DNA of 64,000 bases from assembly GCF_014646815.1 (NCBI RefSeq), contig NZ_BMNZ01000001.1, positions 496,001-560,000 on the forward strand, in the 5' to 3' direction. The notes below the pieces were generated by a model. The model saw nothing but the letters and a program-made list of their open reading frames with translations, had not been told where the DNA came from and made no database searches. The first letter of the stretch is position 1; each line of letters opens with the position of its first letter. The DNA is from Terrabacter tumescens (GTDB taxonomy: Bacteria; Actinomycetota; Actinomycetes; Actinomycetales; Dermatophilaceae). Shown piece after piece: positions 1 through 64,000 of this stretch. Made by a program: the position numbers and the translations under genes.

Positions 1-27
1 GGCGGGCGAGGACGTCAGGGGTCCGCG

Positions 28-49
28 GGGCACGAGCGGGCTCGTGCCC
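28..49. terminator. Stem-loop, possible terminator of an upstream gene
   Basis: A perfect 9-bp stem (GGGCACGAG paired with CTCGTGCCC) closes a CGGG loop. No gene covers bases 1-178, so the hairpin probably ends a transcript entering from outside the window. There is no U-tract, which is common for terminators in GC-rich actinobacteria. Function is inferred from structure and place only. Confidence 0.4.
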
Positions 50-112
50 TCCGACACCGTGGGCGGTCCGCCACGCAAGCTGTGGCACGCGAGCCCGGGA
101 AGCTCGGGGCAC

Positions 113-118
113 TAGGGT
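113..118 (+). promoter_or_regulatory. -10 box TAGGGT upstream of the methyltransferase gene
   Basis: TAGGGT fits the actinobacterial TAnnnT -10 consensus and would start a transcript near base 125, giving a leader of about 54 nt before the GTG at 179. No clear -35 element is visible. The same hexamer occurs at two other gene starts in this window (20960 and 27362). Confidence 0.4.
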
Positions 119-178
119 GAGGACGCACACGAAGCCCACGCAGCACCACGCGTACCACGTTCCCAGACGGAGGATCCC

Positions 179-943
179 GTGCCCGACGAGCAGCGCCCCC
201 AGCGACGTGGAGGGGTCCGGCCGTCGGCCGTCGTCTCGGCCGTGGGCCGCATCGCCGACGAGTGCAGCACTCACCTCGGCCGTCCGCTCGAGGTGCTCGA
301 CCTCGGCGGTGGCACCGGTGGAGTCGCCGTCCCGCTCGCCGAGGCCGGCCACCACGTCACCGTCGTCGACCCCAGCCCCGACGCGCTCGCCTCGCTCGCC
401 CGACGGGCCCGCGAGGCCGGCATCGAGGGCCGTGTCACCGCCGTCCAGGGCGACGGAGACTCCCTGGGCTCCGTCCTGGCCGGTCGTCACGTCGACCTCG
501 CCTGCTGCCACGGCACGCTCGAGTTCGTCGACGACCCCGCAGCCACGCTCCACGCGATCGCGGAGGCCCTCGGCGAGGGCGGCGTCCTGTCGCTGCTCGT
601 CTCGGGCCGGCTGTCCGTCGTCTTCGCCAAGGCCATCGCGGGAGAGTTCGGCCAGGCCAGGGCCGCCCTCGTCGACCCGTCGGGCCGCTGGGGGAGCACC
701 GACCCGCTGCCGCGCCGCTTCGACGTCGAGCAGCTCGAGTCCCTGCTCGCCGACGCCGGTTTCACCGACGTCCGGGTCCGGGGCACCAACATCCTCGGTC
801 ACCTCGTGCCGGCCTCGCTCATCGACTCCGAGGCGGACCGTGTCGCCCTGGCCGAGCTCGACGAGCTGCTCGTCTCCGGTCCCGGGCGCGAGTTCCTCCG
901 CACCCTCGGCAGTGCCCTCCACGTCGTCGCCCGACGCGACTGA
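179..943 (+). CDS. Class I SAM-dependent methyltransferase
   Basis: A 254-residue cytoplasmic protein with the glycine-rich SAM-binding motif VLDLGGGTGGVAVPL near residues 39-53, an acidic residue after strand 2 (VTVVDPSPDAL) and a CCHGTLEFVDDP segment matching motif IV of methyltransferase families 11/25. The substrate cannot be told from sequence. The GTG start is supported by GGAGG about 6 nt upstream. The gene lies 42 bp before dinB on the same strand, so the two may be cotranscribed. Family is confident; specific role is unknown. Confidence 0.8.
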   Translation: MPDEQRPQRRGGVRPSAVVSAVGRIADECSTHLGRPLEVLDLGGGTGGVAVPLAEAGHHVTVVDPSPDALASLARRAREAGIEGRVTAVQGDGDSLGSVLAGRHVDLACCHGTLEFVDDPAATLHAIAEALGEGGVLSLLVSGRLSVVFAKAIAGEFGQARAALVDPSGRWGSTDPLPRRFDVEQLESLLADAGFTDVRVRGTNILGHLVPASLIDSEADRVALAELDELLVSGPGREFLRTLGSALHVVARRD

Positions 944-985
944 CCGCGCCCGGGTGAGCACGTCGACCCGTCCGGCGGGCCGACG

Positions 986-2245
986 ATGAGCCGCCGCCAG
1001 TTCACCGCGCCGACCCGCGGCAACGCCGAGCCGCCGGACGACACCGGCTGCACGGTCCTGCACGTCGACATGGACGCCTTCTACGCGTCCGCCTCGCTCA
1101 TCTCGCGCCCCGAGCTGCGGGGACGCCCGGTCATCATCGGCGGGGCGAGCGGCCGCTCCGTCGTGCTCTCGGCGACCTACGAGGCACGCGCCTTCGGCGT
1201 CACCTCGGCCATGCCGATGGCCCGGGCCCAGCGCCTGTGCCCCCAGGCGGTCATCATCGAGCCGGACCACCGCCGCTACGCCGCGATCTCCGAGGCCGTC
1301 ATGGCGACCTTCGCCACGATCACCGACAGCGTCGAGCCCCTCTCGCTCGACGAGGCCTTCCTCGACGTGTCGGGGGCCGTACGCCGACTCGGACGTCCCA
1401 CGCAGATCGCCGAGCAGCTGCGCGACACCATCGCCGACGAGCAGGGCATCACCTGCTCGGTCGGGGTGGCCTCGACGAAGTTCGTCGCCAAGCTCGCCTC
1501 CACCCTCGCCAAGCCCGACGGGCTCATCGTCGTGCCCCGCGAGGAGGTCGTCTCGTTCCTGCACCAGCTGCCGGTCGGTGCGATCTGGGGCGTCGGTGAC
1601 AAGACCGAGGAGCACCTGCACCGCCTCGGCCTGCGCACGGTCGCCGACCTCGCCCACACGCCCCTCGAGACCCTCCAGCGGGCCCTCGGCGACGTGGCCG
1701 GCCGCAGCCTGCACGACCTCGCGTGGGGGCGTGACCCGCGCTCCGTCGTGCCCGAGCGGCGCGAGAAGTCGATCGGCGCCGACGAGACCTTCGCCCATGA
1801 CATCGACGACCCGGTCCGCATCCACCGCGAGCTGCTGCGCCTCGCCGACCGCACCGCTGCACGGGCGAGGTCGGCGGGGATGACGGGACGCACGGTCTCG
1901 ATCAAGGTCCGCTTCTCCGACTTCACGACGATCACCCGGGCCAAGACGCTGCGCCACCACACCGACGTCTCGCGCGACATCTTCGCCACGGCGCGCGAGC
2001 TCTACGACCGCCTCGGCCTCCAGCGGGCGCGGATCCGGCTCGTCGGCGTCCGGCTCGAGGGCCTCGTGCCGTCGTCCGTCGCGCCCATCCAGGCCACCCT
2101 CGACGAGCCCGAGCACGGGTGGCGCGAGGCCGACCGGGCCATCGACCGGGCCAGTGCGCGCTTCGGTGCCGGATCGGTGCGTCCAGCGTCACTCATGCCT
2201 GATCGACCCTCGGGTTCCCAACGTGAGCGGCGCGACTTATCCTGA
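986..2245 (+). CDS. dinB: DNA polymerase IV (Y family)
   Basis: A 419-residue translesion polymerase that copies past damaged template bases and can be mutagenic. Diagnostic motifs are the metal-binding HVDMDAFYASA near residue 27, VLSATYEARAFGV, and the catalytic SLDEAFLDVSGAVRRL near residue 120. The thumb motif GVGDKTEEHLHRLGL and the little-finger domain follow. The length exceeds E. coli DinB by about 70 residues, largely N- and C-terminal extensions, as is usual in actinobacteria. The C-terminus carries no evident QLxLF-type clamp motif. No LexA-type box is obvious upstream, and the gene probably shares a transcript with the methyltransferase before it. Confidence 0.93.
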   Translation: MSRRQFTAPTRGNAEPPDDTGCTVLHVDMDAFYASASLISRPELRGRPVIIGGASGRSVVLSATYEARAFGVTSAMPMARAQRLCPQAVIIEPDHRRYAAISEAVMATFATITDSVEPLSLDEAFLDVSGAVRRLGRPTQIAEQLRDTIADEQGITCSVGVASTKFVAKLASTLAKPDGLIVVPREEVVSFLHQLPVGAIWGVGDKTEEHLHRLGLRTVADLAHTPLETLQRALGDVAGRSLHDLAWGRDPRSVVPERREKSIGADETFAHDIDDPVRIHRELLRLADRTAARARSAGMTGRTVSIKVRFSDFTTITRAKTLRHHTDVSRDIFATARELYDRLGLQRARIRLVGVRLEGLVPSSVAPIQATLDEPEHGWREADRAIDRASARFGAGSVRPASLMPDRPSGSQRERRDLS

Positions 2246-2277
2246 GGGAAAGAAGTCCGTGTCGGCCGTTTCCGACA

Positions 2278-2283
2278 TACGAT
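2278..2283 (+). promoter_or_regulatory. -10 box TACGAT upstream of the DUF3040 gene
   Basis: TACGAT matches TAnnnT and would place transcription start near 2290, about 30 nt before the GTG at 2321. A short inverted repeat (GTCGG...CCGAC) lies just upstream at about 2262-2277. No convincing -35 is present. Confidence 0.35.
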
Positions 2284-2320
2284 TCGGGCACCGTCGATTT
2301 CGCACCATGGGAGGTGCCGG

Positions 2321-2719
2321 GTGGCACTCTCGGAACACGAGGAAGCACTCCTCCAGCAGATGGAGGAAGCCCTCTACGCCGAAGACCCTCGATTCGCGTC
2401 GCGCATCGAGAAGACGAAGTCACGCGGCCTCGGGCGTGGGCGCGTCGTCGTGGGCGTCGTCGCCGGGGTGGCAGGCCTCGCGCTGGTCGTGTTCTCCGCG
2501 ATGAGCAGCAACATCTGGCTCGGCGCCGGTGGCTTCGCCATCATGGTCGCCGGCATCGTCTACGCCATCACGCCGTCGAAGACCAAGCTCGCGGCCGTGA
2601 ACAGCGACGGCACGACCAAGCCCCGGCAGGGCAAGGTCAAGGCGAGCGCCCCCAAGCAGGGCACGTTCATGGAGCGCCTCGAGGAACGCTGGGAGAAGCG
2701 TCGCCGCGACCAGTGGTGA
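2321..2719 (+). CDS. DUF3040 membrane protein
   Basis: A 132-residue protein beginning with the family signature MALSEHEEALLQQMEEALYA, followed by basic residues and two adjacent membrane segments (about residues 41-60 and 64-81), then a charged C-terminal tail. DUF3040 proteins are small actinobacterial membrane proteins of unknown function, often found next to the mraZ end of the division cluster. Here no mraZ follows; a strong terminator comes next. The GTG start has GGAGGTG upstream at about 2309. Family confident, function unknown. Confidence 0.85.
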   Translation: MALSEHEEALLQQMEEALYAEDPRFASRIEKTKSRGLGRGRVVVGVVAGVAGLALVVFSAMSSNIWLGAGGFAIMVAGIVYAITPSKTKLAAVNSDGTTKPRQGKVKASAPKQGTFMERLEERWEKRRRDQW

Positions 2720-2758
2720 CGCCCCGCCGCTCACCCTGACTCACACTGACACGCAGCA

Positions 2759-2786
2759 GGACCCCGACGACCTGTCGTCGGGGTCC
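2759..2786. terminator. Rho-independent-type terminator between DUF3040 and DUF456 genes
   Basis: A perfect 12-bp stem (GGACCCCGACGA / TCGTCGGGGTCC) closes a CCTG loop, 39 bp after the DUF3040 stop. It lies between convergent genes and can serve both strands. The downstream tract is TTGCCGTT rather than a run of T. Confidence 0.8.
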
Positions 2787-2902
2787 TTGCCGTTGTACGC
2801 GAGTGTTTCTGCCCTGGGGTGCCGACAGATGCGGTGCGCACGGCGTGTCCAGTAGGCCCCGTCGGCGACGGGTCGGCCCGGTTCGGTCGGGGTCGCTCCG
2901 GG

Positions 2903-3391
2903 TCAGGGGCGGGTGACGTAGACGGCCACGCCCCACGTCGCGATGATCGCGAAGGCGGTCCCGAGCTCGATGCCGATGTTGAGCATCACGGCCCGGATCG
3001 CGTGCGTGGTGGCGCGCCAGGCCGCAGCGTGCTCGCGGTGCTTGATGCGCTCGAGGAGGTAGACCGCGAGCACGAAGCCGAGCGGGGCTCCGATCACCGG
3101 GACGACGAAGAAGCCGACCACGGCCACCGCCAGTGCGACGGCGACGACCGCCCCGTCGACGCCGGCAGTCTTCATCCGGCGCCCGGGGAGGACGTACTTC
3201 GCGACGAGGCCCACGGCATACAACACCGTGGCCAGCCCGAGAACGAGCCAACCCGGCCCGTCCTGACGCTCGAACGCCCACACGAGCGTCGCCCCCCAGA
3301 CCACGATGAGTCCCGGGAGCACCGGGACGACGATGCCGACGGTGCCCACGACCATCACGAGCAGAACGAGGACGTTCGTCGCGGTGATCAC
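2903..3391 (-). CDS. DUF456 integral membrane protein
   Basis: A 162-residue protein that is almost entirely hydrophobic. Membrane spans are visible at about residues 5-40, 48-68, 80-115 and 138-158. The motif VLPGLIVVWGATLVWA and the central glycine-rich hydrophobic stretch match DUF456, a family of glycine-zipper-like small membrane proteins with no assigned function. It reads leftward after the DUF7455 gene with a gap of 68 bp, so the two may be one transcript. Function unknown. Confidence 0.8.
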   Translation of the reverse strand: MITATNVLVLLVMVVGTVGIVVPVLPGLIVVWGATLVWAFERQDGPGWLVLGLATVLYAVGLVAKYVLPGRRMKTAGVDGAVVAVALAVAVVGFFVVPVIGAPLGFVLAVYLLERIKHREHAAAWRATTHAIRAVMLNIGIELGTAFAIIATWGVAVYVTRP

Positions 3392-3459
3392 AGGGCAGTC
3401 GTCGGCAGCGTTCGAGTCAGGAGGTCAGGAAAGGGCCGGGTCGGAAGATCGCCTGGTGC

Positions 3460-3684
3460 TCAGCGTTCGTCCACGGGAGCAGAGCCCGGGATCTCGCTGA
3501 GTCGGTCCGTCTCGTCGCGGATGTCGAGAGCCTTGTCCTTCAGCGCCGGGAGGTGCTCCCGTCCGTGGTGCGCGCAGAAGAGCAGCTCTCCGCCGGAAAC
3601 GAGGCGGGCGCGGATGTAGGCCTGAGCCCCACATCGGTCGCAGCGGTCAGCAGCAGTCAGTTCGGGTGCCAGTGCTGTCGTCAT
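3460..3684 (-). CDS. DUF7455 zinc-ribbon-like protein
   Basis: A 74-residue protein with LTAADRCDRCGAQAYIRARL and LFCAHHGREH: a CxxC pair plus a CxHH pair that could bind one zinc ion. This matches the DUF7455 family, short actinobacterial proteins often encoded close to the principal sigma factor and topoisomerase IV genes, as here beside parE. The strong ribosome site GGAGGAAAGAGG precedes the ATG. Function is unknown; a nucleic-acid or RNA polymerase role would be a guess. Confidence 0.8.
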   Translation of the reverse strand: MTTALAPELTAADRCDRCGAQAYIRARLVSGGELLFCAHHGREHLPALKDKALDIRDETDRLSEIPGSAPVDER

Positions 3685-4044
3685 CGTATTTCGCCTCTTT
3701 CCTCCCTCGGGGGTTCCCCGGAGGGAAACCCTGCCATGTACCTACGACGCTCGAAGCGGTCCATCGGGTGGACCTCTCGTGCCTCGCGGACGTTCCAACA
3801 GTGAATCACGTGGAATCCTTCCCGACGGTGAGGCTCGGTCCATGAGACGCCCGTCGCACCAACATCGTTACGTGTCGGTGATTCGCCGCCGCCCGCGCGG
3901 CGGATGGTCGTACAGCTCACTCATACCCAGCGTGGTCGCGCAGCGTGCCTGTCGGGGACGGTCGGTGCTGGTGGCTAGGCTTCCCCTGCCAGCCCTCCAC
4001 AGCCCGACCGCTGGCGGCTCCCGAGCGAAAGAGATCGACACACC
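3685..4044. other. Divergent intergenic region between the DUF7455 gene and parE
   Basis: These 360 bases hold no gene I can support; short open frames here lack codon bias and ribosome sites. A hairpin with one bulge lies at 3703-3726 (TCCCTCGGGG / CCCCGGAGGGA) in the leader of the leftward DUF7455 gene, overlapping its ribosome site, so it could modulate translation. The rightward parE promoter lies at its right end. Confidence 0.5.
3976..3981 (+). promoter_or_regulatory. -10 box TAGGCT upstream of parE
   Basis: TAGGCT fits TAnnnT and would begin a transcript near 3988, leaving a leader of about 57 nt before the GTG at 4045. No clear -35 is seen. Confidence 0.35.
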
Positions 4045-6177
4045 GTGGCCTCCGCCTCCCGTCCTGCTCCCTCCGGCAACGGCGACTACACCGCGCGCCA
4101 CCTCCAGGTCCTCGAGGGCCTCGAGGCCGTGCGCAAGCGTCCCGGCATGTACATCGGCTCGACCGACCAGCGCGGCCTCATGCACTGCCTCTGGGAGATC
4201 ATCGACAACGCCGTCGACGAGGCCCTGGCCGGCGTCTGCACCGGCATCGAGGTGATCCTGAGCAGCGACGGCTCCATCGAGGTGCGCGACAACGGCCGCG
4301 GCATCCCCGTCGACATCGAGCCGCGCACCGGCCTGTCCGGCGTCGAGGTCGTCTTCACCAAGCTGCACGCGGGTGGCAAGTTCGGCGGCGCGTCGTATGC
4401 CGCCACGGGAGGCCTGCACGGCGTCGGTGCCTCCGTCGTCAACGCCCTCTCCGCCCGGCTCGACGTCGAGGTCGACCGCGCCGGCAAGACGTACGGCATG
4501 AGCTTCCGCCGCGGCGAGCCCGGCACCTTCACCGACCGGAGCCCGGTGCACTCCCCGGACTCCGAGTTCACGCCCTACGAGAAGAAGAGCGCCCTGCCGG
4601 TCGTCGGCAAGGCCAAGCGCGGCGTCACCGGCTCGCGCGTGCGCTTCTGGCCGGACCGCCAGATCTTCCTCAAGGACGCCGAGCTCGACTACGACGCCAT
4701 CCTGGGCCGCGCCCGCCAGACCTCCTTCCTCGTCCCGGGCCTGCGTCTCGTCATCCGCGACGAGCGCCGCCTCAAGGGCACCCCCGGCGAGGAGGGCCCC
4801 ATCGAGGAGGTCTTCCAGCACGACGGCGGCATCACCGACTTCGTCGAGTTCCTCGCGTCCGACACCCCGATCACCGACGTGTGGCGTCTCGAGGGGTCGG
4901 GCACGTTCACCGAGACGGTCCCCGTCCTCGACGTCAACGGCCACATGACCCCGACCGAGCTCGAGCGCGAGTGCGCCGTCGAGGTCGCGCTGCGCTGGGG
5001 CCAGGGCTACGACACGAAGGTCCAGTCCTTCGTCAACATCATCACCACGCCCAAGGGCGGCACTCACGTCACCGGCTTCGAGCAGTCCATCGTCAAGGTC
5101 TTCCGCAAGCAGATCGAGGTCAACGCGCGCCGGCTCAAGGCCGGCAACGACAAGCCGGAGAAGGACGACATCCTCGCCGGCATGACCGCCGTCGTCACGG
5201 TGCGTCTGGCCGAGCCCCAGTTCGAGGGCCAGACCAAGGAGGTGCTCGGCACCAACGCCGTGCGCGCCATCGTCGCCAAGGTCGTCGAGCAGGAGCTGAC
5301 CGAGCGCCTCACGTCGACCAAGCGCGGCGACAAGGCCCAGTCGGCGCTGCTGCTCGAGAAGGTCGTGTCCGAGATGAAGTCGCGTATCAGCGCGCGGCTG
5401 CACAAGGAGACCCAGCGCCGCAAGAACGCCCTCGAGAGCTCCACGCTGCCCTCGAAGCTGCGCGACTGCCGCACGACCGACGTCGAGCGCTCCGAGCTGT
5501 TCATCGTCGAGGGAGACTCGGCGATGGGCACCGCCAAGGAGGCGCGCAACTCCGAGTTCCAGGCGCTGCTGCCGATCCGCGGCAAGATCCTCAACGTCCA
5601 GAAGGCGTCCGTGTCGGACATGCTGAAGAACGCCGAGTGCGCCTCGATCATCCAGGTCATCGGGGCCGGCTCGGGTCGGAGCTTCGACCTCGCCTCCGCC
5701 CGCTACGGCAAGGTCATCATCATGACCGACGCCGACGTCGACGGCGCCCACATCCGCACCCTGCTGCTGACGCTCTTCTTCCGCTACATGCGTCCCCTCG
5801 TCGACGCCGGACGCGTCTACGCGGCGATGCCGCCGCTGCACCGGCTCGAGGTGATCAACGCCGGGGCGAAGAAGAACGAGCTGATCTACACCTTCAACGA
5901 GCCGGAGATGCGCCGCACGCTCGCCCGTCTCGAGAAGTCGGGCAAGAAGATCAAGCAGCCCATGCAGCGCTACAAGGGCCTCGGCGAGATGGACGCCGAC
6001 CAGCTCGCCGACACGACGATGGACCCGCGCCACCGCACCCTGCGCAAGGTCACCATGCGTGACCTCGAGGCCGCCGAGCGCGTCTTCGAGCTGCTCATGG
6101 GCAACGAGGTGGCGCCTCGCAAGGACTTCATCATCGAGTCCGCCGCCGAGGTCGACCGGGAGCGCATCGACGCCTGA
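4045..6177 (+). CDS. parE: DNA topoisomerase IV subunit B (GyrB/ParE type II ATPase subunit)
   Basis: A 710-residue ATPase subunit that drives strand passage with the ParC-type subunit encoded at 13117-15657. Visible in order: the GHKL ATP site ([37 protein letters not shown]), the transducer domain, then the TOPRIM domain with EGDSAMG and the metal-binding [17 protein letters not shown]. The length suits ParE more than the roughly 800-residue Gram-negative GyrB. The gene is not beside gyrA, and its partner nearby is ParC-like, so topoisomerase IV is preferred over gyrase. The start is the GTG giving [10 protein letters not shown]; its ribosome site is weak. Confidence 0.9.
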
Positions 6178-6249
6178 GCGGAACCGTTCGACCCCTGCCG
6201 AGTGTCGGTGGGGTGTGGGGAGCGTCGGCGCGGCACAGCCTGCCGTGCT

Positions 6250-6255
6250 TACGAT
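6250..6255 (+). promoter_or_regulatory. -10 box TACGAT upstream of the MoxR operon
   Basis: TACGAT would start transcription near 6262, giving a leader of about 47 nt to the ATG at 6309. It is the only TAnnnT box in the gap after parE and fits a promoter for the whole six-gene operon that follows. Confidence 0.4.
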
Positions 6256-6308
6256 GTGTCCCTGCCGGCGCGACTCCCTCCGCCGGTACGCGTCGAGAAG
6301 GGGAATCG

Positions 6309-7610
6309 ATGGTGGGCAACGTCAATGCCGAGGAGTCGGTCGCCGACGAGCAGACCGGCGGGTCCGCAGGCGTCGCTGAGCAGGACGGTGTCGGCCACGA
6401 CGGTGTCGGCCACGACGGTGTCGGCCACGACGGTCTCGGCCACGACGGTCACGACCAGCACGGTGTCGACGGTGAGACCTTCACGGTGCGTCTGCCCGGC
6501 TCGGTCCCGGACGACGCCGTCGTCCCCGAGGAGCCCAGCCGGCTCTCCGGGTCGCCCGAGGCGCCGGACGACGACGTGGCCGTCGCCGGCATCGACACGG
6601 TGCCCGACCGCACGGCCCCGGCACCTGCGCGCTACCTGACCCCGGACGAGCTGCACTGGGCCGGCGAGACCGTCGAGGCCATCTCGACGGCGTTCGCGTC
6701 CAAGGTCGTCGGCCAGGCACGGCTGCAGGAGACGCTCCTCATCGCCCTGCTGACCGGCGGGCACGTCCTGCTCGAGAGCGTCCCCGGCCTCGCCAAGACG
6801 ACCGCGGCGCAGACCATCGCCCAGGCCGTCGGCGGCCGGTTCCACCGCATCCAGTGCACGCCTGACCTCCTCCCGAGCGACATCGTCGGCACGCAGGTCT
6901 ACAACCAGCACTCGGGCACCTTCGAGACCCAGCTCGGGCCGGTGCACGCCAACTTCGTGCTCCTCGACGAGATCAACCGCAGCAGCGCGAAGACCCAGTC
7001 CGCGATGCTCGAGGCGATGCAGGAGCGGCAGACCTCCATCGGCGACAAGAGCTACGCGCTGCCCGACCCCTTCCTCGTGCTGGCCACCCAGAACCCCATC
7101 GAGCAGGAGGGCACCTACCCGCTGCCCGAGGCGCAGATGGACCGCTTCATGCTCAAGGACGTCCTCGACTACCCGTCCCCGGCGGAGGAGGCAGAGGTGC
7201 TGCGACGCATCGACTCCGGCGTCTTCGTCACGGCGTCCGAGCCCGTCGTCTCCGTCGCCGACGTCAAGCGCCTCCAGGCCCTGGTGGGCCGCGTCTACAT
7301 CGACCCCGCGATCGTCAACTACGTCGTCGGCATCGGCTACGTGACGAGGCACCCGCGGGACTACATCGAGCCGCGCCTCGCCGGCTACGTCGACTTCGGG
7401 GCCAGCCCCCGCGCGAGCATCGCGTTCACGAGCGCTGCCCGCGCCCGTGCCCTCATCGACGGGCGCAACCACGTCGTGCCCGACGACGTCAAGGCCCTGA
7501 CGCACCGGGTGCTCCGGCACCGCGTGACGCTCGGCTTCGAGGCGGCCGCCGACGAGGTGGCCGTGGAGAGCATCATCGACGCGATGGTCAACGGGATCCG
7601 CACTCCCTGA
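6309..7610 (+). CDS. MoxR-type AAA+ ATPase
   Basis: A 433-residue AAA+ ATPase of the MoxR/RavA group, thought to act as a chaperone that remodels or activates partner proteins. Walker A is [12 protein letters not shown] (about residue 160), Walker B is [10 protein letters not shown], with sensor [20 protein letters not shown] and lid domain after it. The N-terminal 110 residues are a non-conserved acidic, low-complexity extension holding four copies of a GHDGV-type repeat. The ATG at 6309 has GAGAAGGGG before it; an in-frame ATG 96 bp upstream lies in sequence unlike the family. It heads an operon with DUF58 and VWA partners, the usual context for MoxR. Confidence 0.9.
6387..6446 (+). repeat. 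15-bp tandem repeat (4 copies) inside the MoxR gene
   Basis: Three identical copies and one single-base variant of GGTGTCGGCCACGAC lie head to tail, encoding a His-Asp-Gly-Val-Gly repeat. The unit is a multiple of three, so copy-number change would keep the reading frame. It lies in the disordered N-terminal extension. Confidence 0.9.
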
Positions 7611-7634
7611 CCGGGAGCCGGACGAGGACGCGAC

Positions 7635-8522
7635 ATGACGACGACGCTGCTGACGCGGGTGAAGAGCAAGCTCTTCGTCCACGCGCGCCGCAAGTCACGC
7701 AGCCTGCTCGAGGGGGAGTACGCCTCGGTCTTCCACGGCCGAAGCCTCGACTACGACGACCTGCGCGACTACGTCCCCGGGGACGAGGTGCGCGACATCG
7801 ACTGGCGCGCGACGGCGCGCCACCAAGCCCCGCTCGTCAAGCGCTACGTCGCGACGCGCAAGCAGAACCTCATGCTCGTCATCGACACCGGTCGCGGCAT
7901 GGCGGCCACGACCCGGAGCGGCGAGCCGAAGAAGTCCGTCGCTATCGCGGCGGCGGGGCTCGTGGGCTACCTCGCCCAGCGTCACGGTGACCTCGTGGGC
8001 CTCGTCCGGGGCACGGCGGCGACGACCGTCGCCCACGACCTGCGCGGGTCGGAGGCCCATCTCGAGCTGCTGCTGCGTGCCGTCGACGCCGCGACGGTCC
8101 TCGACGGCGACCAGAGCAACCTCGCGACACAGCTGCGCTGGATCGTCCGGCACGTCCGGCGCCGCCTCGTGCTCCTCGTCGTGGCCGACGACAAGGAGCT
8201 CGACCCGACGCTCGACGAGCTGCTGCGCCGGCTGCACGTGCAGCACGAGATCCTGTGGATCACCGTCGAGGACGCGGACCCCACTGCGCTGGCCGGCGAC
8301 CGGATGGCCTACGACGTCGCCGACACCTACACGCTCCCGACCCTCGTGCGCCTGGACCCGCGGGTGCGCACGGCCTATGCCGCATCGGTCGCCGAGCGCG
8401 TGCAGCGCACCGCCGCACTGCTCGACCGCCGCGGCATCAACCACGCCCGTGTCGGCTCGTCCGACGAGGTCGTGGCCACGGTCTTCGCCCTGCTCGAGAG
8501 GCAGCGCCGTGCCCGTCGCTGA
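7635..8522 (+). CDS. DUF58 domain protein (MoxR partner)
   Basis: A 295-residue protein with the DUF58 hallmark YVPGDEVRDIDWRATAR near residues 50-66, preceded by a conserved basic stretch and followed by a VWA-like half domain (LMLVIDTGRGM). DUF58 proteins are the most regular neighbours of MoxR ATPases and are thought to be direct partners. No membrane segment is visible, so it is probably cytoplasmic. The gene begins 24 bp after moxR and overlaps the next gene by 14 bp, so it belongs to one operon. Confidence 0.88.
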   Translation: MTTTLLTRVKSKLFVHARRKSRSLLEGEYASVFHGRSLDYDDLRDYVPGDEVRDIDWRATARHQAPLVKRYVATRKQNLMLVIDTGRGMAATTRSGEPKKSVAIAAAGLVGYLAQRHGDLVGLVRGTAATTVAHDLRGSEAHLELLLRAVDAATVLDGDQSNLATQLRWIVRHVRRRLVLLVVADDKELDPTLDELLRRLHVQHEILWITVEDADPTALAGDRMAYDVADTYTLPTLVRLDPRVRTAYAASVAERVQRTAALLDRRGINHARVGSSDEVVATVFALLERQRRARR

Positions 8523-8988
8523 CGCCCCGCCGGGCTTCTACGCCCCCGACCCGTATGCCGCCCGGTGGCTGTGGATCGGCATCGGCATCCTCGCGCTCGT
8601 CGCCGCCTGGTACGCCTGGGTCTGGTGGTCGACCCGGGAGCGCAAGGTCGTCGTGCCGCCACGCGTGGCCCCGGACCGGCTGACGCGGCTGCGCGCGGAC
8701 TACACACGGCAGATCGACCTCGTCCTCGCCCGCGCGGCGGCCGAGGAGATCAGTCAGCGCCGGGCGCACCAGCAGCTCAGCGTCCTCGTGCGCCACTTCG
8801 TCCAGGAGGTCTCCGGCATCGACGCGCCGACCATGACGCTGACCGAGCTCAACGCCAAGGGCTCGCGGCTCACGCCGGTGTCCGAGGTCGTCGGCACGCT
8901 CTACCCGGGCGAGTTCGGGCCGCGCGAGACGGCGACGCTCACCGGCGCCGGCACGGTCGCGAAGCAGGTGGTGGCCCGATGGAGCTGA
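8509..8988 (+). CDS. Single-span membrane protein of the Bat-type operon (DUF4381-like)
   Basis: A 159-residue protein with one membrane segment near residues 18-36 (LWIGIGILALVAAWYAWVWW), then a soluble part predicted to be helical. Position (between DUF58 and the first VWA gene) and layout match the DUF4381-type component of MoxR/Bat operons; sequence identity to that family is not certain by eye. The GTG start lies 14 bp inside the DUF58 gene and the 3' end overlaps the next gene by 10 bp, showing tight coupling. Confidence 0.7.
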   Translation: MPVADAPPGFYAPDPYAARWLWIGIGILALVAAWYAWVWWSTRERKVVVPPRVAPDRLTRLRADYTRQIDLVLARAAAEEISQRRAHQQLSVLVRHFVQEVSGIDAPTMTLTELNAKGSRLTPVSEVVGTLYPGEFGPRETATLTGAGTVAKQVVARWS

Positions 8989-9968
8989 CCGGGCCGGACC
9001 TCAAGTGGCCGGGAGTCCTCGCCGTCGGCACGCTGCTCGCGGTCGTGATCGCGTATGCCGTGTACCGCCTCATGTCGCGCCGGCAGGCTCGCGCGTCGGC
9101 CGCGGTCGCCAACTCGAGCGCGCTCACCGAGCTGCCCGAGTTCCGCAGAGCACTGCGTCGACACCGGATCCGGATGGCGGTGCTCGCCGCGAGCGCCGTG
9201 CTCCTCGGGGGCGCGGCCCTCGTGGGCGCGGCGCGTCCGCTCGACACGACCGTCGACCGTCCGCAGAGCCGCAGCCGCGACATCATGCTGTGCCTCGACA
9301 TCTCGGGCTCGATGGCCGCCTACGACGCGACGCTCGTGTCGACGTTCAAGACGCTCGTCCAGAGCTTCCAGGGTGAGCGCATCGGCCTCGTCATCTTCAA
9401 CAGCTCGGCCGCGACGGTCTTCCCCCTCACCGACGACTACGACTTCATCAACGACGAGCTCGACTCGGCGGCTCGTGCGCTCACCGGCGACCCGGCATAC
9501 GACTCCTTCTTCGCGGGCACCTTCAACGGCCGCGGCACCTCGCTCATCGGTGACGGGCTCGCGACCTGCGTCTCGAGCTTCGACAAGGTCGACCTCCAGC
9601 GGGCGCGCTCGCTCGTCTTCGCGACCGACAACCACCTCGCCGGACGACCCATCATCGACGTCGACGAGGCGGGCGCGCTCGCCAAGGCCAAGGGGGTGCG
9701 CGTCTACGGGCTCAACCCCGAGGAGGACGGCGCCGACCAGGAGGCCACCGACATGCGCGAGATCGTCACCGGCACGGGTGGGCGCTACTACGCCATGAGC
9801 GACCAGTCGGCGATCAAGGGCATCGTGGACTCCGTGCAGGCCCAGGAGGCGACGCTCATCGACGCTGCCTCGCGCTCGCTCTACTCCGACAACCCGACCC
9901 TGCCGATCACGCTGGCCGGGCTGGGCCTGGTCGGCGTTATCGGCGCCACGAGGCGGTGGGCGTCATGA
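8979..9968 (+). CDS. VWA domain membrane protein (BatA/BatB-like), first copy
   Basis: A 329-residue protein with two N-terminal membrane spans (about 12-30 and 67-86), a von Willebrand A domain whose metal site begins DISGS at residue 107 and includes GRGTSLIGDGL, and a C-terminal span (about 307-325). This is the BatA/BatB layout, with the VWA domain held outside the membrane between anchors. The ATG at 8979 overlaps the preceding gene by 10 bp; the stop overlaps the next ATG (ATGA). Function in the complex is inferred from family and context. Confidence 0.85.
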   Translation: MELTGPDLKWPGVLAVGTLLAVVIAYAVYRLMSRRQARASAAVANSSALTELPEFRRALRRHRIRMAVLAASAVLLGGAALVGAARPLDTTVDRPQSRSRDIMLCLDISGSMAAYDATLVSTFKTLVQSFQGERIGLVIFNSSAATVFPLTDDYDFINDELDSAARALTGDPAYDSFFAGTFNGRGTSLIGDGLATCVSSFDKVDLQRARSLVFATDNHLAGRPIIDVDEAGALAKAKGVRVYGLNPEEDGADQEATDMREIVTGTGGRYYAMSDQSAIKGIVDSVQAQEATLIDAASRSLYSDNPTLPITLAGLGLVGVIGATRRWAS

Positions 9969-10975
9969 GCCTGCTCCCCGTCGGCCCGTGGCCGGTCCTG
10001 CTCGTCCTGGTCGTCGCTGCGCTGGCAGCCGTGTGGTGGAACCCGTCGTCGCGCTCGCTGCCGGGGGAGTCGCGGGCCACCCACTGGCGGCTCACCGCCG
10101 CGGTGCTGCTGCTCGGCGCGGCTGCACTGCGGCCCGCCGTCCCGGGCGAGCAGGTCGACACGAGCGCCGCCAACCTCAACGTCTACTTCGTCGTCGACAC
10201 GACGAGCAGCATCATCGCCGAGGACTACGGCGACGGCAGGCCGCGCATCGAGGGGGTCTCGTCCGACATCTCGGCCATCGCGGCCGCCCTGCCCGGAGCG
10301 CGCTACTCGGTCGTGACGTTCGACCAGGATGCGCGCGTGCGCCTGCCGCTCACGACCGACACGACGGCGCTCGACGCGGCGGTGCAGACGCTGCTGCCGG
10401 AGTCCTACGAGGTCTCGCGCGGCTCCTCGGTGACCGAGGCGGACGCCCGGCTCAAGACGCTGCTCCAGCAGGCCGACGCCCGCACCCCGGAGCGCGGGCG
10501 GGTCGTCTTCTACCTCGGCGACGGCGAGCAGACGGCGGCCGACCCACCGGCGCCCTTCGACATCGACAAGCGGCTCATCAACGGCGGCGCGGTGCTCGGC
10601 TACGGCACGACCGAGGGCGGCCGGATGAAGGCCACCCGCTCGCGGTTCGACACGAGCAGCGACTACATCAAGGACCCCGCCACGGGCGAGGACGCGCGCT
10701 CGGTCGTCAGCGAGGACACCCTGCGCACCATCGGCGACCAGCTCGGCCTTCGCTACGTCCACCGCGAGGCCGGTGACGCGATCGGGCCGGCCGTCGACGG
10801 CATCGACCTCGAGCGGTTCGGCACGAGCGAGCAGATCGAGAAGCAGAAGGTCATGGCCCGGCGCGAGCTGTACTGGCCGCTGCTCATCGGGGTGGCCGGC
10901 ATCGCCGCCTGGGAGCTCGGAGCCGGCATCACGGCCCTGGTCCAGACCCGTCGCCGGAAGGAGACGAGCGCATGA
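9965..10975 (+). CDS. VWA domain membrane protein (BatA/BatB-like), second copy
   Basis: A 336-residue protein related in layout to the VWA protein before it: N-terminal spans (about 8-20 and 41-56), a VWA domain with metal-site residues DTTSS from residue 78, and a C-terminal span near 300-322. The metal motif is DxTxS-like rather than the classical DxSxS, so metal binding may differ from the first copy. The start ATG overlaps the previous stop (ATGA); a GTG 9 bp upstream is also in frame. The stop overlaps the next start in the same way. Confidence 0.8.
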   Translation: MSLLPVGPWPVLLVLVVAALAAVWWNPSSRSLPGESRATHWRLTAAVLLLGAAALRPAVPGEQVDTSAANLNVYFVVDTTSSIIAEDYGDGRPRIEGVSSDISAIAAALPGARYSVVTFDQDARVRLPLTTDTTALDAAVQTLLPESYEVSRGSSVTEADARLKTLLQQADARTPERGRVVFYLGDGEQTAADPPAPFDIDKRLINGGAVLGYGTTEGGRMKATRSRFDTSSDYIKDPATGEDARSVVSEDTLRTIGDQLGLRYVHREAGDAIGPAVDGIDLERFGTSEQIEKQKVMARRELYWPLLIGVAGIAAWELGAGITALVQTRRRKETSA

Positions 10976-11835
10976 CCCTCCTCGACGATCGCTCGGCCCG
11001 GGCCGACCCGGCGGCCGACGGTGACGGCGCCGCCGGGACGGGCGTCCACGGGCGTCTGCGTCTGCGCCGCCGTGGCCGCCGGCCCCTGCCGCCCCACCTG
11101 CGCCGTCGTCGTCGGCGCCTGCTGCTCGCCTCCGCGCCGGTCGTCGTCCTGCTCGTCCTCGTGGCCGCGCGCCTCGTGTCGCTCAACCTCGTGCACGCGC
11201 AGACGCTCGACGCCTACGAGGCCGGCGACAAGCCCCGGACGCTGCTCTGGGGCGAGCGCCAGGGCTGGGTCAACGTCGTCGAGCAGTTCCGTTCGCCCTT
11301 CGCCATCGGTGACGCCCACGTCCTGTCGGGGCACTTCGAGCTGGCCCGGCCGTGGTTCGAGCAGGCGTTCGAACAGGTGCCCAAGGGCGGCATCGACGAC
11401 TGCAAGGTGCGCGTCAACCTCGGCCTGACGTACGAGGCGCTCGGCGACGCCGCCAAGGCCCGTGAGCGCACGGACGAGTGGAAGCAGTACTACGACAAGG
11501 GCATCACGATCACCAAGGAGCGGCCGCCCGTGTGCGAGGCGCCGGAGGGCGGCCAGACGGGCGACCAGCTGCAGCAGGCACAGCAGCGGATGGAGCAGAA
11601 GAACGCCGACGCGCCGCCGAAGGACGAGCCGCAGCCCGACCAGCCGCAGCCGGGCCCGAGCCAGCCCGCGGACCCGCAGCCCGATCCCGGCAACACCCCG
11701 AGCCAGCAGGAGCAGGACTACCTCAAGGAGCAGCAGCGCCAGAACACCATCGAGCGCAACCAGCAGCAACAGCAGCAGGGTGGCGACGACACGGTGCCCG
11801 GCGACAGCTCGCAGACCGTCCCCAAGCCGTGGTGA
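10972..11835 (+). CDS. TPR-like membrane protein of the Bat-type operon (BatC-like)
   Basis: A 287-residue protein with an arginine-rich cytoplasmic N-terminus, one membrane span near residues 44-62, a tetratricopeptide-like helical region (FELARPWFEQAFEQVP and VNLGLTYEALGDAAKARE), and a C-terminal tail rich in Pro, Gln and Asp ending in poly-Gln. This fits BatC of Bacteroides-type aerotolerance operons. It is the last gene of the operon and is coupled by ATGA to the second VWA gene. The tail is probably disordered outside the membrane. Confidence 0.7.
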   Translation: MTLLDDRSARADPAADGDGAAGTGVHGRLRLRRRGRRPLPPHLRRRRRRLLLASAPVVVLLVLVAARLVSLNLVHAQTLDAYEAGDKPRTLLWGERQGWVNVVEQFRSPFAIGDAHVLSGHFELARPWFEQAFEQVPKGGIDDCKVRVNLGLTYEALGDAAKARERTDEWKQYYDKGITITKERPPVCEAPEGGQTGDQLQQAQQRMEQKNADAPPKDEPQPDQPQPGPSQPADPQPDPGNTPSQQEQDYLKEQQRQNTIERNQQQQQQGGDDTVPGDSSQTVPKPW

Positions 11836-11857
11836 CCGCGGCGGAGCGCGTCCTCGC

Positions 11858-13120
11858 CTAGAACCACGCCTCGAGGATCGAGGCTCGGTGCTCCATCACC
11901 TCGATGGCCTTCTTGCCGCACGACTCCGGCCGGGTGCGACCGACCGGCTCGCGCGTGACACCGACCCGCCAGCGGCGCCCGTCGGCGTGCGTGACGATCA
12001 CCTCCCAGCCCTCGTCCGACGCCTCGGGCTGGTCGGCCCAGAGGGCGGCGATCCGGGTCTCGCCCGTCTCGGCCCTGACGTGCGACTCCGCACACTGGGA
12101 GACGCCCGGGACGCCGGAGCGCCCGCGGTCGTGCAGCGGACCGAGCAGCTCCGCCGGCAGGTGCCCCGACTCGCTCGCGGCGAGGACCCACTCCGAGGCG
12201 GGCTCGTCGAGGCGCGCGAGCGTCTGACCCCAGGGGAGCAGCACCGCGGTCGGCGCGAACCGGTGGCCGCCCGTGTGCGAGACCTCCCAGGCCCGCCCGG
12301 GCGCGACCCGAGCCGCGTGGGCTGCGAGCGGACGCCCGCGCACCGCGCAGCAGACGTCACGACGTCCGTTGGTGCACACGAGCAGGGTCGGTGCAGTGGG
12401 GCGTGAGCCGAGGAGCGAGGCCTGGACGAGCGCCTGGCTGCCGCGTGCCAGGGCGCCCCAGTCGAGACCGAGCAGGTCCCCGACGTCGTCGACCTCGGCC
12501 GTCAGCAGCCACGCCTCGTCGGGACGGGCGCCGGCGTGGGCGACGAGCACGTGACGCGGCCCGTCGTGCGCCGGGTGGCCGCCGGGACGACGGACGAGCA
12601 TGAAGCGCCCTCCCGCTCGGCTCGTCCGGGCGTCCAGCTCGGCCCCGAGGTCGCGGTCGAGGTGGGACTCGCGGGCCGCGTCGCGTCCCCAGGGCCCGGG
12701 CTGCTCGACGCAGACGAAGAACCGGGCCGTCGCGGCGGTGCCGTAGGCGCTCGTCCCGTCCTGGTCCCACTGGACCGAGCAGGCATCGGTGGCGGGCGTG
12801 CCGTACCCCGTCGTCGCAGGGTGCTCGGCGTGCTCCGTCGGCTCAGCGTGTTCAGCGTGTTCGGTGCGCTTCTTCTCGGCGGCGGGTTCGACGGCCTCAG
12901 AAGACTCGGCGGACGTCGTGGCCTCCGCAGGGGCAGCCGAAGGAACGGACGGCTCGTCCGCGCCCGCGGCTCGCTCCTGGTGCGCGTCGTCGGCCGGCAC
13001 GTCCGACGCGCCGGTGAGGGCGTCGACGACCGAGTTCACCGTCGCCGAGGCGGCCGCCCCGGCTGCGGCGGCTGCCGCGGCGGCCCGTCGGGCTGCCTTC
13101 GCGCCCCCGGACGGGCTCAT
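11858..13120 (-). CDS. Sucrase/ferredoxin-like family protein
   Basis: A 420-residue protein. The C-terminal 300 residues carry the thioredoxin-like ferredoxin fold marks of the Suc_Fer-like family: FFVCVEQPGPWGRDA, VCTNGRRDVCCAVRGRPLA (cysteines for a 2Fe-2S cluster) and VSHTGGHRFAPTAVLLPWG. The first 100 residues are Ala-rich then Glu/His-rich low complexity with TEHAEH repeats, not part of the family. The ATG at 13120 overlaps the parC stop (ATGA), so translation is coupled to parC. Substrate and electron partner are unknown. Confidence 0.8.
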   Translation of the reverse strand: MSPSGGAKAARRAAAAAAAAGAAASATVNSVVDALTGASDVPADDAHQERAAGADEPSVPSAAPAEATTSAESSEAVEPAAEKKRTEHAEHAEPTEHAEHPATTGYGTPATDACSVQWDQDGTSAYGTAATARFFVCVEQPGPWGRDAARESHLDRDLGAELDARTSRAGGRFMLVRRPGGHPAHDGPRHVLVAHAGARPDEAWLLTAEVDDVGDLLGLDWGALARGSQALVQASLLGSRPTAPTLLVCTNGRRDVCCAVRGRPLAAHAARVAPGRAWEVSHTGGHRFAPTAVLLPWGQTLARLDEPASEWVLAASESGHLPAELLGPLHDRGRSGVPGVSQCAESHVRAETGETRIAALWADQPEASDEGWEVIVTHADGRRWRVGVTREPVGRTRPESCGKKAIEVMEHRASILEAWF

Positions 13121-15657
13121 GCGCCGTCCCCGTCCGTGCTGCCGTCGCTGGCGCCGGCTTCGGGGGCCGCCGAGCCGTCGGTGGGCGCGCCGCCGGAGGA
13201 ATGGTTGGCTGCCGGGGGACCGGCGACGTGCGCGATGACCGCGGTCATCGCCACACCGGAACCGTCCCGACGCCCATCGGCTACAGGCAGCTCGATGGCG
13301 ACGCCGTTGGCGGCCGCGGCACGGGCGGGGGTGTTGCCCGCGAAGGCGAGCACGAGGGTGTCCTCGCCCCGGAGGAACCGGTGGCACCGGACGCCTCCGG
13401 TCGCGCGTCCCTTGGCGGGGTACTCCGCATACGGCGTCACCTTGAGCGAGCCGCCCTCGGTGCCCGGGAGGGCGCCCGAGGAGCCGGAGGAGGTGACGAC
13501 GACGCCGTCGCGGGTCGGGTCGACGACACCGAAGAAGACGACGCGCCCGAAGCCCCCCAGCTTGATGCCGGCCATGCCACCGGCCGAGCGGCCCTGTGGG
13601 CGCACGGACTTCGCGGGGAATCGCAGCAGCTGTGCGTCGCTCGTGAGGAAGACGAGGTCGAGGTCGTCACGGTCGGCGACGGCGGCCCCGACGACCCGGT
13701 CGCCGTCCTTGAGGCTGATGATGTCCCAGTCGTTGCTCTTCGGAGCGTCCGGCGTGACGCGCTTGACGACACCGCTCGCGGTGCCGAGCGCCACGACGGG
13801 CGCGTCCGCACCGATCGGCACGATGGTCAGCGGCTCCTCGCCCTTGCCGAGGTCGACGTAGGCAGCGAGGGGGGCGCCGCCGGAGAGGCTCGGCGCGCCG
13901 TTGGTCGGCGGGAGCGTCGGCAGGTCGAGGGCCGAGAGGCGCACCACCCGGCCGGCGCTCGTGACGAGGCCGAACTCGCCGCGGGCGGTCGTGCGCACCG
14001 CGCCGATGACGACGTCGTGCTTGGAGCGCGACCCCTCGGCGGTGATGGGCTCGGCGGTGCCGGTCCGGGCCAGCAGGCCCGTCGAGCTCAGCAGCACCCA
14101 GCACGGGTCGTCGGCGATCTCGAGCGGCGAGGACGCGGTGGCCGTCGCGCTGACACCCGAGCTCTCGAGGAGCACGGTGCGGCGCGGTGTGCCGTGCGCC
14201 TTGGCGACGTCGGCGAGCTCGGTCGAGACGAGCTTGAGGAGCAGCTTCTCGTTCTCGAGCAGGGCCCGCAGCTCCTCGATGGCGCGCTCGAGCTCGGACT
14301 TCTCGTTCTCGAGCTCGATGCGCGAGAACTTCGTCAGGCGGCGCAGCTGGAGGTCGAGGATGTAGTTGGCCTGCAGCTCGGAGAGGTCGAAGACGTCCAT
14401 GAGCCGCGCGCGGGCGGTCGCGGCGTCGTCGGAGCTGCGGATCACCTGGATGACCTCGTCGATGTCGACGATGGCGATGAGCAGGCCCTCCACGAGGTGC
14501 AGTCGCTCCTCGCGCTTGGCCAGCCGGTGCGCGGTGCGGCGCCGCACGACGTCGGTGCGGAAGTCGACGTAGACCTTGAGCAGCTCCTTGAGCCCCATGG
14601 TCCGCGGCTGGCCCTCGACGAGCGCGACGTTGTTGATGCCGAAGTTCTCCTCCATCGGCGTCAGCTTGTAGAGCTGCTCGAGGACGGCGTCGGGGTTGAA
14701 GCCGTTCTTGATCTCGATGACGAGGTTCAGACCCTGCGTGCGGTCGGAGAGGTCCTTGAGGTCGGCGATGCCCTGCAGCTTCTTGCCCTGGACGAGGTCC
14801 TTGATCTTGTCGATGACCTTCTCGGGCCCGACGAGGTAGGGCAGCTCGGTGACGATGATGCCCTTGCGGCGCGGGGTGATCGACTCGATGCGCGCCGTCG
14901 CCCGGGTGCGGAAGCTGCCGCGGCCGGTGAGGTAGGCGTCGCGGATGCCCTCGAGTCCCACGATCTTGCCGCCGCAGGGCAGGTCGGGCCCCGGGACGAA
15001 CTTCATGAGGTCCTCGAGCGAGCACGTCGGGTTGGCGATGAGGTGCCGGGCGGCGCCGATCACCTCGACGAGGTTGTGCGGCGGCATGTTGGTCGCCATG
15101 CCGACGGCGATGCCGGCCGCGCCGTTGACGAGCAGGTTGGGGTATGCCGCGGGCAGCACTCCCGGCTGCAGCTGGGTGTCGTCGTAGTTGGGGACGAAGT
15201 CGACGGTGTCCTCGTCGAGTCCCGCGACCATGAGCAGGGCCGCGTTGGCCATCCGCGCCTCGGTGTACCTCGCCGCGGCCGGGCCGTCGTCGAGCGAGCC
15301 GAAGTTGCCGTGGCCGTCGACGAGGGGCAGCCGCAGCGTGAACGGCTGCGCCATGCGCACGAGGGCGTCGTAGATGGCCTGGTCGCCGTGCGGGTGGTAC
15401 TTGCCCATCACCTCGCCGACGACGCGCTGGCTCTTGACGTGGCCACGGTCGGGGCGCAGGCCGAGCTCGTTGGCGCCGTAGAGGATCCGGCGCTGGACAG
15501 GCTTCAGCCCGTCACGTGCATCGGGCAGGGCCCGGCTGTAGATGACGCTGTAGGAGTACTCGAGGAAGGCGTTCTGCATCTCCTCCTCGACGTCGATGCC
15601 GACGATCTTCTCCTCGAAGTCCTCCGGTGGAGGCGGGGGGGTCTTTCCACGGGCCAT
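13117..15657 (-). CDS. parC: DNA topoisomerase IV subunit A (GyrA/ParC type breakage subunit)
   Basis: An 846-residue type IIA topoisomerase A subunit that cuts and rejoins DNA with the ParE subunit at 4045-6177. The catalytic tyrosine is Y131 in AAARYTEARMA. The quinolone region reads HPHGDQAIYDALVRM, with Gln at the position that is Ser83 in E. coli GyrA and Asp kept four residues on. The tower and coiled-coil follow, then a beta-pinwheel domain from about 500. A GyrA-box (QRRGG-like) is not evident, which supports topoisomerase IV. Start ATG gives MARGKTPPPPP. It is followed at its stop by the Suc_Fer-like gene. Confidence 0.88.
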   Translation of the reverse strand: MARGKTPPPPPEDFEEKIVGIDVEEEMQNAFLEYSYSVIYSRALPDARDGLKPVQRRILYGANELGLRPDRGHVKSQRVVGEVMGKYHPHGDQAIYDALVRMAQPFTLRLPLVDGHGNFGSLDDGPAAARYTEARMANAALLMVAGLDEDTVDFVPNYDDTQLQPGVLPAAYPNLLVNGAAGIAVGMATNMPPHNLVEVIGAARHLIANPTCSLEDLMKFVPGPDLPCGGKIVGLEGIRDAYLTGRGSFRTRATARIESITPRRKGIIVTELPYLVGPEKVIDKIKDLVQGKKLQGIADLKDLSDRTQGLNLVIEIKNGFNPDAVLEQLYKLTPMEENFGINNVALVEGQPRTMGLKELLKVYVDFRTDVVRRRTAHRLAKREERLHLVEGLLIAIVDIDEVIQVIRSSDDAATARARLMDVFDLSELQANYILDLQLRRLTKFSRIELENEKSELERAIEELRALLENEKLLLKLVSTELADVAKAHGTPRRTVLLESSGVSATATASSPLEIADDPCWVLLSSTGLLARTGTAEPITAEGSRSKHDVVIGAVRTTARGEFGLVTSAGRVVRLSALDLPTLPPTNGAPSLSGGAPLAAYVDLGKGEEPLTIVPIGADAPVVALGTASGVVKRVTPDAPKSNDWDIISLKDGDRVVGAAVADRDDLDLVFLTSDAQLLRFPAKSVRPQGRSAGGMAGIKLGGFGRVVFFGVVDPTRDGVVVTSSGSSGALPGTEGGSLKVTPYAEYPAKGRATGGVRCHRFLRGEDTLVLAFAGNTPARAAAANGVAIELPVADGRRDGSGVAMTAVIAHVAGPPAANHSSGGAPTDGSAAPEAGASDGSTDGDGA

Positions 15658-15711
15658 GCCGGGTGGTGCTCCTTGCCTAGCGGGTCAACGCCCCATCATC
15701 GCGCAGGGCCC

Positions 15712-16332
15712 TCACGCGTTCTCACCTGCCACGCCGAAACGGCCCCAGTGGGCCACCTCGCGACCGGTGCGCCGGTGGCGACGCAGGCTCGGGCTCCGAG
15801 GTCCCGGGACGGCATACCCGATCGACACGACGCCGACGATCGTGCGCGAGGCGGGGACGTCGAACGCCTCGTGGACGGCCGTGTGCCGCTCCGGCGGCAC
15901 GCCGAAGAAGAGGCTGCCGAGGCCCTCGTCGGTCGCGGTGAGCAGGATGAGGAGCGAGGCCATGCCGGTGTCGACGTCCCAGTAGGGGACGGGCCAGCGC
16001 GCCTCGTCCCGGTCGGTCCACCCCTTGTCGGGTGCGGCGTAGCGGTCGAGGTAGGCGTCCTTGTGCGAGAGGCACAGCACGAGCACGGGTGCCTTGCGTA
16101 TGCCGTCCAGCCACCTGTCGGGGGCCGCGCCCGGTTCCGTGGTGGCCGTCCAGAACGCGTCCCGCTCGGCCGCCGTGCTGAGGACGACGAAGTCCCAGCC
16201 CTGGCTGAAGCCGGCGCTGGGAGAGCGGACGGCGTTGGCGAGGCAGCGCTCGACGACCTCATGGGGGACCGGTCGGTCGGGGTCGTAGCGGCGGACCATG
16301 CGTCGGGAGCGGACGACGTCGGTGAACTCCAT
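15712..16332 (-). CDS. Nitroreductase family protein (FMN-dependent)
   Basis: A 206-residue flavoprotein of the nitroreductase superfamily. The N-terminus MEFTDVVRSRRMVRRYDPDRP has the FMN-binding arginines typical of the family, followed by RSPSAGFSQGWDFVVL and a C-terminal GVPPERHTAVHEAFDVP plus VVSIGYAVPGP. It would use NAD(P)H and FMN to reduce nitro, quinone or similar groups; the substrate is unknown. The ATG at 16332 opens the conserved N-terminus. The gene is divergent from the GNAT fusion gene with only 55 bp between starts. Confidence 0.85.
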   Translation of the reverse strand: MEFTDVVRSRRMVRRYDPDRPVPHEVVERCLANAVRSPSAGFSQGWDFVVLSTAAERDAFWTATTEPGAAPDRWLDGIRKAPVLVLCLSHKDAYLDRYAAPDKGWTDRDEARWPVPYWDVDTGMASLLILLTATDEGLGSLFFGVPPERHTAVHEAFDVPASRTIVGVVSIGYAVPGPRSPSLRRHRRTGREVAHWGRFGVAGENA

Positions 16333-16387
16333 GCGCACAGACTCCCATCTCCCGGGGTCGCCGGGCCGGGCGTGACACCATGACCCC

Positions 16388-19087
16388 ATGGAGGGTGGCG
16401 AGCTCGGCGACGACACCGGCGCCATGGAGCGCGTGTCGGCGCACTCCACGGGTGCTCCGGTCGAGTGGGAGGCCGACGTCGTGCTGCGCGACGGCACGGT
16501 CGCGCACGTGCGTCCCATCACGCCCGACGACGCCGAGGGCATCCGTCACTTCCACAGCCTTCAGTCCGCCGAGTCGATCTACCTGCGCTTCTTCGCGCCG
16601 CTGCGCGAGCTGAGCGACCGCGACATCCACCGGTTCACGCACGTCGACCACCACGACCGCGTCGCCCTCGTGGCCACGCTCGACGGCGAGATCATCGGGA
16701 TCGGCCGCTACGACCGGATCGACCCGAGGTCGGCCGAGGTCGCCTTCAACATCTCGGACCACTACCAGGGCAAGGGCATCGGCTCGGTCATGCTCGAGCA
16801 CCTCGCCGCGATCGCGCAGGAGATGGGCATCAACAGGTTCGTCGCCGAGGTGCTGCCGCAGAACCGCAAGATGCTCACGGTCTTCAAGGAGGCCGGCTAC
16901 GAGGTCACGCACCACATCGAGGACGGCGTCGTCGAGGTGTCCTTCGACATCTCGCCGACCGAGCAGAGCAAGGCCGTCCAGCTCTCGCGCGAGCACCGCG
17001 CCGAGGCCCGGAGCATGCACACGATCCTCTTCCCGGAGCGGGTCGCGATCATCGGCGCGAGCCGGCGCGAGGAGTCGATCGGGGCCCTCGTCATGCGCAA
17101 CATCCTCGCTGCCGGCTACCAGGGCGAGCTCTACCCGATCCACCGGGTGGCCGAGCAGATCCAGGGCGTGCCGGCCTACCCCTCGATCCACGACGTGCCC
17201 CACCCGGTCGACCTCGCCATCGTCGTGGTGCCCGCTGCGCAGGCCGTCGACGTCGTCAAGGACTGCGGCAAGGCCGGGGTCAAGGCGCTCTTGGTCCTGT
17301 CGGCCGGCTTCGCCGAGGCGGGCGAGGAGGGGATCCGCCTGCAGGAGAAGCTCCGTCGCCGGGTGCGCCGCGCCGGCATGCGCATCGTGGGTCCCAACAG
17401 CTTCGGGATCGTCAACAACGACCCGGCGGTGCGGCTCAACGCCACGCTCGCGTCAGTCATCCCGAGCAAGGGCCGGCTGGGCCTGTTCGCGCAGAGCGGC
17501 GCGCTCGGCGTCGCCGTGCTGGCCTCGGCCGCGCGGCGTGGCCTGGGCATCTCCGTCTTCGCCTCCGCCGGCAACCGGGTCGACGTCTCCGGCAACGACC
17601 TCATGCAGTACTGGATCGACGACCAGGAGACCGACACGGTCGGGCTCTACCTCGAGTCGATGGGCAACCCCCGCAAGTTCTCGCGCATCGCCCGGGCGCT
17701 CGCCGCCGTCAAGCCGGTCGTCGTCGTCAGCTCGGGCGTCTCGAGCTTCGCCGCCCCGCCCGGGCACCGCACGCGCGTCACCAACGTGCCGCCGCAGGCC
17801 TTCCGCGCGCTGCTGCGCCAGGCCGGCGTCATCCGCGTCGAGAACGTCCACCAGCTCTTCGACGTCGCGCAGCTGACCCTCCACCAGCCGCTGCCCAAGG
17901 GGGACCGGGTCGCCATCGTCGGCAACTCCGACGCCCTCGGTGCGCTGAGCGCCAGCGCCTGCCTCAGCTGGGGCCTGAAGGTCACCCACGGGCCGGTCTC
18001 CCTGCAGCCGCAGGCGTCTGCCGAGGAGTTCGCGGCAGCCCTCGACGCAGCGTTCGCCGACCCGGAGGTCGACAGCGTCGTCGCGGCCTTCATCCCGCCT
18101 CTCGTGACCCCGGACGAGGAGGTGCACATGGCCGTGCGCAACATCGTCGCCGATTACGAGAAGCCCTGTGTGGCAACGTTCCTCGGCATGCGCGGCGTGG
18201 GCGACGGACTGTCCTACGAGCAGGGTGGCGTGCGCCGCTCGGTGCCGGCGTACTCCATGCCCGAGGACGGCATCCGCGCGCTCAACGCCGTGACGCGGTA
18301 TGCCCTGTGGCGCCAGCGCGACCGCGGCACCCCGGTGGCTCCCGTGGGTATCGACCGGCTCCGTGCGGAGTCGCTGATCGAGGGCTACCTCGCGGGCAGT
18401 CCCGAGGGCCGCGCGCTGACGCGCGAGGAGGCGCGCGAGCTGCTCAGCGCCTACGGCATCCGCGTGTGGCCCGCGGTGGAGGTCTCGGGAGTCGACGCTG
18501 CGGTCGCGGCCGCGACCGAGCTGACGTTCCCCGTCATCCTCAAGTCGACGTCGCCGGTGGTCCGCCACCAGCCCGGGCTCGTCGGGGTCCGCGGCGACCT
18601 CGTCGACGCCGAGGCGGTCCGCGACGCGCACGCCTCGCTCAGCCAGCGTCTCGGGCCCCTGGGCGCCGACCGGTTCGTCGTGCAGCGCATGGCGGTGCCC
18701 GGCGTCTCGTGCGTGATCCGTGCGAGCGAGGACCCGCTCTTCGGCCCGGTCGTCAGCTTCTCGGTCGCCGGACCGCCCACCGAGCTGCTCGGCGACGTGG
18801 CCCACCGCATCCCGCCGCTCACCGACGTGGACGTCACCGACCTCATCGACGGCGTCAAGGCGGCGCCCCTGCTGAGCGGCCACCGGGGAGCGGCGCCCGT
18901 GCACCGGGCGGCGCTCGCCGACCTCATCGCCAGGCTCTCGGTGCTCGCCGACGACCACCCGGAGCTGTCGTCGGTCGAGCTGAACCCCGTCAACGCGTGG
19001 ACGGGAGGCGTCGACGTTCTCGGTGCCGAGGTCGTCGTGCGTCCTGCGCTCGTGCGCAAGGACCCCGGCCGGCGGCGGATGACCTGA
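16388..19087 (+). CDS. GNAT acetyltransferase fused to ADP-forming acyl-CoA synthetase domains
   Basis: An 899-residue fusion. Residues about 35-190 are a GNAT domain (acetyl-CoA motif NISDHYQGKGIGSVMLEHLA). About 215-310 is a CoA-binding Rossmann domain (VAIIGASRREESIGALVMRN), about 340-500 a succinyl-CoA-ligase-like flavodoxin domain, and about 680-890 an ATP-grasp domain. The set resembles Pat-type protein lysine acetyltransferases, which acetylate and switch off acetyl-CoA synthetases, but with the GNAT at the N-terminus and an ATP-grasp region that looks complete. It may therefore be an active acyl-CoA synthetase, a protein acetyltransferase, or both. ATG 16388 lies 6 nt after CACCAT, fitting a leaderless start. 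Confidence 0.85.
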   Translation: MEGGELGDDTGAMERVSAHSTGAPVEWEADVVLRDGTVAHVRPITPDDAEGIRHFHSLQSAESIYLRFFAPLRELSDRDIHRFTHVDHHDRVALVATLDGEIIGIGRYDRIDPRSAEVAFNISDHYQGKGIGSVMLEHLAAIAQEMGINRFVAEVLPQNRKMLTVFKEAGYEVTHHIEDGVVEVSFDISPTEQSKAVQLSREHRAEARSMHTILFPERVAIIGASRREESIGALVMRNILAAGYQGELYPIHRVAEQIQGVPAYPSIHDVPHPVDLAIVVVPAAQAVDVVKDCGKAGVKALLVLSAGFAEAGEEGIRLQEKLRRRVRRAGMRIVGPNSFGIVNNDPAVRLNATLASVIPSKGRLGLFAQSGALGVAVLASAARRGLGISVFASAGNRVDVSGNDLMQYWIDDQETDTVGLYLESMGNPRKFSRIARALAAVKPVVVVSSGVSSFAAPPGHRTRVTNVPPQAFRALLRQAGVIRVENVHQLFDVAQLTLHQPLPKGDRVAIVGNSDALGALSASACLSWGLKVTHGPVSLQPQASAEEFAAALDAAFADPEVDSVVAAFIPPLVTPDEEVHMAVRNIVADYEKPCVATFLGMRGVGDGLSYEQGGVRRSVPAYSMPEDGIRALNAVTRYALWRQRDRGTPVAPVGIDRLRAESLIEGYLAGSPEGRALTREEARELLSAYGIRVWPAVEVSGVDAAVAAATELTFPVILKSTSPVVRHQPGLVGVRGDLVDAEAVRDAHASLSQRLGPLGADRFVVQRMAVPGVSCVIRASEDPLFGPVVSFSVAGPPTELLGDVAHRIPPLTDVDVTDLIDGVKAAPLLSGHRGAAPVHRAALADLIARLSVLADDHPELSSVELNPVNAWTGGVDVLGAEVVVRPALVRKDPGRRRMT

Positions 19088-19191
19088 CGCGTATGCGACG
19101 GGTTGCTGAAGAGGAGAGCTGACCGGGACTGTCGGCCAAGGCTGTGGGCCGCCGCGACGGAGCCATCGCCCACCAGTGCAAGGATGGGGTC

Positions 19192-19791
19192 ATGCGACGC
19201 GCGATCCCGGGCACCGGCCAGGCCCTTCCCGAAGACCTCACCGAGGCGATCACCCGTGCCGGCTACTACCCCTCGCTCGTCTGCGACGTCGTCGAGTCGG
19301 CCATCGCCGACGACGAGGTCGTGTCGCACCTCGTGCACCAGGAGACGACCTTCGACCACGAGACGGTGCGTCGTCACGTCACCGTCCTCGTCGTGACCCC
19401 GCTGCGCCTCGTCATCGCGCACGCCGACGACCACGCCGAGTCCGAGGACAAGCTCATGGCGACGGCCACCACCGAGACGGTGCCGCTCGCCGCCGTCCGC
19501 GGCGTCATGCTGACGCACGTGGTGGCCCAGCCCGACACCTTCACCCCTGGCACGCACGGTCGCGACCTCACGCTGACGCTCGGCTGGGGCGCCGTCAGCC
19601 GGCTCGACATGATCCCGGCCCAGTGCGGCGACCCCGACTGCACGGCCGACCACGGCTTCGAGGGCACCATCGCCTCCGACGACATCTCCCTGCGCATCAG
19701 CTCGGCCGCCGACGGCGAGGACGCCGTCGGCCGGGCCATGCACTTCGCCCGCGTGCTCTCGGCGAGCATCGGCGGCGGCACGGCCCACTGA
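19192..19791 (+). CDS. DUF5998 family protein
   Basis: A 199-residue soluble protein with the conserved opening LPEDLTEAITRAGYYPSLV and a middle hydrophobic beta-rich region (VTVLVVTPLRLVIAHADDH). It matches DUF5998, an actinobacterial family of unknown function that is regularly found before this phosphodiesterase gene and near sepH. A CGDPDC pair lies near residue 145 and could bind metal, which is a guess. The ATG at 19192 has AAGGATGGGG directly before it; the phosphodiesterase gene starts 11 bp after the stop, so cotranscription is likely. Confidence 0.75.
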   Translation: MRRAIPGTGQALPEDLTEAITRAGYYPSLVCDVVESAIADDEVVSHLVHQETTFDHETVRRHVTVLVVTPLRLVIAHADDHAESEDKLMATATTETVPLAAVRGVMLTHVVAQPDTFTPGTHGRDLTLTLGWGAVSRLDMIPAQCGDPDCTADHGFEGTIASDDISLRISSAADGEDAVGRAMHFARVLSASIGGGTAH

Positions 19792-19801
19792 CCGGGTCGC
19801 C

Positions 19802-20962
19802 GTGCCTGCCGACGTGACCGCCCACGCCTCCACCCCGACGGACTGGTCCGCCGGGACGCTCGCCTCCGTCCTCCCGTCGGTCGCCGACCGCCTGGGGGTG
19901 GGGAGGTATGCCGGCCGCGACGTCTTCGACCTGCCTGCCGTGCCGCGCACGGTCGTCGTGCTCGTCGACGGGCTCGGCCACGACCTGCTGCGCCAGCGCA
20001 GCGGGCACGCCCCCTTCCTGCGCAGCCTGCTCGGCACCGCGCACCGGGTGCCGTGCGGCTTCCCCACGACGACCGCCACGTCGATGGGGACGTTCGGCAC
20101 CGGTCTGCCGCCCGGGTCGCACGGCCTCGTCGGCATGCAGGTGCTCGACCCGGCGACCGACCGGCTGCTCAACGAGCTGTCGTGGGAGGACGGCCCCGAC
20201 CCGCGGGCGTGGCAGCCCAACGAGACGGTCTTCGAGGCGGCCGAGAACGCCGGCGTCAGCGTGACCATGGTCGGACCGCACTACTTCGACGGGTCGGGCC
20301 TGACCACCGCAGCCCTCCGGGGCGCCCGCTTCCGCGCGGCGCGTTCGCTCGAGGACCGCGTCGACGCCGCAGTGGCCGCGTTGCGGGCCGCGCCCCGCTC
20401 GCTCGTCTACCTCTACTGGGGCGAGGTCGACAAGATCGGCCACGTGCACGGCTGCCAGTCCTGGCAGTGGGGCGACGAGGTCGAGTCGGTCGACGCCGCG
20501 CTGAGGCAGCTCGCTGTGCGCGTCCCGGACGACACGTCGATCGTGGTCACGGCCGACCACGGCATGGTCGACGTCCCCTTCCACGACCGCATCGACCTCG
20601 CGGGCGAGCCCGAGCTGATGGCCGGCGTCCGCCACCTCGGCGGGGAGCCGCGCAACCTCCAGCTCTACGCGGAGCCCGGCTCGGCCGCCGACGTGCAGGC
20701 CGCGTGGGCGTCCCGGCTCGGGGACCGCGCCCGCATCCTCACCCGCGAGCAGGCGGTCGACGAGGGCTGGTTCGGGGCCGTGCGCGCCGGGGTCGAGCGA
20801 CGGATCGGTGACCTCATCGTGGTCATGGACGGGTCGTTCGCCGTCGTGCACTCCGGACTCATGCGCCGCGAGGTCGTCGCGCTGCTCGGCCTGCACGGGT
20901 CGACGAGCGACGCGGAACTCGCCGTGCCCGTGGTCGTGGTGCCCCCCCGCCGGGGCGCCTAG
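19802..20962 (+). CDS. Alkaline phosphatase superfamily / nucleotide pyrophosphatase-phosphodiesterase
   Basis: A 386-residue protein of the type I phosphodiesterase/nucleotide pyrophosphatase family. Metal-site and nucleophile regions are visible: VVVLVDGLGHDLL (Asp ligand), GFPTTTATSMGTFGTG (Thr nucleophile), YLYWGEVDKIGHVHG (Asp/His ligands) and VVTADHGMVDVP (Asp-His). No signal peptide is seen, so it is probably cytoplasmic. Substrate unknown. The GTG start follows the DUF5998 stop by 10 bp. Confidence 0.85.
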   Translation: MPADVTAHASTPTDWSAGTLASVLPSVADRLGVGRYAGRDVFDLPAVPRTVVVLVDGLGHDLLRQRSGHAPFLRSLLGTAHRVPCGFPTTTATSMGTFGTGLPPGSHGLVGMQVLDPATDRLLNELSWEDGPDPRAWQPNETVFEAAENAGVSVTMVGPHYFDGSGLTTAALRGARFRAARSLEDRVDAAVAALRAAPRSLVYLYWGEVDKIGHVHGCQSWQWGDEVESVDAALRQLAVRVPDDTSIVVTADHGMVDVPFHDRIDLAGEPELMAGVRHLGGEPRNLQLYAEPGSAADVQAAWASRLGDRARILTREQAVDEGWFGAVRAGVERRIGDLIVVMDGSFAVVHSGLMRREVVALLGLHGSTSDAELAVPVVVVPPRRGA

Positions 20963-20965
20963 GGT
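20960..20965 (+). promoter_or_regulatory. -10 box TAGGGT for a leaderless tdk transcript
   Basis: TAGGGT lies 8 nt before the GTG of the thymidine kinase gene and overlaps the stop of the phosphodiesterase gene. No ribosome site fits in between, so the mRNA probably starts at or next to the start codon. Confidence 0.55.
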
Positions 20966-20973
20966 GGTGCCTC

Positions 20974-21666
20974 GTGGCTGAGCTCGTCTTCTTCTCCGGG
21001 ACCATGGACTGCGGCAAGTCGACCCTCGCCCTCCAGATGGACCACAACCACGGTGCGCGAGGTCGGGTGGGCCTCATCTTCACCAAGATGGACCGGGCCG
21101 GCAGCAACGTCCTCAGCTCGCGCCTCGGCCTGTCGACGGGCGCGCTCGAGGTCGGTGACGACCTCGACTTCTGGGAGGCCATCGTCGGCCGGGCCACGGC
21201 GGGCACGCGCATCGACTACCTCATCTGCGACGAGGCCCAGTTCTACACGAGCGACCAGGTGGAGCAGCTGGCGCGCATCGTCGACGAGATGGACGTCGAC
21301 GTCTTCGCGTTCGGCATCACCGCCGACTTCCGCACCGAGCTCTTCCCGGGCAGCAAGCGGCTGATCGAGCTGGCCGACAAGGTCCAGGTGCTCCAGGTCG
21401 AGGCGCTGTGCTGGTGCGGGCGCCGAGCGACGACCAACGCGCGCGTCATGGACGGCGTCATGGTCGTCGAGGGCGAGCAGGTCGTCGTCGGCGACACCAA
21501 GCCGGGCACGACCGGGGTCGTCGAGTACGAGGTGCTCTGCCGCCGGCACTACATGCGGCGCATGACCTCGCACGCCGCCAAGGCTGCGGCGGTCTCGCCC
21601 GAGGTGCTGCCCTTCGACCTCGACGTGTGCCCGCTCCCCCCGCTGCCGATCACGCAGGCGGACTGA
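20974..21666 (+). CDS. tdk: Thymidine kinase (type II)
   Basis: A 230-residue type II thymidine kinase that phosphorylates thymidine with ATP for salvage. The P-loop is GTMDCGKST near residue 9, Walker B is ICDEAQFY near 86-93, and the lasso loop FRTELFPGSKRL holds the base-binding backbone. The structural zinc site is seen as CWCGRRATTNAR and, further on, CRRHY. A 25-residue C-terminal extension is present. The GTG start has no ribosome site but a -10 box 8 nt upstream. Confidence 0.93.
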   Translation: MAELVFFSGTMDCGKSTLALQMDHNHGARGRVGLIFTKMDRAGSNVLSSRLGLSTGALEVGDDLDFWEAIVGRATAGTRIDYLICDEAQFYTSDQVEQLARIVDEMDVDVFAFGITADFRTELFPGSKRLIELADKVQVLQVEALCWCGRRATTNARVMDGVMVVEGEQVVVGDTKPGTTGVVEYEVLCRRHYMRRMTSHAAKAAAVSPEVLPFDLDVCPLPPLPITQAD

Positions 21667-21691
21667 GTCCGGCTCGCCCGCACCCGCGGAG

Positions 21692-21729
21692 GGCGTGGAC
21701 GCCCGCGCCGGTCGGCCCCAGGGCCGGCG
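21692..21729. terminator. Weak hairpins between convergent tdk and sepH genes
   Basis: Two small hairpins fill the gap between the convergent genes: GGGCGT/ACGCCC at about 21691-21704 and CGCCGG/CCGGCG at 21706-21729. Either could end transcription from both sides. There is no U-tract and the stems are short. Confidence 0.3.
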
Positions 21730-21734
21730 TCAGG

Positions 21735-23429
21735 TCACTCGTTCTTGCGGCCGAACATGATGTCGTCCCAGCTCGGCACGCTGGGTCGTCCGGACTTGCG
21801 GGCCGCCTGCGCGGGACGCGGAGCCGGCTTGGGCCGCGCTGCCGGGAGGCGCTGCTCGACGACGTCGTCGCCGTCACCGTCCCCGCCGAACGAGCGCGAG
21901 CCCGAGGCGCCGGGGGAGCCGCTGCCCGACCCGGACCGACGACCCTCCGCGGGGATGCGGGAGACCGGGCGTGGCTCCTGCCGTCGGCGCGCCGCCGGTC
22001 GCAGCGGTCGCTCCTCGGCCGGCTCGTCGTCGACGTCGGCGTCGAGGTCGGAGTCGAGGTCGGAGTCGAGGTCGGAGTCGACATCGGCGACGAGGTCGTC
22101 CTCGCGATCGTCATCGAGGGCAGGTGCGGAGTCGTGCGGCCGGCGGTCGGCTGCACGGTCCGCGGCCCGGGGGTGCGCGGGACGCTCGGGACGCTGGGAG
22201 GCGTCGACGCCGCTGGCGCGGTTCGCGAGCTCCTGAGCCACGTCGCTCTCGTCGACCTCCTCGACCTCGTCGACCTCGTCGTGGTCCCGGAGCTCCTCGT
22301 GGTCCTCCGCGTGGTCGTCCACGTTGTCGACACCGCGGTGGTCCTGGTCGTCGTGGTCGTCGTCGACGGCCACCCGTGCGTCGCGCTCCACCTCGGGGTG
22401 GGCCTCGGCCACGGGGCCGGGGTCCGCCTCGGACGGTCGTTCCGGGACCTGACGCACCGGCTGGGTGGGCTCGGTGCGGCGCGCCTTGCGCTGGCCCGCC
22501 TCGACGCCGACGCGCTGCTCCACCGTGCCGGTCTTGAGGACCTCGGGGTCGTCCTCGGGGTGGGTGTGGGCCGGCGGGGGGAGCTCGTCCCGGGGGTCCG
22601 CGGCGAGCTCCTGCAGGGGCAGGGCCTCCTCGGGAGCCTCGTCGAGCCCGGGCACCTCGGTGGACCTCGGACGACGGCGGCGCCCGCGCTGGGAGCTGCG
22701 CTCGCGCATGGCAGCCATGAGGTCGACGGTCTCGCCCTCGCGGCGACGCGGGACGGCCGCGCCCACGCCGCCCTCGGCCTCGACGTCGTAGACGCGGCTG
22801 GGCCGGGTCGACGCTGCCAGGTGCGGCGCCGGGATCGGGCCGGGTGCCTGCTGGTCCTCGTCCTCGCTGAGCCAGCGGGCCTCGTCGTCGACCGCCGAGA
22901 CGGTGCGGGCGAGCGGGTCGAACTGCCAGGCGGCCTCTCGCTCGCGGCCGCCGGCGTTGAAGGCCAGCAGCACGGTCCACGCGCCCTTGTCGGTGCGTCG
23001 GGAGTCCCAGCGGACCGCGCCGGCGTCGATCTCACGGGTGCGCAGGCGCTCGGAAACCCGGGCGTCGAGCGTCGGGGCGCCGCCGTGGGACCCGCCGCGA
23101 GGACGCAGCCGGACCTGACGGGCCAGGCCCGCGACGTGCTCGCGCTCGGCCAGGATCGGGCCCTCGTAGCGGTGGACCTTCTCGACGGTCCATCCCGCGC
23201 GCTCGGCCACCTCCTCGGCGGTCATGCCGGCCCGGATCATCGACTGGACGTCCTTGGGGCGCAGGCCCCCCGAGACCTCGATCTGCAGCTGGCCGAGCCG
23301 TGGACGGTCGCGCCGCGCCGCGGCACGGAGCGCCTCGTCGAGCGGCACCGAGTAGCGGTTGCCCTCGTCGTCGGCCAGCAGCAGGTGCAATCCGTCCTCG
23401 TGGACGCCGACGAGCCTGAGGTGCTGCAT
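21735..23429 (-). CDS. sepH: Septation protein SepH
   Basis: A 564-residue protein. The N-terminal conserved domain (DUF3071) starts MQHLRLVGVHEDGLHLLLAD and contains the helix-turn-helix-like stretch GLRPKDVQSMIRAGMTAEEV. A long disordered Arg/Glu/Asp-rich region follows and the protein ends with the conserved tail SWDDIMFGRKNE. SepH is an actinobacterial division protein that binds FtsZ and promotes its assembly. The start ATG has GGGAGACC upstream; longer in-frame starts lie outside the conserved domain. The disordered region is longer than usual and includes Asp-rich tandem repeats. Confidence 0.92.
   Translation of the reverse strand: MQHLRLVGVHEDGLHLLLADDEGNRYSVPLDEALRAAARRDRPRLGQLQIEVSGGLRPKDVQSMIRAGMTAEEVAERAGWTVEKVHRYEGPILAEREHVAGLARQVRLRPRGGSHGGAPTLDARVSERLRTREIDAGAVRWDSRRTDKGAWTVLLAFNAGGREREAAWQFDPLARTVSAVDDEARWLSEDEDQQAPGPIPAPHLAASTRPSRVYDVEAEGGVGAAVPRRREGETVDLMAAMRERSSQRGRRRRPRSTEVPGLDEAPEEALPLQELAADPRDELPPPAHTHPEDDPEVLKTGTVEQRVGVEAGQRKARRTEPTQPVRQVPERPSEADPGPVAEAHPEVERDARVAVDDDHDDQDHRGVDNVDDHAEDHEELRDHDEVDEVEEVDESDVAQELANRASGVDASQRPERPAHPRAADRAADRRPHDSAPALDDDREDDLVADVDSDLDSDLDSDLDADVDDEPAEERPLRPAARRRQEPRPVSRIPAEGRRSGSGSGSPGASGSRSFGGDGDGDDVVEQRLPAARPKPAPRPAQAARKSGRPSVPSWDDIMFGRKNE
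22044..22079 (-). repeat. 12-bp tandem repeat (3 copies) in the sepH linker
   Basis: Three identical copies of GAGGTCGGAGTC (plus strand) encode a Ser-Asp-Leu-Asp repeat in the disordered middle of SepH, with degenerate copies on both sides. The unit keeps reading frame. Confidence 0.9.
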
Positions 23430-23593
23430 GGGTGGGTCTCCCGGGGTGCCGAGTCTGCGTGGTCGTGCCTGTCTGCGTCGACGTCCCGCCGGCCGGGTGA
23501 GGGGCCTCGCCGGGTGCGTCGTGCAGTCGAGCATGCCACCGGGCCGGGTGCGCGCCAAAGCGCCCACGCCGCACGGGTACCGTTTGCCTTGGC

Positions 23594-24229
23594 ATGCCTA
23601 CCTCGTTCGCGTCCGCGCAGCTCGCCCTCGACCTCGTCGGCGTGTTCGTCTTCGCGCTCTCCGGGGGTCTCGTCGCCGTCAAGAAGCGCTTCGACCTCTT
23701 CGGCGTCCTCGTGCTCGCGTGCGCCGCGGCGCTCGGCGGCGGCATCGTGCGCGACCTGCTCATCGGCGACATCCCTCCGGTCGGCATCAGCGACTGGCGG
23801 CTACTGACGGCCGCAGCCCTCGGCGGGCTCGTGACCTTCCTGTTCCATCCCGGCGTCGAACGCATCACCCGCTTCGTCCGAGTCCTCGACGCGGCGGGCC
23901 TCGGCGCCTTCGCGGTCGCCGGCAGCCTCAAGGCCGTGACGACGCCGGGCGTCTCGCCCGTGGCCGCCGTCCTCGTCGGTGTCATCACGGCCGTCGGGGG
24001 AGGCGTCGTGCGCGACGTGCTCGCCGGCCAGGTCCCCGAGGTGCTGCGCCGCGAGCTGTATGCCGTGCCGGCCATGCTCGGGTCCGTGGTCGTCGTCGTG
24101 GCGGCGCAGCTCGGGTCCCTCCAGGACTGGGTGCTGTGGACCGCGGCTGGGGTCGTCTTCGCCCTGCGCATGCTCGCGGTGCACCTGCACCTCAACGCCC
24201 CGACCCCGCTGCGCTCCAATCCCACGTAG
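23594..24229 (+). CDS. TRIC-type (UPF0126) cation channel family protein
   Basis: A 211-residue membrane protein with about seven spans and two homologous halves, each with a glycine-rich motif: AALGGGIVRDLLIGDIPP near residue 46 and AVGGGVVRDVLAGQVPE near 134. This duplicated GGG-RD signature marks bacterial relatives of the TRIC channels, which pass monovalent cations as trimers. The ATG lies 10 nt after a TACCGT box (23578-23583), so the mRNA has almost no leader. It is divergent from sepH with 164 bp between starts. Confidence 0.88.
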   Translation: MPTSFASAQLALDLVGVFVFALSGGLVAVKKRFDLFGVLVLACAAALGGGIVRDLLIGDIPPVGISDWRLLTAAALGGLVTFLFHPGVERITRFVRVLDAAGLGAFAVAGSLKAVTTPGVSPVAAVLVGVITAVGGGVVRDVLAGQVPEVLRRELYAVPAMLGSVVVVVAAQLGSLQDWVLWTAAGVVFALRMLAVHLHLNAPTPLRSNPT

Positions 24230-24287
24230 CCCCCGCGCCGAACGACGGGCGAACCCCCTGACCCTGCTCACGACCGATGGCGGAGAG

Positions 24288-25454
24288 ATGACACCAGAAG
24301 CAGCACCCACCCCCCAGCCCGCTCCCGACGCCACCCCCGAGGCCACGACCGGAGGATCCGACGAGCGTTCCCCGCTCGAGCCGTACGACGCCGTGCTCCT
24401 GCTCGGCTTCGGCGGTCCCGAGGCCCCCGAGGAGGTCATGCCCTTCCTGCGCCGGGTCACGGCGGGCCGCGGCATCCCGGACGAGCGTCTCGAGGCCGTC
24501 GGCGAGCACTATCACCACTTCGGTGGGCGCAGCCCGATCAACGACCAGAACCGGGCCCTCATCGCCGCGCTCCGGTCCGAGCTCGACTCCCGGGGCATCG
24601 ACACCCCGATCGTCTGGGGCAACCGCAACAGCGCCCCCTTCATCGACGACGCCCTCCGCGAGAGCCACGCCGCCGGCCACCGCCGGGTCGTCGCGCTGAC
24701 GACGAGCGCCTACTCGTGCTACTCGTCGTGCCGGCAGTACCGCGAGAACCTCGCCGACGCGGCAGCCGCCGTCGCCGAGGAGGGGATCGCGCTCGAGATC
24801 GACAAGGTGGCGCAGTACGCCCGCCGCCCCGGTTTCGCCGAGGCCAACGCCGGCGAGCTCGTGCGTTCGCTGCGCGCCCTCGACGGGGCGCCCGACTCGG
24901 AGGTCGCGCTGCTGTTCGTCACCCACTCCATCCCGGACGCGATGGACGACACGTCCGGACCGGGCGACGGCGAGGGCAACCTCTACCAGCGCCAGCACCT
25001 GGCGCTCGCCTCGCAGCTCACGGAGGAGGCCAACCGCGTCCTCGGCCGCGACCTGACGGGCGAGCTCGTCTTCTGCTCGCGCTCCGGCCCGCCCAGCCAG
25101 CCCTGGCTCGAGCCCGACGTCAACGACCGCATGCGCGAGCTGGCGGCCGCCGGCGTCCGCACCGTCGTCACGGCCCCCATCGGCTTCGTCAGCGACCACA
25201 TGGAGGTCGTCTACGACCTCGACACCGAGGCCCAGGAGACTGCCGACGAGCTCGGCCTGACGCACGTGCGTGTCCCGACCGTGGGCACCGACGCAGCCTT
25301 CGTCCGCGATCTCGTCGACGCCCTCCTCGAGCGCGCCGCCGAGGCCCGCGGCGAGGGCGTGCCGCAGTTCGAGGGCCGCATGCCGTCGGTGTGCGCCCCC
25401 GGGTGCTGTCCCAACCTTCGCCAGGCGCGTCCGGCGCTCTGCGGCAGCGACTGA
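24288..25454 (+). CDS. hemH: Ferrochelatase (coproporphyrin III type, CpfC)
   Basis: A 388-residue enzyme that inserts ferrous iron into a porphyrin; actinobacteria use coproporphyrin III, so CpfC is the likely role. Conserved parts are DAVLLLGFGGPEAPEEVMPF near residue 30, the active-site ALTTSAYSCYSSCRQYR, the catalytic histidine region LLFVTHSIPDAM, and PIGFVSDHMEVVYDLD. The C-terminus has CAPGCCPNLRQARPALCG, cysteines that fit the [2Fe-2S] cluster seen in actinobacterial ferrochelatases. The first 25 residues are a non-conserved Pro/Ala-rich extension. The start ATG follows GGAGAG closely. Inositol monophosphatase starts 8 bp downstream. Confidence 0.92.
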   Translation: MTPEAAPTPQPAPDATPEATTGGSDERSPLEPYDAVLLLGFGGPEAPEEVMPFLRRVTAGRGIPDERLEAVGEHYHHFGGRSPINDQNRALIAALRSELDSRGIDTPIVWGNRNSAPFIDDALRESHAAGHRRVVALTTSAYSCYSSCRQYRENLADAAAAVAEEGIALEIDKVAQYARRPGFAEANAGELVRSLRALDGAPDSEVALLFVTHSIPDAMDDTSGPGDGEGNLYQRQHLALASQLTEEANRVLGRDLTGELVFCSRSGPPSQPWLEPDVNDRMRELAAAGVRTVVTAPIGFVSDHMEVVYDLDTEAQETADELGLTHVRVPTVGTDAAFVRDLVDALLERAAEARGEGVPQFEGRMPSVCAPGCCPNLRQARPALCGSD

Positions 25455-25462
25455 GGACCAGG

Positions 25463-26350
25463 ATGACCAGCACTCCACCCGCCCCCGACCTGCCCGACGA
25501 CGTCACCGTCGAGGAGCTCCAGCGACTCTGCGTCCGCTTCGCCACCGAGGCTGCCCGCTTCATCCGTGACGAGCGACCCGAGCGCGTGGGGGTCGCTGCC
25601 ACGAAGTCGAGCGAGACCGACGTCGTGACCGTGATGGACCGGCGCTCGGAGGAGCTGCTGCACCGGCTGATCCAGCAGGCCCGCCCGGACGACGGCATCC
25701 TCGGCGAGGAGGGCGCCGACGTCGCAGGCACCTCCGGGCTGACGTGGGTCGTCGATCCCATCGACGGCACCGTCAACTACCTCTACGAGGTCCCGGCGTA
25801 TGCCGTGTCCGTGGCCGTCGTCGTCGGCGACGCGCACTCCCAGGGCGGCTGGGTCCCCGTGGCCGGCGCGGTCGCCGACCCGAGCCTGCGCCTCGTGCAC
25901 CACGCGGGACGCGGCAGGGGCGCCTGGACGGGCCCGGAGGACCCAGCGAGCGGCGACGACCCCGTGCGCCTCTCGGTGTCGGGCGAGGACCGCCTCGCCC
26001 GCACGCTGCTCGCGACCGGGTTCGGCTACGACCCGCAGGTCCGGGCCCGTCAGGCCGAGGTGCTGCTCCGGGTGCTGCCCCTCGTGCGCGACATCCGGCG
26101 CATCGGCAGCGCGGCCCTCGATCTCGTCCGGGTCGCAGAAGGCTCGGTCGACGCCTACGCCGAGACCGGCCTCAACGCCTGGGACCTCGCGGCCGGCTGG
26201 CTGATCGTGCTCGAGGCCGGCGGTGTCGTCCTCGGTGCGGGGGAGGGCGAGGCGAGCTCGCCGGGCAAGGCCCTCACCGTCGCTGCCGGCCCGGCGCTCG
26301 CGCCGGAGGTGCGCCGACTCTTCGTCGCCACCGGCGACGCGGCGGGCTGA
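25463..26350 (+). CDS. suhB: Inositol monophosphatase family protein
   Basis: A 295-residue Mg-dependent phosphatase that releases inositol from inositol phosphate, or acts on a related sugar phosphate. Metal-site motifs are GILGEEG, WVVDPIDGTVNYLYEVP near residue 95, and the C-terminal GLNAWDLAAGWLIVLEAGG. Length and motif spacing are normal for the family. It follows hemH with 8 bp between and ends before a strong terminator, so the two form one operon. In mycobacteria the orthologue sits in this same chromosomal block. Confidence 0.88.
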   Translation: MTSTPPAPDLPDDVTVEELQRLCVRFATEAARFIRDERPERVGVAATKSSETDVVTVMDRRSEELLHRLIQQARPDDGILGEEGADVAGTSGLTWVVDPIDGTVNYLYEVPAYAVSVAVVVGDAHSQGGWVPVAGAVADPSLRLVHHAGRGRGAWTGPEDPASGDDPVRLSVSGEDRLARTLLATGFGYDPQVRARQAEVLLRVLPLVRDIRRIGSAALDLVRVAEGSVDAYAETGLNAWDLAAGWLIVLEAGGVVLGAGEGEASSPGKALTVAAGPALAPEVRRLFVATGDAAG

Positions 26351-26380
26351 CCTGGCAGGCGAGCGGGCCGCACACGACGA

Positions 26381-26411
26381 ACGCCCCACCCGGCCGTGCC
26401 GGGTGGGGCGT
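26381..26411. terminator. Terminator after the hemH-suhB operon
   Basis: A perfect 13-bp stem (ACGCCCCACCCGG / CCGGGTGGGGCGT) closes a 5-nt loop, 30 bp after the suhB stop and between convergent genes. It is followed by CTGTCG and has no long U-tract. It probably acts in both directions. Confidence 0.85.
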
Positions 26412-26488
26412 CTGTCGTACTGGGCATGCGGACGGCATACGCCCTCGGACGCCCTCAGGGCGCTCCCCGGGCACCGCCCGGACGCTGC

Positions 26489-26674
26489 TCAGGCCGCCTG
26501 GAACGGCTCGAGCTCGGGGACGCGGATGCCGTTCTCGGCAGCGAGGCGGGCGAAGGACTCCAGCTCGCCGGTGTGCACCTGCACCCGGAAGTCGTCCCCG
26601 GCCTGCCGCGCGTCGGCGAGGTCGCCCAGCGCGTCGTTGACACGTTGCCTGATCTGGTCGACGAACTCGGTCAT
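26489..26674 (-). CDS. Small conserved hypothetical protein
   Basis: A 61-residue protein starting MTEFVDQIRQRVNDALGDLA, predicted to be two amphipathic helices with a short C-terminal tail. GGAGGT lies 7 nt before the ATG, the best ribosome site in the area; an in-frame GTG nine bases upstream would overlap it. Very similar small proteins are common beside hemH/suhB in related actinobacteria as far as I recall, but no function is known. Confidence 0.65.
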   Translation of the reverse strand: MTEFVDQIRQRVNDALGDLADARQAGDDFRVQVHTGELESFARLAAENGIRVPELEPFQAA

Positions 26675-27022
26675 GGGTGCCACCTCCGGGCCTGGGTTGT
26701 CGATCGGTCGAGTCCGCAGACCCTACCGCGCCGTGGGACCCCCAATGTGCACCCGCGATGGTCGGCGAATGGCAAAGGACAGGTGAACAGTTGGCCCGAA
26801 AACGGCAGGCATGGGGCGTGCGTCCCGTCTGCGTCTCAGCCGTTGGCGCGAACAACGTGACAACGCCGTGGGGATCGGGCACCATACGCGCACGCGGACA
26901 TGTTTCGTTGCTGTTAACAGCGTCGTCGACAGCATCCCTCCCACGGGAACAAGCGCGGGCCTACGAGCGTTCTCCGCGTCACAGACCGCAAGGCGCATCA
27001 CGAGTAGAAGTGAGACAACGAG
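26675..27022. other. Divergent intergenic region with a 12-bp palindrome
   Basis: These 348 bases have no supported gene and a lower GC content than the surroundings. They must carry promoters for the small leftward gene and for the rightward DUF4193 gene. The clearest element is the perfect palindrome GCTGTTAACAGC at 26910-26921, about 100 bp before the DUF4193 start, a candidate operator. I could not assign -10 boxes with confidence. Confidence 0.45.
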
Positions 27023-27322
27023 ATGGCAACCGATTACGACGCGCCACGCAAGACTGACGACGACCTGAACGAGGACTCCATCGAGGAGCTCAAGTCACGT
27101 CGGGTCGACAAGACGTCGTCCAGCGTGGACGTCGACGAGACCGAGCAGGCCGAGGGCTTCGAGCTCCCGGGCGCCGACCTCTCCGGCGAGGAGCTGTCGG
27201 TCCGCGTGCTGCCCAAGCAGGCCGACGAGTTCACCTGTGGACGCTGTTTCCTCGTCCACCACCGCAGCCAGCTCGCCAAGGAGAGCAACGGCATGATGAT
27301 CTGCACGGAGTGCGCGGCCTGA
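27023..27322 (+). CDS. DUF4193 family protein
   Basis: A 99-residue acidic protein: [14 protein letters not shown] at the start, [11 protein letters not shown] near residue 20, and at the end a zinc-ribbon-like pair [15 protein letters not shown] and MICTECAA. This matches DUF4193, an actinobacterial family of unknown function encoded near dut (the mycobacterial Rv2699c type). The four cysteines probably bind zinc. The ribosome site before the ATG (AGTGAG) is weak. The usual DUF3093 neighbour is absent between this gene and dut. Confidence 0.85.
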
Positions 27323-27361
27323 GCGCATCTCCGACCGGGCAGCGGCACCGCCCGGAGCCAG

Positions 27362-27367
27362 TAGGGT
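27362..27367 (+). promoter_or_regulatory. -10 box TAGGGT for a leaderless dut transcript
   Basis: TAGGGT ends 8 nt before the GTG of dut, the same box and distance as at tdk (20960). No ribosome site lies between, so the mRNA is probably leaderless. It is notable that both pyrimidine nucleotide enzymes in the window share this start architecture. Confidence 0.55.
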
Positions 27368-27375
27368 CGGTCCTC

Positions 27376-27873
27376 GTGACCGACCCTTGTGCTGTCCCGG
27401 TGCGGCTGCTCGACCCGGACCTGCCGCTGCCCGTCTACGCCCACCCCGGCGACGCAGGTGCCGACCTGTGCGCTCGGGTGGACGTGACGATCGAGCCGGG
27501 CGAGCGGGTGCTGGTGCCGACCGGGGTCGCGCTGGCGCTGCCTCCTGGGCACGCCGGCTTCGTGCACCCGAGGTCGGGGCTCGCGGCGCGACACGGCATC
27601 TCCATCGTCAACGCGCCCGGCACCGTCGACGAGGGCTACCGCGGGGAGATCCTCGTCAACCTCGTCAACCTCGACCCGCGCGAGCCCTTCGAGGTCCGGC
27701 GCGGCGACCGGATCGCCCAGCTCGTCGTCCAGCGCGTCGAGCGGGTGCAGTTCGTCGCCGTCGATTCGCTCGACGAGACCCGTCGGGGGGACACTGGACA
27801 CGGATCCACCGGTGGCTTCGGTCCCGGGGGCGCCGCCTCGCCGACACCGGGGGAGTCGCCCAGCGAGGCGTGA
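27376..27873 (+). CDS. dut: dUTP diphosphatase (dUTPase)
   Basis: A 165-residue trimeric-type dUTPase that splits dUTP to dUMP and pyrophosphate, keeping uracil out of DNA. All five motifs are present: [40 protein letters not shown] and the C-terminal [15 protein letters not shown] further 15 residues, Pro-rich, follow motif V. The GTG at 27376 is preferred over an upstream in-frame ATG because the conserved domain begins right after it and a -10 box sits 8 nt before. Confidence 0.93.
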
Positions 27874-27976
27874 TCATCGGATACGGTTCGCCGGGCGCTG
27901 CGTCAGCGCCGCGACGACCACCTTTCCGGACGGGCACGACGCCCGCCGGGCAGCAGGACTCTAAGGACGGAATGAC

Positions 27977-28747
27977 GTGGGACTCTTCAGCCGGGGCAAG
28001 TCGAAGGACCGCCCGGACGCCGATGCCGTGGACACCGACCTGACCGACGACGGCCTCGACCGCGGCGACCAGGACGATGCCGCCAGCGCGTACGACGACG
28101 CGGACGCGCCGGCCGGTCGCGACGCCTCCACCGGCCCGCTCGACCGCAGCGAGGTCGACGACGACAGCGACTACCTCAACCTCGGCGCCATCTGGCTGCG
28201 CGGGCAGCAGGGCATGGAGCTGCGCCTCGAGGTCAACGAGCAGGAGCAGCAGATCACCGGCGTCACGGCCGTGCTCGGTGAGTCGGCGGTGCAGCTGCAG
28301 GCCTTTGCCGCACCGCGCACCGAGGGCGTCTGGATCGACATCCGCAACGAGATCGCCGCGAGCATCGTCGATGCCGGCGGCACCGCCGAGGTGCTGACGG
28401 GCGAGTTCGGCGAGGAGCTGCTGACGCGGATGCCGCAGGCCGACCCCGAGGGTCGGACCGTGTTCATGCCGGCCCGCTTCGTCGGCGTCGACGGGCCTCG
28501 CTGGTTCCTCCGCGCCGTCGTCTCGGGCCGCGCCGCCATCGAGCCGGCAGCGGCCGAGGGTGTCCACGAGGTCATCCGGACCGCGGTCATCGACCGCGGC
28601 GAGGAGGCCATGCCGCCGCGCGAGCTGCTGCCGCTGCGACTGCCCGACGCCGACGGTGCCGCCCAGGCCGATGCCGGCGATGGCACCGACGGTGGCCCCG
28701 ACCTCAACCCGTTCGAGCGCGGCCCCGAGATCACCGAGGTCCGTTGA
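27977..28747 (+). CDS. DUF3710 family protein
   Basis: A 256-residue soluble protein. The first 60 residues are very acidic and low complexity (many Asp). The conserved part has YLNLGAIWLRGQQGMELRLE, the family pattern LQAFAAPRTEGVWIDIRNEI near residue 115, and GPRWFLRAVVSG near 175. It matches DUF3710 (mycobacterial Rv2696c type), function unknown. The GTG start has GGACGGAATGAC upstream. It is followed by the OB-fold gene in the order known from mycobacteria. Confidence 0.85.
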   Translation: MGLFSRGKSKDRPDADAVDTDLTDDGLDRGDQDDAASAYDDADAPAGRDASTGPLDRSEVDDDSDYLNLGAIWLRGQQGMELRLEVNEQEQQITGVTAVLGESAVQLQAFAAPRTEGVWIDIRNEIAASIVDAGGTAEVLTGEFGEELLTRMPQADPEGRTVFMPARFVGVDGPRWFLRAVVSGRAAIEPAAAEGVHEVIRTAVIDRGEEAMPPRELLPLRLPDADGAAQADAGDGTDGGPDLNPFERGPEITEVR

Positions 28748-28790
28748 TGTCCCGCCCGTGTCCGGCACCGCCTCGAGGCGAGGCGCGCCC

Positions 28791-29186
28791 GTGACCACGG
28801 GCCAGCCCGGTGCGCTGCGGCGGCTGACCGAGCGACTCACGCGCTCGGCGCACGAGATCGAGGCCGCCGAGCTGCGGCGCGAGTCCTCCGACCTGGCCGG
28901 CGTCGTCCACATCGGCGACGCGCCCCAGCGCACCACGGTCACCGTGTGCGGTGAGGTGCGCTCGGTGACGCTGCGCCCCCGCGAGGAGACCCCGGCCCTC
29001 GACGTCGAGGTCTGGGACGGCACGGAGTCGCTGCACCTCGTGTGGCTCGGCCGCCGCCGCATCGCCGGCATCGTGCCCGGCATCAAGATCCAGGCCACGG
29101 GCCGCATCACGAACCGCCGGAAGGTCATGACGATGTTCAACCCCGCCTACGAGATCATCGGCAGGGCAGGGCAGGCACATGGCTGA
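28791..29186 (+). CDS. OB-fold nucleic-acid-binding domain protein
   Basis: A 131-residue protein with an OB-fold: TVTVCGEVRSVTLRPRE, LDVEVWDGTESLHLVWLGRR and GIVPGIKIQATGRITNRRKV. Such folds bind single-stranded nucleic acid; the partner here is unknown. It is the Rv2694c-type gene of the conserved block. The GTG at 28791 has GAGGCGAGG upstream; a GTG at 28758 in the same frame is a weaker alternative. The 3' end overlaps the DUF3159 start by 8 bp, so translation is coupled. Confidence 0.8.
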   Translation: MTTGQPGALRRLTERLTRSAHEIEAAELRRESSDLAGVVHIGDAPQRTTVTVCGEVRSVTLRPREETPALDVEVWDGTESLHLVWLGRRRIAGIVPGIKIQATGRITNRRKVMTMFNPAYEIIGRAGQAHG

Positions 29187-29907
29187 GGCCGAGGGCGAGG
29201 CCACCGTGTCGGGTGCGGGGGAGGGCGACGGGCTCGTGCGCTCCGAGGCCGACCTGCGTCGCTACGACACCGTCGAGGAGCTGCTGCGCGACAAGCTTTC
29301 CGAGGCCCTCGGCGGCTGGCGCGGGGCCGTCGAGTCGGCGGTGCCGACGCTGGCGTTCGCGCTCGTCTGGGCCCGCACCGAGAACCTCCGCACGGCCCTG
29401 GTCGTCGCCGGGGTGTGCGTCGCCCTGCTGCTCGTCGTCCGTCTCGTGCAGCGCCAGGACCCACGCTTCATCGCGTATGCCGCTGCGGGAGTGGCGATCT
29501 CGGCGTTCTTCGCGCTTCGGTCGGGCAAGGCCGAGGACGCCTTCCTGCCGGGGATGCTCCAGAACGCCGGGCTGCTCGTGCTCCTGCTCGTCACGAACCT
29601 CACCCGGTGGCCGCTCTTCGGCTTCGTCGTCGGCGTCGCCGAGCCCGAGGCCTTCGCCGAGAACCCGACGTGGTGGCGGCGCCACTCCGGCATCGTGACC
29701 GTGGCTGCCCGCCTGGCCTGGGTGCTCATCGCCCTCAACGTCGTGCGGCTGGCCATCATGGTGCCGCTCTACCTCGCCGAGCAGGTCGCGGCGCTCGGCG
29801 TCGCCAAGGTCGTGCTGGGCTGGCCGGCCTACCTCGTCGCCATCACCGCCATGGGCGCGATCCTGCTGCGCGGTCGCACCCCGATCGACCCGAGCCGCGT
29901 CGCCTGA
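29179..29907 (+). CDS. DUF3159 integral membrane protein
   Basis: A 242-residue membrane protein. After a 45-residue soluble acidic start comes the conserved LSEALGGWRGAVESAVPTLA, then about six membrane spans from residue 53 on, with FGFVVGVAEP and WWRRHSGIVTVAARLAWVL between them. This fits DUF3159 (mycobacterial Rv2693c type). Function unknown; its constant place beside the TrkA-type pair suggests, but does not show, a role in ion balance. It overlaps the OB-fold gene. Confidence 0.85.
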   Translation: MAEAEGEATVSGAGEGDGLVRSEADLRRYDTVEELLRDKLSEALGGWRGAVESAVPTLAFALVWARTENLRTALVVAGVCVALLLVVRLVQRQDPRFIAYAAAGVAISAFFALRSGKAEDAFLPGMLQNAGLLVLLLVTNLTRWPLFGFVVGVAEPEAFAENPTWWRRHSGIVTVAARLAWVLIALNVVRLAIMVPLYLAEQVAALGVAKVVLGWPAYLVAITAMGAILLRGRTPIDPSRVA

Positions 29908-29934
29908 AGCCGGGCCCGGGCCCGTCGGGACGCG

Positions 29935-30621
29935 TCAGTCCTCGGTGTCCGCGTGGTGCCGCTCGCCGGGGGCGACGAGGTCCTGGAGGCGGTCCTCCTG
30001 CTCCGTCGTGGTGATGAAGAGCAGCTCGTCGCCGGCCTCGATCGCGTCGTCCGGCGTGGGCGCCAGCGGCCGCTCCTCGCGGATGATCGCCACGAGCACG
30101 GTGTCGGTGGGCCAGTCGACGTCACCGACGCGGCGGCCTGCGAAGGGGCTGCCCTCGGGCAGGGTGATCTCGACCATCGAGGCGCGACCCTGCTGGAACT
30201 CGAAGATCCGCACGAGATCACCGATGCTGACGGCCTCCTCGATGAGGGCCGTCATGAGGCGGGGGGTCGACACCGCGACGTCGACGCCCCACGACTCGTC
30301 GAACATCCACTCGTTCTTCGGGTTGTTGACGCGGGCGACGGTGCGCGGCACGCCGAACTCGGTCTTGGCCAGCAGCGAGAGCACGAGGTTGGCCTTGTCG
30401 TCACCGGTGGCGGCGACGCACACGTCGGACTCCTCGAGCCGGGCCTCCTCGAGGGCGGCCAGCTCGCAGGCGTCGGCGAGCAGCCACGACGCCTCGGGCA
30501 CGCGGGAGGCCTGGACGTCGTCGGCGTCCTTGTCGATGAGCAGCACCTGGTGCCCGTTGCCGAGCAGCTCACGGGCGATGGACCGGCCGACGCTTCCGGC
30601 TCCGGCGATGACGACGCGCAT
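29935..30621 (-). CDS. TrkA-type RCK regulatory protein, second gene of the pair
   Basis: A 228-residue cytoplasmic protein with an RCK_N Rossmann domain (VVIAGAGSVGRSIARELL, then LLIDKDADDV with the acidic residue for NAD/ATP ribose) and an RCK_C domain from about residue 145 (SMVEITLPEGSPFAGRRVGD). RCK proteins gate potassium transporters in response to nucleotide. It is the downstream member of a leftward pair, 23 bp after the first, and the two probably form hetero-oligomers, as with mycobacterial CeoB/CeoC. The likely transporter is encoded divergently at 31464. Confidence 0.88.
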   Translation of the reverse strand: MRVVIAGAGSVGRSIARELLGNGHQVLLIDKDADDVQASRVPEASWLLADACELAALEEARLEESDVCVAATGDDKANLVLSLLAKTEFGVPRTVARVNNPKNEWMFDESWGVDVAVSTPRLMTALIEEAVSIGDLVRIFEFQQGRASMVEITLPEGSPFAGRRVGDVDWPTDTVLVAIIREERPLAPTPDDAIEAGDELLFITTTEQEDRLQDLVAPGERHHADTED

Positions 30622-30644
30622 GGGGGTTTCTTCTCCTGTGCCGG

Positions 30645-31307
30645 TCAGTGGGGGGCCGGGGCCTGGTCGCAGAGCCGCTCGACCCGGGCGAGGTCGTCGC
30701 GCGGGACGGTGAGGTGCACGAGGTCACCCTGCTGCACGACCATGTCGGGACGGGGCAGGGTGCCCTCGCCGAGGCGGGTGACGTAGGCGACGCGGGCGCC
30801 GGTCTGCTCCTCGACCTCGGTGAGGTGCCGGCCCACCCAGGCCTCGGCCAGGGGCACCTCGGCGATGACGATCTTGCCGCTCGGGTCGGTCAGCTCGGGC
30901 ACGGCGCCCTGGGGGAGCAGCCGCTGGATCATCTGGTCGGCGGTCCAGCGCACCGTGGCGACCGTGGGGATGCCGAGGCGCTGGTAGACCATGGCGCGCT
31001 GCGGGTCGTAGATGCGGGCCGCGACATGCTCGACCCCGAACGTCTCGCGCGCCACCCGGGCCGCGAGGATGTTGGAGTTGTCGCCGCTGCTGACCGCCGC
31101 GAACGCGTAGGCCTCACGGATGCCCGCGGCGATGAGGGTGTCCCGGTCGAAGCCGATCCCCGTCACGGTCTGGCCCTCGAAGGAGGTGCCGAGCCGGCGG
31201 AACGCCGAGGCGTCGGCGTCGATGATCGCGACGTCGTGGCCGCCCCTGCCCAGGGTGCGGGCGAGCGTCGACCCGACGCGGCCGCATCCCATGATCACGA
31301 AGTGCAC
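30645..31307 (-). CDS. TrkA-type RCK regulatory protein, first gene of the pair
   Basis: A 220-residue RCK protein: HFVIMGCGRVGSTLARTLG is the nucleotide-binding loop at the N-terminus, VAIIDADASAF follows, and an RCK_C domain covers about 135-210 (VPLAEAWVGRHLTEV). The GTG start at 31307 has no ribosome site but lies 7 nt after a TAGCGT box on its strand, so the mRNA is probably leaderless. It starts the two-gene potassium-regulator transcript, divergent from the KimA-like permease gene with 156 bp between. Confidence 0.88.
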   Translation of the reverse strand: MHFVIMGCGRVGSTLARTLGRGGHDVAIIDADASAFRRLGTSFEGQTVTGIGFDRDTLIAAGIREAYAFAAVSSGDNSNILAARVARETFGVEHVAARIYDPQRAMVYQRLGIPTVATVRWTADQMIQRLLPQGAVPELTDPSGKIVIAEVPLAEAWVGRHLTEVEEQTGARVAYVTRLGEGTLPRPDMVVQQGDLVHLTVPRDDLARVERLCDQAPAPH

Positions 31308-31314
31308 GGACGCG

Positions 31315-31320
31315 ACGCTA
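31315..31320 (-). promoter_or_regulatory. -10 box TAGCGT for the RCK gene pair
   Basis: On the minus strand TAGCGT ends 7 nt before the GTG at 31307. With the permease -10 box on the other strand it makes a divergent pair of leaderless promoters for the potassium genes. Confidence 0.5.
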
Positions 31321-31451
31321 CACCGTGACAGGGCTGCCCACCCCGCAGGCCGCGCACGCCGCCCAGCCCGTGAAACGACCGTGACGGCATACCTTCTCGG
31401 ACGCTTGTCCGCGGCGTCCCGAGTGGGTCGGTGCGGCACGACGATCCGTCA

Positions 31452-31457
31452 TACAGT
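31452..31457 (+). promoter_or_regulatory. -10 box TACAGT for the KimA-like permease gene
   Basis: TACAGT ends 6 nt before the GTG at 31464. This spacing supports the GTG at 31464 as a leaderless start rather than the in-frame GTG at 31431, which would lie upstream of the promoter. Confidence 0.5.
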
Positions 31458-31463
31458 GTCGTC

Positions 31464-33473
31464 GTGCCCGGTACCGGTTCGCTGTTCAAGCGCCTCCTGC
31501 TCGGTCGCGCGATGCGCAGCGACAAGCTCGGGGAGACCCTCCTTCCCAAGCGGCTCGCGCTGCCGATCTTCGCGAGCGACGCCCTGTCGTCGGTGGCCTA
31601 CGCGCCCGACGAGATCCTGCTCATGCTCGGCCTCGCGGGCGGCGCGTTCGTCGCCACGCACAGCTGGCAGGTCACGGTCGCGGTCGTGCTCGTCATGGTC
31701 GTCGTCGTCGCGTCGTACCGGCAGAACGTGCACGCCTACCCCTCGGGCGGCGGCGACTACGAGGTGGCGACGGTCAACCTCGGCCCCCGCGCCGGGCTCA
31801 CCGTCGCGAGCGCCCTGCTCGTCGACTACGTCCTGACCGTCGCCGTGTCGATCTCGTCGGGTGTGCAGAACGCCGCCACGGTGCTCGGCTTCGTGCGCGG
31901 CCACGAGGTCATCGTCGCCGTCGGGCTCATCGCCTTCCTCACCGCCATGAACCTGCGCGGCGTCCGTGAGTCCGGCAAGGCCTTCGCGGTGCCCGTCTAC
32001 GCGTTCATGCTCGCCATCATCGGCATGGGCATCTACGGCTTCATCCAGCACTTCACCGGGTCGCTCACCCCGGCCGAGAGCGCGGGCCTGACGCTCAAGC
32101 CGGAGGAGGGCCAGGGCCTGACGGGCCTCGCGGCGGCGTTCCTGCTGCTGCGTGCCTTCTCGTCGGGCTGCGCGGCCCTGACCGGCGTCGAGGCGATCAG
32201 CAACGGCGTGCCGGCCTTCAAGAAGCCCAAGAGCGACAACGCCGCCACCACGCTGCTGCTCATGGGGACGCTGTCGGTCCTCATGCTCGGTTCGATCATC
32301 GCCCTCAGCCAGTGGACCGGGGTCAAGATCGCCGACGACCCGGGAGCCCAGCTGCTGCGCGACGGCCAGCCGGTCGGCGACTCCTACGTGCAGCACACGG
32401 CCATCGGCCAGCTCGCCGAGTCGGTCTTCGCGAACTTCCCGGTCGGCGTCGTCTTCGTCTCGATCGTCACCGGGCTGATCCTCGTGCTGGCCGCCAACAC
32501 CGCCTTCAACGGCTTCCCGGTGCTCGGCTCGATCCTCGCCCGCGACGGCTACCTGCCCCGCCAGATGCACACCCGCGGGGACCGGCTCGCCTTCTCCAAC
32601 GGCATCCTCATCCTCGCCGGCGCGGCCATCGTGCTCGTCATCGTCTTCAAGGCCGAGGTCACGGCGCTGATCCAGCTCTACATCGTCGGGGTGTTCGTCT
32701 CCTTCACGACGAGCCAGGTCGGCATGGTGCGGCACTGGACGCGCAACCTCCGGCTCGAGCGCAACCCCAAGGAACGCGCGCGCATGCAGCGCTCGCGCGT
32801 CATCAACGCGGTGGGCGCCGCGATGTCCGGGACGGTGCTCGTCGTCGTGCTCCTCACGAAGTTCCAGGCCGGGGCGAAGTACGCCATCCTCGCGATGGTC
32901 GTCCTCTTCGTGCTCATGCTCGGCATCAAGAAGCACTACAACCGCGTGCGCGACGAGCTCGCCATCGACTGGGACGTCGAGCGGCCGATGCTGCCGAGCC
33001 ACGTCCACGCCATCGTCTGCATCTCCAAGGTGCACAAGCCGACGATGCGCGCGCTCGCCTATGCCCGGGCGAGCCGCCCCTCCTACCTCGAGGCGGTCAC
33101 CGTCGACGTCGACCCGGACGAGACCCAGACGCTGCTCGACGAGTGGGACAAGCGCGACATCCCCGTGCCGCTCAAGGTGCTGAGCTCGCCCTACCGGCAG
33201 ATCACCAAGCCGATCCTGGACTACGTCCGCTCCATCCGTAGCGGCAACCCGCGCGACATCGTCACGGTCTACCTGCCCGAGTACGTCCTCGGGAAGTGGT
33301 GGGAGCAGGTGCTGCACAACCAGAGCGCGCTGCGCCTCAAGGCGCGTCTGCTCTTCACACCGGGCGTCATGGTCGTCAGCGTGCCGTGGCAGCTGCAGTC
33401 CTCCGAGGGCGCCGAGCGCGACTGGATCGACGAGCCGCCGATCAGCGGGTCCGTGCGCGGAGGAGCCCTGTGA
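31464..33473 (+). CDS. APC-family permease, KimA-like potassium importer
   Basis: A 669-residue membrane protein with about 12 spans and a C-terminal cytoplasmic domain of about 170 residues. It opens with LLLGRAMRSDKLGETLLPKR and ALPIFASDALSSVAY; later motifs are AYPSGGGDYEVATVNLG, RAFSSGCAALTGVEAISNGV, VLAANTAFNGFP and, in the tail, LHNQSALRLKARLLF. As I recall it, Bacillus KimA (YdaO), a c-di-AMP-controlled potassium-proton symporter, shares these segments closely. The divergent RCK gene pair strengthens a potassium role. Start chosen at GTG 31464, 6 nt after a -10 box; GTG 31431 is the alternative. The stop overlaps the next start (GTGA). Confidence 0.85.
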   Translation: MPGTGSLFKRLLLGRAMRSDKLGETLLPKRLALPIFASDALSSVAYAPDEILLMLGLAGGAFVATHSWQVTVAVVLVMVVVVASYRQNVHAYPSGGGDYEVATVNLGPRAGLTVASALLVDYVLTVAVSISSGVQNAATVLGFVRGHEVIVAVGLIAFLTAMNLRGVRESGKAFAVPVYAFMLAIIGMGIYGFIQHFTGSLTPAESAGLTLKPEEGQGLTGLAAAFLLLRAFSSGCAALTGVEAISNGVPAFKKPKSDNAATTLLLMGTLSVLMLGSIIALSQWTGVKIADDPGAQLLRDGQPVGDSYVQHTAIGQLAESVFANFPVGVVFVSIVTGLILVLAANTAFNGFPVLGSILARDGYLPRQMHTRGDRLAFSNGILILAGAAIVLVIVFKAEVTALIQLYIVGVFVSFTTSQVGMVRHWTRNLRLERNPKERARMQRSRVINAVGAAMSGTVLVVVLLTKFQAGAKYAILAMVVLFVLMLGIKKHYNRVRDELAIDWDVERPMLPSHVHAIVCISKVHKPTMRALAYARASRPSYLEAVTVDVDPDETQTLLDEWDKRDIPVPLKVLSSPYRQITKPILDYVRSIRSGNPRDIVTVYLPEYVLGKWWEQVLHNQSALRLKARLLFTPGVMVVSVPWQLQSSEGAERDWIDEPPISGSVRGGAL

Positions 33474-34738
33474 GCGGGCGCCAGACCCGCGAGCGCGCCG
33501 CCGGTGGCGAGTCCCTCGTCGGCCGGGAGTGGACCGTCGAGGTCGGGCCGGTGGCGCACGGCGGTCACTGCGTGGCCCGCCACGAGGGCCAGGTGGTCTT
33601 CGTGCGCCACACGCTGCCCGGCGAGCGCGTCGTCGCCCGCGTGACCGAGGGCCGTGTGGGCGACAGCTTCGTGCGCGCCGACGCCGTCGAGGTGCTCGAG
33701 GCGGCTCCCGGTCGGGTCGCGGCACCGTGCCCGTATGCCGCCCCCGGCCTGTGTGGTGGGTGCGACTTCCAGCACGCGTCCCTGACGACGCAGCGCGAGC
33801 TCAAGGCGGCCGTCGTGCGCGAGCAGTTCGCGCGCGTCGCCGGCCTCGAGGTCGATGTCGACGTGCGGCCCGTGCCCGGTGACGAGGACGGCCTGCGCTG
33901 GCGCACCCGCGTCGAGTTCGCCGTCGACGGGTCCGGCCGGGCCGGCCTGCGGCGCCACCGGTCCCGCGACGTCGTGCGCGTCGACGACTGCCCCATCGCG
34001 ACCCAGGGCGTCATCGACTGCGGGGTGCTCGACACCGAGTGGCCCGACCTTGAGTCGGTCGACGTCGTCGACGCCGTTCACCCGGACGAGCCGGTGCTCG
34101 TGCCGCTGCCCGCACCCGAGGGGGCGGGCGACGGCGGGGTCGTCGGCGAGCTCGCGCGCGACGGCGTCTGGGAGGGCGAGTACGTCGTCGCGGCCCGTGG
34201 CTTCTGGCAGGTGCACCCCGGAGCGGCGTCGACCTTCCTGTCGCGCGTCGTCGCGCTGCTGGGCGCCGAGCCCGGCGACCGCGTCCTCGACCTGTATGCC
34301 GGGTCGGGGCTGTTCACGATGCGCCTCGGTGAGCTCGTGGCGCCGGACGGCTTCGTCCTCGGCGTCGAGGGTGACCGCGTCGCCGTCGAGAACGGCGCCG
34401 TCAACACCGAGCACCTCGACAACGTCGAGTGGCGCGCCAACCGCGTCGATCGCGAGCTGCGCTCGCTCGTCGGGCAGGGCGTCACCGCGGACCTCGCGGT
34501 GCTCGACCCGCCCCGCACCGGTGCCGGCAAGGACGTCATGGGGCTGCTCGCCCGGATGTCGCCACGCCGCGTCGTCTACGTCGCGTGCGACCCCTCGGCG
34601 CTCGCGCGCGATGTCAGGGCCGCCGCGACGCACGGCTACGGCCTCGCGTCCCTCGAGGCCTGGGACGCGTTCCCGATGACCCACCACGTCGAGTGCATCG
34701 CCGTGCTCGAGCCCCGGGACGCGACCGCCGCGTCCTGA
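33470..34738 (+). CDS. TRAM-domain class I RNA (uracil-5-)-methyltransferase
   Basis: A 422-residue enzyme of the TrmA/RlmC/RlmD family that methylates C5 of a uridine in RNA using SAM. An N-terminal TRAM domain (about 18-75) is followed by a cysteine set CPYAAPGLCGGCDFQHA that fits a 4Fe-4S cluster, then SAM motif VLDLYAGSGLFTMRLGE and the catalytic cysteine in VVYVACDPSALARD with DPPRTGAGK before it. rRNA is the likelier target but the site is unknown. The GTG start overlaps the permease stop (GTGA) and has GGAGGAG upstream. Mycobacterial Rv2689c is the positional counterpart. Confidence 0.9.
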   Translation: MSGRQTRERAAGGESLVGREWTVEVGPVAHGGHCVARHEGQVVFVRHTLPGERVVARVTEGRVGDSFVRADAVEVLEAAPGRVAAPCPYAAPGLCGGCDFQHASLTTQRELKAAVVREQFARVAGLEVDVDVRPVPGDEDGLRWRTRVEFAVDGSGRAGLRRHRSRDVVRVDDCPIATQGVIDCGVLDTEWPDLESVDVVDAVHPDEPVLVPLPAPEGAGDGGVVGELARDGVWEGEYVVAARGFWQVHPGAASTFLSRVVALLGAEPGDRVLDLYAGSGLFTMRLGELVAPDGFVLGVEGDRVAVENGAVNTEHLDNVEWRANRVDRELRSLVGQGVTADLAVLDPPRTGAGKDVMGLLARMSPRRVVYVACDPSALARDVRAAATHGYGLASLEAWDAFPMTHHVECIAVLEPRDATAAS

Positions 34739-34821
34739 TCGGTGTCCTCGGTCTCCCCGCTCCAGGAGGCGTCACCCGCCCCGATGCCGAGGGCGTGCAG
34801 CCGTCACGAGACGATGAGCGC

Positions 34822-35229
34822 ATGTCGTTCAGCTACCCCGTGGCCGTGAAGTTCTCCGAGATCGACCTGGCAGGGGTCGTGTTCAACTCGCACTACCTGA
34901 CGTGGTGCGAGGACGCGAAGATGGCCTTCCTCGACAGCGTCGGCTACGGGCCCTACCGCTTCGCCGACGAGCACCGGCTGGCCCTCGTGCGGCACGCCGA
35001 GATCGACTGGACCGCAAGCCTCAAACCCCTGGACCACGCCGACATCCGGGTGGTCGTGGAGCGCATCGGCACGTCGTCCTTCACGCTCCGCCACGAGATC
35101 TGGCGCCGGGGCGAGGCGTCGCTGCTCACGGCGACGTGCGTCATCACCTACGTCTGGTTCGACACCGAGGCCGGTGCCTCGGCGCCGCTCGACCCCCACT
35201 TCCGCGAGGCGCTCGAAGGAGCGGTGTAA
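34822..35229 (+). CDS. Acyl-CoA thioesterase (hotdog fold, 4HBT type)
   Basis: A 135-residue hotdog-fold protein. The active-site region FSEIDLAGVVFNSHYLTWCEDA has the Asp and the GVV-NSHY pattern of the YbgC/4-hydroxybenzoyl-CoA thioesterase family. It would hydrolyse an acyl-CoA; the chain is unknown. The ATG at 34822 has no clear ribosome site but lies 6 nt after GACGAT, close to the -10 pattern seen at leaderless genes here. Confidence 0.82.
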   Translation: MSFSYPVAVKFSEIDLAGVVFNSHYLTWCEDAKMAFLDSVGYGPYRFADEHRLALVRHAEIDWTASLKPLDHADIRVVVERIGTSSFTLRHEIWRRGEASLLTATCVITYVWFDTEAGASAPLDPHFREALEGAV

Positions 35230-35294
35230 GGCCCGCGGTCACCGGACCGTAGGAGCCCGCCCCCTCGAACCCGCTCGACGGCCGCCGCGCGGTG

Positions 35295-35300
35295 CTAGCG
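35295..35300 (+). promoter_or_regulatory. -10 box TAGCGT upstream of the hcp-like gene
   Basis: TAGCGT would start transcription near 35307, about 28 nt before the ATG, leaving room for the ribosome site GTGGAGGCG at 35322-35330. So the Hcp-like gene has its own promoter with a normal leader, unlike many neighbours. Confidence 0.45.
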
Positions 35301-35334
35301 TCGAACGGAGTGCTCGGCATCGGGTGGAGGCGAC

Positions 35335-35805
35335 ATGGATGCGTTCATGAAGTTCGACGGCATCGAGGGCGGCAGCCAGAGCAAGGACCACAAGGGCGCC
35401 GTCGACGTGCTCTCCTGGAACTGGGGCGTCACGGCGTCGGCACCGAACGCCGCCGGCGGCGGAGCCGGGGCGGGCCGGGCGCGCGCCCACGAGCTGCGCA
35501 TCGTGCACCACTACGACCTCGCCTCGCCGCAGCTGACCTCGTTCGCCACCACCGGCAAGCACCTCAAGGACGCCGTGCTCAACGTCGTGCGGCCGGGGGC
35601 CCGCAAGGACTCCCTCACCGTGACGATGAAGGACCTCGTCGTGACCGAGGTGCTCGTCTCAGGGGACGAGGAAGTCGTCGACGAGGAGGTGGCCCTCCAG
35701 CCGACCTGGATCCGCTTCGACTACGCCGAGCCCGGACCCGGTGGGGGAGCGACGGGCCGGACGTCCAGCGTCACGTGGGACATCCGATCGAACAAGATGG
35801 GCTGA
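35335..35805 (+). CDS. hcp: Hcp-like protein (type VI secretion tube family)
   Basis: A 156-residue protein of the Hcp family: MDAFMKFDGIEGGSQSKDHK at the start, VDVLSWNWGV near residue 25, ASPQLTSFATTGKHLKDAVL in the middle and the typical end VTWDIRSNKMG. In proteobacteria Hcp hexamers stack as the tube of the type VI secretion system. No sheath, VgrG, TssB/C or ATPase gene is in this window, and actinobacteria lack classical T6SS, so the role here is open: a relic, a part of another contractile device, or a small ring protein. GTGGAGG precedes the ATG. The next gene overlaps its end. Confidence 0.85.
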   Translation: MDAFMKFDGIEGGSQSKDHKGAVDVLSWNWGVTASAPNAAGGGAGAGRARAHELRIVHHYDLASPQLTSFATTGKHLKDAVLNVVRPGARKDSLTVTMKDLVVTEVLVSGDEEVVDEEVALQPTWIRFDYAEPGPGGGATGRTSSVTWDIRSNKMG

Positions 35806-37130
35806 CCCCGGTTTCGGGCGCACCGGCTCCTCCGCGCCGTCCCGGGTCCGTGGACGAGCGGCTCGAGCTCGCCCTCGCGCGGATCCGCGCCGGTGACGGA
35901 CCGGGGGCCGAGGCCGTCCTCGCCGACGTGGCCAGTGCTCCGACCGCACCGGACGACGTGCGTGTCGTGCACCTGCGCGCAGTCGCGGCCCACCTGCGCC
36001 GCGACGAGGAGGCCGCGGAACGGCTGATGGCATCGGCGCTCGCGGCCACGACCGACCCGACGCTGGTCGCGAGCCTGCACAACGACCTCGGCAACATGCG
36101 GCTCGAGGCCGGTCACCCGGGCGCCGCCGTCGCGTCCTATGAGGCGAGCCTCGCCGTGGAGCCCGAGGACGCACCGACGTGGGCCAACCTCGCCACGGCC
36201 CGCCGCCATGCAGGTGACCCCGTCGGTGCCGGCCGCGCCGGCCTGCACGTCCTGGAGCTCGAACCGGGTGCTGCGCTCGGTCGTGCGGCCGTTGGTGCCG
36301 CCCTGCTGCACCTGACTGGTCAAGGGCGGTCCGCCGAGGCCCTCGACCTGGTCCGTCGGTGGGCCGAGCTCGACCCGGCCCACCCGGGCGCCCGGCACCG
36401 CCTCGCCGCCCTCGGCGGACTGCCGGCTCCGGAGCGCGCCCCGGACGACTACGTCGAGACGCTCTTCGACGCGAGCGCCGAGGACTTCGACGACCACCTG
36501 GCCGGCCTCGGCTACCGGGCGCCCACCCTCGTGGCCGACCGCGTGGGCGCGCGGGTCGGTGAGGCCACCGGCGAGCTGGACGTGGCCGACCTCGGGTGCG
36601 GGACCGGCCTCGTCGGCGACCTCGTGCGACCGTGGGCCCGCAGCCTCGTCGGGTGCGACCTCTCGGTGGGCATGTTGCGACAGGCCCGGCTGCGCGGGTG
36701 CTACGACGCCCTGCACCGCGCGGAGCTGAGCGCGTTCCTGCGAGCCCGGCACGCGGCATACGACCTCGTCGTCTGTGCGGACACGCTGTGCTACCTCGGC
36801 GACCTCGAGGCGGTGACCCGGGCGGTGGCCGGCGCGCTGCGCCCGGGAGGGACCTTGGTGGCGACCGTCGAGCGTCTCGACGACCCGTCCCGACCGTGGC
36901 GGCTGACGCCGACGGGGCGCTACGCGCACGGCACCGAACACCTCCGGGCCGTCTCCGCCCTGGCCGGCCTGAGCGACGTCACCACGACACCGGTGCACCT
37001 GCGACTCGAGGCCGGCGAGCCGGTCGAGGGGCTGCTGTGGTCTGCGCGGCGACCGACCGCCGCTGCCCGGCCCCAGGGGGCAGACAGCCGTCCGAGCGAG
37101 GGCGAGGATGGGCGGGTAGGGAGGGACTGA
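35775..37130 (+). CDS. TPR-repeat protein fused to a class I SAM methyltransferase
   Basis: A protein of up to 451 residues. The first 200 residues are tetratricopeptide-like helices (NDLGNMRLEAGHPGAAVASY, WANLATARRHAGDPVGAG). The rest is a methyltransferase with the SAM loop DVADLGCGTGLVGDLV near residue 270 and AYDLVVCADTLCYLGDLEA after it. The family occurs widely in proteobacteria and looks like a protein methyltransferase; substrate unknown. GTG 35775 overlaps the Hcp-like gene by 31 bp; GTG 35850 is a good alternative. Neither has a clear ribosome site. The overlap suggests cotranscription with hcp. Confidence 0.75.
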   Translation: MGHPIEQDGLTPVSGAPAPPRRPGSVDERLELALARIRAGDGPGAEAVLADVASAPTAPDDVRVVHLRAVAAHLRRDEEAAERLMASALAATTDPTLVASLHNDLGNMRLEAGHPGAAVASYEASLAVEPEDAPTWANLATARRHAGDPVGAGRAGLHVLELEPGAALGRAAVGAALLHLTGQGRSAEALDLVRRWAELDPAHPGARHRLAALGGLPAPERAPDDYVETLFDASAEDFDDHLAGLGYRAPTLVADRVGARVGEATGELDVADLGCGTGLVGDLVRPWARSLVGCDLSVGMLRQARLRGCYDALHRAELSAFLRARHAAYDLVVCADTLCYLGDLEAVTRAVAGALRPGGTLVATVERLDDPSRPWRLTPTGRYAHGTEHLRAVSALAGLSDVTTTPVHLRLEAGEPVEGLLWSARRPTAAARPQGADSRPSEGEDGRVGRD

Positions 37131-37156
37131 CATCGACGAACCCGTGTGGTTAGGTA

Positions 37157-37174
37157 TATCTTGACGTCAAGATA
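37157..37174. promoter_or_regulatory. Perfect 18-bp palindrome in the aconitase promoter
   Basis: TATCTTGACGTCAAGATA is a perfect palindrome, 43 bp before the acnA GTG, in an AT-rich island of otherwise GC-rich DNA. It contains a TTGACG that could be a -35 element, and TAGGTATAT just upstream could be part of another promoter box. A dimeric repressor binding here would block acnA transcription. The regulator is not identifiable from this window; it does not look like the corynebacterial AcnR box as I recall it. Confidence 0.7.
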
Positions 37175-37216
37175 AATCGAGCACCGTGACATCAGAGTTG
37201 CTGGAAGGAGCCCGTC

Positions 37217-40009
<2,793 letters not shown>

Positions 40010-40020
40010 CCTGCACCGCC

Positions 40021-40065
40021 CGACGGGCCCCGTCCGCCGCTCCCAGCGGCACACGGGGCCCGTCG
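40021..40065 (+). terminator. Terminator after acnA
   Basis: A 13-bp perfect stem (CGACGGGCCCCGT / ACGGGGCCCGTCG) encloses a 19-nt loop that holds a second small stem (CCGCT/AGCGG). It starts 12 bp after the acnA stop and is followed by TCGTT. Confidence 0.85.
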
Positions 40066-40222
40066 TCGTTCCCGGCGTCCCGGCGTCCCGGCAGGACGTG
40101 CCGTAGCCCCTCGATGGCGTATGCCGTCCGTCACCGACGGGCGCGTCCCCGCCCTCCCCGGGCGGGCCGGTTCGGCCGGACCCGGCCGGGCGGCATACGC
40201 AGTCGGATGGCATGCTCGTCGC

Positions 40223-41374
40223 GTGACTGAGCGACACGCCCTCCTGACCGTGTGGGAGACCGGTTTCGACTGGTCGACCGCGCCCGACGCCGACCACGTG
40301 GACGTCCACGCCGACGATGCCGAGCCGGTCACCTACGCGGCACGCGTGTGGGAGTCACCCGTCGTCGAGTCGCCTTTCGCCGCAACCGAGCTCATCCCGT
40401 CGTGGAACGCCCGGACCCCGGCTGGCACCTGGCTGCTCATCGAGGGTCGGGTCGACGGACAGGACGGCTGGACGCCGTGGTTCACCTTCGCGCGGTGGGC
40501 CGAGGACGACCCGGCGGGGGAGTCGCCGATCACCCGCACCACGCTGCGGGACCAGCACTTCGCCACCGGCCGTGTCGAGACGGACACGTGGGTCGCGGTC
40601 CCCGGCCACGGCGTCGAGCGGTGGCAGCTGCGCGTGACCGCCCACGCCGTCGCTGCCGACGAGATCGCCTGGCCCACAGTCACGCTCGTCGCTGTCGTGG
40701 CCTCGCGCTTCGAGATCGCGGCCGACGAGCCGACGAGCCTGCCGGGGGTCGGCCGAGACCACGAGGTTGCGGTCCCGCCCCGCTCACAGCGCCTCCACAT
40801 CGACACCTTCCCCGAGTGGGACAACGGTGGGCAGTCGTGGTGCTCCCCGACGTCGACGACGATGCTGCTCGAGCACTGGGGCCGCGCTCCCGAGCGCGAC
40901 GAGGTGGCCTGGGTCGGGCACGAGGTCGACCCCGAGGTGGTCCACGGGGTGCGGCGCGTCTTCGACCGCTCCTACGGCGGCGCCGGCAACTGGGCCTTCA
41001 ACACCGCCTACGCCGGCACCCGCGGCCTGCGCGCCTACGTCACGCGGCTGCGCGACCTGACCGAGGCCGAGGCGTTCGTCGCCGCCGGTGTGCCGCTCGT
41101 GGTGTCGGTGACCTTCCGGGAGGACGAGCTCGACGGCGCCGGCTATGAGACGAACGGGCACCTGCTCACGATCGTCGGCTTCACGGCCGAGGGTGACGTC
41201 GTGTCGAACGACCCGAACTCGCACCGGGTCGCGAGCAACGACGAGGTGCGCACCGTCTACCGGCGCGACCAGTTCGAGCGGGTCTGGCTGGGCGACAACG
41301 GGGGTCTGGCCTACGTCATGCACCCGCGGAACGTCGCCCTTCCCGCGGCGCCCGCGGAGACCAACTGGGGGTGA
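40223..41374 (+). CDS. C39-like peptidase, cytoplasmic form (no signal peptide)
   Basis: A 383-residue protein. Residues about 1-185 form a beta-rich N-terminal module; about 190-375 are a papain-like C39 peptidase domain. Catalytic candidates are C207 in GGQSWCSPTSTTM, H313 in NGHLLTIVGF, and D or N in VSNDPNS. No signal peptide or membrane span is seen, unlike its neighbour at 41506, with which it shares domain order and long identical stretches. GTG 40223 is preferred (6 nt after CATGCT, before the conserved start); a longer frame upstream is Gly/Arg-rich and unlikely. Substrate unknown. Confidence 0.8.
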   Translation: MTERHALLTVWETGFDWSTAPDADHVDVHADDAEPVTYAARVWESPVVESPFAATELIPSWNARTPAGTWLLIEGRVDGQDGWTPWFTFARWAEDDPAGESPITRTTLRDQHFATGRVETDTWVAVPGHGVERWQLRVTAHAVAADEIAWPTVTLVAVVASRFEIAADEPTSLPGVGRDHEVAVPPRSQRLHIDTFPEWDNGGQSWCSPTSTTMLLEHWGRAPERDEVAWVGHEVDPEVVHGVRRVFDRSYGGAGNWAFNTAYAGTRGLRAYVTRLRDLTEAEAFVAAGVPLVVSVTFREDELDGAGYETNGHLLTIVGFTAEGDVVSNDPNSHRVASNDEVRTVYRRDQFERVWLGDNGGLAYVMHPRNVALPAAPAETNWG

Positions 41375-41391
41375 GGACGGTCAAGCGCGCG

Positions 41392-41397
41392 TAAATT
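41392..41397 (+). promoter_or_regulatory. Possible -10 box TAAATT upstream of the Tat-exported C39 gene
   Basis: TAAATT lies in a short AT-rich patch just after the first C39 gene and would give a leader of about 100 nt before the ATG at 41506. A weak assignment; the second C39 gene may also be read from the first gene's transcript. Confidence 0.25.
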
Positions 41398-41505
41398 TCC
41401 TGCGCATGCTGCTCACATCGCGAGAATCTTTCACGCGAAGGCCCTGCGGGGCGGTGGCTCGGGTGTTGACTGACCGCGCCCCAGCCCCCGCCCGGAAGGT
41501 GTGCC

Positions 41506-42861
41506 ATGACGCATCCCGCCACCCCTGTCGTCCCTGCCGTCCCCGCTGCCGCCGTCGCCTCGCCGAGCCGCCGCGTCCTGCTCGGCTCGGCCGCCGCTGT
41601 CGGCGTGGCCGGTGTCGCCGGTGTCGCCGGTGTCGCCGGTGCCGGGTCGGCCGCTGCCTCGTCCGTTGCCTCGTCGGTCGTCGCGTCCGACCCGGGCGAC
41701 CGGCACATCTCCTACCGCGAGTGGAGTGGCCGGCACCTCGGCCCAGTGCGCTTCACGGGGCAGCGCGACCACGTCGACCCCTTCGACACGACCGCGACCT
41801 CGCGGTCCTACGACGTCGCGACGTGGGTCTCGCCCGTGGTCCGGCCCGGCTTCGGCCTCACCGAGCTCGTGGCGTCGTGGAACGCCGACACCCCCGGCCG
41901 GTCCTGGGTCGAGGTGTCCGTGCGCGGACGCAGCGCCGGCGTCGCCACCAAGGAGTACGTCCTCGGCCGCTGGTGCCGCTACGACCCCGCCCAGGGCGGC
42001 GGCATCCACCGCACGTCGGTCAAGGGGCAGGGCGACACCGTGGCCACGGTCTACACCGACACCCTCGCGACGCGCACGGGCCATGTCCTCGACGAGTGGC
42101 AGCTCGTCGTGCGGCTGATGCGTCCCACCGGCACCCGGCAGACGCCGAGGCTGCGGTCGGTCGGGGCCATGGCCTCGGCCCTGCCGGACACCGAGCGCGT
42201 GCCGCGCAGCCCCAACGGCCGGGCCCGCGGCCGGGTGCTCGACGTCCCCACCTTCTCCCAGGAGACCCACATCGGTCACTTCCCCCAGTGGGACAACGGG
42301 GGAGAGGCCTGGTGCTCCCCGACCTCGACGTCGATGGTGCTCGCCTACTGGGGTGCGGGACCCCGTCGCGACGAGACGGCCTGGGTGACCGAGGCGATGC
42401 CCGACGAGGTCGACCCGCAGGTCGACTTCGCCGCGCGCAACGTCTACGACTACACCTACGACGGCGGCGGCAACTGGCCGTTCAACGCCGCCTACGCGGC
42501 ATCGCGCCCGCGGATGCGCGGCTTCGTGACCCGCCTGCGGTCGCTGACCGAGGCCGAGGAGTTCATCGCCGCTGGCATCCCGCTCGTCACGTCGGTCTCC
42601 TTCGAGAAGGACGAGCTCGACGGTGCCGGCTACGGCACCAACGGGCACCTCATGGTCGTCGTCGGCTTCACCCCCGATGGCGACGTCGTCTGCAACGACC
42701 CCGCCTCGCACCTCGTCCGAGACAACGCCCAGGTCCGCGTCGTCTACGACCGGGAGCAGTTCGAGAACGTCTGGGTGCCGCACAGCGGCGGCATCGTCTA
42801 CGTCATCCACCCCGAGCGGCACCGGCTGCCCCGGGCTCCGCGCCGCGAGCCCAACTGGTGA
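41506..42861 (+). CDS. C39-like peptidase with Tat signal peptide
   Basis: A 451-residue protein. The N-terminus has a twin-arginine signal (SRRVLLGS, arginines at 22-23) with a hydrophobic stretch made of tandem Gly-Val-Ala repeats and a likely cleavage region near residue 48. The mature part repeats the layout of the preceding gene: beta-rich module, then a C39 peptidase domain with C270 (GGEAWCSPTSTSM), H381 (NGHLMVVVGF) and CNDPAS. It would be exported folded. GGAAGG stands 7 nt before the ATG. Substrate unknown; action on cell-wall or secreted peptides is a guess. Confidence 0.85.
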   Translation: MTHPATPVVPAVPAAAVASPSRRVLLGSAAAVGVAGVAGVAGVAGAGSAAASSVASSVVASDPGDRHISYREWSGRHLGPVRFTGQRDHVDPFDTTATSRSYDVATWVSPVVRPGFGLTELVASWNADTPGRSWVEVSVRGRSAGVATKEYVLGRWCRYDPAQGGGIHRTSVKGQGDTVATVYTDTLATRTGHVLDEWQLVVRLMRPTGTRQTPRLRSVGAMASALPDTERVPRSPNGRARGRVLDVPTFSQETHIGHFPQWDNGGEAWCSPTSTSMVLAYWGAGPRRDETAWVTEAMPDEVDPQVDFAARNVYDYTYDGGGNWPFNAAYAASRPRMRGFVTRLRSLTEAEEFIAAGIPLVTSVSFEKDELDGAGYGTNGHLMVVVGFTPDGDVVCNDPASHLVRDNAQVRVVYDREQFENVWVPHSGGIVYVIHPERHRLPRAPRREPNW

Positions 42862-42884
42862 CCGCTCGCTTCGGGACGCTGTAG

Positions 42885-42928
42885 CGAAGTGCCCACTCGA
42901 CCTGTTCTGATGTCGAGTGGGCACTTCG
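42885..42928. terminator. Strong bidirectional terminator between C39 and VOC genes
   Basis: A perfect 17-bp stem (CGAAGTGCCCACTCGAC / GTCGAGTGGGCACTTCG) closes a 10-nt loop between convergent genes. It is the longest perfect hairpin I found in the window and would work on both strands. Confidence 0.88.
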
Positions 42929-42976
42929 TCACGCGCGGTCGGGTGTGTGGACGCTCTTCAGCGTGCGCACCGCTCG

Positions 42977-43744
42977 TCAACGGCCGAGGCCGGAGCGCGG
43001 GTCCCGGTCGGTGACGCAGTAGAGCGCGCCCGCCGGGTCGCGCAGCGTGGTCCAGCCGCCGCCGTGGTCGGCGACGACGGTCGCGCCGAGGGCCTCGTGG
43101 CGGGCCACCTCGGTCGGCCGGTCGTCGCAGGCCAGGTCGAGGTGGCCGGTGACCGGCCCACCCTCCGAGGCCTCGAGCCGCTGGAGCAGGAACCGGATCG
43201 GGATGCCGTCCGGTCGCACGAGGTGCCGGAACTCCGGTCGGCTCACCGACCCGCGCACCGGCCAGCCGGTCAGGGCGGACCAGAAGGCGCACTCCGTCTC
43301 GTAGTTGTCGGCCGGGATGTCGAGGCACACCTGGTCGACGACGCTCTCGTGCTCCTGCGGCCAGCGGGTCGGCCACGGGCGCTCCGAGAGCACCTCGTGG
43401 ACGAAGCAGAAGACGAACCCGCCGGGCGAGCGCAGCACGACGTAGCCGTGCTCGGACCGCTGCACGACCTCGGCTCCCAGCCCCTCGGCGCGTGCGGCGG
43501 AGTCCGCGGCCGAGGTCACGTGCAGGTCGAGGTGCAGTCCGGGGGTCGTCGACGAGCCACCGCTCGTGCGCTGGATCTTCAGGAACGGGTCGCCGACCGG
43601 CGGGACGAGCGTCGTGAACTCGGCGTGCTCCCCGCGAGGCGGCGACACGGCATACGCTGTCACCGCGGACCAGAAGCGGGTGCCCGCCTCGTGGGCGTCC
43701 GGCGGCAGGTCGAGGAAGGCCGTCACCCAGCTGACCGTCGTCAT
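42977..43744 (-). CDS. VOC (glyoxalase-fold) protein with two domains
   Basis: A 255-residue protein with two tandem vicinal-oxygen-chelate domains (about 1-115 and 130-250); each has the FW-ALTG type motif (FWSAVTAYAV and FWSALTGWPV) and ends with a typical LRSPGGFVFCFV or LRDPAGALYCVT strand. Members act on small molecules or confer resistance by binding; no substrate can be named. The ATG follows a TAGTCT box by 6 nt on its strand, so the mRNA is likely leaderless. It is divergent from the 43776 gene. Confidence 0.82.
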   Translation of the reverse strand: MTTVSWVTAFLDLPPDAHEAGTRFWSAVTAYAVSPPRGEHAEFTTLVPPVGDPFLKIQRTSGGSSTTPGLHLDLHVTSAADSAARAEGLGAEVVQRSEHGYVVLRSPGGFVFCFVHEVLSERPWPTRWPQEHESVVDQVCLDIPADNYETECAFWSALTGWPVRGSVSRPEFRHLVRPDGIPIRFLLQRLEASEGGPVTGHLDLACDDRPTEVARHEALGATVVADHGGGWTTLRDPAGALYCVTDRDPRSGLGR

Positions 43745-43750
43745 GGTCCG

Positions 43751-43769
43751 AGACTAGGCGAGGCAGACT
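43751..43769. promoter_or_regulatory. Back-to-back -10 boxes for two divergent leaderless genes
   Basis: The whole gap between the divergent start codons is 31 bp. The leftward VOC gene has TAGTCT (minus strand, 43751-43756) 6 nt before its ATG; the rightward gene has CAGACT (43764-43769) 6 nt before its ATG. RNA polymerase bound on one side would cover the other. Confidence 0.45.
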
Positions 43770-43775
43770 GGGGGC

Positions 43776-44168
43776 ATGCCGAGTCCGACACCGCCGGTCC
43801 AGCACGGGCACACCCCTCCCGGGTGGCCGCCGGGCGTCCCGCCGGCGCACACGCCGGGCTGGGAGGAGCGCGCCGTGCTGTGGCTGCTCGACCAGTGCCC
43901 GCCGGACTACCGGGCGTATGCCGGGTGGCGGCGTCACCCGATCGCGCTCGCGTGGCTCGCCGGCCGGCACCTCGACGGCCAGGTCGTCGCGATGCGCGAC
44001 GCGTGGCGGGAGGCCCGGGTCGCCATCGGCCCCCACGTCCCGGCCGAGGCGCTGACCGAGATCCTCGGCCAGATCGAGGCCGAGGGCATTCGGCTGCTCG
44101 CGGCGTCCCGCTCGGCACGGCTGCTCCACGAGGCGCTGCAGGGCAAGGTGTTCGCGCCGCGGCTGTGA
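43776..44168 (+). CDS. Conserved hypothetical protein
   Basis: A 130-residue soluble protein with a Pro/His-rich start (first 28 residues) and then a helical region: EERAVLWLLDQCPPDYRAY and HPIALAWLAGRHLDGQVVAMRDAW. I recognise it only as a type common in actinobacteria; no function is known. The ATG stands 6 nt after CAGACT and also after GGGGG, so both a leaderless and a ribosome-site start are possible. Confidence 0.65.
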   Translation: MPSPTPPVQHGHTPPGWPPGVPPAHTPGWEERAVLWLLDQCPPDYRAYAGWRRHPIALAWLAGRHLDGQVVAMRDAWREARVAIGPHVPAEALTEILGQIEAEGIRLLAASRSARLLHEALQGKVFAPRL

Positions 44169-44291
44169 GAGTCGTGTGACGAGGTCGACAGCGTCCGGTG
44201 CGCACCGTTGGGAGCCCCCGCGCGTTGACCCGTAGACTCGACCGACCCACCCGTGTGGGAACGGACCGACCCACCGAGAGGACGACGCAGC

Positions 44292-46157
44292 GTGGCCCTG
44301 CTGGAGACGATCACGAGCCCGGCGGCGCTCAAGGCGCTGTCGGCCGACCAGCTGCCGACGCTGGCGGAGGAGATCCGCACGTTCCTCGTCAGCGAGGTCT
44401 CCAAGACCGGAGGCCACCTCGGGCCCAACCTCGGCGTCGTCGAGCTGACGATCGCGCTGCACCGGGTCTTCGACTCGCCGCGCGACACGCTCGTCTTCGA
44501 CACCGGCCACCAGTCCTACGTGCACAAGCTGCTCACCGGACGGCAGGACTTCAGCAAGCTGAAGAAAAAGGGCGGCCTGTCGGGCTACCCGAGCCGTGCC
44601 GAGTCCGAGCACGACGTCGTCGAGAACTCCCACGCCTCGACCGCGCTGTCATGGGCCGACGGCATCGCCAAGGGCCGGCGTCTGAGCGGCGAGACCGACC
44701 GGCACACCGTCGCCGTCATCGGTGACGGCGCCCTCACGGGCGGCATGGCCTGGGAGGCCATCAACAACATCGCCGTCGACAAGACCCTGCCGCTCGTCAT
44801 CGTCGTCAACGACAACGAGCGCTCGTACGCCCCGACCATCGGCGGGCTCGCCGACCACCTCGCCACGCTGCGCACGACCCGTGGCTACGAGCGGTTCCTC
44901 GACTGGGGCAAGCGCTCGCTGGCCAGGACGCCCGTGGTCGGTGGGGCGATGTTCGAGACGCTGCACGGCGTCAAGAAGGGCATCAAGGACATCGTCGCGC
45001 CGCAGGGCATGTTCGAGGACCTCGGGCTGAAGTACCTCGGCCCCGTCGACGGCCACGACGAGCAGGCGCTCGAGCGGGCCCTCCGCAAGGCCAAGGACTT
45101 CGGCGGTCCGGTCATCGTCCACGTCATCACCCAGAAGGGCCGCGGCTACCAGCCCGCCATCGACGACGACGCCGACCAGTTCCACAGCGTCGGCAAGATC
45201 AACCCGGAGACCGGGCTGCCCTTCGAGGTCGGCGGCCGCATCTGGACCGACGAGTTCAACGAGGAGATGGTGGCGATCGGGCGCGAGCGTCCCGACGTCG
45301 TCGCCCTCACCGCTGCCATGCTCATCCCCGTGGGCCTCGACGGCTTCGCCGCCGCCTACCCCGACCGGGTCTTCGACGTCGGCATCGCCGAGCAGCACGC
45401 CGTGACGATGGCCTCGGGCCTCGCCTACTCCGGGATGCACCCCGTCGTCGCCGTCTACGCGACCTTCCTCAACCGTGCGTTCGACCAGCTGCTCATGGAC
45501 TGCGCGCTGCACAAGGCCGGCGTGACCTTCATCCTCGACCGCGCCGGCGTGACCGGCAGCGACGGCGCCTCGCACAACGGCATGTGGGACATGACGCTCA
45601 CCTCGATCGTGCCGGGGCTGCGGCTCGCAGCGCCCCGCGACGGCGACCAGGTCAAGCGCCAGCTGCGCGAGGCGCTCGATGTCTCCGACGCACCGACCGT
45701 GATCCGATTCCCCAAGGGTGACGTCGCCGACCCGCTGACGGCCGTGCGCTCCGCCGGTGACGTCGACGTGCTCTTCGAGAACTCCGGTGGGGACGTCGAC
45801 CTGCTCATCGTCGGGGTCGGCGCCTTCGCCGGGCTCGCGATCGAGGCGGGCGAGAAGATCGCTGCCCACGGCCGCACGGTCCGCGTCGTCGACCCCCGCT
45901 GGGTGCTTCCCGTCAGCGACGACGTCGTGTCGCTCGCGCGGCAGGCGGGCGCCGTGGCGGTCGTGGAGGACAACCTCGTCAGCGGCGGGGTCGGCGCGGC
46001 GGTGACCTTCGCCCTGCGCGAGGCCCGGCTCGAGGTCCCGGTGCACACCTACGGCATCCCGAAGCGCTTCCTCGACCACGCGTCGCGGGCGCAGATCCTC
46101 GAGGAGCTCGGCCTCACCGCCGACCAGCTCGTCGTCGACCTCGAGGGCCGGCTCTGA
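44292..46157 (+). CDS. dxs: 1-deoxy-D-xylulose-5-phosphate synthase
   Basis: A 621-residue thiamine-diphosphate enzyme that joins pyruvate and glyceraldehyde 3-phosphate, the first step of the MEP isoprenoid pathway. The N-terminal region has the catalytic [16 protein letters not shown] (His), the ThDP site [19 protein letters not shown] and later [15 protein letters not shown]; the transketolase middle domain begins near 320 ([18 protein letters not shown]) and the C-terminal domain near 490. The GTG has GAGAGGA about 8 nt upstream. The longer frame upstream lacks the family's start. Confidence 0.95.
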
Positions 46158-46222
46158 TCCCGACCCCGTGGAGACGGTGGCGTGCCTCGGCTCCCACCCA
46201 GCCGCTGCACAGAGCCGTTGCC

Positions 46223-46228
46223 TAGGAT
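46223..46228 (+). promoter_or_regulatory. -10 box TAGGAT for a leaderless small membrane protein gene
   Basis: TAGGAT ends 7 nt before the ATG at 46236, with no ribosome site between, fitting the leaderless pattern found repeatedly in the window. Confidence 0.5.
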
Positions 46229-46235
46229 CGGGCCC

Positions 46236-46553
46236 ATGCAGCTCCGAGACGCCACCGACGTGACGACCGCGCCCATCGCCGCCCTCGGACTCGTCGGCGG
46301 CTACGTCGTCGCCCGCGAGAGCGGGGTCCGTCCGCTCGGCGGCGTCGTGCTCGGCGCCGCCGGACTGTATGCCGGCCGCAGCTGGGTCGCCAAGGCCGGG
46401 GGAGGCGCCGCTGCCGGGCTCGCAGCGGTCTACCTCGGCGGCTTCGCCGGGTCGCACGTGCTCGCGAAGAAGATCGGCGCCTGGCCGTCGGTCCTCAGCG
46501 TGGCCGCCGTCAGCGCGGCGGCCTCGTGGGCCGTCGCCGACCGGCGCGGCTGA
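46236..46553 (+). CDS. Small glycine-rich membrane protein, hypothetical
   Basis: A 105-residue protein that is hydrophobic along most of its length with two to three spans (about 12-25, 34-66 and 83-99), rich in Gly, Ala and Val. I do not recognise a family beyond small actinobacterial membrane proteins often placed after dxs. The ATG is supported by the -10 box 7 nt before it and the absence of an upstream ribosome site. Function unknown. Confidence 0.7.
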   Translation: MQLRDATDVTTAPIAALGLVGGYVVARESGVRPLGGVVLGAAGLYAGRSWVAKAGGGAAAGLAAVYLGGFAGSHVLAKKIGAWPSVLSVAAVSAAASWAVADRRG

Positions 46554-46591
46554 CCTTCGAGTCGACCTCGGCCGGAGACCCGTCCGGAGAC

Positions 46592-47563
46592 TCAGTCGCC
46601 GGGACGTTCGCCGCCCAGCCGGCGGACGAGGGCGTAGGCGTCGCCGACGGGGCCGAGGTGGACGAGCTTGTCGGGGTTGACGACCGCTCGGACGCCCGCG
46701 ACCTGTCCGTCGACGACGTCGAGGGCCCAGACGGCGAGCAGGCGGCCCTCGACAAGGAACATCGCGCCCGGGTCGCCGTTGACCTCGGCGAGCCGGATCT
46801 CCACGTCGGGCAGCCGGCGCAGCGCGCGCAGCCAGTTGGTGAGCGTGTGCGCTACGCGGCTGCGACCGCGCTGCGAGCGTGCCAGCGACGGCGCCTTGCC
46901 GCCCCCGTCACCCACGAGCTCGACGTCGTGCGCCAGCAAGGACTCGAGGCCGGCGAGGTCGCCGGTCCGGGCAGCGGCGAAGAAGCGGCTCGCCAGCTCG
47001 GTCTGCTTCTCGGCCGTGGCCGTGAACCGCGGGCGCCGCTCCTCGACGTGACGTCGCGCCCGGACGGCGAGCTGGCGCACGTTGGCCTCGCCCTTTCCGA
47101 CGATCGTCGCGACCTCGTCGTAGCCGTAGCCGAACACGTCGTGGAGCAGCAGCACGGCGCGCTGCTCCGGCGACAGGCTCTCGAGCAGCACGAGCAGCGC
47201 CATGGACAGCGAGTCGGCGGTCTCGGCCTGACGCGCCGGGTCCTGGGCGGCCGCCGACCCGTCCGTGAGGAGGGGCTCGGGCAGCCAGTCCCCGACGTAC
47301 CGCTCCCGACGGACCCGCGCGGACCTCAGCTCGTCCATCGCGAGTCGGGTGGTGACGGTCGCCGTGAACGCCCGTGGGGAGGCGAGCTGCTCGCCTGCCT
47401 CGAGGGAGCGGTGGACCCGCAGCAGCGCCTCCTGGACGACGTCCTCCGCCTCGGCGACGCTCCCGAGCATCCGGTAGGCGATGCCGAAGGCCACCGGTCT
47501 CAGGCTCACCAGTAGCTGCTCGCGTTCGGGCGAGGCTGCCCGCGTGACCTCGTCGCCGCTCAC
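46592..47563 (-). CDS. ECF41-type RNA polymerase sigma factor (SigJ-like)
   Basis: A 323-residue sigma factor with sigma-2 (about 14-80), a linker, sigma-4 (about 120-180) and a C-terminal SnoaL-like extension. The three ECF41 signatures are all present: WLPEP at residues 93-97, DGGGK at 219-223 and NPDKL at 296-300. In ECF41 factors the extension replaces a separate anti-sigma factor and tunes activity through contact with the core. The GTG start overlaps the stop of the upstream epimerase gene (GTGA), the oxidoreductase/epimerase partner typical for this group. Confidence 0.93.
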   Translation of the reverse strand: MSGDEVTRAASPEREQLLVSLRPVAFGIAYRMLGSVAEAEDVVQEALLRVHRSLEAGEQLASPRAFTATVTTRLAMDELRSARVRRERYVGDWLPEPLLTDGSAAAQDPARQAETADSLSMALLVLLESLSPEQRAVLLLHDVFGYGYDEVATIVGKGEANVRQLAVRARRHVEERRPRFTATAEKQTELASRFFAAARTGDLAGLESLLAHDVELVGDGGGKAPSLARSQRGRSRVAHTLTNWLRALRRLPDVEIRLAEVNGDPGAMFLVEGRLLAVWALDVVDGQVAGVRAVVNPDKLVHLGPVGDAYALVRRLGGERPGD

Positions 47564-48525
47564 GCCGCCGCGCCGCCCTCGACCCGGACCTGAGCACCGA
47601 GCTCGCGGAAGCCGTCCCGCCACGTGGCGTGCGCCGGGCTCCACCCCAGCTCACGCCTGGCCCTGGCGTTGGACGCACCCCGCAGCTCGGTCATCATCAC
47701 GGCGCCAGTCTCGCCCGCGAGCAGCTTCCCGACCAGCCGGGGCACCCGCATCGGCGCGGGCGCGCCGAGCGCCTCGGCCAGCAGCGGCAGCCACGTCGCC
47801 ACGGTCGCCGGCTCGTCGTCGACGACGTTGTAGACGCCGGGAGCCCCGCGTTCGACGGCGGCGACCGTCGCGTCGGCCGCGTCGGCGATGTGGACGAACG
47901 ACCACACACCGCCTCCGTCGCCGACGACGGGGAACCTCCTGCGGCGGACGGCCTCGGTCTGCTCACCGTCGGGGCCGAGCGAGGTGTGCGGGCCGTAGAA
48001 GCCGCCGTACCTCAGGACGAGGCCCTCGGTCCACGTCGCCGCGAGCACCGCGTCCTCGACGTGCCGGATGGCACCGACCGTCTGCTCCATCCCGGCCGGG
48101 GGCTCGGTGCCGAACGGGTCGTCCTCCGTCTTCACCGGGCCACCCACCCGGTCGTAGCCGGCGAAGAAGCTCTGCGCTACGAACCGTGTCACCCCGACCG
48201 CCCGGGCCGCCGAGAGCAGGTGGTCCGTGCCCTCGGTCCGCAGCCGGTTCGTCCCCGCGAACGCCCGGTCGAAGTGGCGCATGTCCATCGGCCCGATCGC
48301 CGTGAGCTGGTGCACGACCACGTCCGGGCTCGCCGTGGCGACCGCCCGCGCCACCTGGTCCGGGTCGAGCGCGTCCGCCACCACGGGGACCGCCCCCAGC
48401 TCGCGCAGCAGCTCCCGCTTGGACTCGCTGCGGCTCATCCCGTGAACCTCGTGCCCGGCTCGCACCAGACGCGGCACCAGCTGCCGCCCCATCGCACCGG
48501 TCGCCCCTGCCACCAGGATCCTCAT
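47560..48525 (-). CDS. NAD-dependent epimerase/dehydratase, ECF41 partner
   Basis: A 321-residue atypical short-chain dehydrogenase/reductase. The nucleotide-binding loop is LVAGATGAMGRQLVPRL at residue 4 on; VVHQLTAIGP, RFVAQSFFAGYDR and LRYGGFYGP follow. The Tyr-x-x-x-Lys pair is not clear, so catalysis is uncertain. It is the first gene of a two-gene operon with the ECF41 sigma factor and has the ribosome site GGAGCACGAC before its ATG. ECF41 factors commonly drive genes for carboxymuconolactone decarboxylases, oxidoreductases or epimerases. Confidence 0.85.
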   Translation of the reverse strand: MRILVAGATGAMGRQLVPRLVRAGHEVHGMSRSESKRELLRELGAVPVVADALDPDQVARAVATASPDVVVHQLTAIGPMDMRHFDRAFAGTNRLRTEGTDHLLSAARAVGVTRFVAQSFFAGYDRVGGPVKTEDDPFGTEPPAGMEQTVGAIRHVEDAVLAATWTEGLVLRYGGFYGPHTSLGPDGEQTEAVRRRRFPVVGDGGGVWSFVHIADAADATVAAVERGAPGVYNVVDDEPATVATWLPLLAEALGAPAPMRVPRLVGKLLAGETGAVMMTELRGASNARARRELGWSPAHATWRDGFRELGAQVRVEGGAAA

Positions 48526-48568
48526 GTCGTGCTCCTTCACTCGTCGGTTTCGTGCCTTCACCCATCTG

Positions 48569-48595
48569 GACGAGACAGCAGCCCGTCCCGTGACA
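48569..48595 (-). promoter_or_regulatory. Predicted ECF41-type promoter of the epimerase-sigma operon
   Basis: On the minus strand TGTCACG, 16 spacer bases, then CGTC, 43 bp before the epimerase ATG. As I recall, ECF41 promoters are TGTCACA near -35 and CGTC near -10 with about this spacing; the match differs by one base. It would give a leader of about 36 nt and make the sigma factor autoregulated. Confidence 0.75.
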
Positions 48596-48779
48596 CCTCC
48601 CGGGGAATTGGTGATCCGACCCGCGACGGTGGGGGCGAGACACATGCCGAGATCGTCTTTGTGGCGTCCGGTCCCACCGCCGTCCGTTCGAGGCTGAACT
48701 ACTTTCGCCGAAACGGTTGGGCGTCAACGGATCTCGTTGCAGCAAAGGCGCGAGCGCCCGCCAGAGGTGGAGGACATCG

Positions 48780-50006
48780 GTGTCCAAGCGGTGGAGTCTC
48801 GCGCTCGCGAGCGTCATGATCACGCTGTCGGTCGCGGCCTGCGGGTCTCCGGGCCAGCCGGGTGCACCGGCCGACAACGGCACGGCCGGCGCCGGGGGAG
48901 CGTCGGGCAACTCGGGCGCGCCGTACAAGGTCGGCCTCGTCTACTCCAAGTCCGGTCCGCTCGCCACCTACGGCCAGCAGTACCGTCAGGGCCTCACGGC
49001 CGGCATCGACTACGCCACCAAGGGGACCGGCGCGGTCGCCGGCCGCACGATCTCGATCACCGAGCAGGACGACGCGGGTGACCCCGCCAAGGCCGTCGCC
49101 TCCGCGACCGACCTCATCGGACAGGGCAACACGATCATCGCCGGTTCGACGTCGAGCGGCGTCGCCCTGCAGGTGGCCCCGCTGGCCAAGGACAACAAGG
49201 TCCTCTTCATCTCGGGTCCGGCAGCGGCCGACGCCGTGACGGGCGCGAACCGCTACACCTTCCGCTCGGGGCGCCAGACGTACCAGGACGTCGCGACCGC
49301 GGGCAGCATGCTCGGCGACGTCAAGGGCAAGAAGGTCACGGTCCTCGCCCAGGACAGCGCCTTCGGCAAGGCGAACGTCGCCGCGGTCACGGCCGTCCTC
49401 GGTGCGAAGGGTGCCACTGTGAGCTCCGTCGAGGTGCCGGCCGCCGCCACCGACCTGACGCCGTTCGCCACCAAGGTCAAGGGCGCCGCCCCGGACCTGC
49501 TCTTCGTCGCCTGGGCCGGTGCCAACGCCACCGCCATGTGGACGACGCTCGGGCAGCAGGGCGTCTTCGACACCACGAAGGTCGTCACCGGCCTCGACAT
49601 CAAGGCCACGCACGCCCTCTTCGGCGAGGTGGCCACGAAGATCAACTTCCTCTCGCACTTCTTCGAGGGCGCGGCCGACAACGCGGCGTACCAGGCGCTC
49701 GAAGCGGGCCTGAAGAAGCAGGGCGCCACGGTCGACCTCTTCACCAACGACGGCTTCGTGGCGGGCCAGATGATCGTCCACGCGCTCGAGGCGGGTGGCG
49801 GCGACGTCGAGAAGATGGTGACCTCGCTCGAGGGCTGGAAGTTCGACGGCCCCAAGGGCTCGCTCGAGATCCGCGCCGAGGACCACGCCCTGCTGCAGCC
49901 GATGTTCACGGCGTCGCTGAAGAAGGACGGCAGCAACGTCGTCCCGCAGCTCGTCGACACGCTCGGGGCCGAGGCCGTCGCACCGCCCGTCACCCCCTTC
50001 AAGTGA
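48780..50006 (+). CDS. ABC transporter substrate-binding lipoprotein, branched-chain amino acid type
   Basis: A 408-residue periplasmic-binding-type lipoprotein. The signal ends in the lipobox SVAAC with Cys21, then a Gly/Ala-rich linker; the type I Leu/Ile/Val-binding fold follows (YKVGLVYSKSGPLATYGQQY, IIAGSTSSGVALQVAPLA, and the C-terminal DGFVAGQMIVHAL). It collects the substrate outside the membrane for the importer encoded downstream. The ligand is unknown. GTG 48780 has GGTGGAGGAC upstream and opens a good signal peptide; the upstream part of the frame does not. It heads a six-gene operon. Confidence 0.9.
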   Translation: MSKRWSLALASVMITLSVAACGSPGQPGAPADNGTAGAGGASGNSGAPYKVGLVYSKSGPLATYGQQYRQGLTAGIDYATKGTGAVAGRTISITEQDDAGDPAKAVASATDLIGQGNTIIAGSTSSGVALQVAPLAKDNKVLFISGPAAADAVTGANRYTFRSGRQTYQDVATAGSMLGDVKGKKVTVLAQDSAFGKANVAAVTAVLGAKGATVSSVEVPAAATDLTPFATKVKGAAPDLLFVAWAGANATAMWTTLGQQGVFDTTKVVTGLDIKATHALFGEVATKINFLSHFFEGAADNAAYQALEAGLKKQGATVDLFTNDGFVAGQMIVHALEAGGGDVEKMVTSLEGWKFDGPKGSLEIRAEDHALLQPMFTASLKKDGSNVVPQLVDTLGAEAVAPPVTPFK

Positions 50007-50022
50007 CCGGACACCACCGGTC

Positions 50023-50757
50023 GTGATCAGCGCACAAGCGGTCGGCTGGAAGGTCGGCGGCGCCCAGATCCTCGACGACGTCTCCCTGACCGTGGGGGCC
50101 GGTGAGCTGCTCGGCATCATCGGCCCCAACGGGGCGGGCAAGTCGTCGTTCGTCAACATCCTCAGCGGGGTGACGCGTCCGTCCAGTGGCCGGATCACCC
50201 TGCAGGACAGGGACGTCACGCAGGCAAGCGCCACGCGCCGAGCCCGGATGGGACTGGCGCGGTCGTTCCAGACGTCGGCCCTCTTCGACGGTCTCACGGC
50301 CGGGGAGAACGTGCGCCTGGCGGTTCAGGCGTCCGGCGCCGCGCCCTTCTCGCCGTTCCGCGCCGCGGGCTCGGCGACCACGGGCGTCATCGACTCGCTG
50401 CTGGACAGGGTGCGTATGCCGGGTCGCGCGGCGACGCTGGCGCGTGACCTCTCGCACGGCGACCGTCGCAAGCTCGAGCTCGCCATGTCCCTCGCGTCCG
50501 AGCCGGCGGTGCTGCTGCTCGACGAGCCGATGGCCGGGGTGTCGGCGGAGGACGTCGACGGGCTGACCGAGATCATCGGCGAGGTCCGCGACTCGGGGGT
50601 CGCCGTGGCGATGGTCGAGCACCACATGCACGTCGTCCTCGGGCTCGCCGACCGCGTCGCGGTGCTCCACCACGGCCAGCTGCTCGCGGTCGGTGCGCCG
50701 ACCGAGGTGACGAGTGACGAGCGGGTCCAGCAGGCCTATCTGGGAGAAGCACTGTGA
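50023..50757 (+). CDS. ABC transporter ATP-binding protein, LivG-like
   Basis: A 244-residue ATPase: Walker A GPNGAGKSS near residue 34, the LivG-type VGxAR-like GLARSFQTSALFDGLT, signature LSHGDRRKLELAM near 144 and Walker B AVLLLDEPMAG. The signature is LSHGD rather than LSGGQ, as is usual for LivG proteins. It pairs with the LivF-like subunit downstream. The GTG start is 16 bp after the lipoprotein stop. Its stop overlaps the next start (GTGA). Confidence 0.9.
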   Translation: MISAQAVGWKVGGAQILDDVSLTVGAGELLGIIGPNGAGKSSFVNILSGVTRPSSGRITLQDRDVTQASATRRARMGLARSFQTSALFDGLTAGENVRLAVQASGAAPFSPFRAAGSATTGVIDSLLDRVRMPGRAATLARDLSHGDRRKLELAMSLASEPAVLLLDEPMAGVSAEDVDGLTEIIGEVRDSGVAVAMVEHHMHVVLGLADRVAVLHHGQLLAVGAPTEVTSDERVQQAYLGEAL

Positions 50758-51506
50758 CTGATCGGAACTCCTCGCCCCGTGACGGGGCGGGGACCGCCCC
50801 CGTCCTGGAGCTCGACGACGTGCACGTCCGCTACGGCGGTTCGCACATCCTCCAGGGGGTGTCCTTCGAGGTGCCGGCGACCGGCGTCACCGCGCTCCTC
50901 GGACGCAACGGCGTCGGCAAGACGACGACCCTCAAGGCGGTCATCGGGTTGGCGCCAAGGTCTGGCCGGATCCTGCTGCAGGGCAGCGAGATCCAGACGA
51001 CATCGACGGCCAAGATCGTCCGCGGCGGCATCGGCTACGTCCCCGAGGACCGAGAGGTGTTCGGCGGCCTGACCGTCGACGAGAACCTCCGGCTCGTGGC
51101 ACCCGACCAGGGCGTCGAGGCGCCCGTGGTCGGGCGGCTCTTCCCAGACCTCGTCGCGCGACGCGGACAGCGGGCCGGCACGCTGTCGGGCGGTCAGCAG
51201 CAGATGGTGTCGCTGGCCCGGGTGCTGCTGCGCGACAACGCCCTCCTGCTCATCGACGAGCCGACCAAGGGCCTCGCACCCAAGCTCGTCACGGAGGTCG
51301 CCGACGTGCTCGCGGAGGTGGCGCGGACCACCCCGGTCCTGCTCGTCGAGCAGAACCTGCCGCTCGTGCGCCGGATCGCCGACCGGGTCGTCGTCCTCGA
51401 CGCCGGGAGGGTCGTGCACCGTGGAGCCGCCGCGGACCTCGTGGCCGACGCCGACCTGACCCGTGAGCTGCTCGGGGTCTCGATGCGGCGGGAGGGGGTG
51501 GCATGA
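50754..51506 (+). CDS. ABC transporter ATP-binding protein, LivF-like
   Basis: A 250-residue ATPase with Walker A GRNGVGKTT, signature LSGGQQQMVSLAR and Walker B ALLLIDEPTKGL. The LivF-type GIGYVPEDREVFGGLTV is near residue 90. A 14-residue extension precedes the usual LivF start. It starts inside the stop of the LivG-like gene (GTGA) and ends over the start of the permease gene (ATGA), so the pair is made in step. Confidence 0.9.
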   Translation: MTDRNSSPRDGAGTAPVLELDDVHVRYGGSHILQGVSFEVPATGVTALLGRNGVGKTTTLKAVIGLAPRSGRILLQGSEIQTTSTAKIVRGGIGYVPEDREVFGGLTVDENLRLVAPDQGVEAPVVGRLFPDLVARRGQRAGTLSGGQQQMVSLARVLLRDNALLLIDEPTKGLAPKLVTEVADVLAEVARTTPVLLVEQNLPLVRRIADRVVVLDAGRVVHRGAAADLVADADLTRELLGVSMRREGVA

Positions 51507-52387
51507 GCGACCTCGTCCTCCTCCTCGCGACGGGCCTGGGCCTCGGCGCGCTCTACTTCATCGCCGCGAGCGGGTTGAGCCTCATCTACGGCCTCATGGG
51601 CGTGCTCAACTTCGCGCACGGCGCCTTCATGACCGCGGGCGCCTACGCCGCGTGGCTGACGATGGGCGCGCTGCCCACCGCCTGGCCCGTGGCCGGGCGG
51701 CTGCTCGTCGGGATCGCTGCAGGCGTCTGCGTCGGAGCGCTGGTGGGCCTCGTCGTCGAGGTCGTGCTGATCCGCCCCCTCTACCGCCACCACATCCAGC
51801 AGGTGCTCGTCACGGTCGGCCTCTCGCTCGCGGGTGTCGCTGCAGCACAGGGCATCTGGGGCGCGGACCCCCGAGCGGTGGACAAGCCCGTCTGGATGAG
51901 CGGGACGACGGACGTGCTCGGTGCCCGGCTGCCGAACGACCGCTTCGTCTACGTCCTCGTGGCCGGTCTGCTCTTTGCCGGACTGCTGGCGCTGCTGCAC
52001 CTGACCCGCCTGGGCCTGGTCATCCGGGCTGGGGTCGAGAACCGGACCATGGTCGAGGCCCTCGGCATCAACGTGCACCGGACCTTCACCGTCGTCTTCG
52101 CCCTCGGCGGCGCCGCGGCCGGGCTGGCGGGCGTGCTCTACTCGCAGTACGCCGGGGCGGTCTCGCCGGCGCAGGGCGGCTCCCTGCTCATCTTCGCCTT
52201 CATCGTCGTCGTCATCGGCGGCATGGGCTCGCTGACGGGCACCGCGGTCGCCGCCGTGGTCGTCGGGCTCGTCCAGCAGCTCGCGAACTACTACGCCGCG
52301 AGCGGGGTCGGCGACCTGTCGGTCGTGCTCCTGCTCGCGCTGGTGCTCCTGCTCCGACCGACGTCCCTGAAGGGAGCGACGGCATGA
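51503..52387 (+). CDS. ABC transporter permease, LivH-like
   Basis: A 294-residue permease with about eight membrane spans. The LivH hallmark GLSLIYGLMGVLNFAHGAF lies near residue 26, and the cytoplasmic coupling helix ENRTMVEALGINVHRTFTVVFALG near 180. It forms the channel with the LivM-like permease. Overlaps by ATGA with genes on both sides. Confidence 0.9.
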   Translation: MSDLVLLLATGLGLGALYFIAASGLSLIYGLMGVLNFAHGAFMTAGAYAAWLTMGALPTAWPVAGRLLVGIAAGVCVGALVGLVVEVVLIRPLYRHHIQQVLVTVGLSLAGVAAAQGIWGADPRAVDKPVWMSGTTDVLGARLPNDRFVYVLVAGLLFAGLLALLHLTRLGLVIRAGVENRTMVEALGINVHRTFTVVFALGGAAAGLAGVLYSQYAGAVSPAQGGSLLIFAFIVVVIGGMGSLTGTAVAAVVVGLVQQLANYYAASGVGDLSVVLLLALVLLLRPTSLKGATA

Positions 52388-53526
52388 CGTCGCCGACCGA
52401 CCACCTGACCGACACGCATACGTCCTCGGGCGAGGTCGCCGTCGACGACGACGACACAGCCGCACCACGTCCGGCAGGGCAGCGGCCGCAAGGGCGAGCT
52501 CACCTGCTCCAACGCCTGTTGCCCGTCGTCGTGCTCGCGGTCCTCGCCTATCTGCCGTACGTCCCCGTCGAGGTGCCCGGCCTGCTGCCCGGGCGGGTCA
52601 ACGGCCCCGGTTCCCTGCAGCTGCTCGCCACCTGCCTCGTCGTCGGCGGCATCGCCCTGAGCTACGACGTCCTCTTCGGTCGCACCGGCCTGCTCAGCTT
52701 CGGGCATGCCCTGTTCGTCGCCGCGGGCAGCTACCTGCTGACCATCTCGCTCTCGACCTGGGACCTGCCGCTGCCGCTGGCGGTGCTGGCGGCCCTCGGC
52801 CTGTCGACCCTGCTCGCCCTCGTCGTGGGCGCCGTCGCGCTCCGGGTCGGCGGCATCGCCTTCGCCATGGTGACGCTGGCCTTCGCGCAGGCGGCCTCGA
52901 TCATCGTCATGCGCAACCCCGGGGGAGTGACCGGAGGTGAGGAGGGTCGCCCGCTCGACCGCGACGCCGTGCCGGACCTGCTCGTGGGCGTGGTCAACGC
53001 GCCGTACCGCTACTGGCTCGCCCTCGGCTTCGTCGTCGTCGCGTGGGTCGCCGTGACCCTCCTCGTGCGGTCGCGGGCCGGCCACGCCATGGCGGCCGTC
53101 CGCGAGAACGAGCAGCGCGCCGCCGTGCTCGGGCTGGGCACCTACCGCGTCAGGCTCCTCGCGCTCGTCGCCGGCTCCTTCCTCGGCGCCCTCGGCGGCG
53201 TCGTCCACGCGCTGGTGCTCGGCGGGTCGAACCCGCACCTGACCACCTCCGAGTTCACGCTGTCGCTGCTCGTCATGGTCGTGCTCGGCGGTGCCGGCAG
53301 CCGGTGGGGGGCGCTGCTCGGGGGCGTGCTCTACACCTACGCCGACGCACGGCTCGTCGAGGTCAGCAGCTCCGCCGTGCTGCAGGGCCTGCCCGACGTC
53401 GTCCGTCAGGTGCTCTCGCAGCCGCTCTTCATCCTCGGCGTCTTCTTCATCGTCGTGGTCTACTTCGCTCCGTCCGGGCTGACCGGTCTCGGCGGCAGAC
53501 TGATCAGGAGGTCAGGGTCTCGATGA
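52384..53526 (+). CDS. ABC transporter permease, LivM-like
   Basis: A 380-residue permease. After a 40-residue acidic, soluble N-terminus come about nine spans, with the LivM motif DVLFGRTGLLSFGHALFVAAG near residue 97 and the coupling loop RENEQRAAVLGLGTYRVRLLAL near 240. It partners the LivH-like protein. The start overlaps the LivH stop (ATGA) and the stop overlaps the hydrolase start (ATGA). Confidence 0.9.
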   Translation: MTSPTDHLTDTHTSSGEVAVDDDDTAAPRPAGQRPQGRAHLLQRLLPVVVLAVLAYLPYVPVEVPGLLPGRVNGPGSLQLLATCLVVGGIALSYDVLFGRTGLLSFGHALFVAAGSYLLTISLSTWDLPLPLAVLAALGLSTLLALVVGAVALRVGGIAFAMVTLAFAQAASIIVMRNPGGVTGGEEGRPLDRDAVPDLLVGVVNAPYRYWLALGFVVVAWVAVTLLVRSRAGHAMAAVRENEQRAAVLGLGTYRVRLLALVAGSFLGALGGVVHALVLGGSNPHLTTSEFTLSLLVMVVLGGAGSRWGALLGGVLYTYADARLVEVSSSAVLQGLPDVVRQVLSQPLFILGVFFIVVVYFAPSGLTGLGGRLIRRSGSR

Positions 53527-54452
53527 GTGCCACACCGTCCGCCTTCGTCATCGAGCTGCCGGAGGGCAGCCTCGCCATCCACGACATCAGCCTCGGGTCT
53601 CCCGCGGCCGACGCCCCGGTCGTGCTCGCGGTCCACGGCATCACCGCCAACGGCCTGTCCTGGGCGCGCGTCGCGGAGGAGGTCGGCCGCCGGCACGGCC
53701 CCGGCGCCGTGCGGTTCCTCGCCCCGGATCTGCGCGGACGCGGTGACAGCCGCTCAGCCCCCGGTCCCTACGGCCTCGGAGTCCACGTCGACGACCTCAC
53801 CTCCATCGCGACCGTCTTCGGATCGGCGCCCGTGCTCGTCGGGCACTCGATGGGTGCCTTCGTCGCGGCTCTCGCCGCGGCGCGCCACCCGGAGCGCTTC
53901 CCCGCCGCCGTCCTCGTCGACGGCGGCCTCGCCTTCCCCGTGCCGGACGACCTCGACGTCGACGCCGCGCTCCAGTCGGTCATCGGGCCGGCCATGGACC
54001 GCCTCTCGATGCGCTTCGCCGACCCCACGGCATACCTCGGCTTCTGGGCGGCGCACCCCGCCCTCGGGCCGGTGCTCGAGGGTCCCGGCGGGGACGCCGC
54101 GCGCGCCTACATCGAGCACGACCTCGTGCAGGACCCCGACGACGGCCAGTGGCGCAGCACGTGCGTGCTCGAGGCGATCCGCGCCGACGGGGCCGCCGTG
54201 ATGGCCGACCGGGAGACTCACGCGGGCCTGCGGACGGCCGTCGGGCTCGGCGTCGGGGCCGAGCTCGTCTGGGCCGAGCGCGGCCTGCTCGACGAGCCGC
54301 AGGGGCTCTACGACGAGGCGCGGCTCGCGGCGCTCGGCGTGCCGGAGGGCGTGCGCACGACGAAGGTCGACGCCAACCACTACGACGTGATCCTCGGCGA
54401 CCGTGGGGTCGCGGCCGTCGCGGACGCCCTGGACCGTCAGCTGCGCAGCTGA
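53523..54452 (+). CDS. Alpha/beta hydrolase, last gene of the ABC operon
   Basis: A 309-residue alpha/beta hydrolase: oxyanion HGITANG near residue 39, nucleophile elbow VLVGHSMGAFVAA near residue 100 (Ser), DLRGRGDSRSAP before it and the C-terminal histidine in VDANHYDVIL. It lacks a signal peptide and is cytoplasmic. Coupling by ATGA to the LivM-like permease suggests that it acts on the imported compound, for example by cleaving an ester or amide, which would make the transporter something other than an amino-acid importer. The substrate is unknown. Confidence 0.85.
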   Translation: MSATPSAFVIELPEGSLAIHDISLGSPAADAPVVLAVHGITANGLSWARVAEEVGRRHGPGAVRFLAPDLRGRGDSRSAPGPYGLGVHVDDLTSIATVFGSAPVLVGHSMGAFVAALAAARHPERFPAAVLVDGGLAFPVPDDLDVDAALQSVIGPAMDRLSMRFADPTAYLGFWAAHPALGPVLEGPGGDAARAYIEHDLVQDPDDGQWRSTCVLEAIRADGAAVMADRETHAGLRTAVGLGVGAELVWAERGLLDEPQGLYDEARLAALGVPEGVRTTKVDANHYDVILGDRGVAAVADALDRQLRS

Positions 54453-54530
54453 GGACCAGTCAGCCCAAGGCGGACGTTTCACCGCCTGAGGGTGATGCCG
54501 CGGGGGAACCTGCGTCCCCAAACTGCCGAC

Positions 54531-55475
54531 ATGAGCGCTCAACATGTCAACGCAGACAACTTCGTCCGGGCCGAGACCGACCGGATGTTCGCGGCCGTGC
54601 TCGCGGACGCCGGCGGCGTCAACAGGCTCAACCACAACCGGACGCCCACGCCTCTGGACCACCAGCCGGTGATCCGGATGAACCGCGACACCCTCTACAG
54701 CGCGGCGGTCGTCGACATCAGTGAGGGCGCCACGCTGACGCTGCCCGACACACAGGGCCGGTACCTCTCGGCCATGGTCGTGAACCGGGACCACTACATC
54801 AACGAGGTGCTCCACGAGCCCGGCGACCACGAGCTGACGACCGACCGCCACGACACCGACGTCGTGCTCGTCGCGATCCGCACGCTCGTCGACCCCGCGG
54901 ACCCGGACGACGTCGCGGCGGTCAACGCCCTGCAGGACCGCATCCGCCTGACGGCCGCCGCCAGCCGGCCGTTCACGACTCCCGACTACGACGCGGCGTC
55001 CCTGGACCGCACGCGTGCGGCCCTGCTCGAGCTCGCCAAGGGCTATCCCGGCTTCGACAGGGCCTTCGGGTCGCGGCTGGAGGTCGACCCGGTGCGCCAC
55101 CTCATCGGAACCGCCGCCGGGTGGGGCGGGCTGCCCTCCGGCGAGGCCACCTACGTCAACGTCGACCCCGGGCTGCCGGTGGGGGAGTACCAGCTGACGG
55201 TCCGGGACGTCCCCGTGGACGGCTTCTGGTCCATCTCGCTCTACAACTCGGACGGTTACTTCGACGACGACGGGAGCGCCGTGAGCCTCAACAACCTGAC
55301 GGCGCAGCGGGATCCGGACGGGAGCGTGACCGTGCACTTCGGGGGGTGCGGCGACGGGCGACCCAACTGTCTCGGCATCAAGGAGGGGTGGAACTACCTC
55401 GTGCGCCTCTACCGACCCCGGTCCGAGGTGCTCGACGGGACGTGGGCGTTCCCGTCGGTGACGCCCGTGCCCTGA
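54531..55475 (+). CDS. DUF1254/DUF1214 domain protein
   Basis: A 314-residue protein. The start MSAQHVNADNFVRAETDRMF and TPTPLDHQPVIRMNRDTLYS match DUF1254; the C-terminal half has GEYQLTVRDVPVDGFWSISLYNSDGYF (split family motif) typical for DUF1214, ending in NCLGIKEGWNYLVRLYRP. These families are common in bacteria with no firm function. No signal peptide is visible. ATG 54531 opens the conserved region; an in-frame start 39 bp upstream is possible. It lies 78 bp after the ABC operon. Confidence 0.8.
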   Translation: MSAQHVNADNFVRAETDRMFAAVLADAGGVNRLNHNRTPTPLDHQPVIRMNRDTLYSAAVVDISEGATLTLPDTQGRYLSAMVVNRDHYINEVLHEPGDHELTTDRHDTDVVLVAIRTLVDPADPDDVAAVNALQDRIRLTAAASRPFTTPDYDAASLDRTRAALLELAKGYPGFDRAFGSRLEVDPVRHLIGTAAGWGGLPSGEATYVNVDPGLPVGEYQLTVRDVPVDGFWSISLYNSDGYFDDDGSAVSLNNLTAQRDPDGSVTVHFGGCGDGRPNCLGIKEGWNYLVRLYRPRSEVLDGTWAFPSVTPVP

Positions 55476-55489
55476 CGCCTGGGCGGAGT

Positions 55490-55528
55490 GGCCCCGGCCG
55501 GACGTGGTCCGGACCTCAGGCCGGGGCC
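55490..55528. terminator. Hairpin between convergent DUF1214 and PucR genes
   Basis: A 10-bp perfect stem (GGCCCCGGCC / GGCCGGGGCC) encloses an inner small stem (GGAC/GTCC). Its right arm lies inside the last codons of the PucR-type gene, so as a terminator it best serves the rightward DUF1214 gene. Confidence 0.4.
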
Positions 55529-57378
55529 TGCAACGCCCGGAGGCGCAACGCGATCTGCAGCTCCAGGGACTGGTCGGGCTGCTGCCACGACTCGCCGAGC
55601 AGGGCCGTGATGCGCTCGAGCCGCTGCGAGACGGTGTTGACGTGGACGTGCAGGGTCCCTGCGGCGTGCCGCGGGCTCCCGCCGGCGGCGAAGTATGCCG
55701 CGAGCGTCCCGACGAGGTCGGTGCCCCGCCGCTCGTCGTAGTCGACGACGGGCCCGAGCAGCTTGCGGACGTACTCGTCGACGTCTGGCTCGGAGCCCAC
55801 GATGAGCCCGGCGAAGCCGAGCTGCGTCGCGGCCGCGCCCTTGCCGCGGTGGCCGAGCGCGATGAGGGCCCCGACGGTCCGGTGCCCTTCCTCGTGCGCG
55901 TCGGCGATGTCGTCCACGTCGCTGACCGGCCCCACACCGGCGACGGTGACGCACGTGCGCTTGCCGATGCGCGCGGCCACGGCGCGGGCCAGGCCGTCGG
56001 CGTCGCTGCCGGGCACCAGGGCAACGACGTCGCCGTCGTGGGTGCCGACGAGGGAGGCCTCGCCGGTGGCCGCGCTCGCCGAGATGAGCAGGGCCCGGTG
56101 GCCGCCGGGCTCCTCGCCCCGCAGCACGAGCAGGCAGAACGGCTTCTGCGGGTCGAAGCCCACGGTGCGCGCGAGCGTCAGCCGCTCCTCGCGCCCACCT
56201 CGCCTGCTGACGAGGTCGCTGACGAGCCGGTTGCGGGCCGACTGCCGCGCGTCGGCGGCCTGGCGCTCGAAGAGGAGCACGAGAGCCGTCACGACCCCTG
56301 CCCGTTCCACGGTGCGCTGGTCGGAGTCGCCCAGGGTCAGGCCGCCGACGTAGATGGTGCCGAGGCGTTCGCGGGCAGCGGTCACGGCGACGGCGTAGAC
56401 GCCGTCGCGCTCGACGAGACGCCCGGTGCCGAGTCCCGGCAGGGCGTCGAGGGCCGCGACGGGGTCGTGGCCCGATGCGTCGGGCTCGGGGGCGGGGCCC
56501 GCTGCGCTGTGCCGTGCGCCGTTCTCGTCGACGAGGACGGCCCACCCGCCGAGCAGCTCGGCGAGGGCGTGCGTGATGTCGTCGACGCCGCCGCCGCCGA
56601 GCACGAGCGAGGCGAAGCGGTCGTGCGCGGCTGCTGCCTTCTCGACCCCGTCGGCGTAGTGCCGGACCGTCTCGTGGGCGTCGGAGAGCGCTGCCAGGGC
56701 GTTCTCGGCGTCCGCGAGGGCGCGGGTCTGCACCAGGGTGACGGCCGCGAGCGTCGCGAGGTTGCCGAGCAGGCCGACCTCCTCCCGGGTGAACGGTCGT
56801 GAGGAGCGGTTGGCCGCGAAGAGCACGCCGACGAAGTGCTTCTCGACGATGAGCGGGGTCCCGCAGATAGCGATGATGCCCTCCTCGCCGACCGCGCCGT
56901 CGATGGCGTTGGTGTGGCGGAAGCGCTCGTCGGCCCAGTAGTCGGCCGTCCAGTACGGCTTGTGCGTCGACGCGACGAGACCTCCGAGGCCCGCACCGAG
57001 CGCGAGGCGCACCGACTGGAACGCCGCCGAGACCGAGCCGTCGGTGGCGCGCATGAAGGTGTCGCCGGCCTCGGGGTCGTAGAGGGTGAGGTAGGCGAGG
57101 TCGGTGCCGACGAGCCGGCGCGCGCGTCGCACGATGGCGTCGAGGACCGAGCCCGGGTCGCTCTCGGTCGCCAGCTCGCGTGCCGTGTCGAGCAGGGCCG
57201 CGAGCCCGGCCTCACGGTGCTGGTGCACCTCGCGCGCGCCCGTGATCCGCAGCGCGAGGTCACGGGCCTCCGCGGGGGCCTCGGCGGCTGCGATCTCGGC
57301 GACGGAGGCGTCGGCGGCCAGCAGCTCGAGCAGGTGGATGACCTGTTCTGCTGTCGACGTCTCGCTGCGGGTGACCAC
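55516..57378 (-). CDS. PucR-family transcriptional regulator with GAF domain
   Basis: A 620-residue regulator. About residues 60-225 are a GAF sensor domain (LLDTARELATESDPGSVLDA, GEEGIIAICGTPLIVEKHFVG), about 260-400 a less conserved middle, and the C-terminal PucR-type helix-turn-helix is near 540-615 (LVGTLAAYFAAGGSPRHAAG and HVNTVSQRLERITALLGESW). It would bind a small ligand through the GAF domain and act on nearby genes. The leftward 3-hydroxybutyrate dehydrogenase gene begins upstream of it, 49 bp away, so it may be read from that transcript too. Ligand unknown. Confidence 0.88.
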   Translation of the reverse strand: MVTRSETSTAEQVIHLLELLAADASVAEIAAAEAPAEARDLALRITGAREVHQHREAGLAALLDTARELATESDPGSVLDAIVRRARRLVGTDLAYLTLYDPEAGDTFMRATDGSVSAAFQSVRLALGAGLGGLVASTHKPYWTADYWADERFRHTNAIDGAVGEEGIIAICGTPLIVEKHFVGVLFAANRSSRPFTREEVGLLGNLATLAAVTLVQTRALADAENALAALSDAHETVRHYADGVEKAAAAHDRFASLVLGGGGVDDITHALAELLGGWAVLVDENGARHSAAGPAPEPDASGHDPVAALDALPGLGTGRLVERDGVYAVAVTAARERLGTIYVGGLTLGDSDQRTVERAGVVTALVLLFERQAADARQSARNRLVSDLVSRRGGREERLTLARTVGFDPQKPFCLLVLRGEEPGGHRALLISASAATGEASLVGTHDGDVVALVPGSDADGLARAVAARIGKRTCVTVAGVGPVSDVDDIADAHEEGHRTVGALIALGHRGKGAAATQLGFAGLIVGSEPDVDEYVRKLLGPVVDYDERRGTDLVGTLAAYFAAGGSPRHAAGTLHVHVNTVSQRLERITALLGESWQQPDQSLELQIALRLRALQAPA

Positions 57379-57427
57379 GGGCAGATCCTAGGTGGGTCGG
57401 GTCGGCGGGAGGTGGGGGAGACCGGCG

Positions 57428-58249
57428 TCAGTGCGCGGTCCAGCCACCGTCCATCGAGAAGGACGTCCCGCTCACCGAGCCGGAGGCGGGCCCGCACAGG
57501 AAGAGGGCGAGGGCCGCGACCTCGTCGGGCTCGACGAGCCGCTTGACGGCGACGGGCGCCAGCATGACCTTCTCGACCACCTCGGACTCGGGGATCTCGT
57601 GCGTGCGGGCCTGGTCGGCGATCTGCTTCTCCACCAGGGGCGTACGCACGTAGGCGGGGTTGATGCACGTCGAGGTGACGCCGTGCGGGCCACCCTCGAG
57701 CGCGACGACCTTCGACAGCCCTTCGAGGCCGTGCTTGGCGGTGACGTAGGCCGACTTGAACGCGCTGGCGCGCAGGCCGTGGACGCTCGAGACGTTGATG
57801 ACCCGGCCCCAGCCGCGGTCGTACATGTGGGGAAGGCTCTGGCGGATGAGGCGGAACGGCGACACGAGCATGAGGTCGAGGATGAGGTCGAACCGGTCGA
57901 GCGGGAAGTCCTCGATGGGGCTGACGTGCTGGATGCCGGCGTTGTTGACGAGGATGTCGACCTCGGTCGGCAGCTCGGCGAGGGAGTCGAGGTCGGCGAG
58001 ATCCGCCGTGATCGTCGCGATGTCCCAGCCGTCCGCCATGGCCGCGAGCCCGTCGGTGTCCCGGTCGACGGCGTGCACCTTGGCGCCGGCGCCCGCGAGC
58101 GCGCGGGCCACGCTGGCGCCGATGCCGCTGGCGGCCCCGGTGACGAGGGCGGTCCGGCCGGTGAGGTCGATGGGCTGGTTGACCGCCGTGGGGACCCTCA
58201 GGAGGGAGTCCGGGGCGTCGTCGCGGGCGTCGGTGCGGGCGTCGGGCAT
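57428..58249 (-). CDS. bdhA: 3-hydroxybutyrate dehydrogenase (short-chain dehydrogenase)
   Basis: A 273-residue classical SDR that interconverts 3-hydroxybutyrate and acetoacetate with NAD. Cofactor loop ALVTGAASGIGASVA is near residue 34, NNAGIQHVSPIEDFP near 102, the catalytic Ser-Tyr-Lys in INVSSVHGLRASAFKSAYVT and AKHG, then CINPAYVRTPLVEKQI, which is diagnostic of 3-hydroxybutyrate dehydrogenases. About 25 extra residues precede the fold. The ATG follows a TAGTCT box by 6 nt on the minus strand (leaderless). Its neighbour is the PucR-type regulator. Confidence 0.9.
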   Translation of the reverse strand: MPDARTDARDDAPDSLLRVPTAVNQPIDLTGRTALVTGAASGIGASVARALAGAGAKVHAVDRDTDGLAAMADGWDIATITADLADLDSLAELPTEVDILVNNAGIQHVSPIEDFPLDRFDLILDLMLVSPFRLIRQSLPHMYDRGWGRVINVSSVHGLRASAFKSAYVTAKHGLEGLSKVVALEGGPHGVTSTCINPAYVRTPLVEKQIADQARTHEIPESEVVEKVMLAPVAVKRLVEPDEVAALALFLCGPASGSVSGTSFSMDGGWTAH

Positions 58250-58255
58250 GCGGGA

Positions 58256-58261
58256 AGACTA
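58256..58261 (-). promoter_or_regulatory. -10 box TAGTCT for the 3-hydroxybutyrate dehydrogenase gene
   Basis: On the minus strand TAGTCT ends 6 nt before the ATG, identical to the box and spacing of the VOC gene at 43744. The transcript is probably leaderless and may run on into the PucR-type gene. Confidence 0.5.
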
Positions 58262-58360
58262 GGGAGACGGGTGCGGGCCACCTGTGTGGTCACCGAACAC
58301 AAAACCCCGGATCCCATGTGGAGACCGTCCGCCCCTGCGAACGACCACAACCATGCATGC

Positions 58361-58396
58361 CGCGACGGCCGGATCCGTGCGGACCCGGCCGTCGCG
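58361..58396. terminator. Terminator after the HTH-MurA gene
   Basis: A perfect 12-bp stem (CGCGACGGCCGG / CCGGCCGTCGCG) has an inner continuation (TCCG/CGGA), 20 bp past the stop of the leftward HTH-MurA gene. It ends that transcript before the dehydrogenase promoter. Confidence 0.85.
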
Positions 58397-58416
58397 ACGA
58401 CCCCACGACCCGGCGC

Positions 58417-59946
58417 TCAGATGTCGCGGAAGACCTCGATCGTGGCGCCCAGGGCGTTGAGGCGCTCGGCGAGGTCCTCGTAGCCGCGGTTGATGACGTA
58501 GACGTTGCGCAGCACCGAGGTGCCGGGAGCGGCGAGCATGGCGAGCAGCACGACGACGCCGGGGCGCAGGGCCGGCGGGCACACGACCTCGGCCGCCCGC
58601 CAGCGGGTCGGGCCCTCGACGATGACGCGGTGCGGGTCGAGCAGCTGCACCTTGGCCCCGACCTTGGTCAGCTCGGTGAGGTAGATCGCCCGGTTCTCGT
58701 AGACCCAGTCGTGGATCATCGTGCTGCCCTCGGCGACGGCCCCGATGAGCGCGAAGAAGGGCAGGTTGTCGATGTTGAGGCCCGGGAACGGCATCGGGTG
58801 GATCTTGTCGGTCGGGGCCTGCAGCGGGCCGGGGATCGTCGTCAAGTCGACGAGACGCGTCTTGCCGTTGGCCGAGGTGTACTCCGGCGAGAGGTCGTAC
58901 TTCATGCCCATGCCGTCGAGGGTCGCGAGCTCGATCTCGATGAACTCGATGGGCACCCGGCGGATCGTGATCGAGCTGTCGGTGACGACGGCGGCCGCGA
59001 TGAGGCTCATGGCCTCGATCGGGTCCTCGCTGGGGGAGTACTCGACGTCGACGTCGATGTCGGCGATGCCGTGGACGGTCAGGGTCGTCGTGCCGATGCC
59101 CTCGATGCGGACGCCGAGCTTCTCGAGGAAGAAGCACAGGTCCTGGACCATGTAGTTGGGGCTCGCGTTGCGGATCACCGTCGTGCCGGCGTGCCGGGCG
59201 GCAGCCATGAGGACGTTCTCAGTGACGGTGTCGCCGCGCTCCGTGAGCACGATGGCCCGCTCGGGCGAGACGGACCGGTCGGAGCGCGCCTCGTAGAAGC
59301 CGTGCGTCGCGGTGACCTCGAGCCCGAAGGAGCGCAGGGCCGCCAGGTGCGGCTCGACGGTGCGGGTGCCGAGGTCGCAGCCCCCGGCATACGGCAGCTG
59401 GAAGGCCTCGTGCTCGTGCAGCAGCGGGCCGAGGAACATGATGACCGTGCGCGTGCGGCGGGCGGCCGCGACGTCGATGTCGTCGAGGTTGAGCTCGGCC
59501 GGCGGGATGATCTCGAGGTCGTTGCTGTCGGGGAGCCAGCGCGTGCGCACGCCGATCGAGGCGAGCACCTCGAGGATGCGGTTGACCTCCTCGATGCGGG
59601 CGAGGCTGCGCAGGGTCGTGCGGCCGCGGTTGAGCAGGGCGGCGCACAGGAGCGCGACGGCGGCGTTCTTCGAGGTCTTGACGTCGATCGAGCCGGTGAG
59701 CTTCTGGCCGCCGACGATGCGCAGGTGCTGCGGGCCGGAGTGGCCGAGCGAGACGAACTCCGAGTCGAGCGCGTCACCGATCTTGGCGAGCATGTCGAGG
59801 CTGAGGTTCTGCTTGCCCTGCTCGATGCGGGTCACGGCGCCCTGGGAGGTGCCGAGCAGCTCCGCGAGGTCCGACTGGGTCATCCCCTTGTGGCGTCGCG
59901 CGTCGCGGATGAGTCCGCCGATCCGGGTGAGGTAGGTCTGAGACAC
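58417..59946 (-). CDS. XRE helix-turn-helix domain fused to a MurA-like enolpyruvyl transferase
   Basis: A 509-residue fusion. Residues 8-66 are an XRE-type DNA-binding domain (MTQSDLAELLGTSQGAVTRI). Residues 73-505 are an EPT fold as in MurA, which moves enolpyruvate onto UDP-GlcNAc. The active-site loop Cys is kept (C190, GGCDLGTR) with K93 (TSKNAA) and the C-terminal YENRAIYLTEL. Where MurA has FPTDMQ with the catalytic Asp, this protein reads FPGLNIDN, so standard catalysis is uncertain. The GTG start lies 12 bp from a perfect palindrome, suggesting that the fused domain binds its own promoter. It may be a second MurA, a related transferase or a sensor. Confidence 0.85.
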   Translation of the reverse strand: MSQTYLTRIGGLIRDARRHKGMTQSDLAELLGTSQGAVTRIEQGKQNLSLDMLAKIGDALDSEFVSLGHSGPQHLRIVGGQKLTGSIDVKTSKNAAVALLCAALLNRGRTTLRSLARIEEVNRILEVLASIGVRTRWLPDSNDLEIIPPAELNLDDIDVAAARRTRTVIMFLGPLLHEHEAFQLPYAGGCDLGTRTVEPHLAALRSFGLEVTATHGFYEARSDRSVSPERAIVLTERGDTVTENVLMAAARHAGTTVIRNASPNYMVQDLCFFLEKLGVRIEGIGTTTLTVHGIADIDVDVEYSPSEDPIEAMSLIAAAVVTDSSITIRRVPIEFIEIELATLDGMGMKYDLSPEYTSANGKTRLVDLTTIPGPLQAPTDKIHPMPFPGLNIDNLPFFALIGAVAEGSTMIHDWVYENRAIYLTELTKVGAKVQLLDPHRVIVEGPTRWRAAEVVCPPALRPGVVVLLAMLAAPGTSVLRNVYVINRGYEDLAERLNALGATIEVFRDI

Positions 59947-59957
59947 GACGTCGAGGC

Positions 59958-59975
59958 TAACTCATATATGAGTTA
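59958..59975. promoter_or_regulatory. Perfect 18-bp palindrome at the HTH-MurA promoter
   Basis: TAACTCATATATGAGTTA is a perfect palindrome only 12 nt before the GTG on the minus strand, in an AT-rich island. Its TATATG/TATGAG bases can serve as the -10 region, so a bound protein would block the promoter. XRE-type repressors typically bind such sites as dimers; the HTH domain of the gene itself is the obvious candidate. Confidence 0.75.
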
Positions 59976-60007
59976 TCGCAAGTCGGGCGTGGCCGGCCGT
60001 CTCACTT

Positions 60008-60868
60008 TCAGGGGGCCACGAGCGTGGACACGGGCGTCAGCGGGAGCCACGGGTGCTGCTGATGCCCGGGAACGGGGTCGGCGCGCATCGGGACCCGCTC
60101 CATCAGGAGTGCCTGCCGGGCGACCCGGGCAAGGCCCGGACGGACCGGCCGCAGGACGTTTCCGACCGCCCAGACCACAGGGGTCGGGATGTGAGCGGGA
60201 CGACGGCCGGGCCTCGTCACCAGGCCGGCCAGGGCGGTCTCGGTGAGGTCCTCGCCCGCGACCTCGACGACCTGGCCGTGCAGGGAGGGGTCCGTGCAGG
60301 CTCGGGCGACAGCCACGGCGACGTCGTCGACCGCCACGAAGTTCACGGGGTTGCGGCCCCGGCCCAGGACCTTGGGGACGCCCGATCGGCCGGCCGTGCT
60401 GCGGAAGAGGTCCAGCCACATGTCCGCAAACGCGGTTGCGCGCACGATCGTCCACCCGAGCCCGTATGCCGCCGCCTCCTCCACGAGCGCCGCCTCCGCT
60501 GCTGCCTTCATCCTGAAGAGCTCGATGGGGTGGTCGTCCCGAGCACCCACGATCGACACGAGCACGATGTCAGCGCCCGTCTCGCGGGCGGCTCGGACCA
60601 GGTTGCGGTTGCCGTTGCGGTCGACGGTGGCAGGTGACTCGCCGGCGGCGGGGTCCATGCCGTGCACGGCAGAGACCACGACTCGTGAGCCCGCCAGCGC
60701 GGGGGGCAGCGACGCGGGGTCGCGCACGTCGGCGGCGACGAACTCCGCCCCGGGCACCGGCGTGACCGGTGCCGACCTCCCCGCGGCCCTCACAGGCAGC
60801 CCCTGGGCCACCAGGCGGGCGATGACGAGGCGTCCGAGCCTCCCGGTCCCACCGACCACGGTGATCAT
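60008..60868 (-). CDS. NAD(P)-binding (NmrA-like) oxidoreductase
   Basis: A 286-residue atypical SDR: glycine loop ITVVGGTGRLGRLVIARL at the N-terminus, AEFVAADVRDPASL, VVVSAVHGMD and a YGLGWTIVRATAFADMW segment, all typical for NmrA/NAD(P)H-binding proteins. These act as reductases or redox sensors; no substrate is known. The ATG overlaps the stop of the upstream SnoaL-like gene (ATGA), so it is the second gene of a TetR-adjacent operon. Confidence 0.83.
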   Translation of the reverse strand: MITVVGGTGRLGRLVIARLVAQGLPVRAAGRSAPVTPVPGAEFVAADVRDPASLPPALAGSRVVVSAVHGMDPAAGESPATVDRNGNRNLVRAARETGADIVLVSIVGARDDHPIELFRMKAAAEAALVEEAAAYGLGWTIVRATAFADMWLDLFRSTAGRSGVPKVLGRGRNPVNFVAVDDVAVAVARACTDPSLHGQVVEVAGEDLTETALAGLVTRPGRRPAHIPTPVVWAVGNVLRPVRPGLARVARQALLMERVPMRADPVPGHQQHPWLPLTPVSTLVAP

Positions 60869-61338
60869 GGCTGCGAGGCTCGGTGGGTGCTGGTCTCGTC
60901 GACGGTGTTCCCGACGGAGGGAGCGTGTCCGGCCATGGCGGCGAACACCGCGTCGATGTCAGGGCCGCCCGGCTCGACCGGCGCGGCATACATGTGTGCG
61001 CTGCTGATGCGGCCGTCGGCGATGACGGCGATGAAGACCATCCGGGTCTCCAGTCGTCGGCCGTCCCACCGCGTGCCGACTTGAGTGCCCTCGAGCCAGA
61101 AGCCGGCGTCGGTGACGGCCTTGCCCTCCACGTCCAGGCGCACGTCGGGCACGGCGTTGAACACCGTGTTCCAGTTCTTGCGCACCTGGGCTGCTCCGGT
61201 GAAGGACCGCGCCGGGTGGACGGGGTCCGTCAGGGCGTAGGTCTCGGCGAAGCAGCCGACGAGGCCGTCCAGGTCATGCGCATTCACGGCTGCTACCAGT
61301 CGGTCCAGCACCTGGGTGGGAGTGCGAGTCTTGTCCAT
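60865..61338 (-). CDS. SnoaL-like / NTF2-fold protein
   Basis: A 157-residue protein with the NTF2-like layout of SnoaL polyketide cyclases and limonene-epoxide-hydrolase-type proteins: VLDRLVAAVNAHDLDGLVGC near residue 10, SFTGAAQVRKNWNTVFNAVPD, and a C-terminal beta sheet (MVFIAVIADGRISSAHMY). It may be an enzyme or a binding protein. The ribosome site AAGGGAGACC precedes the ATG, and a TetR-type operator lies between it and the divergent tetR gene. Confidence 0.8.
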   Translation of the reverse strand: MDKTRTPTQVLDRLVAAVNAHDLDGLVGCFAETYALTDPVHPARSFTGAAQVRKNWNTVFNAVPDVRLDVEGKAVTDAGFWLEGTQVGTRWDGRRLETRMVFIAVIADGRISSAHMYAAPVEPGGPDIDAVFAAMAGHAPSVGNTVDETSTHRASQP

Positions 61339-61356
61339 CAGGTCTCCCTTGCATTG

Positions 61357-61374
61357 GATACAGTCTCCTGTATC
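61357..61374. promoter_or_regulatory. Inverted repeat, likely TetR operator
   Basis: GATACAG and CTGTATC are perfect inverted arms around TCTC in the 56-bp gap between the SnoaL-like gene (leftward) and tetR (rightward). Size and position suit a TetR-family dimer that controls both directions. The arms also contain the only TA-rich boxes in the gap, so binding would block the promoters. Confidence 0.75.
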
Positions 61375-61394
61375 TATTCGAGAGGATGCTCCTC

Positions 61395-62048
61395 ATGACG
61401 TCCGCCGTCAAGGGACCCATGGACGAAGGTCCAAGGCGTCGCTACGACGCCTCCGCTCGTCGCGCGCGCGCCGCCCAACGCCGCGACGCGGTCGTCGCGG
61501 CAGCCCGCAGTCTCTTCCTGGCCCGAGGCTTCGCCGCCACGACCCTCGCCGAGGTCGCGGCCGAGGCGGATGTCTCCGTCGAGAGCGTCTACAAGTGGTT
61601 CGGCTCCAAGGCAGGTCTGCTCAAGGCGGTCTGGGACCGGTCGCTGGCCGGTTCCGGACCCACCCATGCGGAGACGCGCAGCGACGCCGGGTCCCGTGCC
61701 GCCGCCGACGGGTCCGCCATCATCCGGAACTGGGCCCGCCTGGCGGCTGAGGTGGGTGCCGTGGGGGACCCTGTCCACCGGCTCGTCGAGAGCGCCGCCC
61801 ACGTCGACCGCGAGGCCGCCGAGCTCCATGCCCAGATCGAGGGTGAGCGTGCCGCGCGCATGGAGCACAACGCGGCGTACCTCCTCGACGGCGGTTACCT
61901 GCGGGCGGACGTGACCGTGGAGCAGGCCCGGGACGTGCTCCTGCTCTACACGACGTTCTACGGGAGGCTCGTCACCGAAGGGGGCTGGACGTCCGAGCAG
62001 TTCAGCGCCTTCATCGAGCGGGGACTCGCGGCGCACTTGCTGCCGTGA
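61395..62048 (+). CDS. TetR-family transcriptional regulator
   Basis: A 217-residue regulator. The TetR DNA-binding domain lies at about residues 25-75: RDAVVAAARSLFLARGFAAT, LAEVAAEADVSVESVYKWFG with SKAGLLKAVWD. A ligand domain follows. Probably it represses itself and the divergent SnoaL-like/NmrA-like pair. ATG 61395 is chosen since AGAGG stands 9 nt before it; ATG 61386 in the same frame would start almost on top of that site. Confidence 0.88.
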   Translation: MTSAVKGPMDEGPRRRYDASARRARAAQRRDAVVAAARSLFLARGFAATTLAEVAAEADVSVESVYKWFGSKAGLLKAVWDRSLAGSGPTHAETRSDAGSRAAADGSAIIRNWARLAAEVGAVGDPVHRLVESAAHVDREAAELHAQIEGERAARMEHNAAYLLDGGYLRADVTVEQARDVLLLYTTFYGRLVTEGGWTSEQFSAFIERGLAAHLLP

Positions 62049-62127
62049 CGCAGGTCGAGCCCCTCCCGTCGCACGCGTTCGGCACGTGGGACGGGAAGGG
62101 CCCGGTCGCGGGTCCTCGTCAGGCGCC

Positions 62128-64000
62128 TCAGCCGCGTGCGTCGGCGACGCCGACCGGGAGGAACCGCGCGCCGGTGACGGCCTCGGCCACGCCGGTGCGG
62201 TCGAGGAGCGGCGTGATGCCGCCGTTCCAGAACTGGAAGCCGGCACCGGTGATCATCGCGAGGTCGATGTCCATCGGGGCCTGCGCGACGCCCTCGTCGA
62301 GCATCCGGCGCGCCTCGTCGGCGAGGACCGTGAGCACGCGCTCGCGCACCTGGGCCAGGTCGAGCACGACCGGGTCGGCGGGCTTCTCGATGAGCTCGGC
62401 GACCTCGGGGTCGAGGACCGGGCGCCCGGAGCTCAGGTCGTAGAAGCCGCGCTTGCCGGCCGCGACGATCCGCTGGAGCGTCGGAGAGGCGTAGAAGCGG
62501 TCCGGGAACGCCTTCACGAGCGTCTCGCCGTTGTGCAGTGCGATGGCCGGGCCGACGAGCCCGATGAGGACGAACGGCGGCATCGGCGCCAGGCCCGCGA
62601 AGGCGCGGTCGACGACCTCGATCGGGGTGCCCTCGTCGAGGATCTTCGCGGCCTCGCCCATGAAGCGCCCGAGCAGGCGGTTGACGATGAACGACGGGCG
62701 GTCCGCGGCGCGGATGCACGTCTTCTTCAGCGCCTTGCCCACGGCGAAGGCCGTTGCGAGAGTGGCGTCGTCGGTGCGCTCGCCCGGAATGACCTCGAGC
62801 AGCGGCATGACGGCGACCGGGTTGAAGAAGTGGAAGCCGACGACCCGCTCCGGGTGCTGGAGCTGCGAGGCCATCTCGGCGATCGACAGGCTCGAGGTGT
62901 TCGTCGCCAGGACGCACTCGGGCGAGACGACGGCCTCGACCTCGGCGAAGACCTGCTGCTTGACCGACATCTCCTCGAAGACGGCCTCGATGACGAAGTC
63001 GGCGTCGGAGAAGCCGTCCTTGCTCGTCGAACCGGTCACGAGGGCCTTGTAGCGGTTGAGCTTGTCGGGGTTCAGCCGGCCCTTGCCCGCGAGCTTGTCG
63101 AGCTCGGCGTGGACGTAGCCGACGCCCTTGGCGACCCGCTCGTCGTCGATGTCGGTGAGCACGACCGGCACCTGCAGGCGCTGGATGAAGAGCAGCGCGA
63201 GCTGGCTCGCCATCAGACCGGCACCGACGATGCCGACCTTGGTGACGTTCCGGGCGAGGCCCTTGTCGGGCGCTCCGGCCGGGCGCTTGGCACGCTTCTG
63301 CACGAGGTCGAAGGCATAGAGCCCGGCCCGCAGCTCATCGCTCATGAGCAGGTCGGCGAGCACCTCGTCCTCGGCGGCGAAGCCCTCCTCGCGGGTCGCG
63401 GTGCGCGCGGCCGAGAGCAGGTCGAGCGCGGCATACGGGCTCCTGGCCTGGCGGCCGGTCTTGACGTCGGCGAGCTTCCTGGCCTTGGCGATCGCGGCGT
63501 CCCACGCCGTCTCGTCGCGGTCGACCTCGGGACGCTCGACCGTGAGCTCGCCGGACAGCACGCGTGCGGCCCAGGCGATGGACTCCTCGAGGAAGTCGGC
63601 CGGCTCGAGCAGCACGTCGGCCATGCCGAGCTTGTACGCGTCGACCCCCTTGAGCATGCGGTTCTGGCTCAGCGGGTTGTCGATGACGACGGTGAGTGCC
63701 TTCTCGATCCCGACGAGGTTGGGCAGCATCCAGCAGCCACCCCAGCCGGGCACGAGGCCGAGGAAGACCTCTGGCAGCGCGACGGCGGGCACGCCCGCGC
63801 TCATCGTGCGGTAGGTCGCCGACAGCGCCAGCTCGACACCGCCGCCCATGGCCGCGCCGTTGACGAACGCGAACGTCGGGACGGGCAGGTCGGAGAAGGC
63901 GGCGTATGCCGCGTGGCCGGCCTGCGCGATCTCGATCGCCTGGTCGCGGGACCCGATGAACGGCACCCCGGTGAGGTCCGCGCCCACGGCGAAGATGAAC
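62128..64000 (-). CDS. 3-hydroxyacyl-CoA dehydrogenase/enoyl-CoA hydratase fusion, 5'-truncated by the window
   Basis: At least 620 residues of a FadB/FadJ-type multifunctional beta-oxidation protein; the start is outside the window, and the frame is open to base 64000. The visible part opens in the enoyl-CoA hydratase domain (GADLTGVPFIG, FAFVNGAAMGGGVELALSAT, GWGGCWMLPNLVG) and continues with the dehydrogenase domain (VGIVGAGLMASQLALLF near residue 254, VLATNTSSLSIAEMA, VVGFHFFNP). C-terminal 3HCDH domains follow. It hydrates and oxidises acyl-CoA intermediates. It is read leftward and converges on tetR. Confidence 0.9.
   Translation of the reverse strand, partial: FIFAVGADLTGVPFIGSRDQAIEIAQAGHAAYAAFSDLPVPTFAFVNGAAMGGGVELALSATYRTMSAGVPAVALPEVFLGLVPGWGGCWMLPNLVGIEKALTVVIDNPLSQNRMLKGVDAYKLGMADVLLEPADFLEESIAWAARVLSGELTVERPEVDRDETAWDAAIAKARKLADVKTGRQARSPYAALDLLSAARTATREEGFAAEDEVLADLLMSDELRAGLYAFDLVQKRAKRPAGAPDKGLARNVTKVGIVGAGLMASQLALLFIQRLQVPVVLTDIDDERVAKGVGYVHAELDKLAGKGRLNPDKLNRYKALVTGSTSKDGFSDADFVIEAVFEEMSVKQQVFAEVEAVVSPECVLATNTSSLSIAEMASQLQHPERVVGFHFFNPVAVMPLLEVIPGERTDDATLATAFAVGKALKKTCIRAADRPSFIVNRLLGRFMGEAAKILDEGTPIEVVDRAFAGLAPMPPFVLIGLVGPAIALHNGETLVKAFPDRFYASPTLQRIVAAGKRGFYDLSSGRPVLDPEVAELIEKPADPVVLDLAQVRERVLTVLADEARRMLDEGVAQAPMDIDLAMITGAGFQFWNGGITPLLDRTGVAEAVTGARFLPVGVADARG

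What the first reader, a model, noticed from the sequence alone, without database searches (positions are those of the whole stretch)
3215..63910. GTATGCCG is a strongly over-represented 8-mer, maintained at the DNA level
By eye I find 31 GTATGCC/GGCATAC sites and 30 of them extend to GTATGCCG or CGGCATAC. Plus orientation starts include 4395, 8553, 9053, 15142, 16098, 19906, 24058, 25798, 29475, 33733, 34294, 40119, 43916, 46367, 50414, 55693, 60464, 63904; minus 3215, 9494, 15811, 26434, 31386, 36755, 40192, 43649, 54030, 59386, 60985, 63430. At about 72 percent GC (assumed) roughly 2 would be expected. Sites fall in different frames and use rare codons: TAT-GCC, GCA-TAC, GGC-ATA, CGT-ATG-CCG, plus four intergenic sites. 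So the DNA word, not the peptide, appears selected. Candidates: a Chi-like, FtsK-orienting or architecture-imparting sequence, or a modification site.
Basis: partly seen in the sequence, partly recalled or inferred. Interest (0 to 1): 0.78.

Follow-up and report, generated by a model that had tools for sequence, protein, structure and literature searches.

The report
Candidate DNA-uptake tag in soil actinobacteria
An eight-letter DNA word is scattered thousands of times through the genomes of Terrabacter and many of its relatives, and looks like a label that lets these bacteria recognise and import DNA of their own kind, as some Gram-negative bacteria are known to do.

Summary
In detail: 30 GTATGCCG in the window (shuffles mean 0.72) and 2,358 in the whole 4.7-Mb genome against 199 for the reversed word. 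Nearest named relatives are Terrabacter. The DNA word itself is maintained: in the codon context that builds it, Tyr is TAT in 116 of 141 cases, against 106 of 2,622 elsewhere.

Strands are equal, against FtsK-orienting or AIMS; no RecC is found, against RecBCD-Chi. What fits is a DNA uptake sequence: exact core, species-specific flanks, inverted pairs forming hairpins, depletion in inserted elements (12 sites, 88.5 expected), patchy presence within one family.

ComEC is found in 161 of 163 family genomes. A Tad-pilus operon matching Micrococcus luteus tad-1, required for transformation there, goes wholly undetected in 9 of 60 motif-negative and 0 of 91 positive genomes, and is interrupted in at least 15 of 163, this one included. 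Against: 40 of 60 negative genomes have it apparently intact, one strong positive has it damaged, no receptor is known, and uptake is untested.

The parts
3214..3221 (-). GTATGCCG site
4395..4402 (+). GTATGCCG site
8553..8560 (+). GTATGCCG site
9053..9060 (+). GTATGCCG site
9493..9500 (-). GTATGCCG site
15142..15149 (+). GTATGCCG site
15810..15817 (-). GTATGCCG site
16098..16105 (+). GTATGCCG site
19906..19913 (+). GTATGCCG site
24058..24065 (+). GTATGCCG site
25798..25805 (+). GTATGCCG site
26433..26440 (-). GTATGCCG site, intergenic
29475..29482 (+). GTATGCCG site
31385..31392 (-). GTATGCCG site, intergenic
33733..33740 (+). GTATGCCG site
34294..34301 (+). GTATGCCG site
36754..36761 (-). GTATGCCG site
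40119..40126 (+). GTATGCCG site, intergenic, one half of an inverted pair 72 bp apart, about 110 bp behind an aconitase gene
40191..40198 (-). GTATGCCG site, intergenic, other half of the inverted pair
43648..43655 (-). GTATGCCG site
43916..43923 (+). GTATGCCG site
46367..46374 (+). GTATGCCG site
50414..50421 (+). GTATGCCG site
54028..54035 (-). GTATGCCG site
55693..55700 (+). GTATGCCG site
59385..59392 (-). GTATGCCG site
60464..60471 (+). GTATGCCG site
60984..60991 (-). GTATGCCG site
63429..63436 (-). GTATGCCG site
63904..63911 (+). GTATGCCG site

Best explanation
GTATGCCG is the core of a DNA uptake sequence of the Intrasporangiaceae/Dermatophilaceae group. Inferred mechanism: a surface receptor, perhaps a minor pilin of the Tad (Flp) pilus machine encoded by the tad-1-like and tad-2-like operons, binds DNA carrying GTATGCCG plus weaker, species-dependent contacts downstream (T or C at +8; in this genome and the Knoellia-type genome G114 also T at +10, G at +11, T at +18). 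The DNA is pulled in and passed to ComEA/ComEC, and kin DNA recombines into the chromosome. Because DNA bearing the word is imported more often, the word is copied back into the population and spreads wherever it does little harm: mainly through synonymous TAC to TAT changes, and between genes. Shown: genome-wide enrichment, DNA-level maintenance, strand neutrality, flank preferences, inverted pairs, depletion in inserted elements, family-limited patchy distribution, presence of ComEC and Tad genes. Inferred: that the word is read during uptake, and which protein reads it.
For: (1) 2358 sites against 199 reversed-word controls in this genome; of 163 family genomes 91 have at least 600 sites, 12 have 150-599, 60 have fewer than 150 (counts, classed by my thresholds). 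(2) Synonymous test: Tyr TAT in xxG-TAY-GCC-Gxx in 346 of 390 cases over seven positive genomes (82-95% each), against 4-37% elsewhere in the same genomes, and 0 of 54 in four motif-negative genomes; Ile ATA 12 of 92 against 9 of 4679 and Ala GCA 30 of 83 against 4.6% in this genome. (3) Retention at aligned places, all ordered pairs of loci around one operon, so not independent: Terrabacter group 106 of 136 against 78 of 254 for ten control 8-mers; Knoellia group 31 of 45 against 4 of 33. (4) No strand bias: complete chromosome G114 127 against 124 by GC skew. (5) Flank preferences after codon-phase correction, strongest pooled T at +18 (203 seen, 84 expected, nine genomes). (6) Of 34 pairs within 60 bp in seven genomes 28 are inverted. 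(7) Inserts in the tad-1-like operon of nine genomes carry 12 sites where 88.5 are expected. (8) ComEC in 161 of 163; the tad-1-like operon is wholly undetected in 9 of 60 motif-negative and 0 of 91 positive genomes (Fisher 1.7e-4, not corrected for kinship). It matches M. luteus tad-1 in gene order, FtsK/SpoIIIE neighbour and TadE/TadF N-termini (PMC4322843, PMC8467076 and PMC6370729, passages), and both tad loci are required for transformation there (PMC4322843, passages). (9) That operon is interrupted in at least 15 of 163 genomes, as competence genes are in other bacteria (PMC4774983, passages).
Against: No uptake experiment; no receptor identified. 40 of 60 motif-negative genomes have the operon apparently intact, so it is at most necessary. 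One strong positive, G025 (2535 sites), shows no hit to the small operon protein and only a partial TadA, and four more (G109, G141, G144, G146) have only weak TadA matches. ComEC (161 of 163) and the tad-2-like ATPase (over cut-off in 153 of 163) do not discriminate. Intergenic enrichment is strong in this genome (1.25 against 0.40 per kb) but reversed in G128 (0.80 against 1.04) and slight in G114. More-even-than-random spacing is seen in this genome, not in G114 or G128. T at +18 is significant in G000, G114 and G112 but not in G182, G128, G015 or G033+G119. Some genomes counted as positive are only 2.5-3 times their reversed-word control (g16, g52). This genome's own tadA is split by an inserted element. 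The core is not the neisserial DUS.
Confidence: 0.7

Rival explanations
1. A Chi-type site: a recombination helicase-nuclease other than RecBCD (for example AdnAB) reads the word and switches from degradation to recombination.
For: Non-palindromic exact 8-mer, enriched in host DNA and depleted in inserted elements.
Against: No RecC found in this genome and in six of seven searched genus-mates, RecC found in all 15 genomes of motif-negative genus g60. No strand skew. Chi would not predict inverted pairs or weak flank contacts out to +18. AdnAB itself was not searched.
Confidence: 0.1
2. A word kept by an unknown DNA-binding or DNA-modifying system (nucleoid protein, methyltransferase, or a process like that behind cyanobacterial HIP1), unrelated to uptake.
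For: The word is shared across the family with many changes of state; HIP1 is patchy too (recalled). No receptor is known, and 40 motif-negative genomes keep the tad-1-like operon.
Against: Not palindromic, unlike HIP1 (recalled). Genomes in which the whole operon is undetected are all motif-negative. Restriction sites are usually avoided rather than enriched (recalled). Methylation cannot be tested here.
Confidence: 0.15
3. KOPS or AIMS: a polar word guiding FtsK or chromosome architecture.
For: Thousands of copies chromosome-wide.
Against: By GC skew 127 against 124 in stretches spread round a complete chromosome (G114), and 112 against 141 in the 0.5-Mb sample of this genome (p 0.08); 1158 against 1200 in all.
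Confidence: 0.01
4. By-product of codon or dipeptide bias or of mutation.
For: About two thirds of coding sites lie in one frame, as Tyr-Ala (111 of 164).
Against: TAT is used in 82% of motif contexts and 4% elsewhere in this genome, and 72 of 253 sampled sites lie between genes; single-base neighbours show no comparable excess.
Confidence: 0.01

Closest known systems
Uptake signal sequence (USS) of Pasteurellaceae
   Same: Short exact core, no general orientation bias in the genome, inverted intergenic pairs, one orientation commoner in reading frames (PMC2346458, first of three parts read). Weaker flank preferences and a density near one per 1-2 kb (recalled for USS).
   Different: Unrelated word; high-GC Gram-positive hosts in which PilT is over cut-off in 1 of 163 genomes; the machine would be a Tad pilus.
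DNA uptake sequence (DUS) of Neisseriaceae
   Same: Over-represented, inverted pairs associated with terminators, absent from some genomes of the family (PMC3630211, passages). Shares the 7-mer ATGCCGT with ATGCCGTCTGAA (sequence in PMC2346458).
   Different: The CTG core essential to DUS (PMC3630211) is not preferred here: TCTG follows 5 sites in the fetched sequences, 5 of 817 in the flank set. One core word across the positive genomes looked at, not several dialects.
Micrococcus luteus competence (tad-1, tad-2, comEA/comEC)
   Same: tad-1-like operon with the same gene order, FtsK/SpoIIIE neighbour and similar TadE/TadF N-termini, plus ComEC and a second, helicase-linked Tad ATPase.
   Different: The phrase 'uptake sequence' has 0 occurrences in the two M. 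luteus papers searched for it; I did not count the word in M. luteus itself.
Chi sites
   Same: Non-palindromic over-represented octamer.
   Different: No RecC found here; no strand skew.

Membership tests
DNA uptake sequences (DUS/USS) | Genome-wide over-representation of an exact short word | tested here: met
DNA uptake sequences (DUS/USS) | Both strands used equally, no replichore bias | tested here: met
DNA uptake sequences (DUS/USS) | Maintained at DNA level within genes | tested here: met
DNA uptake sequences (DUS/USS) | Inverted pairs forming terminator-like hairpins | tested here: met
   28 of 34 close pairs inverted; of 25 inverted pairs within 45 bp 17 lie between genes; six good-looking ones, picked by me, fold strongly. 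Termination itself not tested.
DNA uptake sequences (DUS/USS) | More frequent between genes | tested here: inconclusive
   About twofold or more in G000, G182, G015; slight in G114, G033, G119; reversed in G128
DNA uptake sequences (DUS/USS) | Rare in foreign DNA | tested here: met
   12 against 88.5 expected in 191 kb of inserts of nine genomes; reversed word 4
DNA uptake sequences (DUS/USS) | Host carries a competence machine | tested here: met
   ComEC 161 of 163; tad-1-like operon at least partly found in most genomes
DNA uptake sequences (DUS/USS) | Machine presence tracks the word | tested here: inconclusive
   Operon wholly undetected only in negatives (9 of 60 against 0 of 91), but apparently intact in 40 negatives and damaged in positive G025
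DNA uptake sequences (DUS/USS) | Word raises DNA uptake or transformation | not testable with these tools
   needs an experiment
DNA uptake sequences (DUS/USS) | Dedicated receptor | not tested
   none identified
Neisserial DUS | CTG core (as in GCCGTCTGAA) | tested here: not met
RecBCD Chi | RecBCD present | tested here: not met
   no RecC match in G000 at E 0.001
RecBCD Chi | Leading-strand skew (usual, not universal; recalled) | tested here: not met
KOPS / AIMS | Strong strand skew towards the terminus | tested here: not met
HIP1 | Palindromic word (recalled) | tested here: not met
   GTATGCCG is not its own reverse complement
Methylation or restriction site | Modified base at the word | not testable with these tools
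   needs long-read signal data

The most novel reading that the evidence does not exclude
A Gram-positive, Tad-pilus-based self-recognition system for natural transformation: one uptake word gained near the base of the Intrasporangiaceae/Dermatophilaceae group and lost repeatedly, while elements carrying recombinases repeatedly inactivate the uptake pilus by inserting into its motor gene and operon.
Probability: 0.6. Interest if true: 0.9.

Novelty: new variant of a known kind. Interest (0 to 1): 0.82.

Why it matters
Uptake sequences are described from Pasteurellaceae and Neisseriaceae (start of the abstract of PMC1939737, listing), both Gram-negative. One in Actinobacteria would be an independent origin with a different pilus and cell wall, would predict natural transformation in many soil and sludge genera, would offer a way to transform them, and would make the question of who reads an uptake word testable in a second kind of machine.

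Tried and rejected
Rejected: RecBCD-Chi, KOPS/AIMS, codon artefact, type IV pilus PilT as partner (over cut-off in 1 of 163, plus two pieces in G013), Flp pilin PF04964 as partner (83 of 163; the four genomes of positive genus g52 are listed without it), helicase-linked Tad ATPase as discriminator (over cut-off in 153 of 163). An apparent match of the flank consensus to the full neisserial DUS failed on counting (TCTG after 5 of 817). Replacement words in motif-negative genomes: none of comparable strength in 60-120 kb samples of G009, G118, G091, G058 and G137; gapped words were not looked for. Literature: the letter string occurs in 643 papers; I saw the 20 listed titles and none concerns DNA uptake. 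Searches for uptake sequences or competence with Actinobacteria, Micrococcales, Intrasporangiaceae, Terrabacter and M. luteus (5, 0, 1, 7 and 1 papers) showed no claim of one in the titles and abstract openings listed; only open-licence papers are held.
Full report
Observation. The window holds 30 exact GTATGCCG, 18 on the plus and 12 on the minus strand; 100 dinucleotide-preserving shuffles gave a mean of 0.72 and at most 4. The 7-mer GTATGCC occurs 31 times, once without the final G. The window is bases 496001-560000 of contig 1 of a 4.7-Mb genome in 23 contigs, which has 1158 + 1200 sites against 111 + 88 for the reversed word. In a 460-kb sample the word is the strongest of all 8-mers: 236 seen, 11.3 expected from an order-3 Markov model. 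The nearest named relatives of a protein of this genome are an unclassified Intrasporangiaceae strain, Terracoccus and Terrabacter. Of my 58 gene calls in the window, 20 large proteins were scanned with Pfam; they are ordinary chromosomal genes such as gyrase/topoisomerase subunits, aconitase, DXP synthase and ferrochelatase.

Maintenance of the DNA word. With a home-made gene caller, 164 of 236 sampled sites lie in genes, 68 between genes and 4 at edges, while 11.2% of bases are between genes. Of the 164, 111 read xxG-TAT-GCC-Gxx. In that context TAT is used in 116 of 141 cases, elsewhere in 106 of 2622 (111 of 134 and 90 of 2404 in the smaller sample). The same holds in six other positive genomes (89 of 98, 42 of 45, 39 of 41, 14 of 15, 13 of 14, 33 of 36) and not in four negative ones (0 of 54 in all). 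Between species the word is kept at 106 of 136 aligned places in the Terrabacter group (seven loci, 87% identity) against 78 of 254 for ten control 8-mers, and at 31 of 45 against 4 of 33 in the Knoellia group (four loci). Humibacillus (18 of 20 against 14 of 19) and Ornithinimicrobium (2 of 9 against 0 of 9) are too few to weigh. These counts run over all ordered pairs of loci around one operon and are not independent.

Anatomy. After correction for codon phase, 819 sites of nine genomes show weaker preferences round the core: T or C at +8, G at +9, T at +10, G at +11, C at +13 and +14, and T at +18 (203 seen, 84 expected); A at -9, -8 and -5 and C or G at -1 come before it. They differ by species: T at +18 is significant in G000, G114 and G112, not in G182, G128, G015 or G033+G119; G182 and G128 prefer C at +8 and G at +9. 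Of 34 site pairs within 60 bp in seven genomes (none in G033), 28 are inverted. Of 25 inverted pairs within 45 bp, 17 lie between genes. Six of these, picked as the best looking, fold as hairpins of -25 to -50 kcal/mol, none matched by 200 shuffles. Strands are equal: 127 against 124 by GC skew in 20 stretches of the complete chromosome G114; G000 112 against 141 (p 0.08); G182, G128 and G015 not significant. Spacing is more even than random in G000 (CV 0.76 against 0.96 +/- 0.06), about random in G114 and G182, less even in G128.

Distribution. Of 163 family genomes at least 90% complete, 91 have at least 600 sites, 12 have 150-599 and 60 fewer (classed). The thresholds are mine; the positives include genomes only 2.5 to 3 times their reversed-word control (g16, g52), and many negatives at 10-100 sites are still 1.5 to 5 times theirs, so the control is rough. 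Of 22 genomes of other families in the order none has more than 167 sites, and only G039 (29 against 8) and G045 (88 against 29) exceed three times control. Named positive genomes include Terrabacter aerolatus (2163), Knoellia subterranea (2444), Nostocoides jenkinsii (3272), Phycicoccus elongatus (2614), Ornithinimicrobium tianjinense (1758), Flexivirga caeni (2304) and Metallococcus carri (3111); negative are Janibacter limosus (32), Intrasporangium flavum (66), Phycicoccus avicenniae (18), two Cellulomonas (18 and 21) and Demequina aestuarii (48) (names). Many of these are the same genomes as the unnamed ones, to judge by equal counts or contig lengths. On a quick TadB+TadC tree of 59 loci, labelled by density, parsimony needs nine changes of state with the two weak rows left out; one gain and several losses is compatible but not shown. 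Single species lack the word within genera: G118 (19 sites; genus-mates 3681 and 1062) and G137 (50; genus-mates 404-1901).

Machine. RecC (PF04257) gave no match in G000 and in six of seven searched genus-mates, and a match in all 15 genomes of motif-negative genus g60; 80 of 163 in all. ComEC matched in 161 of 163. PilT is over cut-off in one genome. In 20 genomes the T2SSE ATPases fall into three main kinds: an Flp/Tad one, a helicase-linked one (over cut-off in 153 of the 163), and a third at the head of an operon tadA-tadB-tadC-small membrane protein-tadE-tadF-tadG, in this genome divergent from an FtsK/SpoIIIE-FHA gene. Gene order, the FtsK/SpoIIIE neighbour and the N-termini of TadE and TadF match M. 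luteus tad-1 (PMC4322843 and PMC8467076, passages; PMC6370729, passages and one section; alignment, with four short fragments only). In M. luteus both tad loci are required for transformation (PMC4322843, passages). Profiles of the small protein and of TadA over 163 genomes give: both undetected in 9 of 60 negative and 0 of 91 positive genomes; apparently intact in 40 of 60 negative, 68 of 91 positive and 7 of 12 weak ones; the rest broken, on different contigs, partial or interrupted. Among these, strong positive G025 has no small-protein hit and a partial TadA, and positives G109, G141, G144 and G146 have weak TadA matches. So the operon may be needed in the long run but does not suffice.

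Interruption by inserted elements. In at least 15 of 163 genomes the operon is interrupted on one contig by about 4 to 79 kb; named loci show largely the same genomes, with Intrasporangium flavum as a further candidate. In G000 a 5.5-kb element with a serine recombinase (Pfam) splits tadA at its P-loop. Recombinase-like openings were seen by eye in four other inserts (L251, L255, L258, L259) and not tested. I fetched inserts of nine of the 15, whole or in part: 191 kb with 12 sites against 88.5 at host density (rounded genome sizes) and 4 of the reversed word. Stretches L260 and L261 include the operon's own tadB and tadC. The inserts are not richer in G+C than the hosts, so composition does not explain the lack. 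Elements that disrupt competence genes are known in other bacteria (PMC4774983, passages).

Judgement. The word works like an uptake sequence in most features that sequence can show. Membership stays unproven because uptake and receptor are untested, because 40 motif-negative genomes keep the operon, and because features such as intergenic enrichment and even spacing vary by genome. It is not the neisserial DUS: the 7-mer ATGCCGT is shared, but TCTG follows 5 of 817 sites. I rate a DNA uptake sequence at 0.7, an unknown reader or modification system at 0.15, a non-RecBCD Chi at 0.1.

Noticed in passing
L151:8212-13689 (G000 contig 6, about 342.2-347.7 kb): A 5.5-kb element with a serine recombinase splits the tad-1-like tadA of this genome at its P-loop; interruptions of the operon are seen in at least 14 other family genomes at several places.
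   Followed up: partly
G118:C1:271-311 kb (L152, L166, L167): In a motif-negative genome tadABC and the small protein gene of the operon lie about 37 kb further apart than normal, as if a large element had entered between them. L166 and L167 were fetched but not read.
   Followed up: no
L021, L037-L041 (G118 samples, 120 kb): GTACGGCGT and GTACGACGC are 12- and 6-fold over-represented in this motif-negative genome; may be a codon effect or another word.
   Followed up: no
L032-L036 (G009 samples, 100 kb): GGATGCCG, one base from the word, is the top 8-mer in a motif-negative genome (53 seen, 12.8 expected).
   Followed up: no
RecC over the family: RecBCD looks patchy within the family: 80 of 163 genomes match RecC, including one of eight searched in the window's genus.
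   Followed up: no
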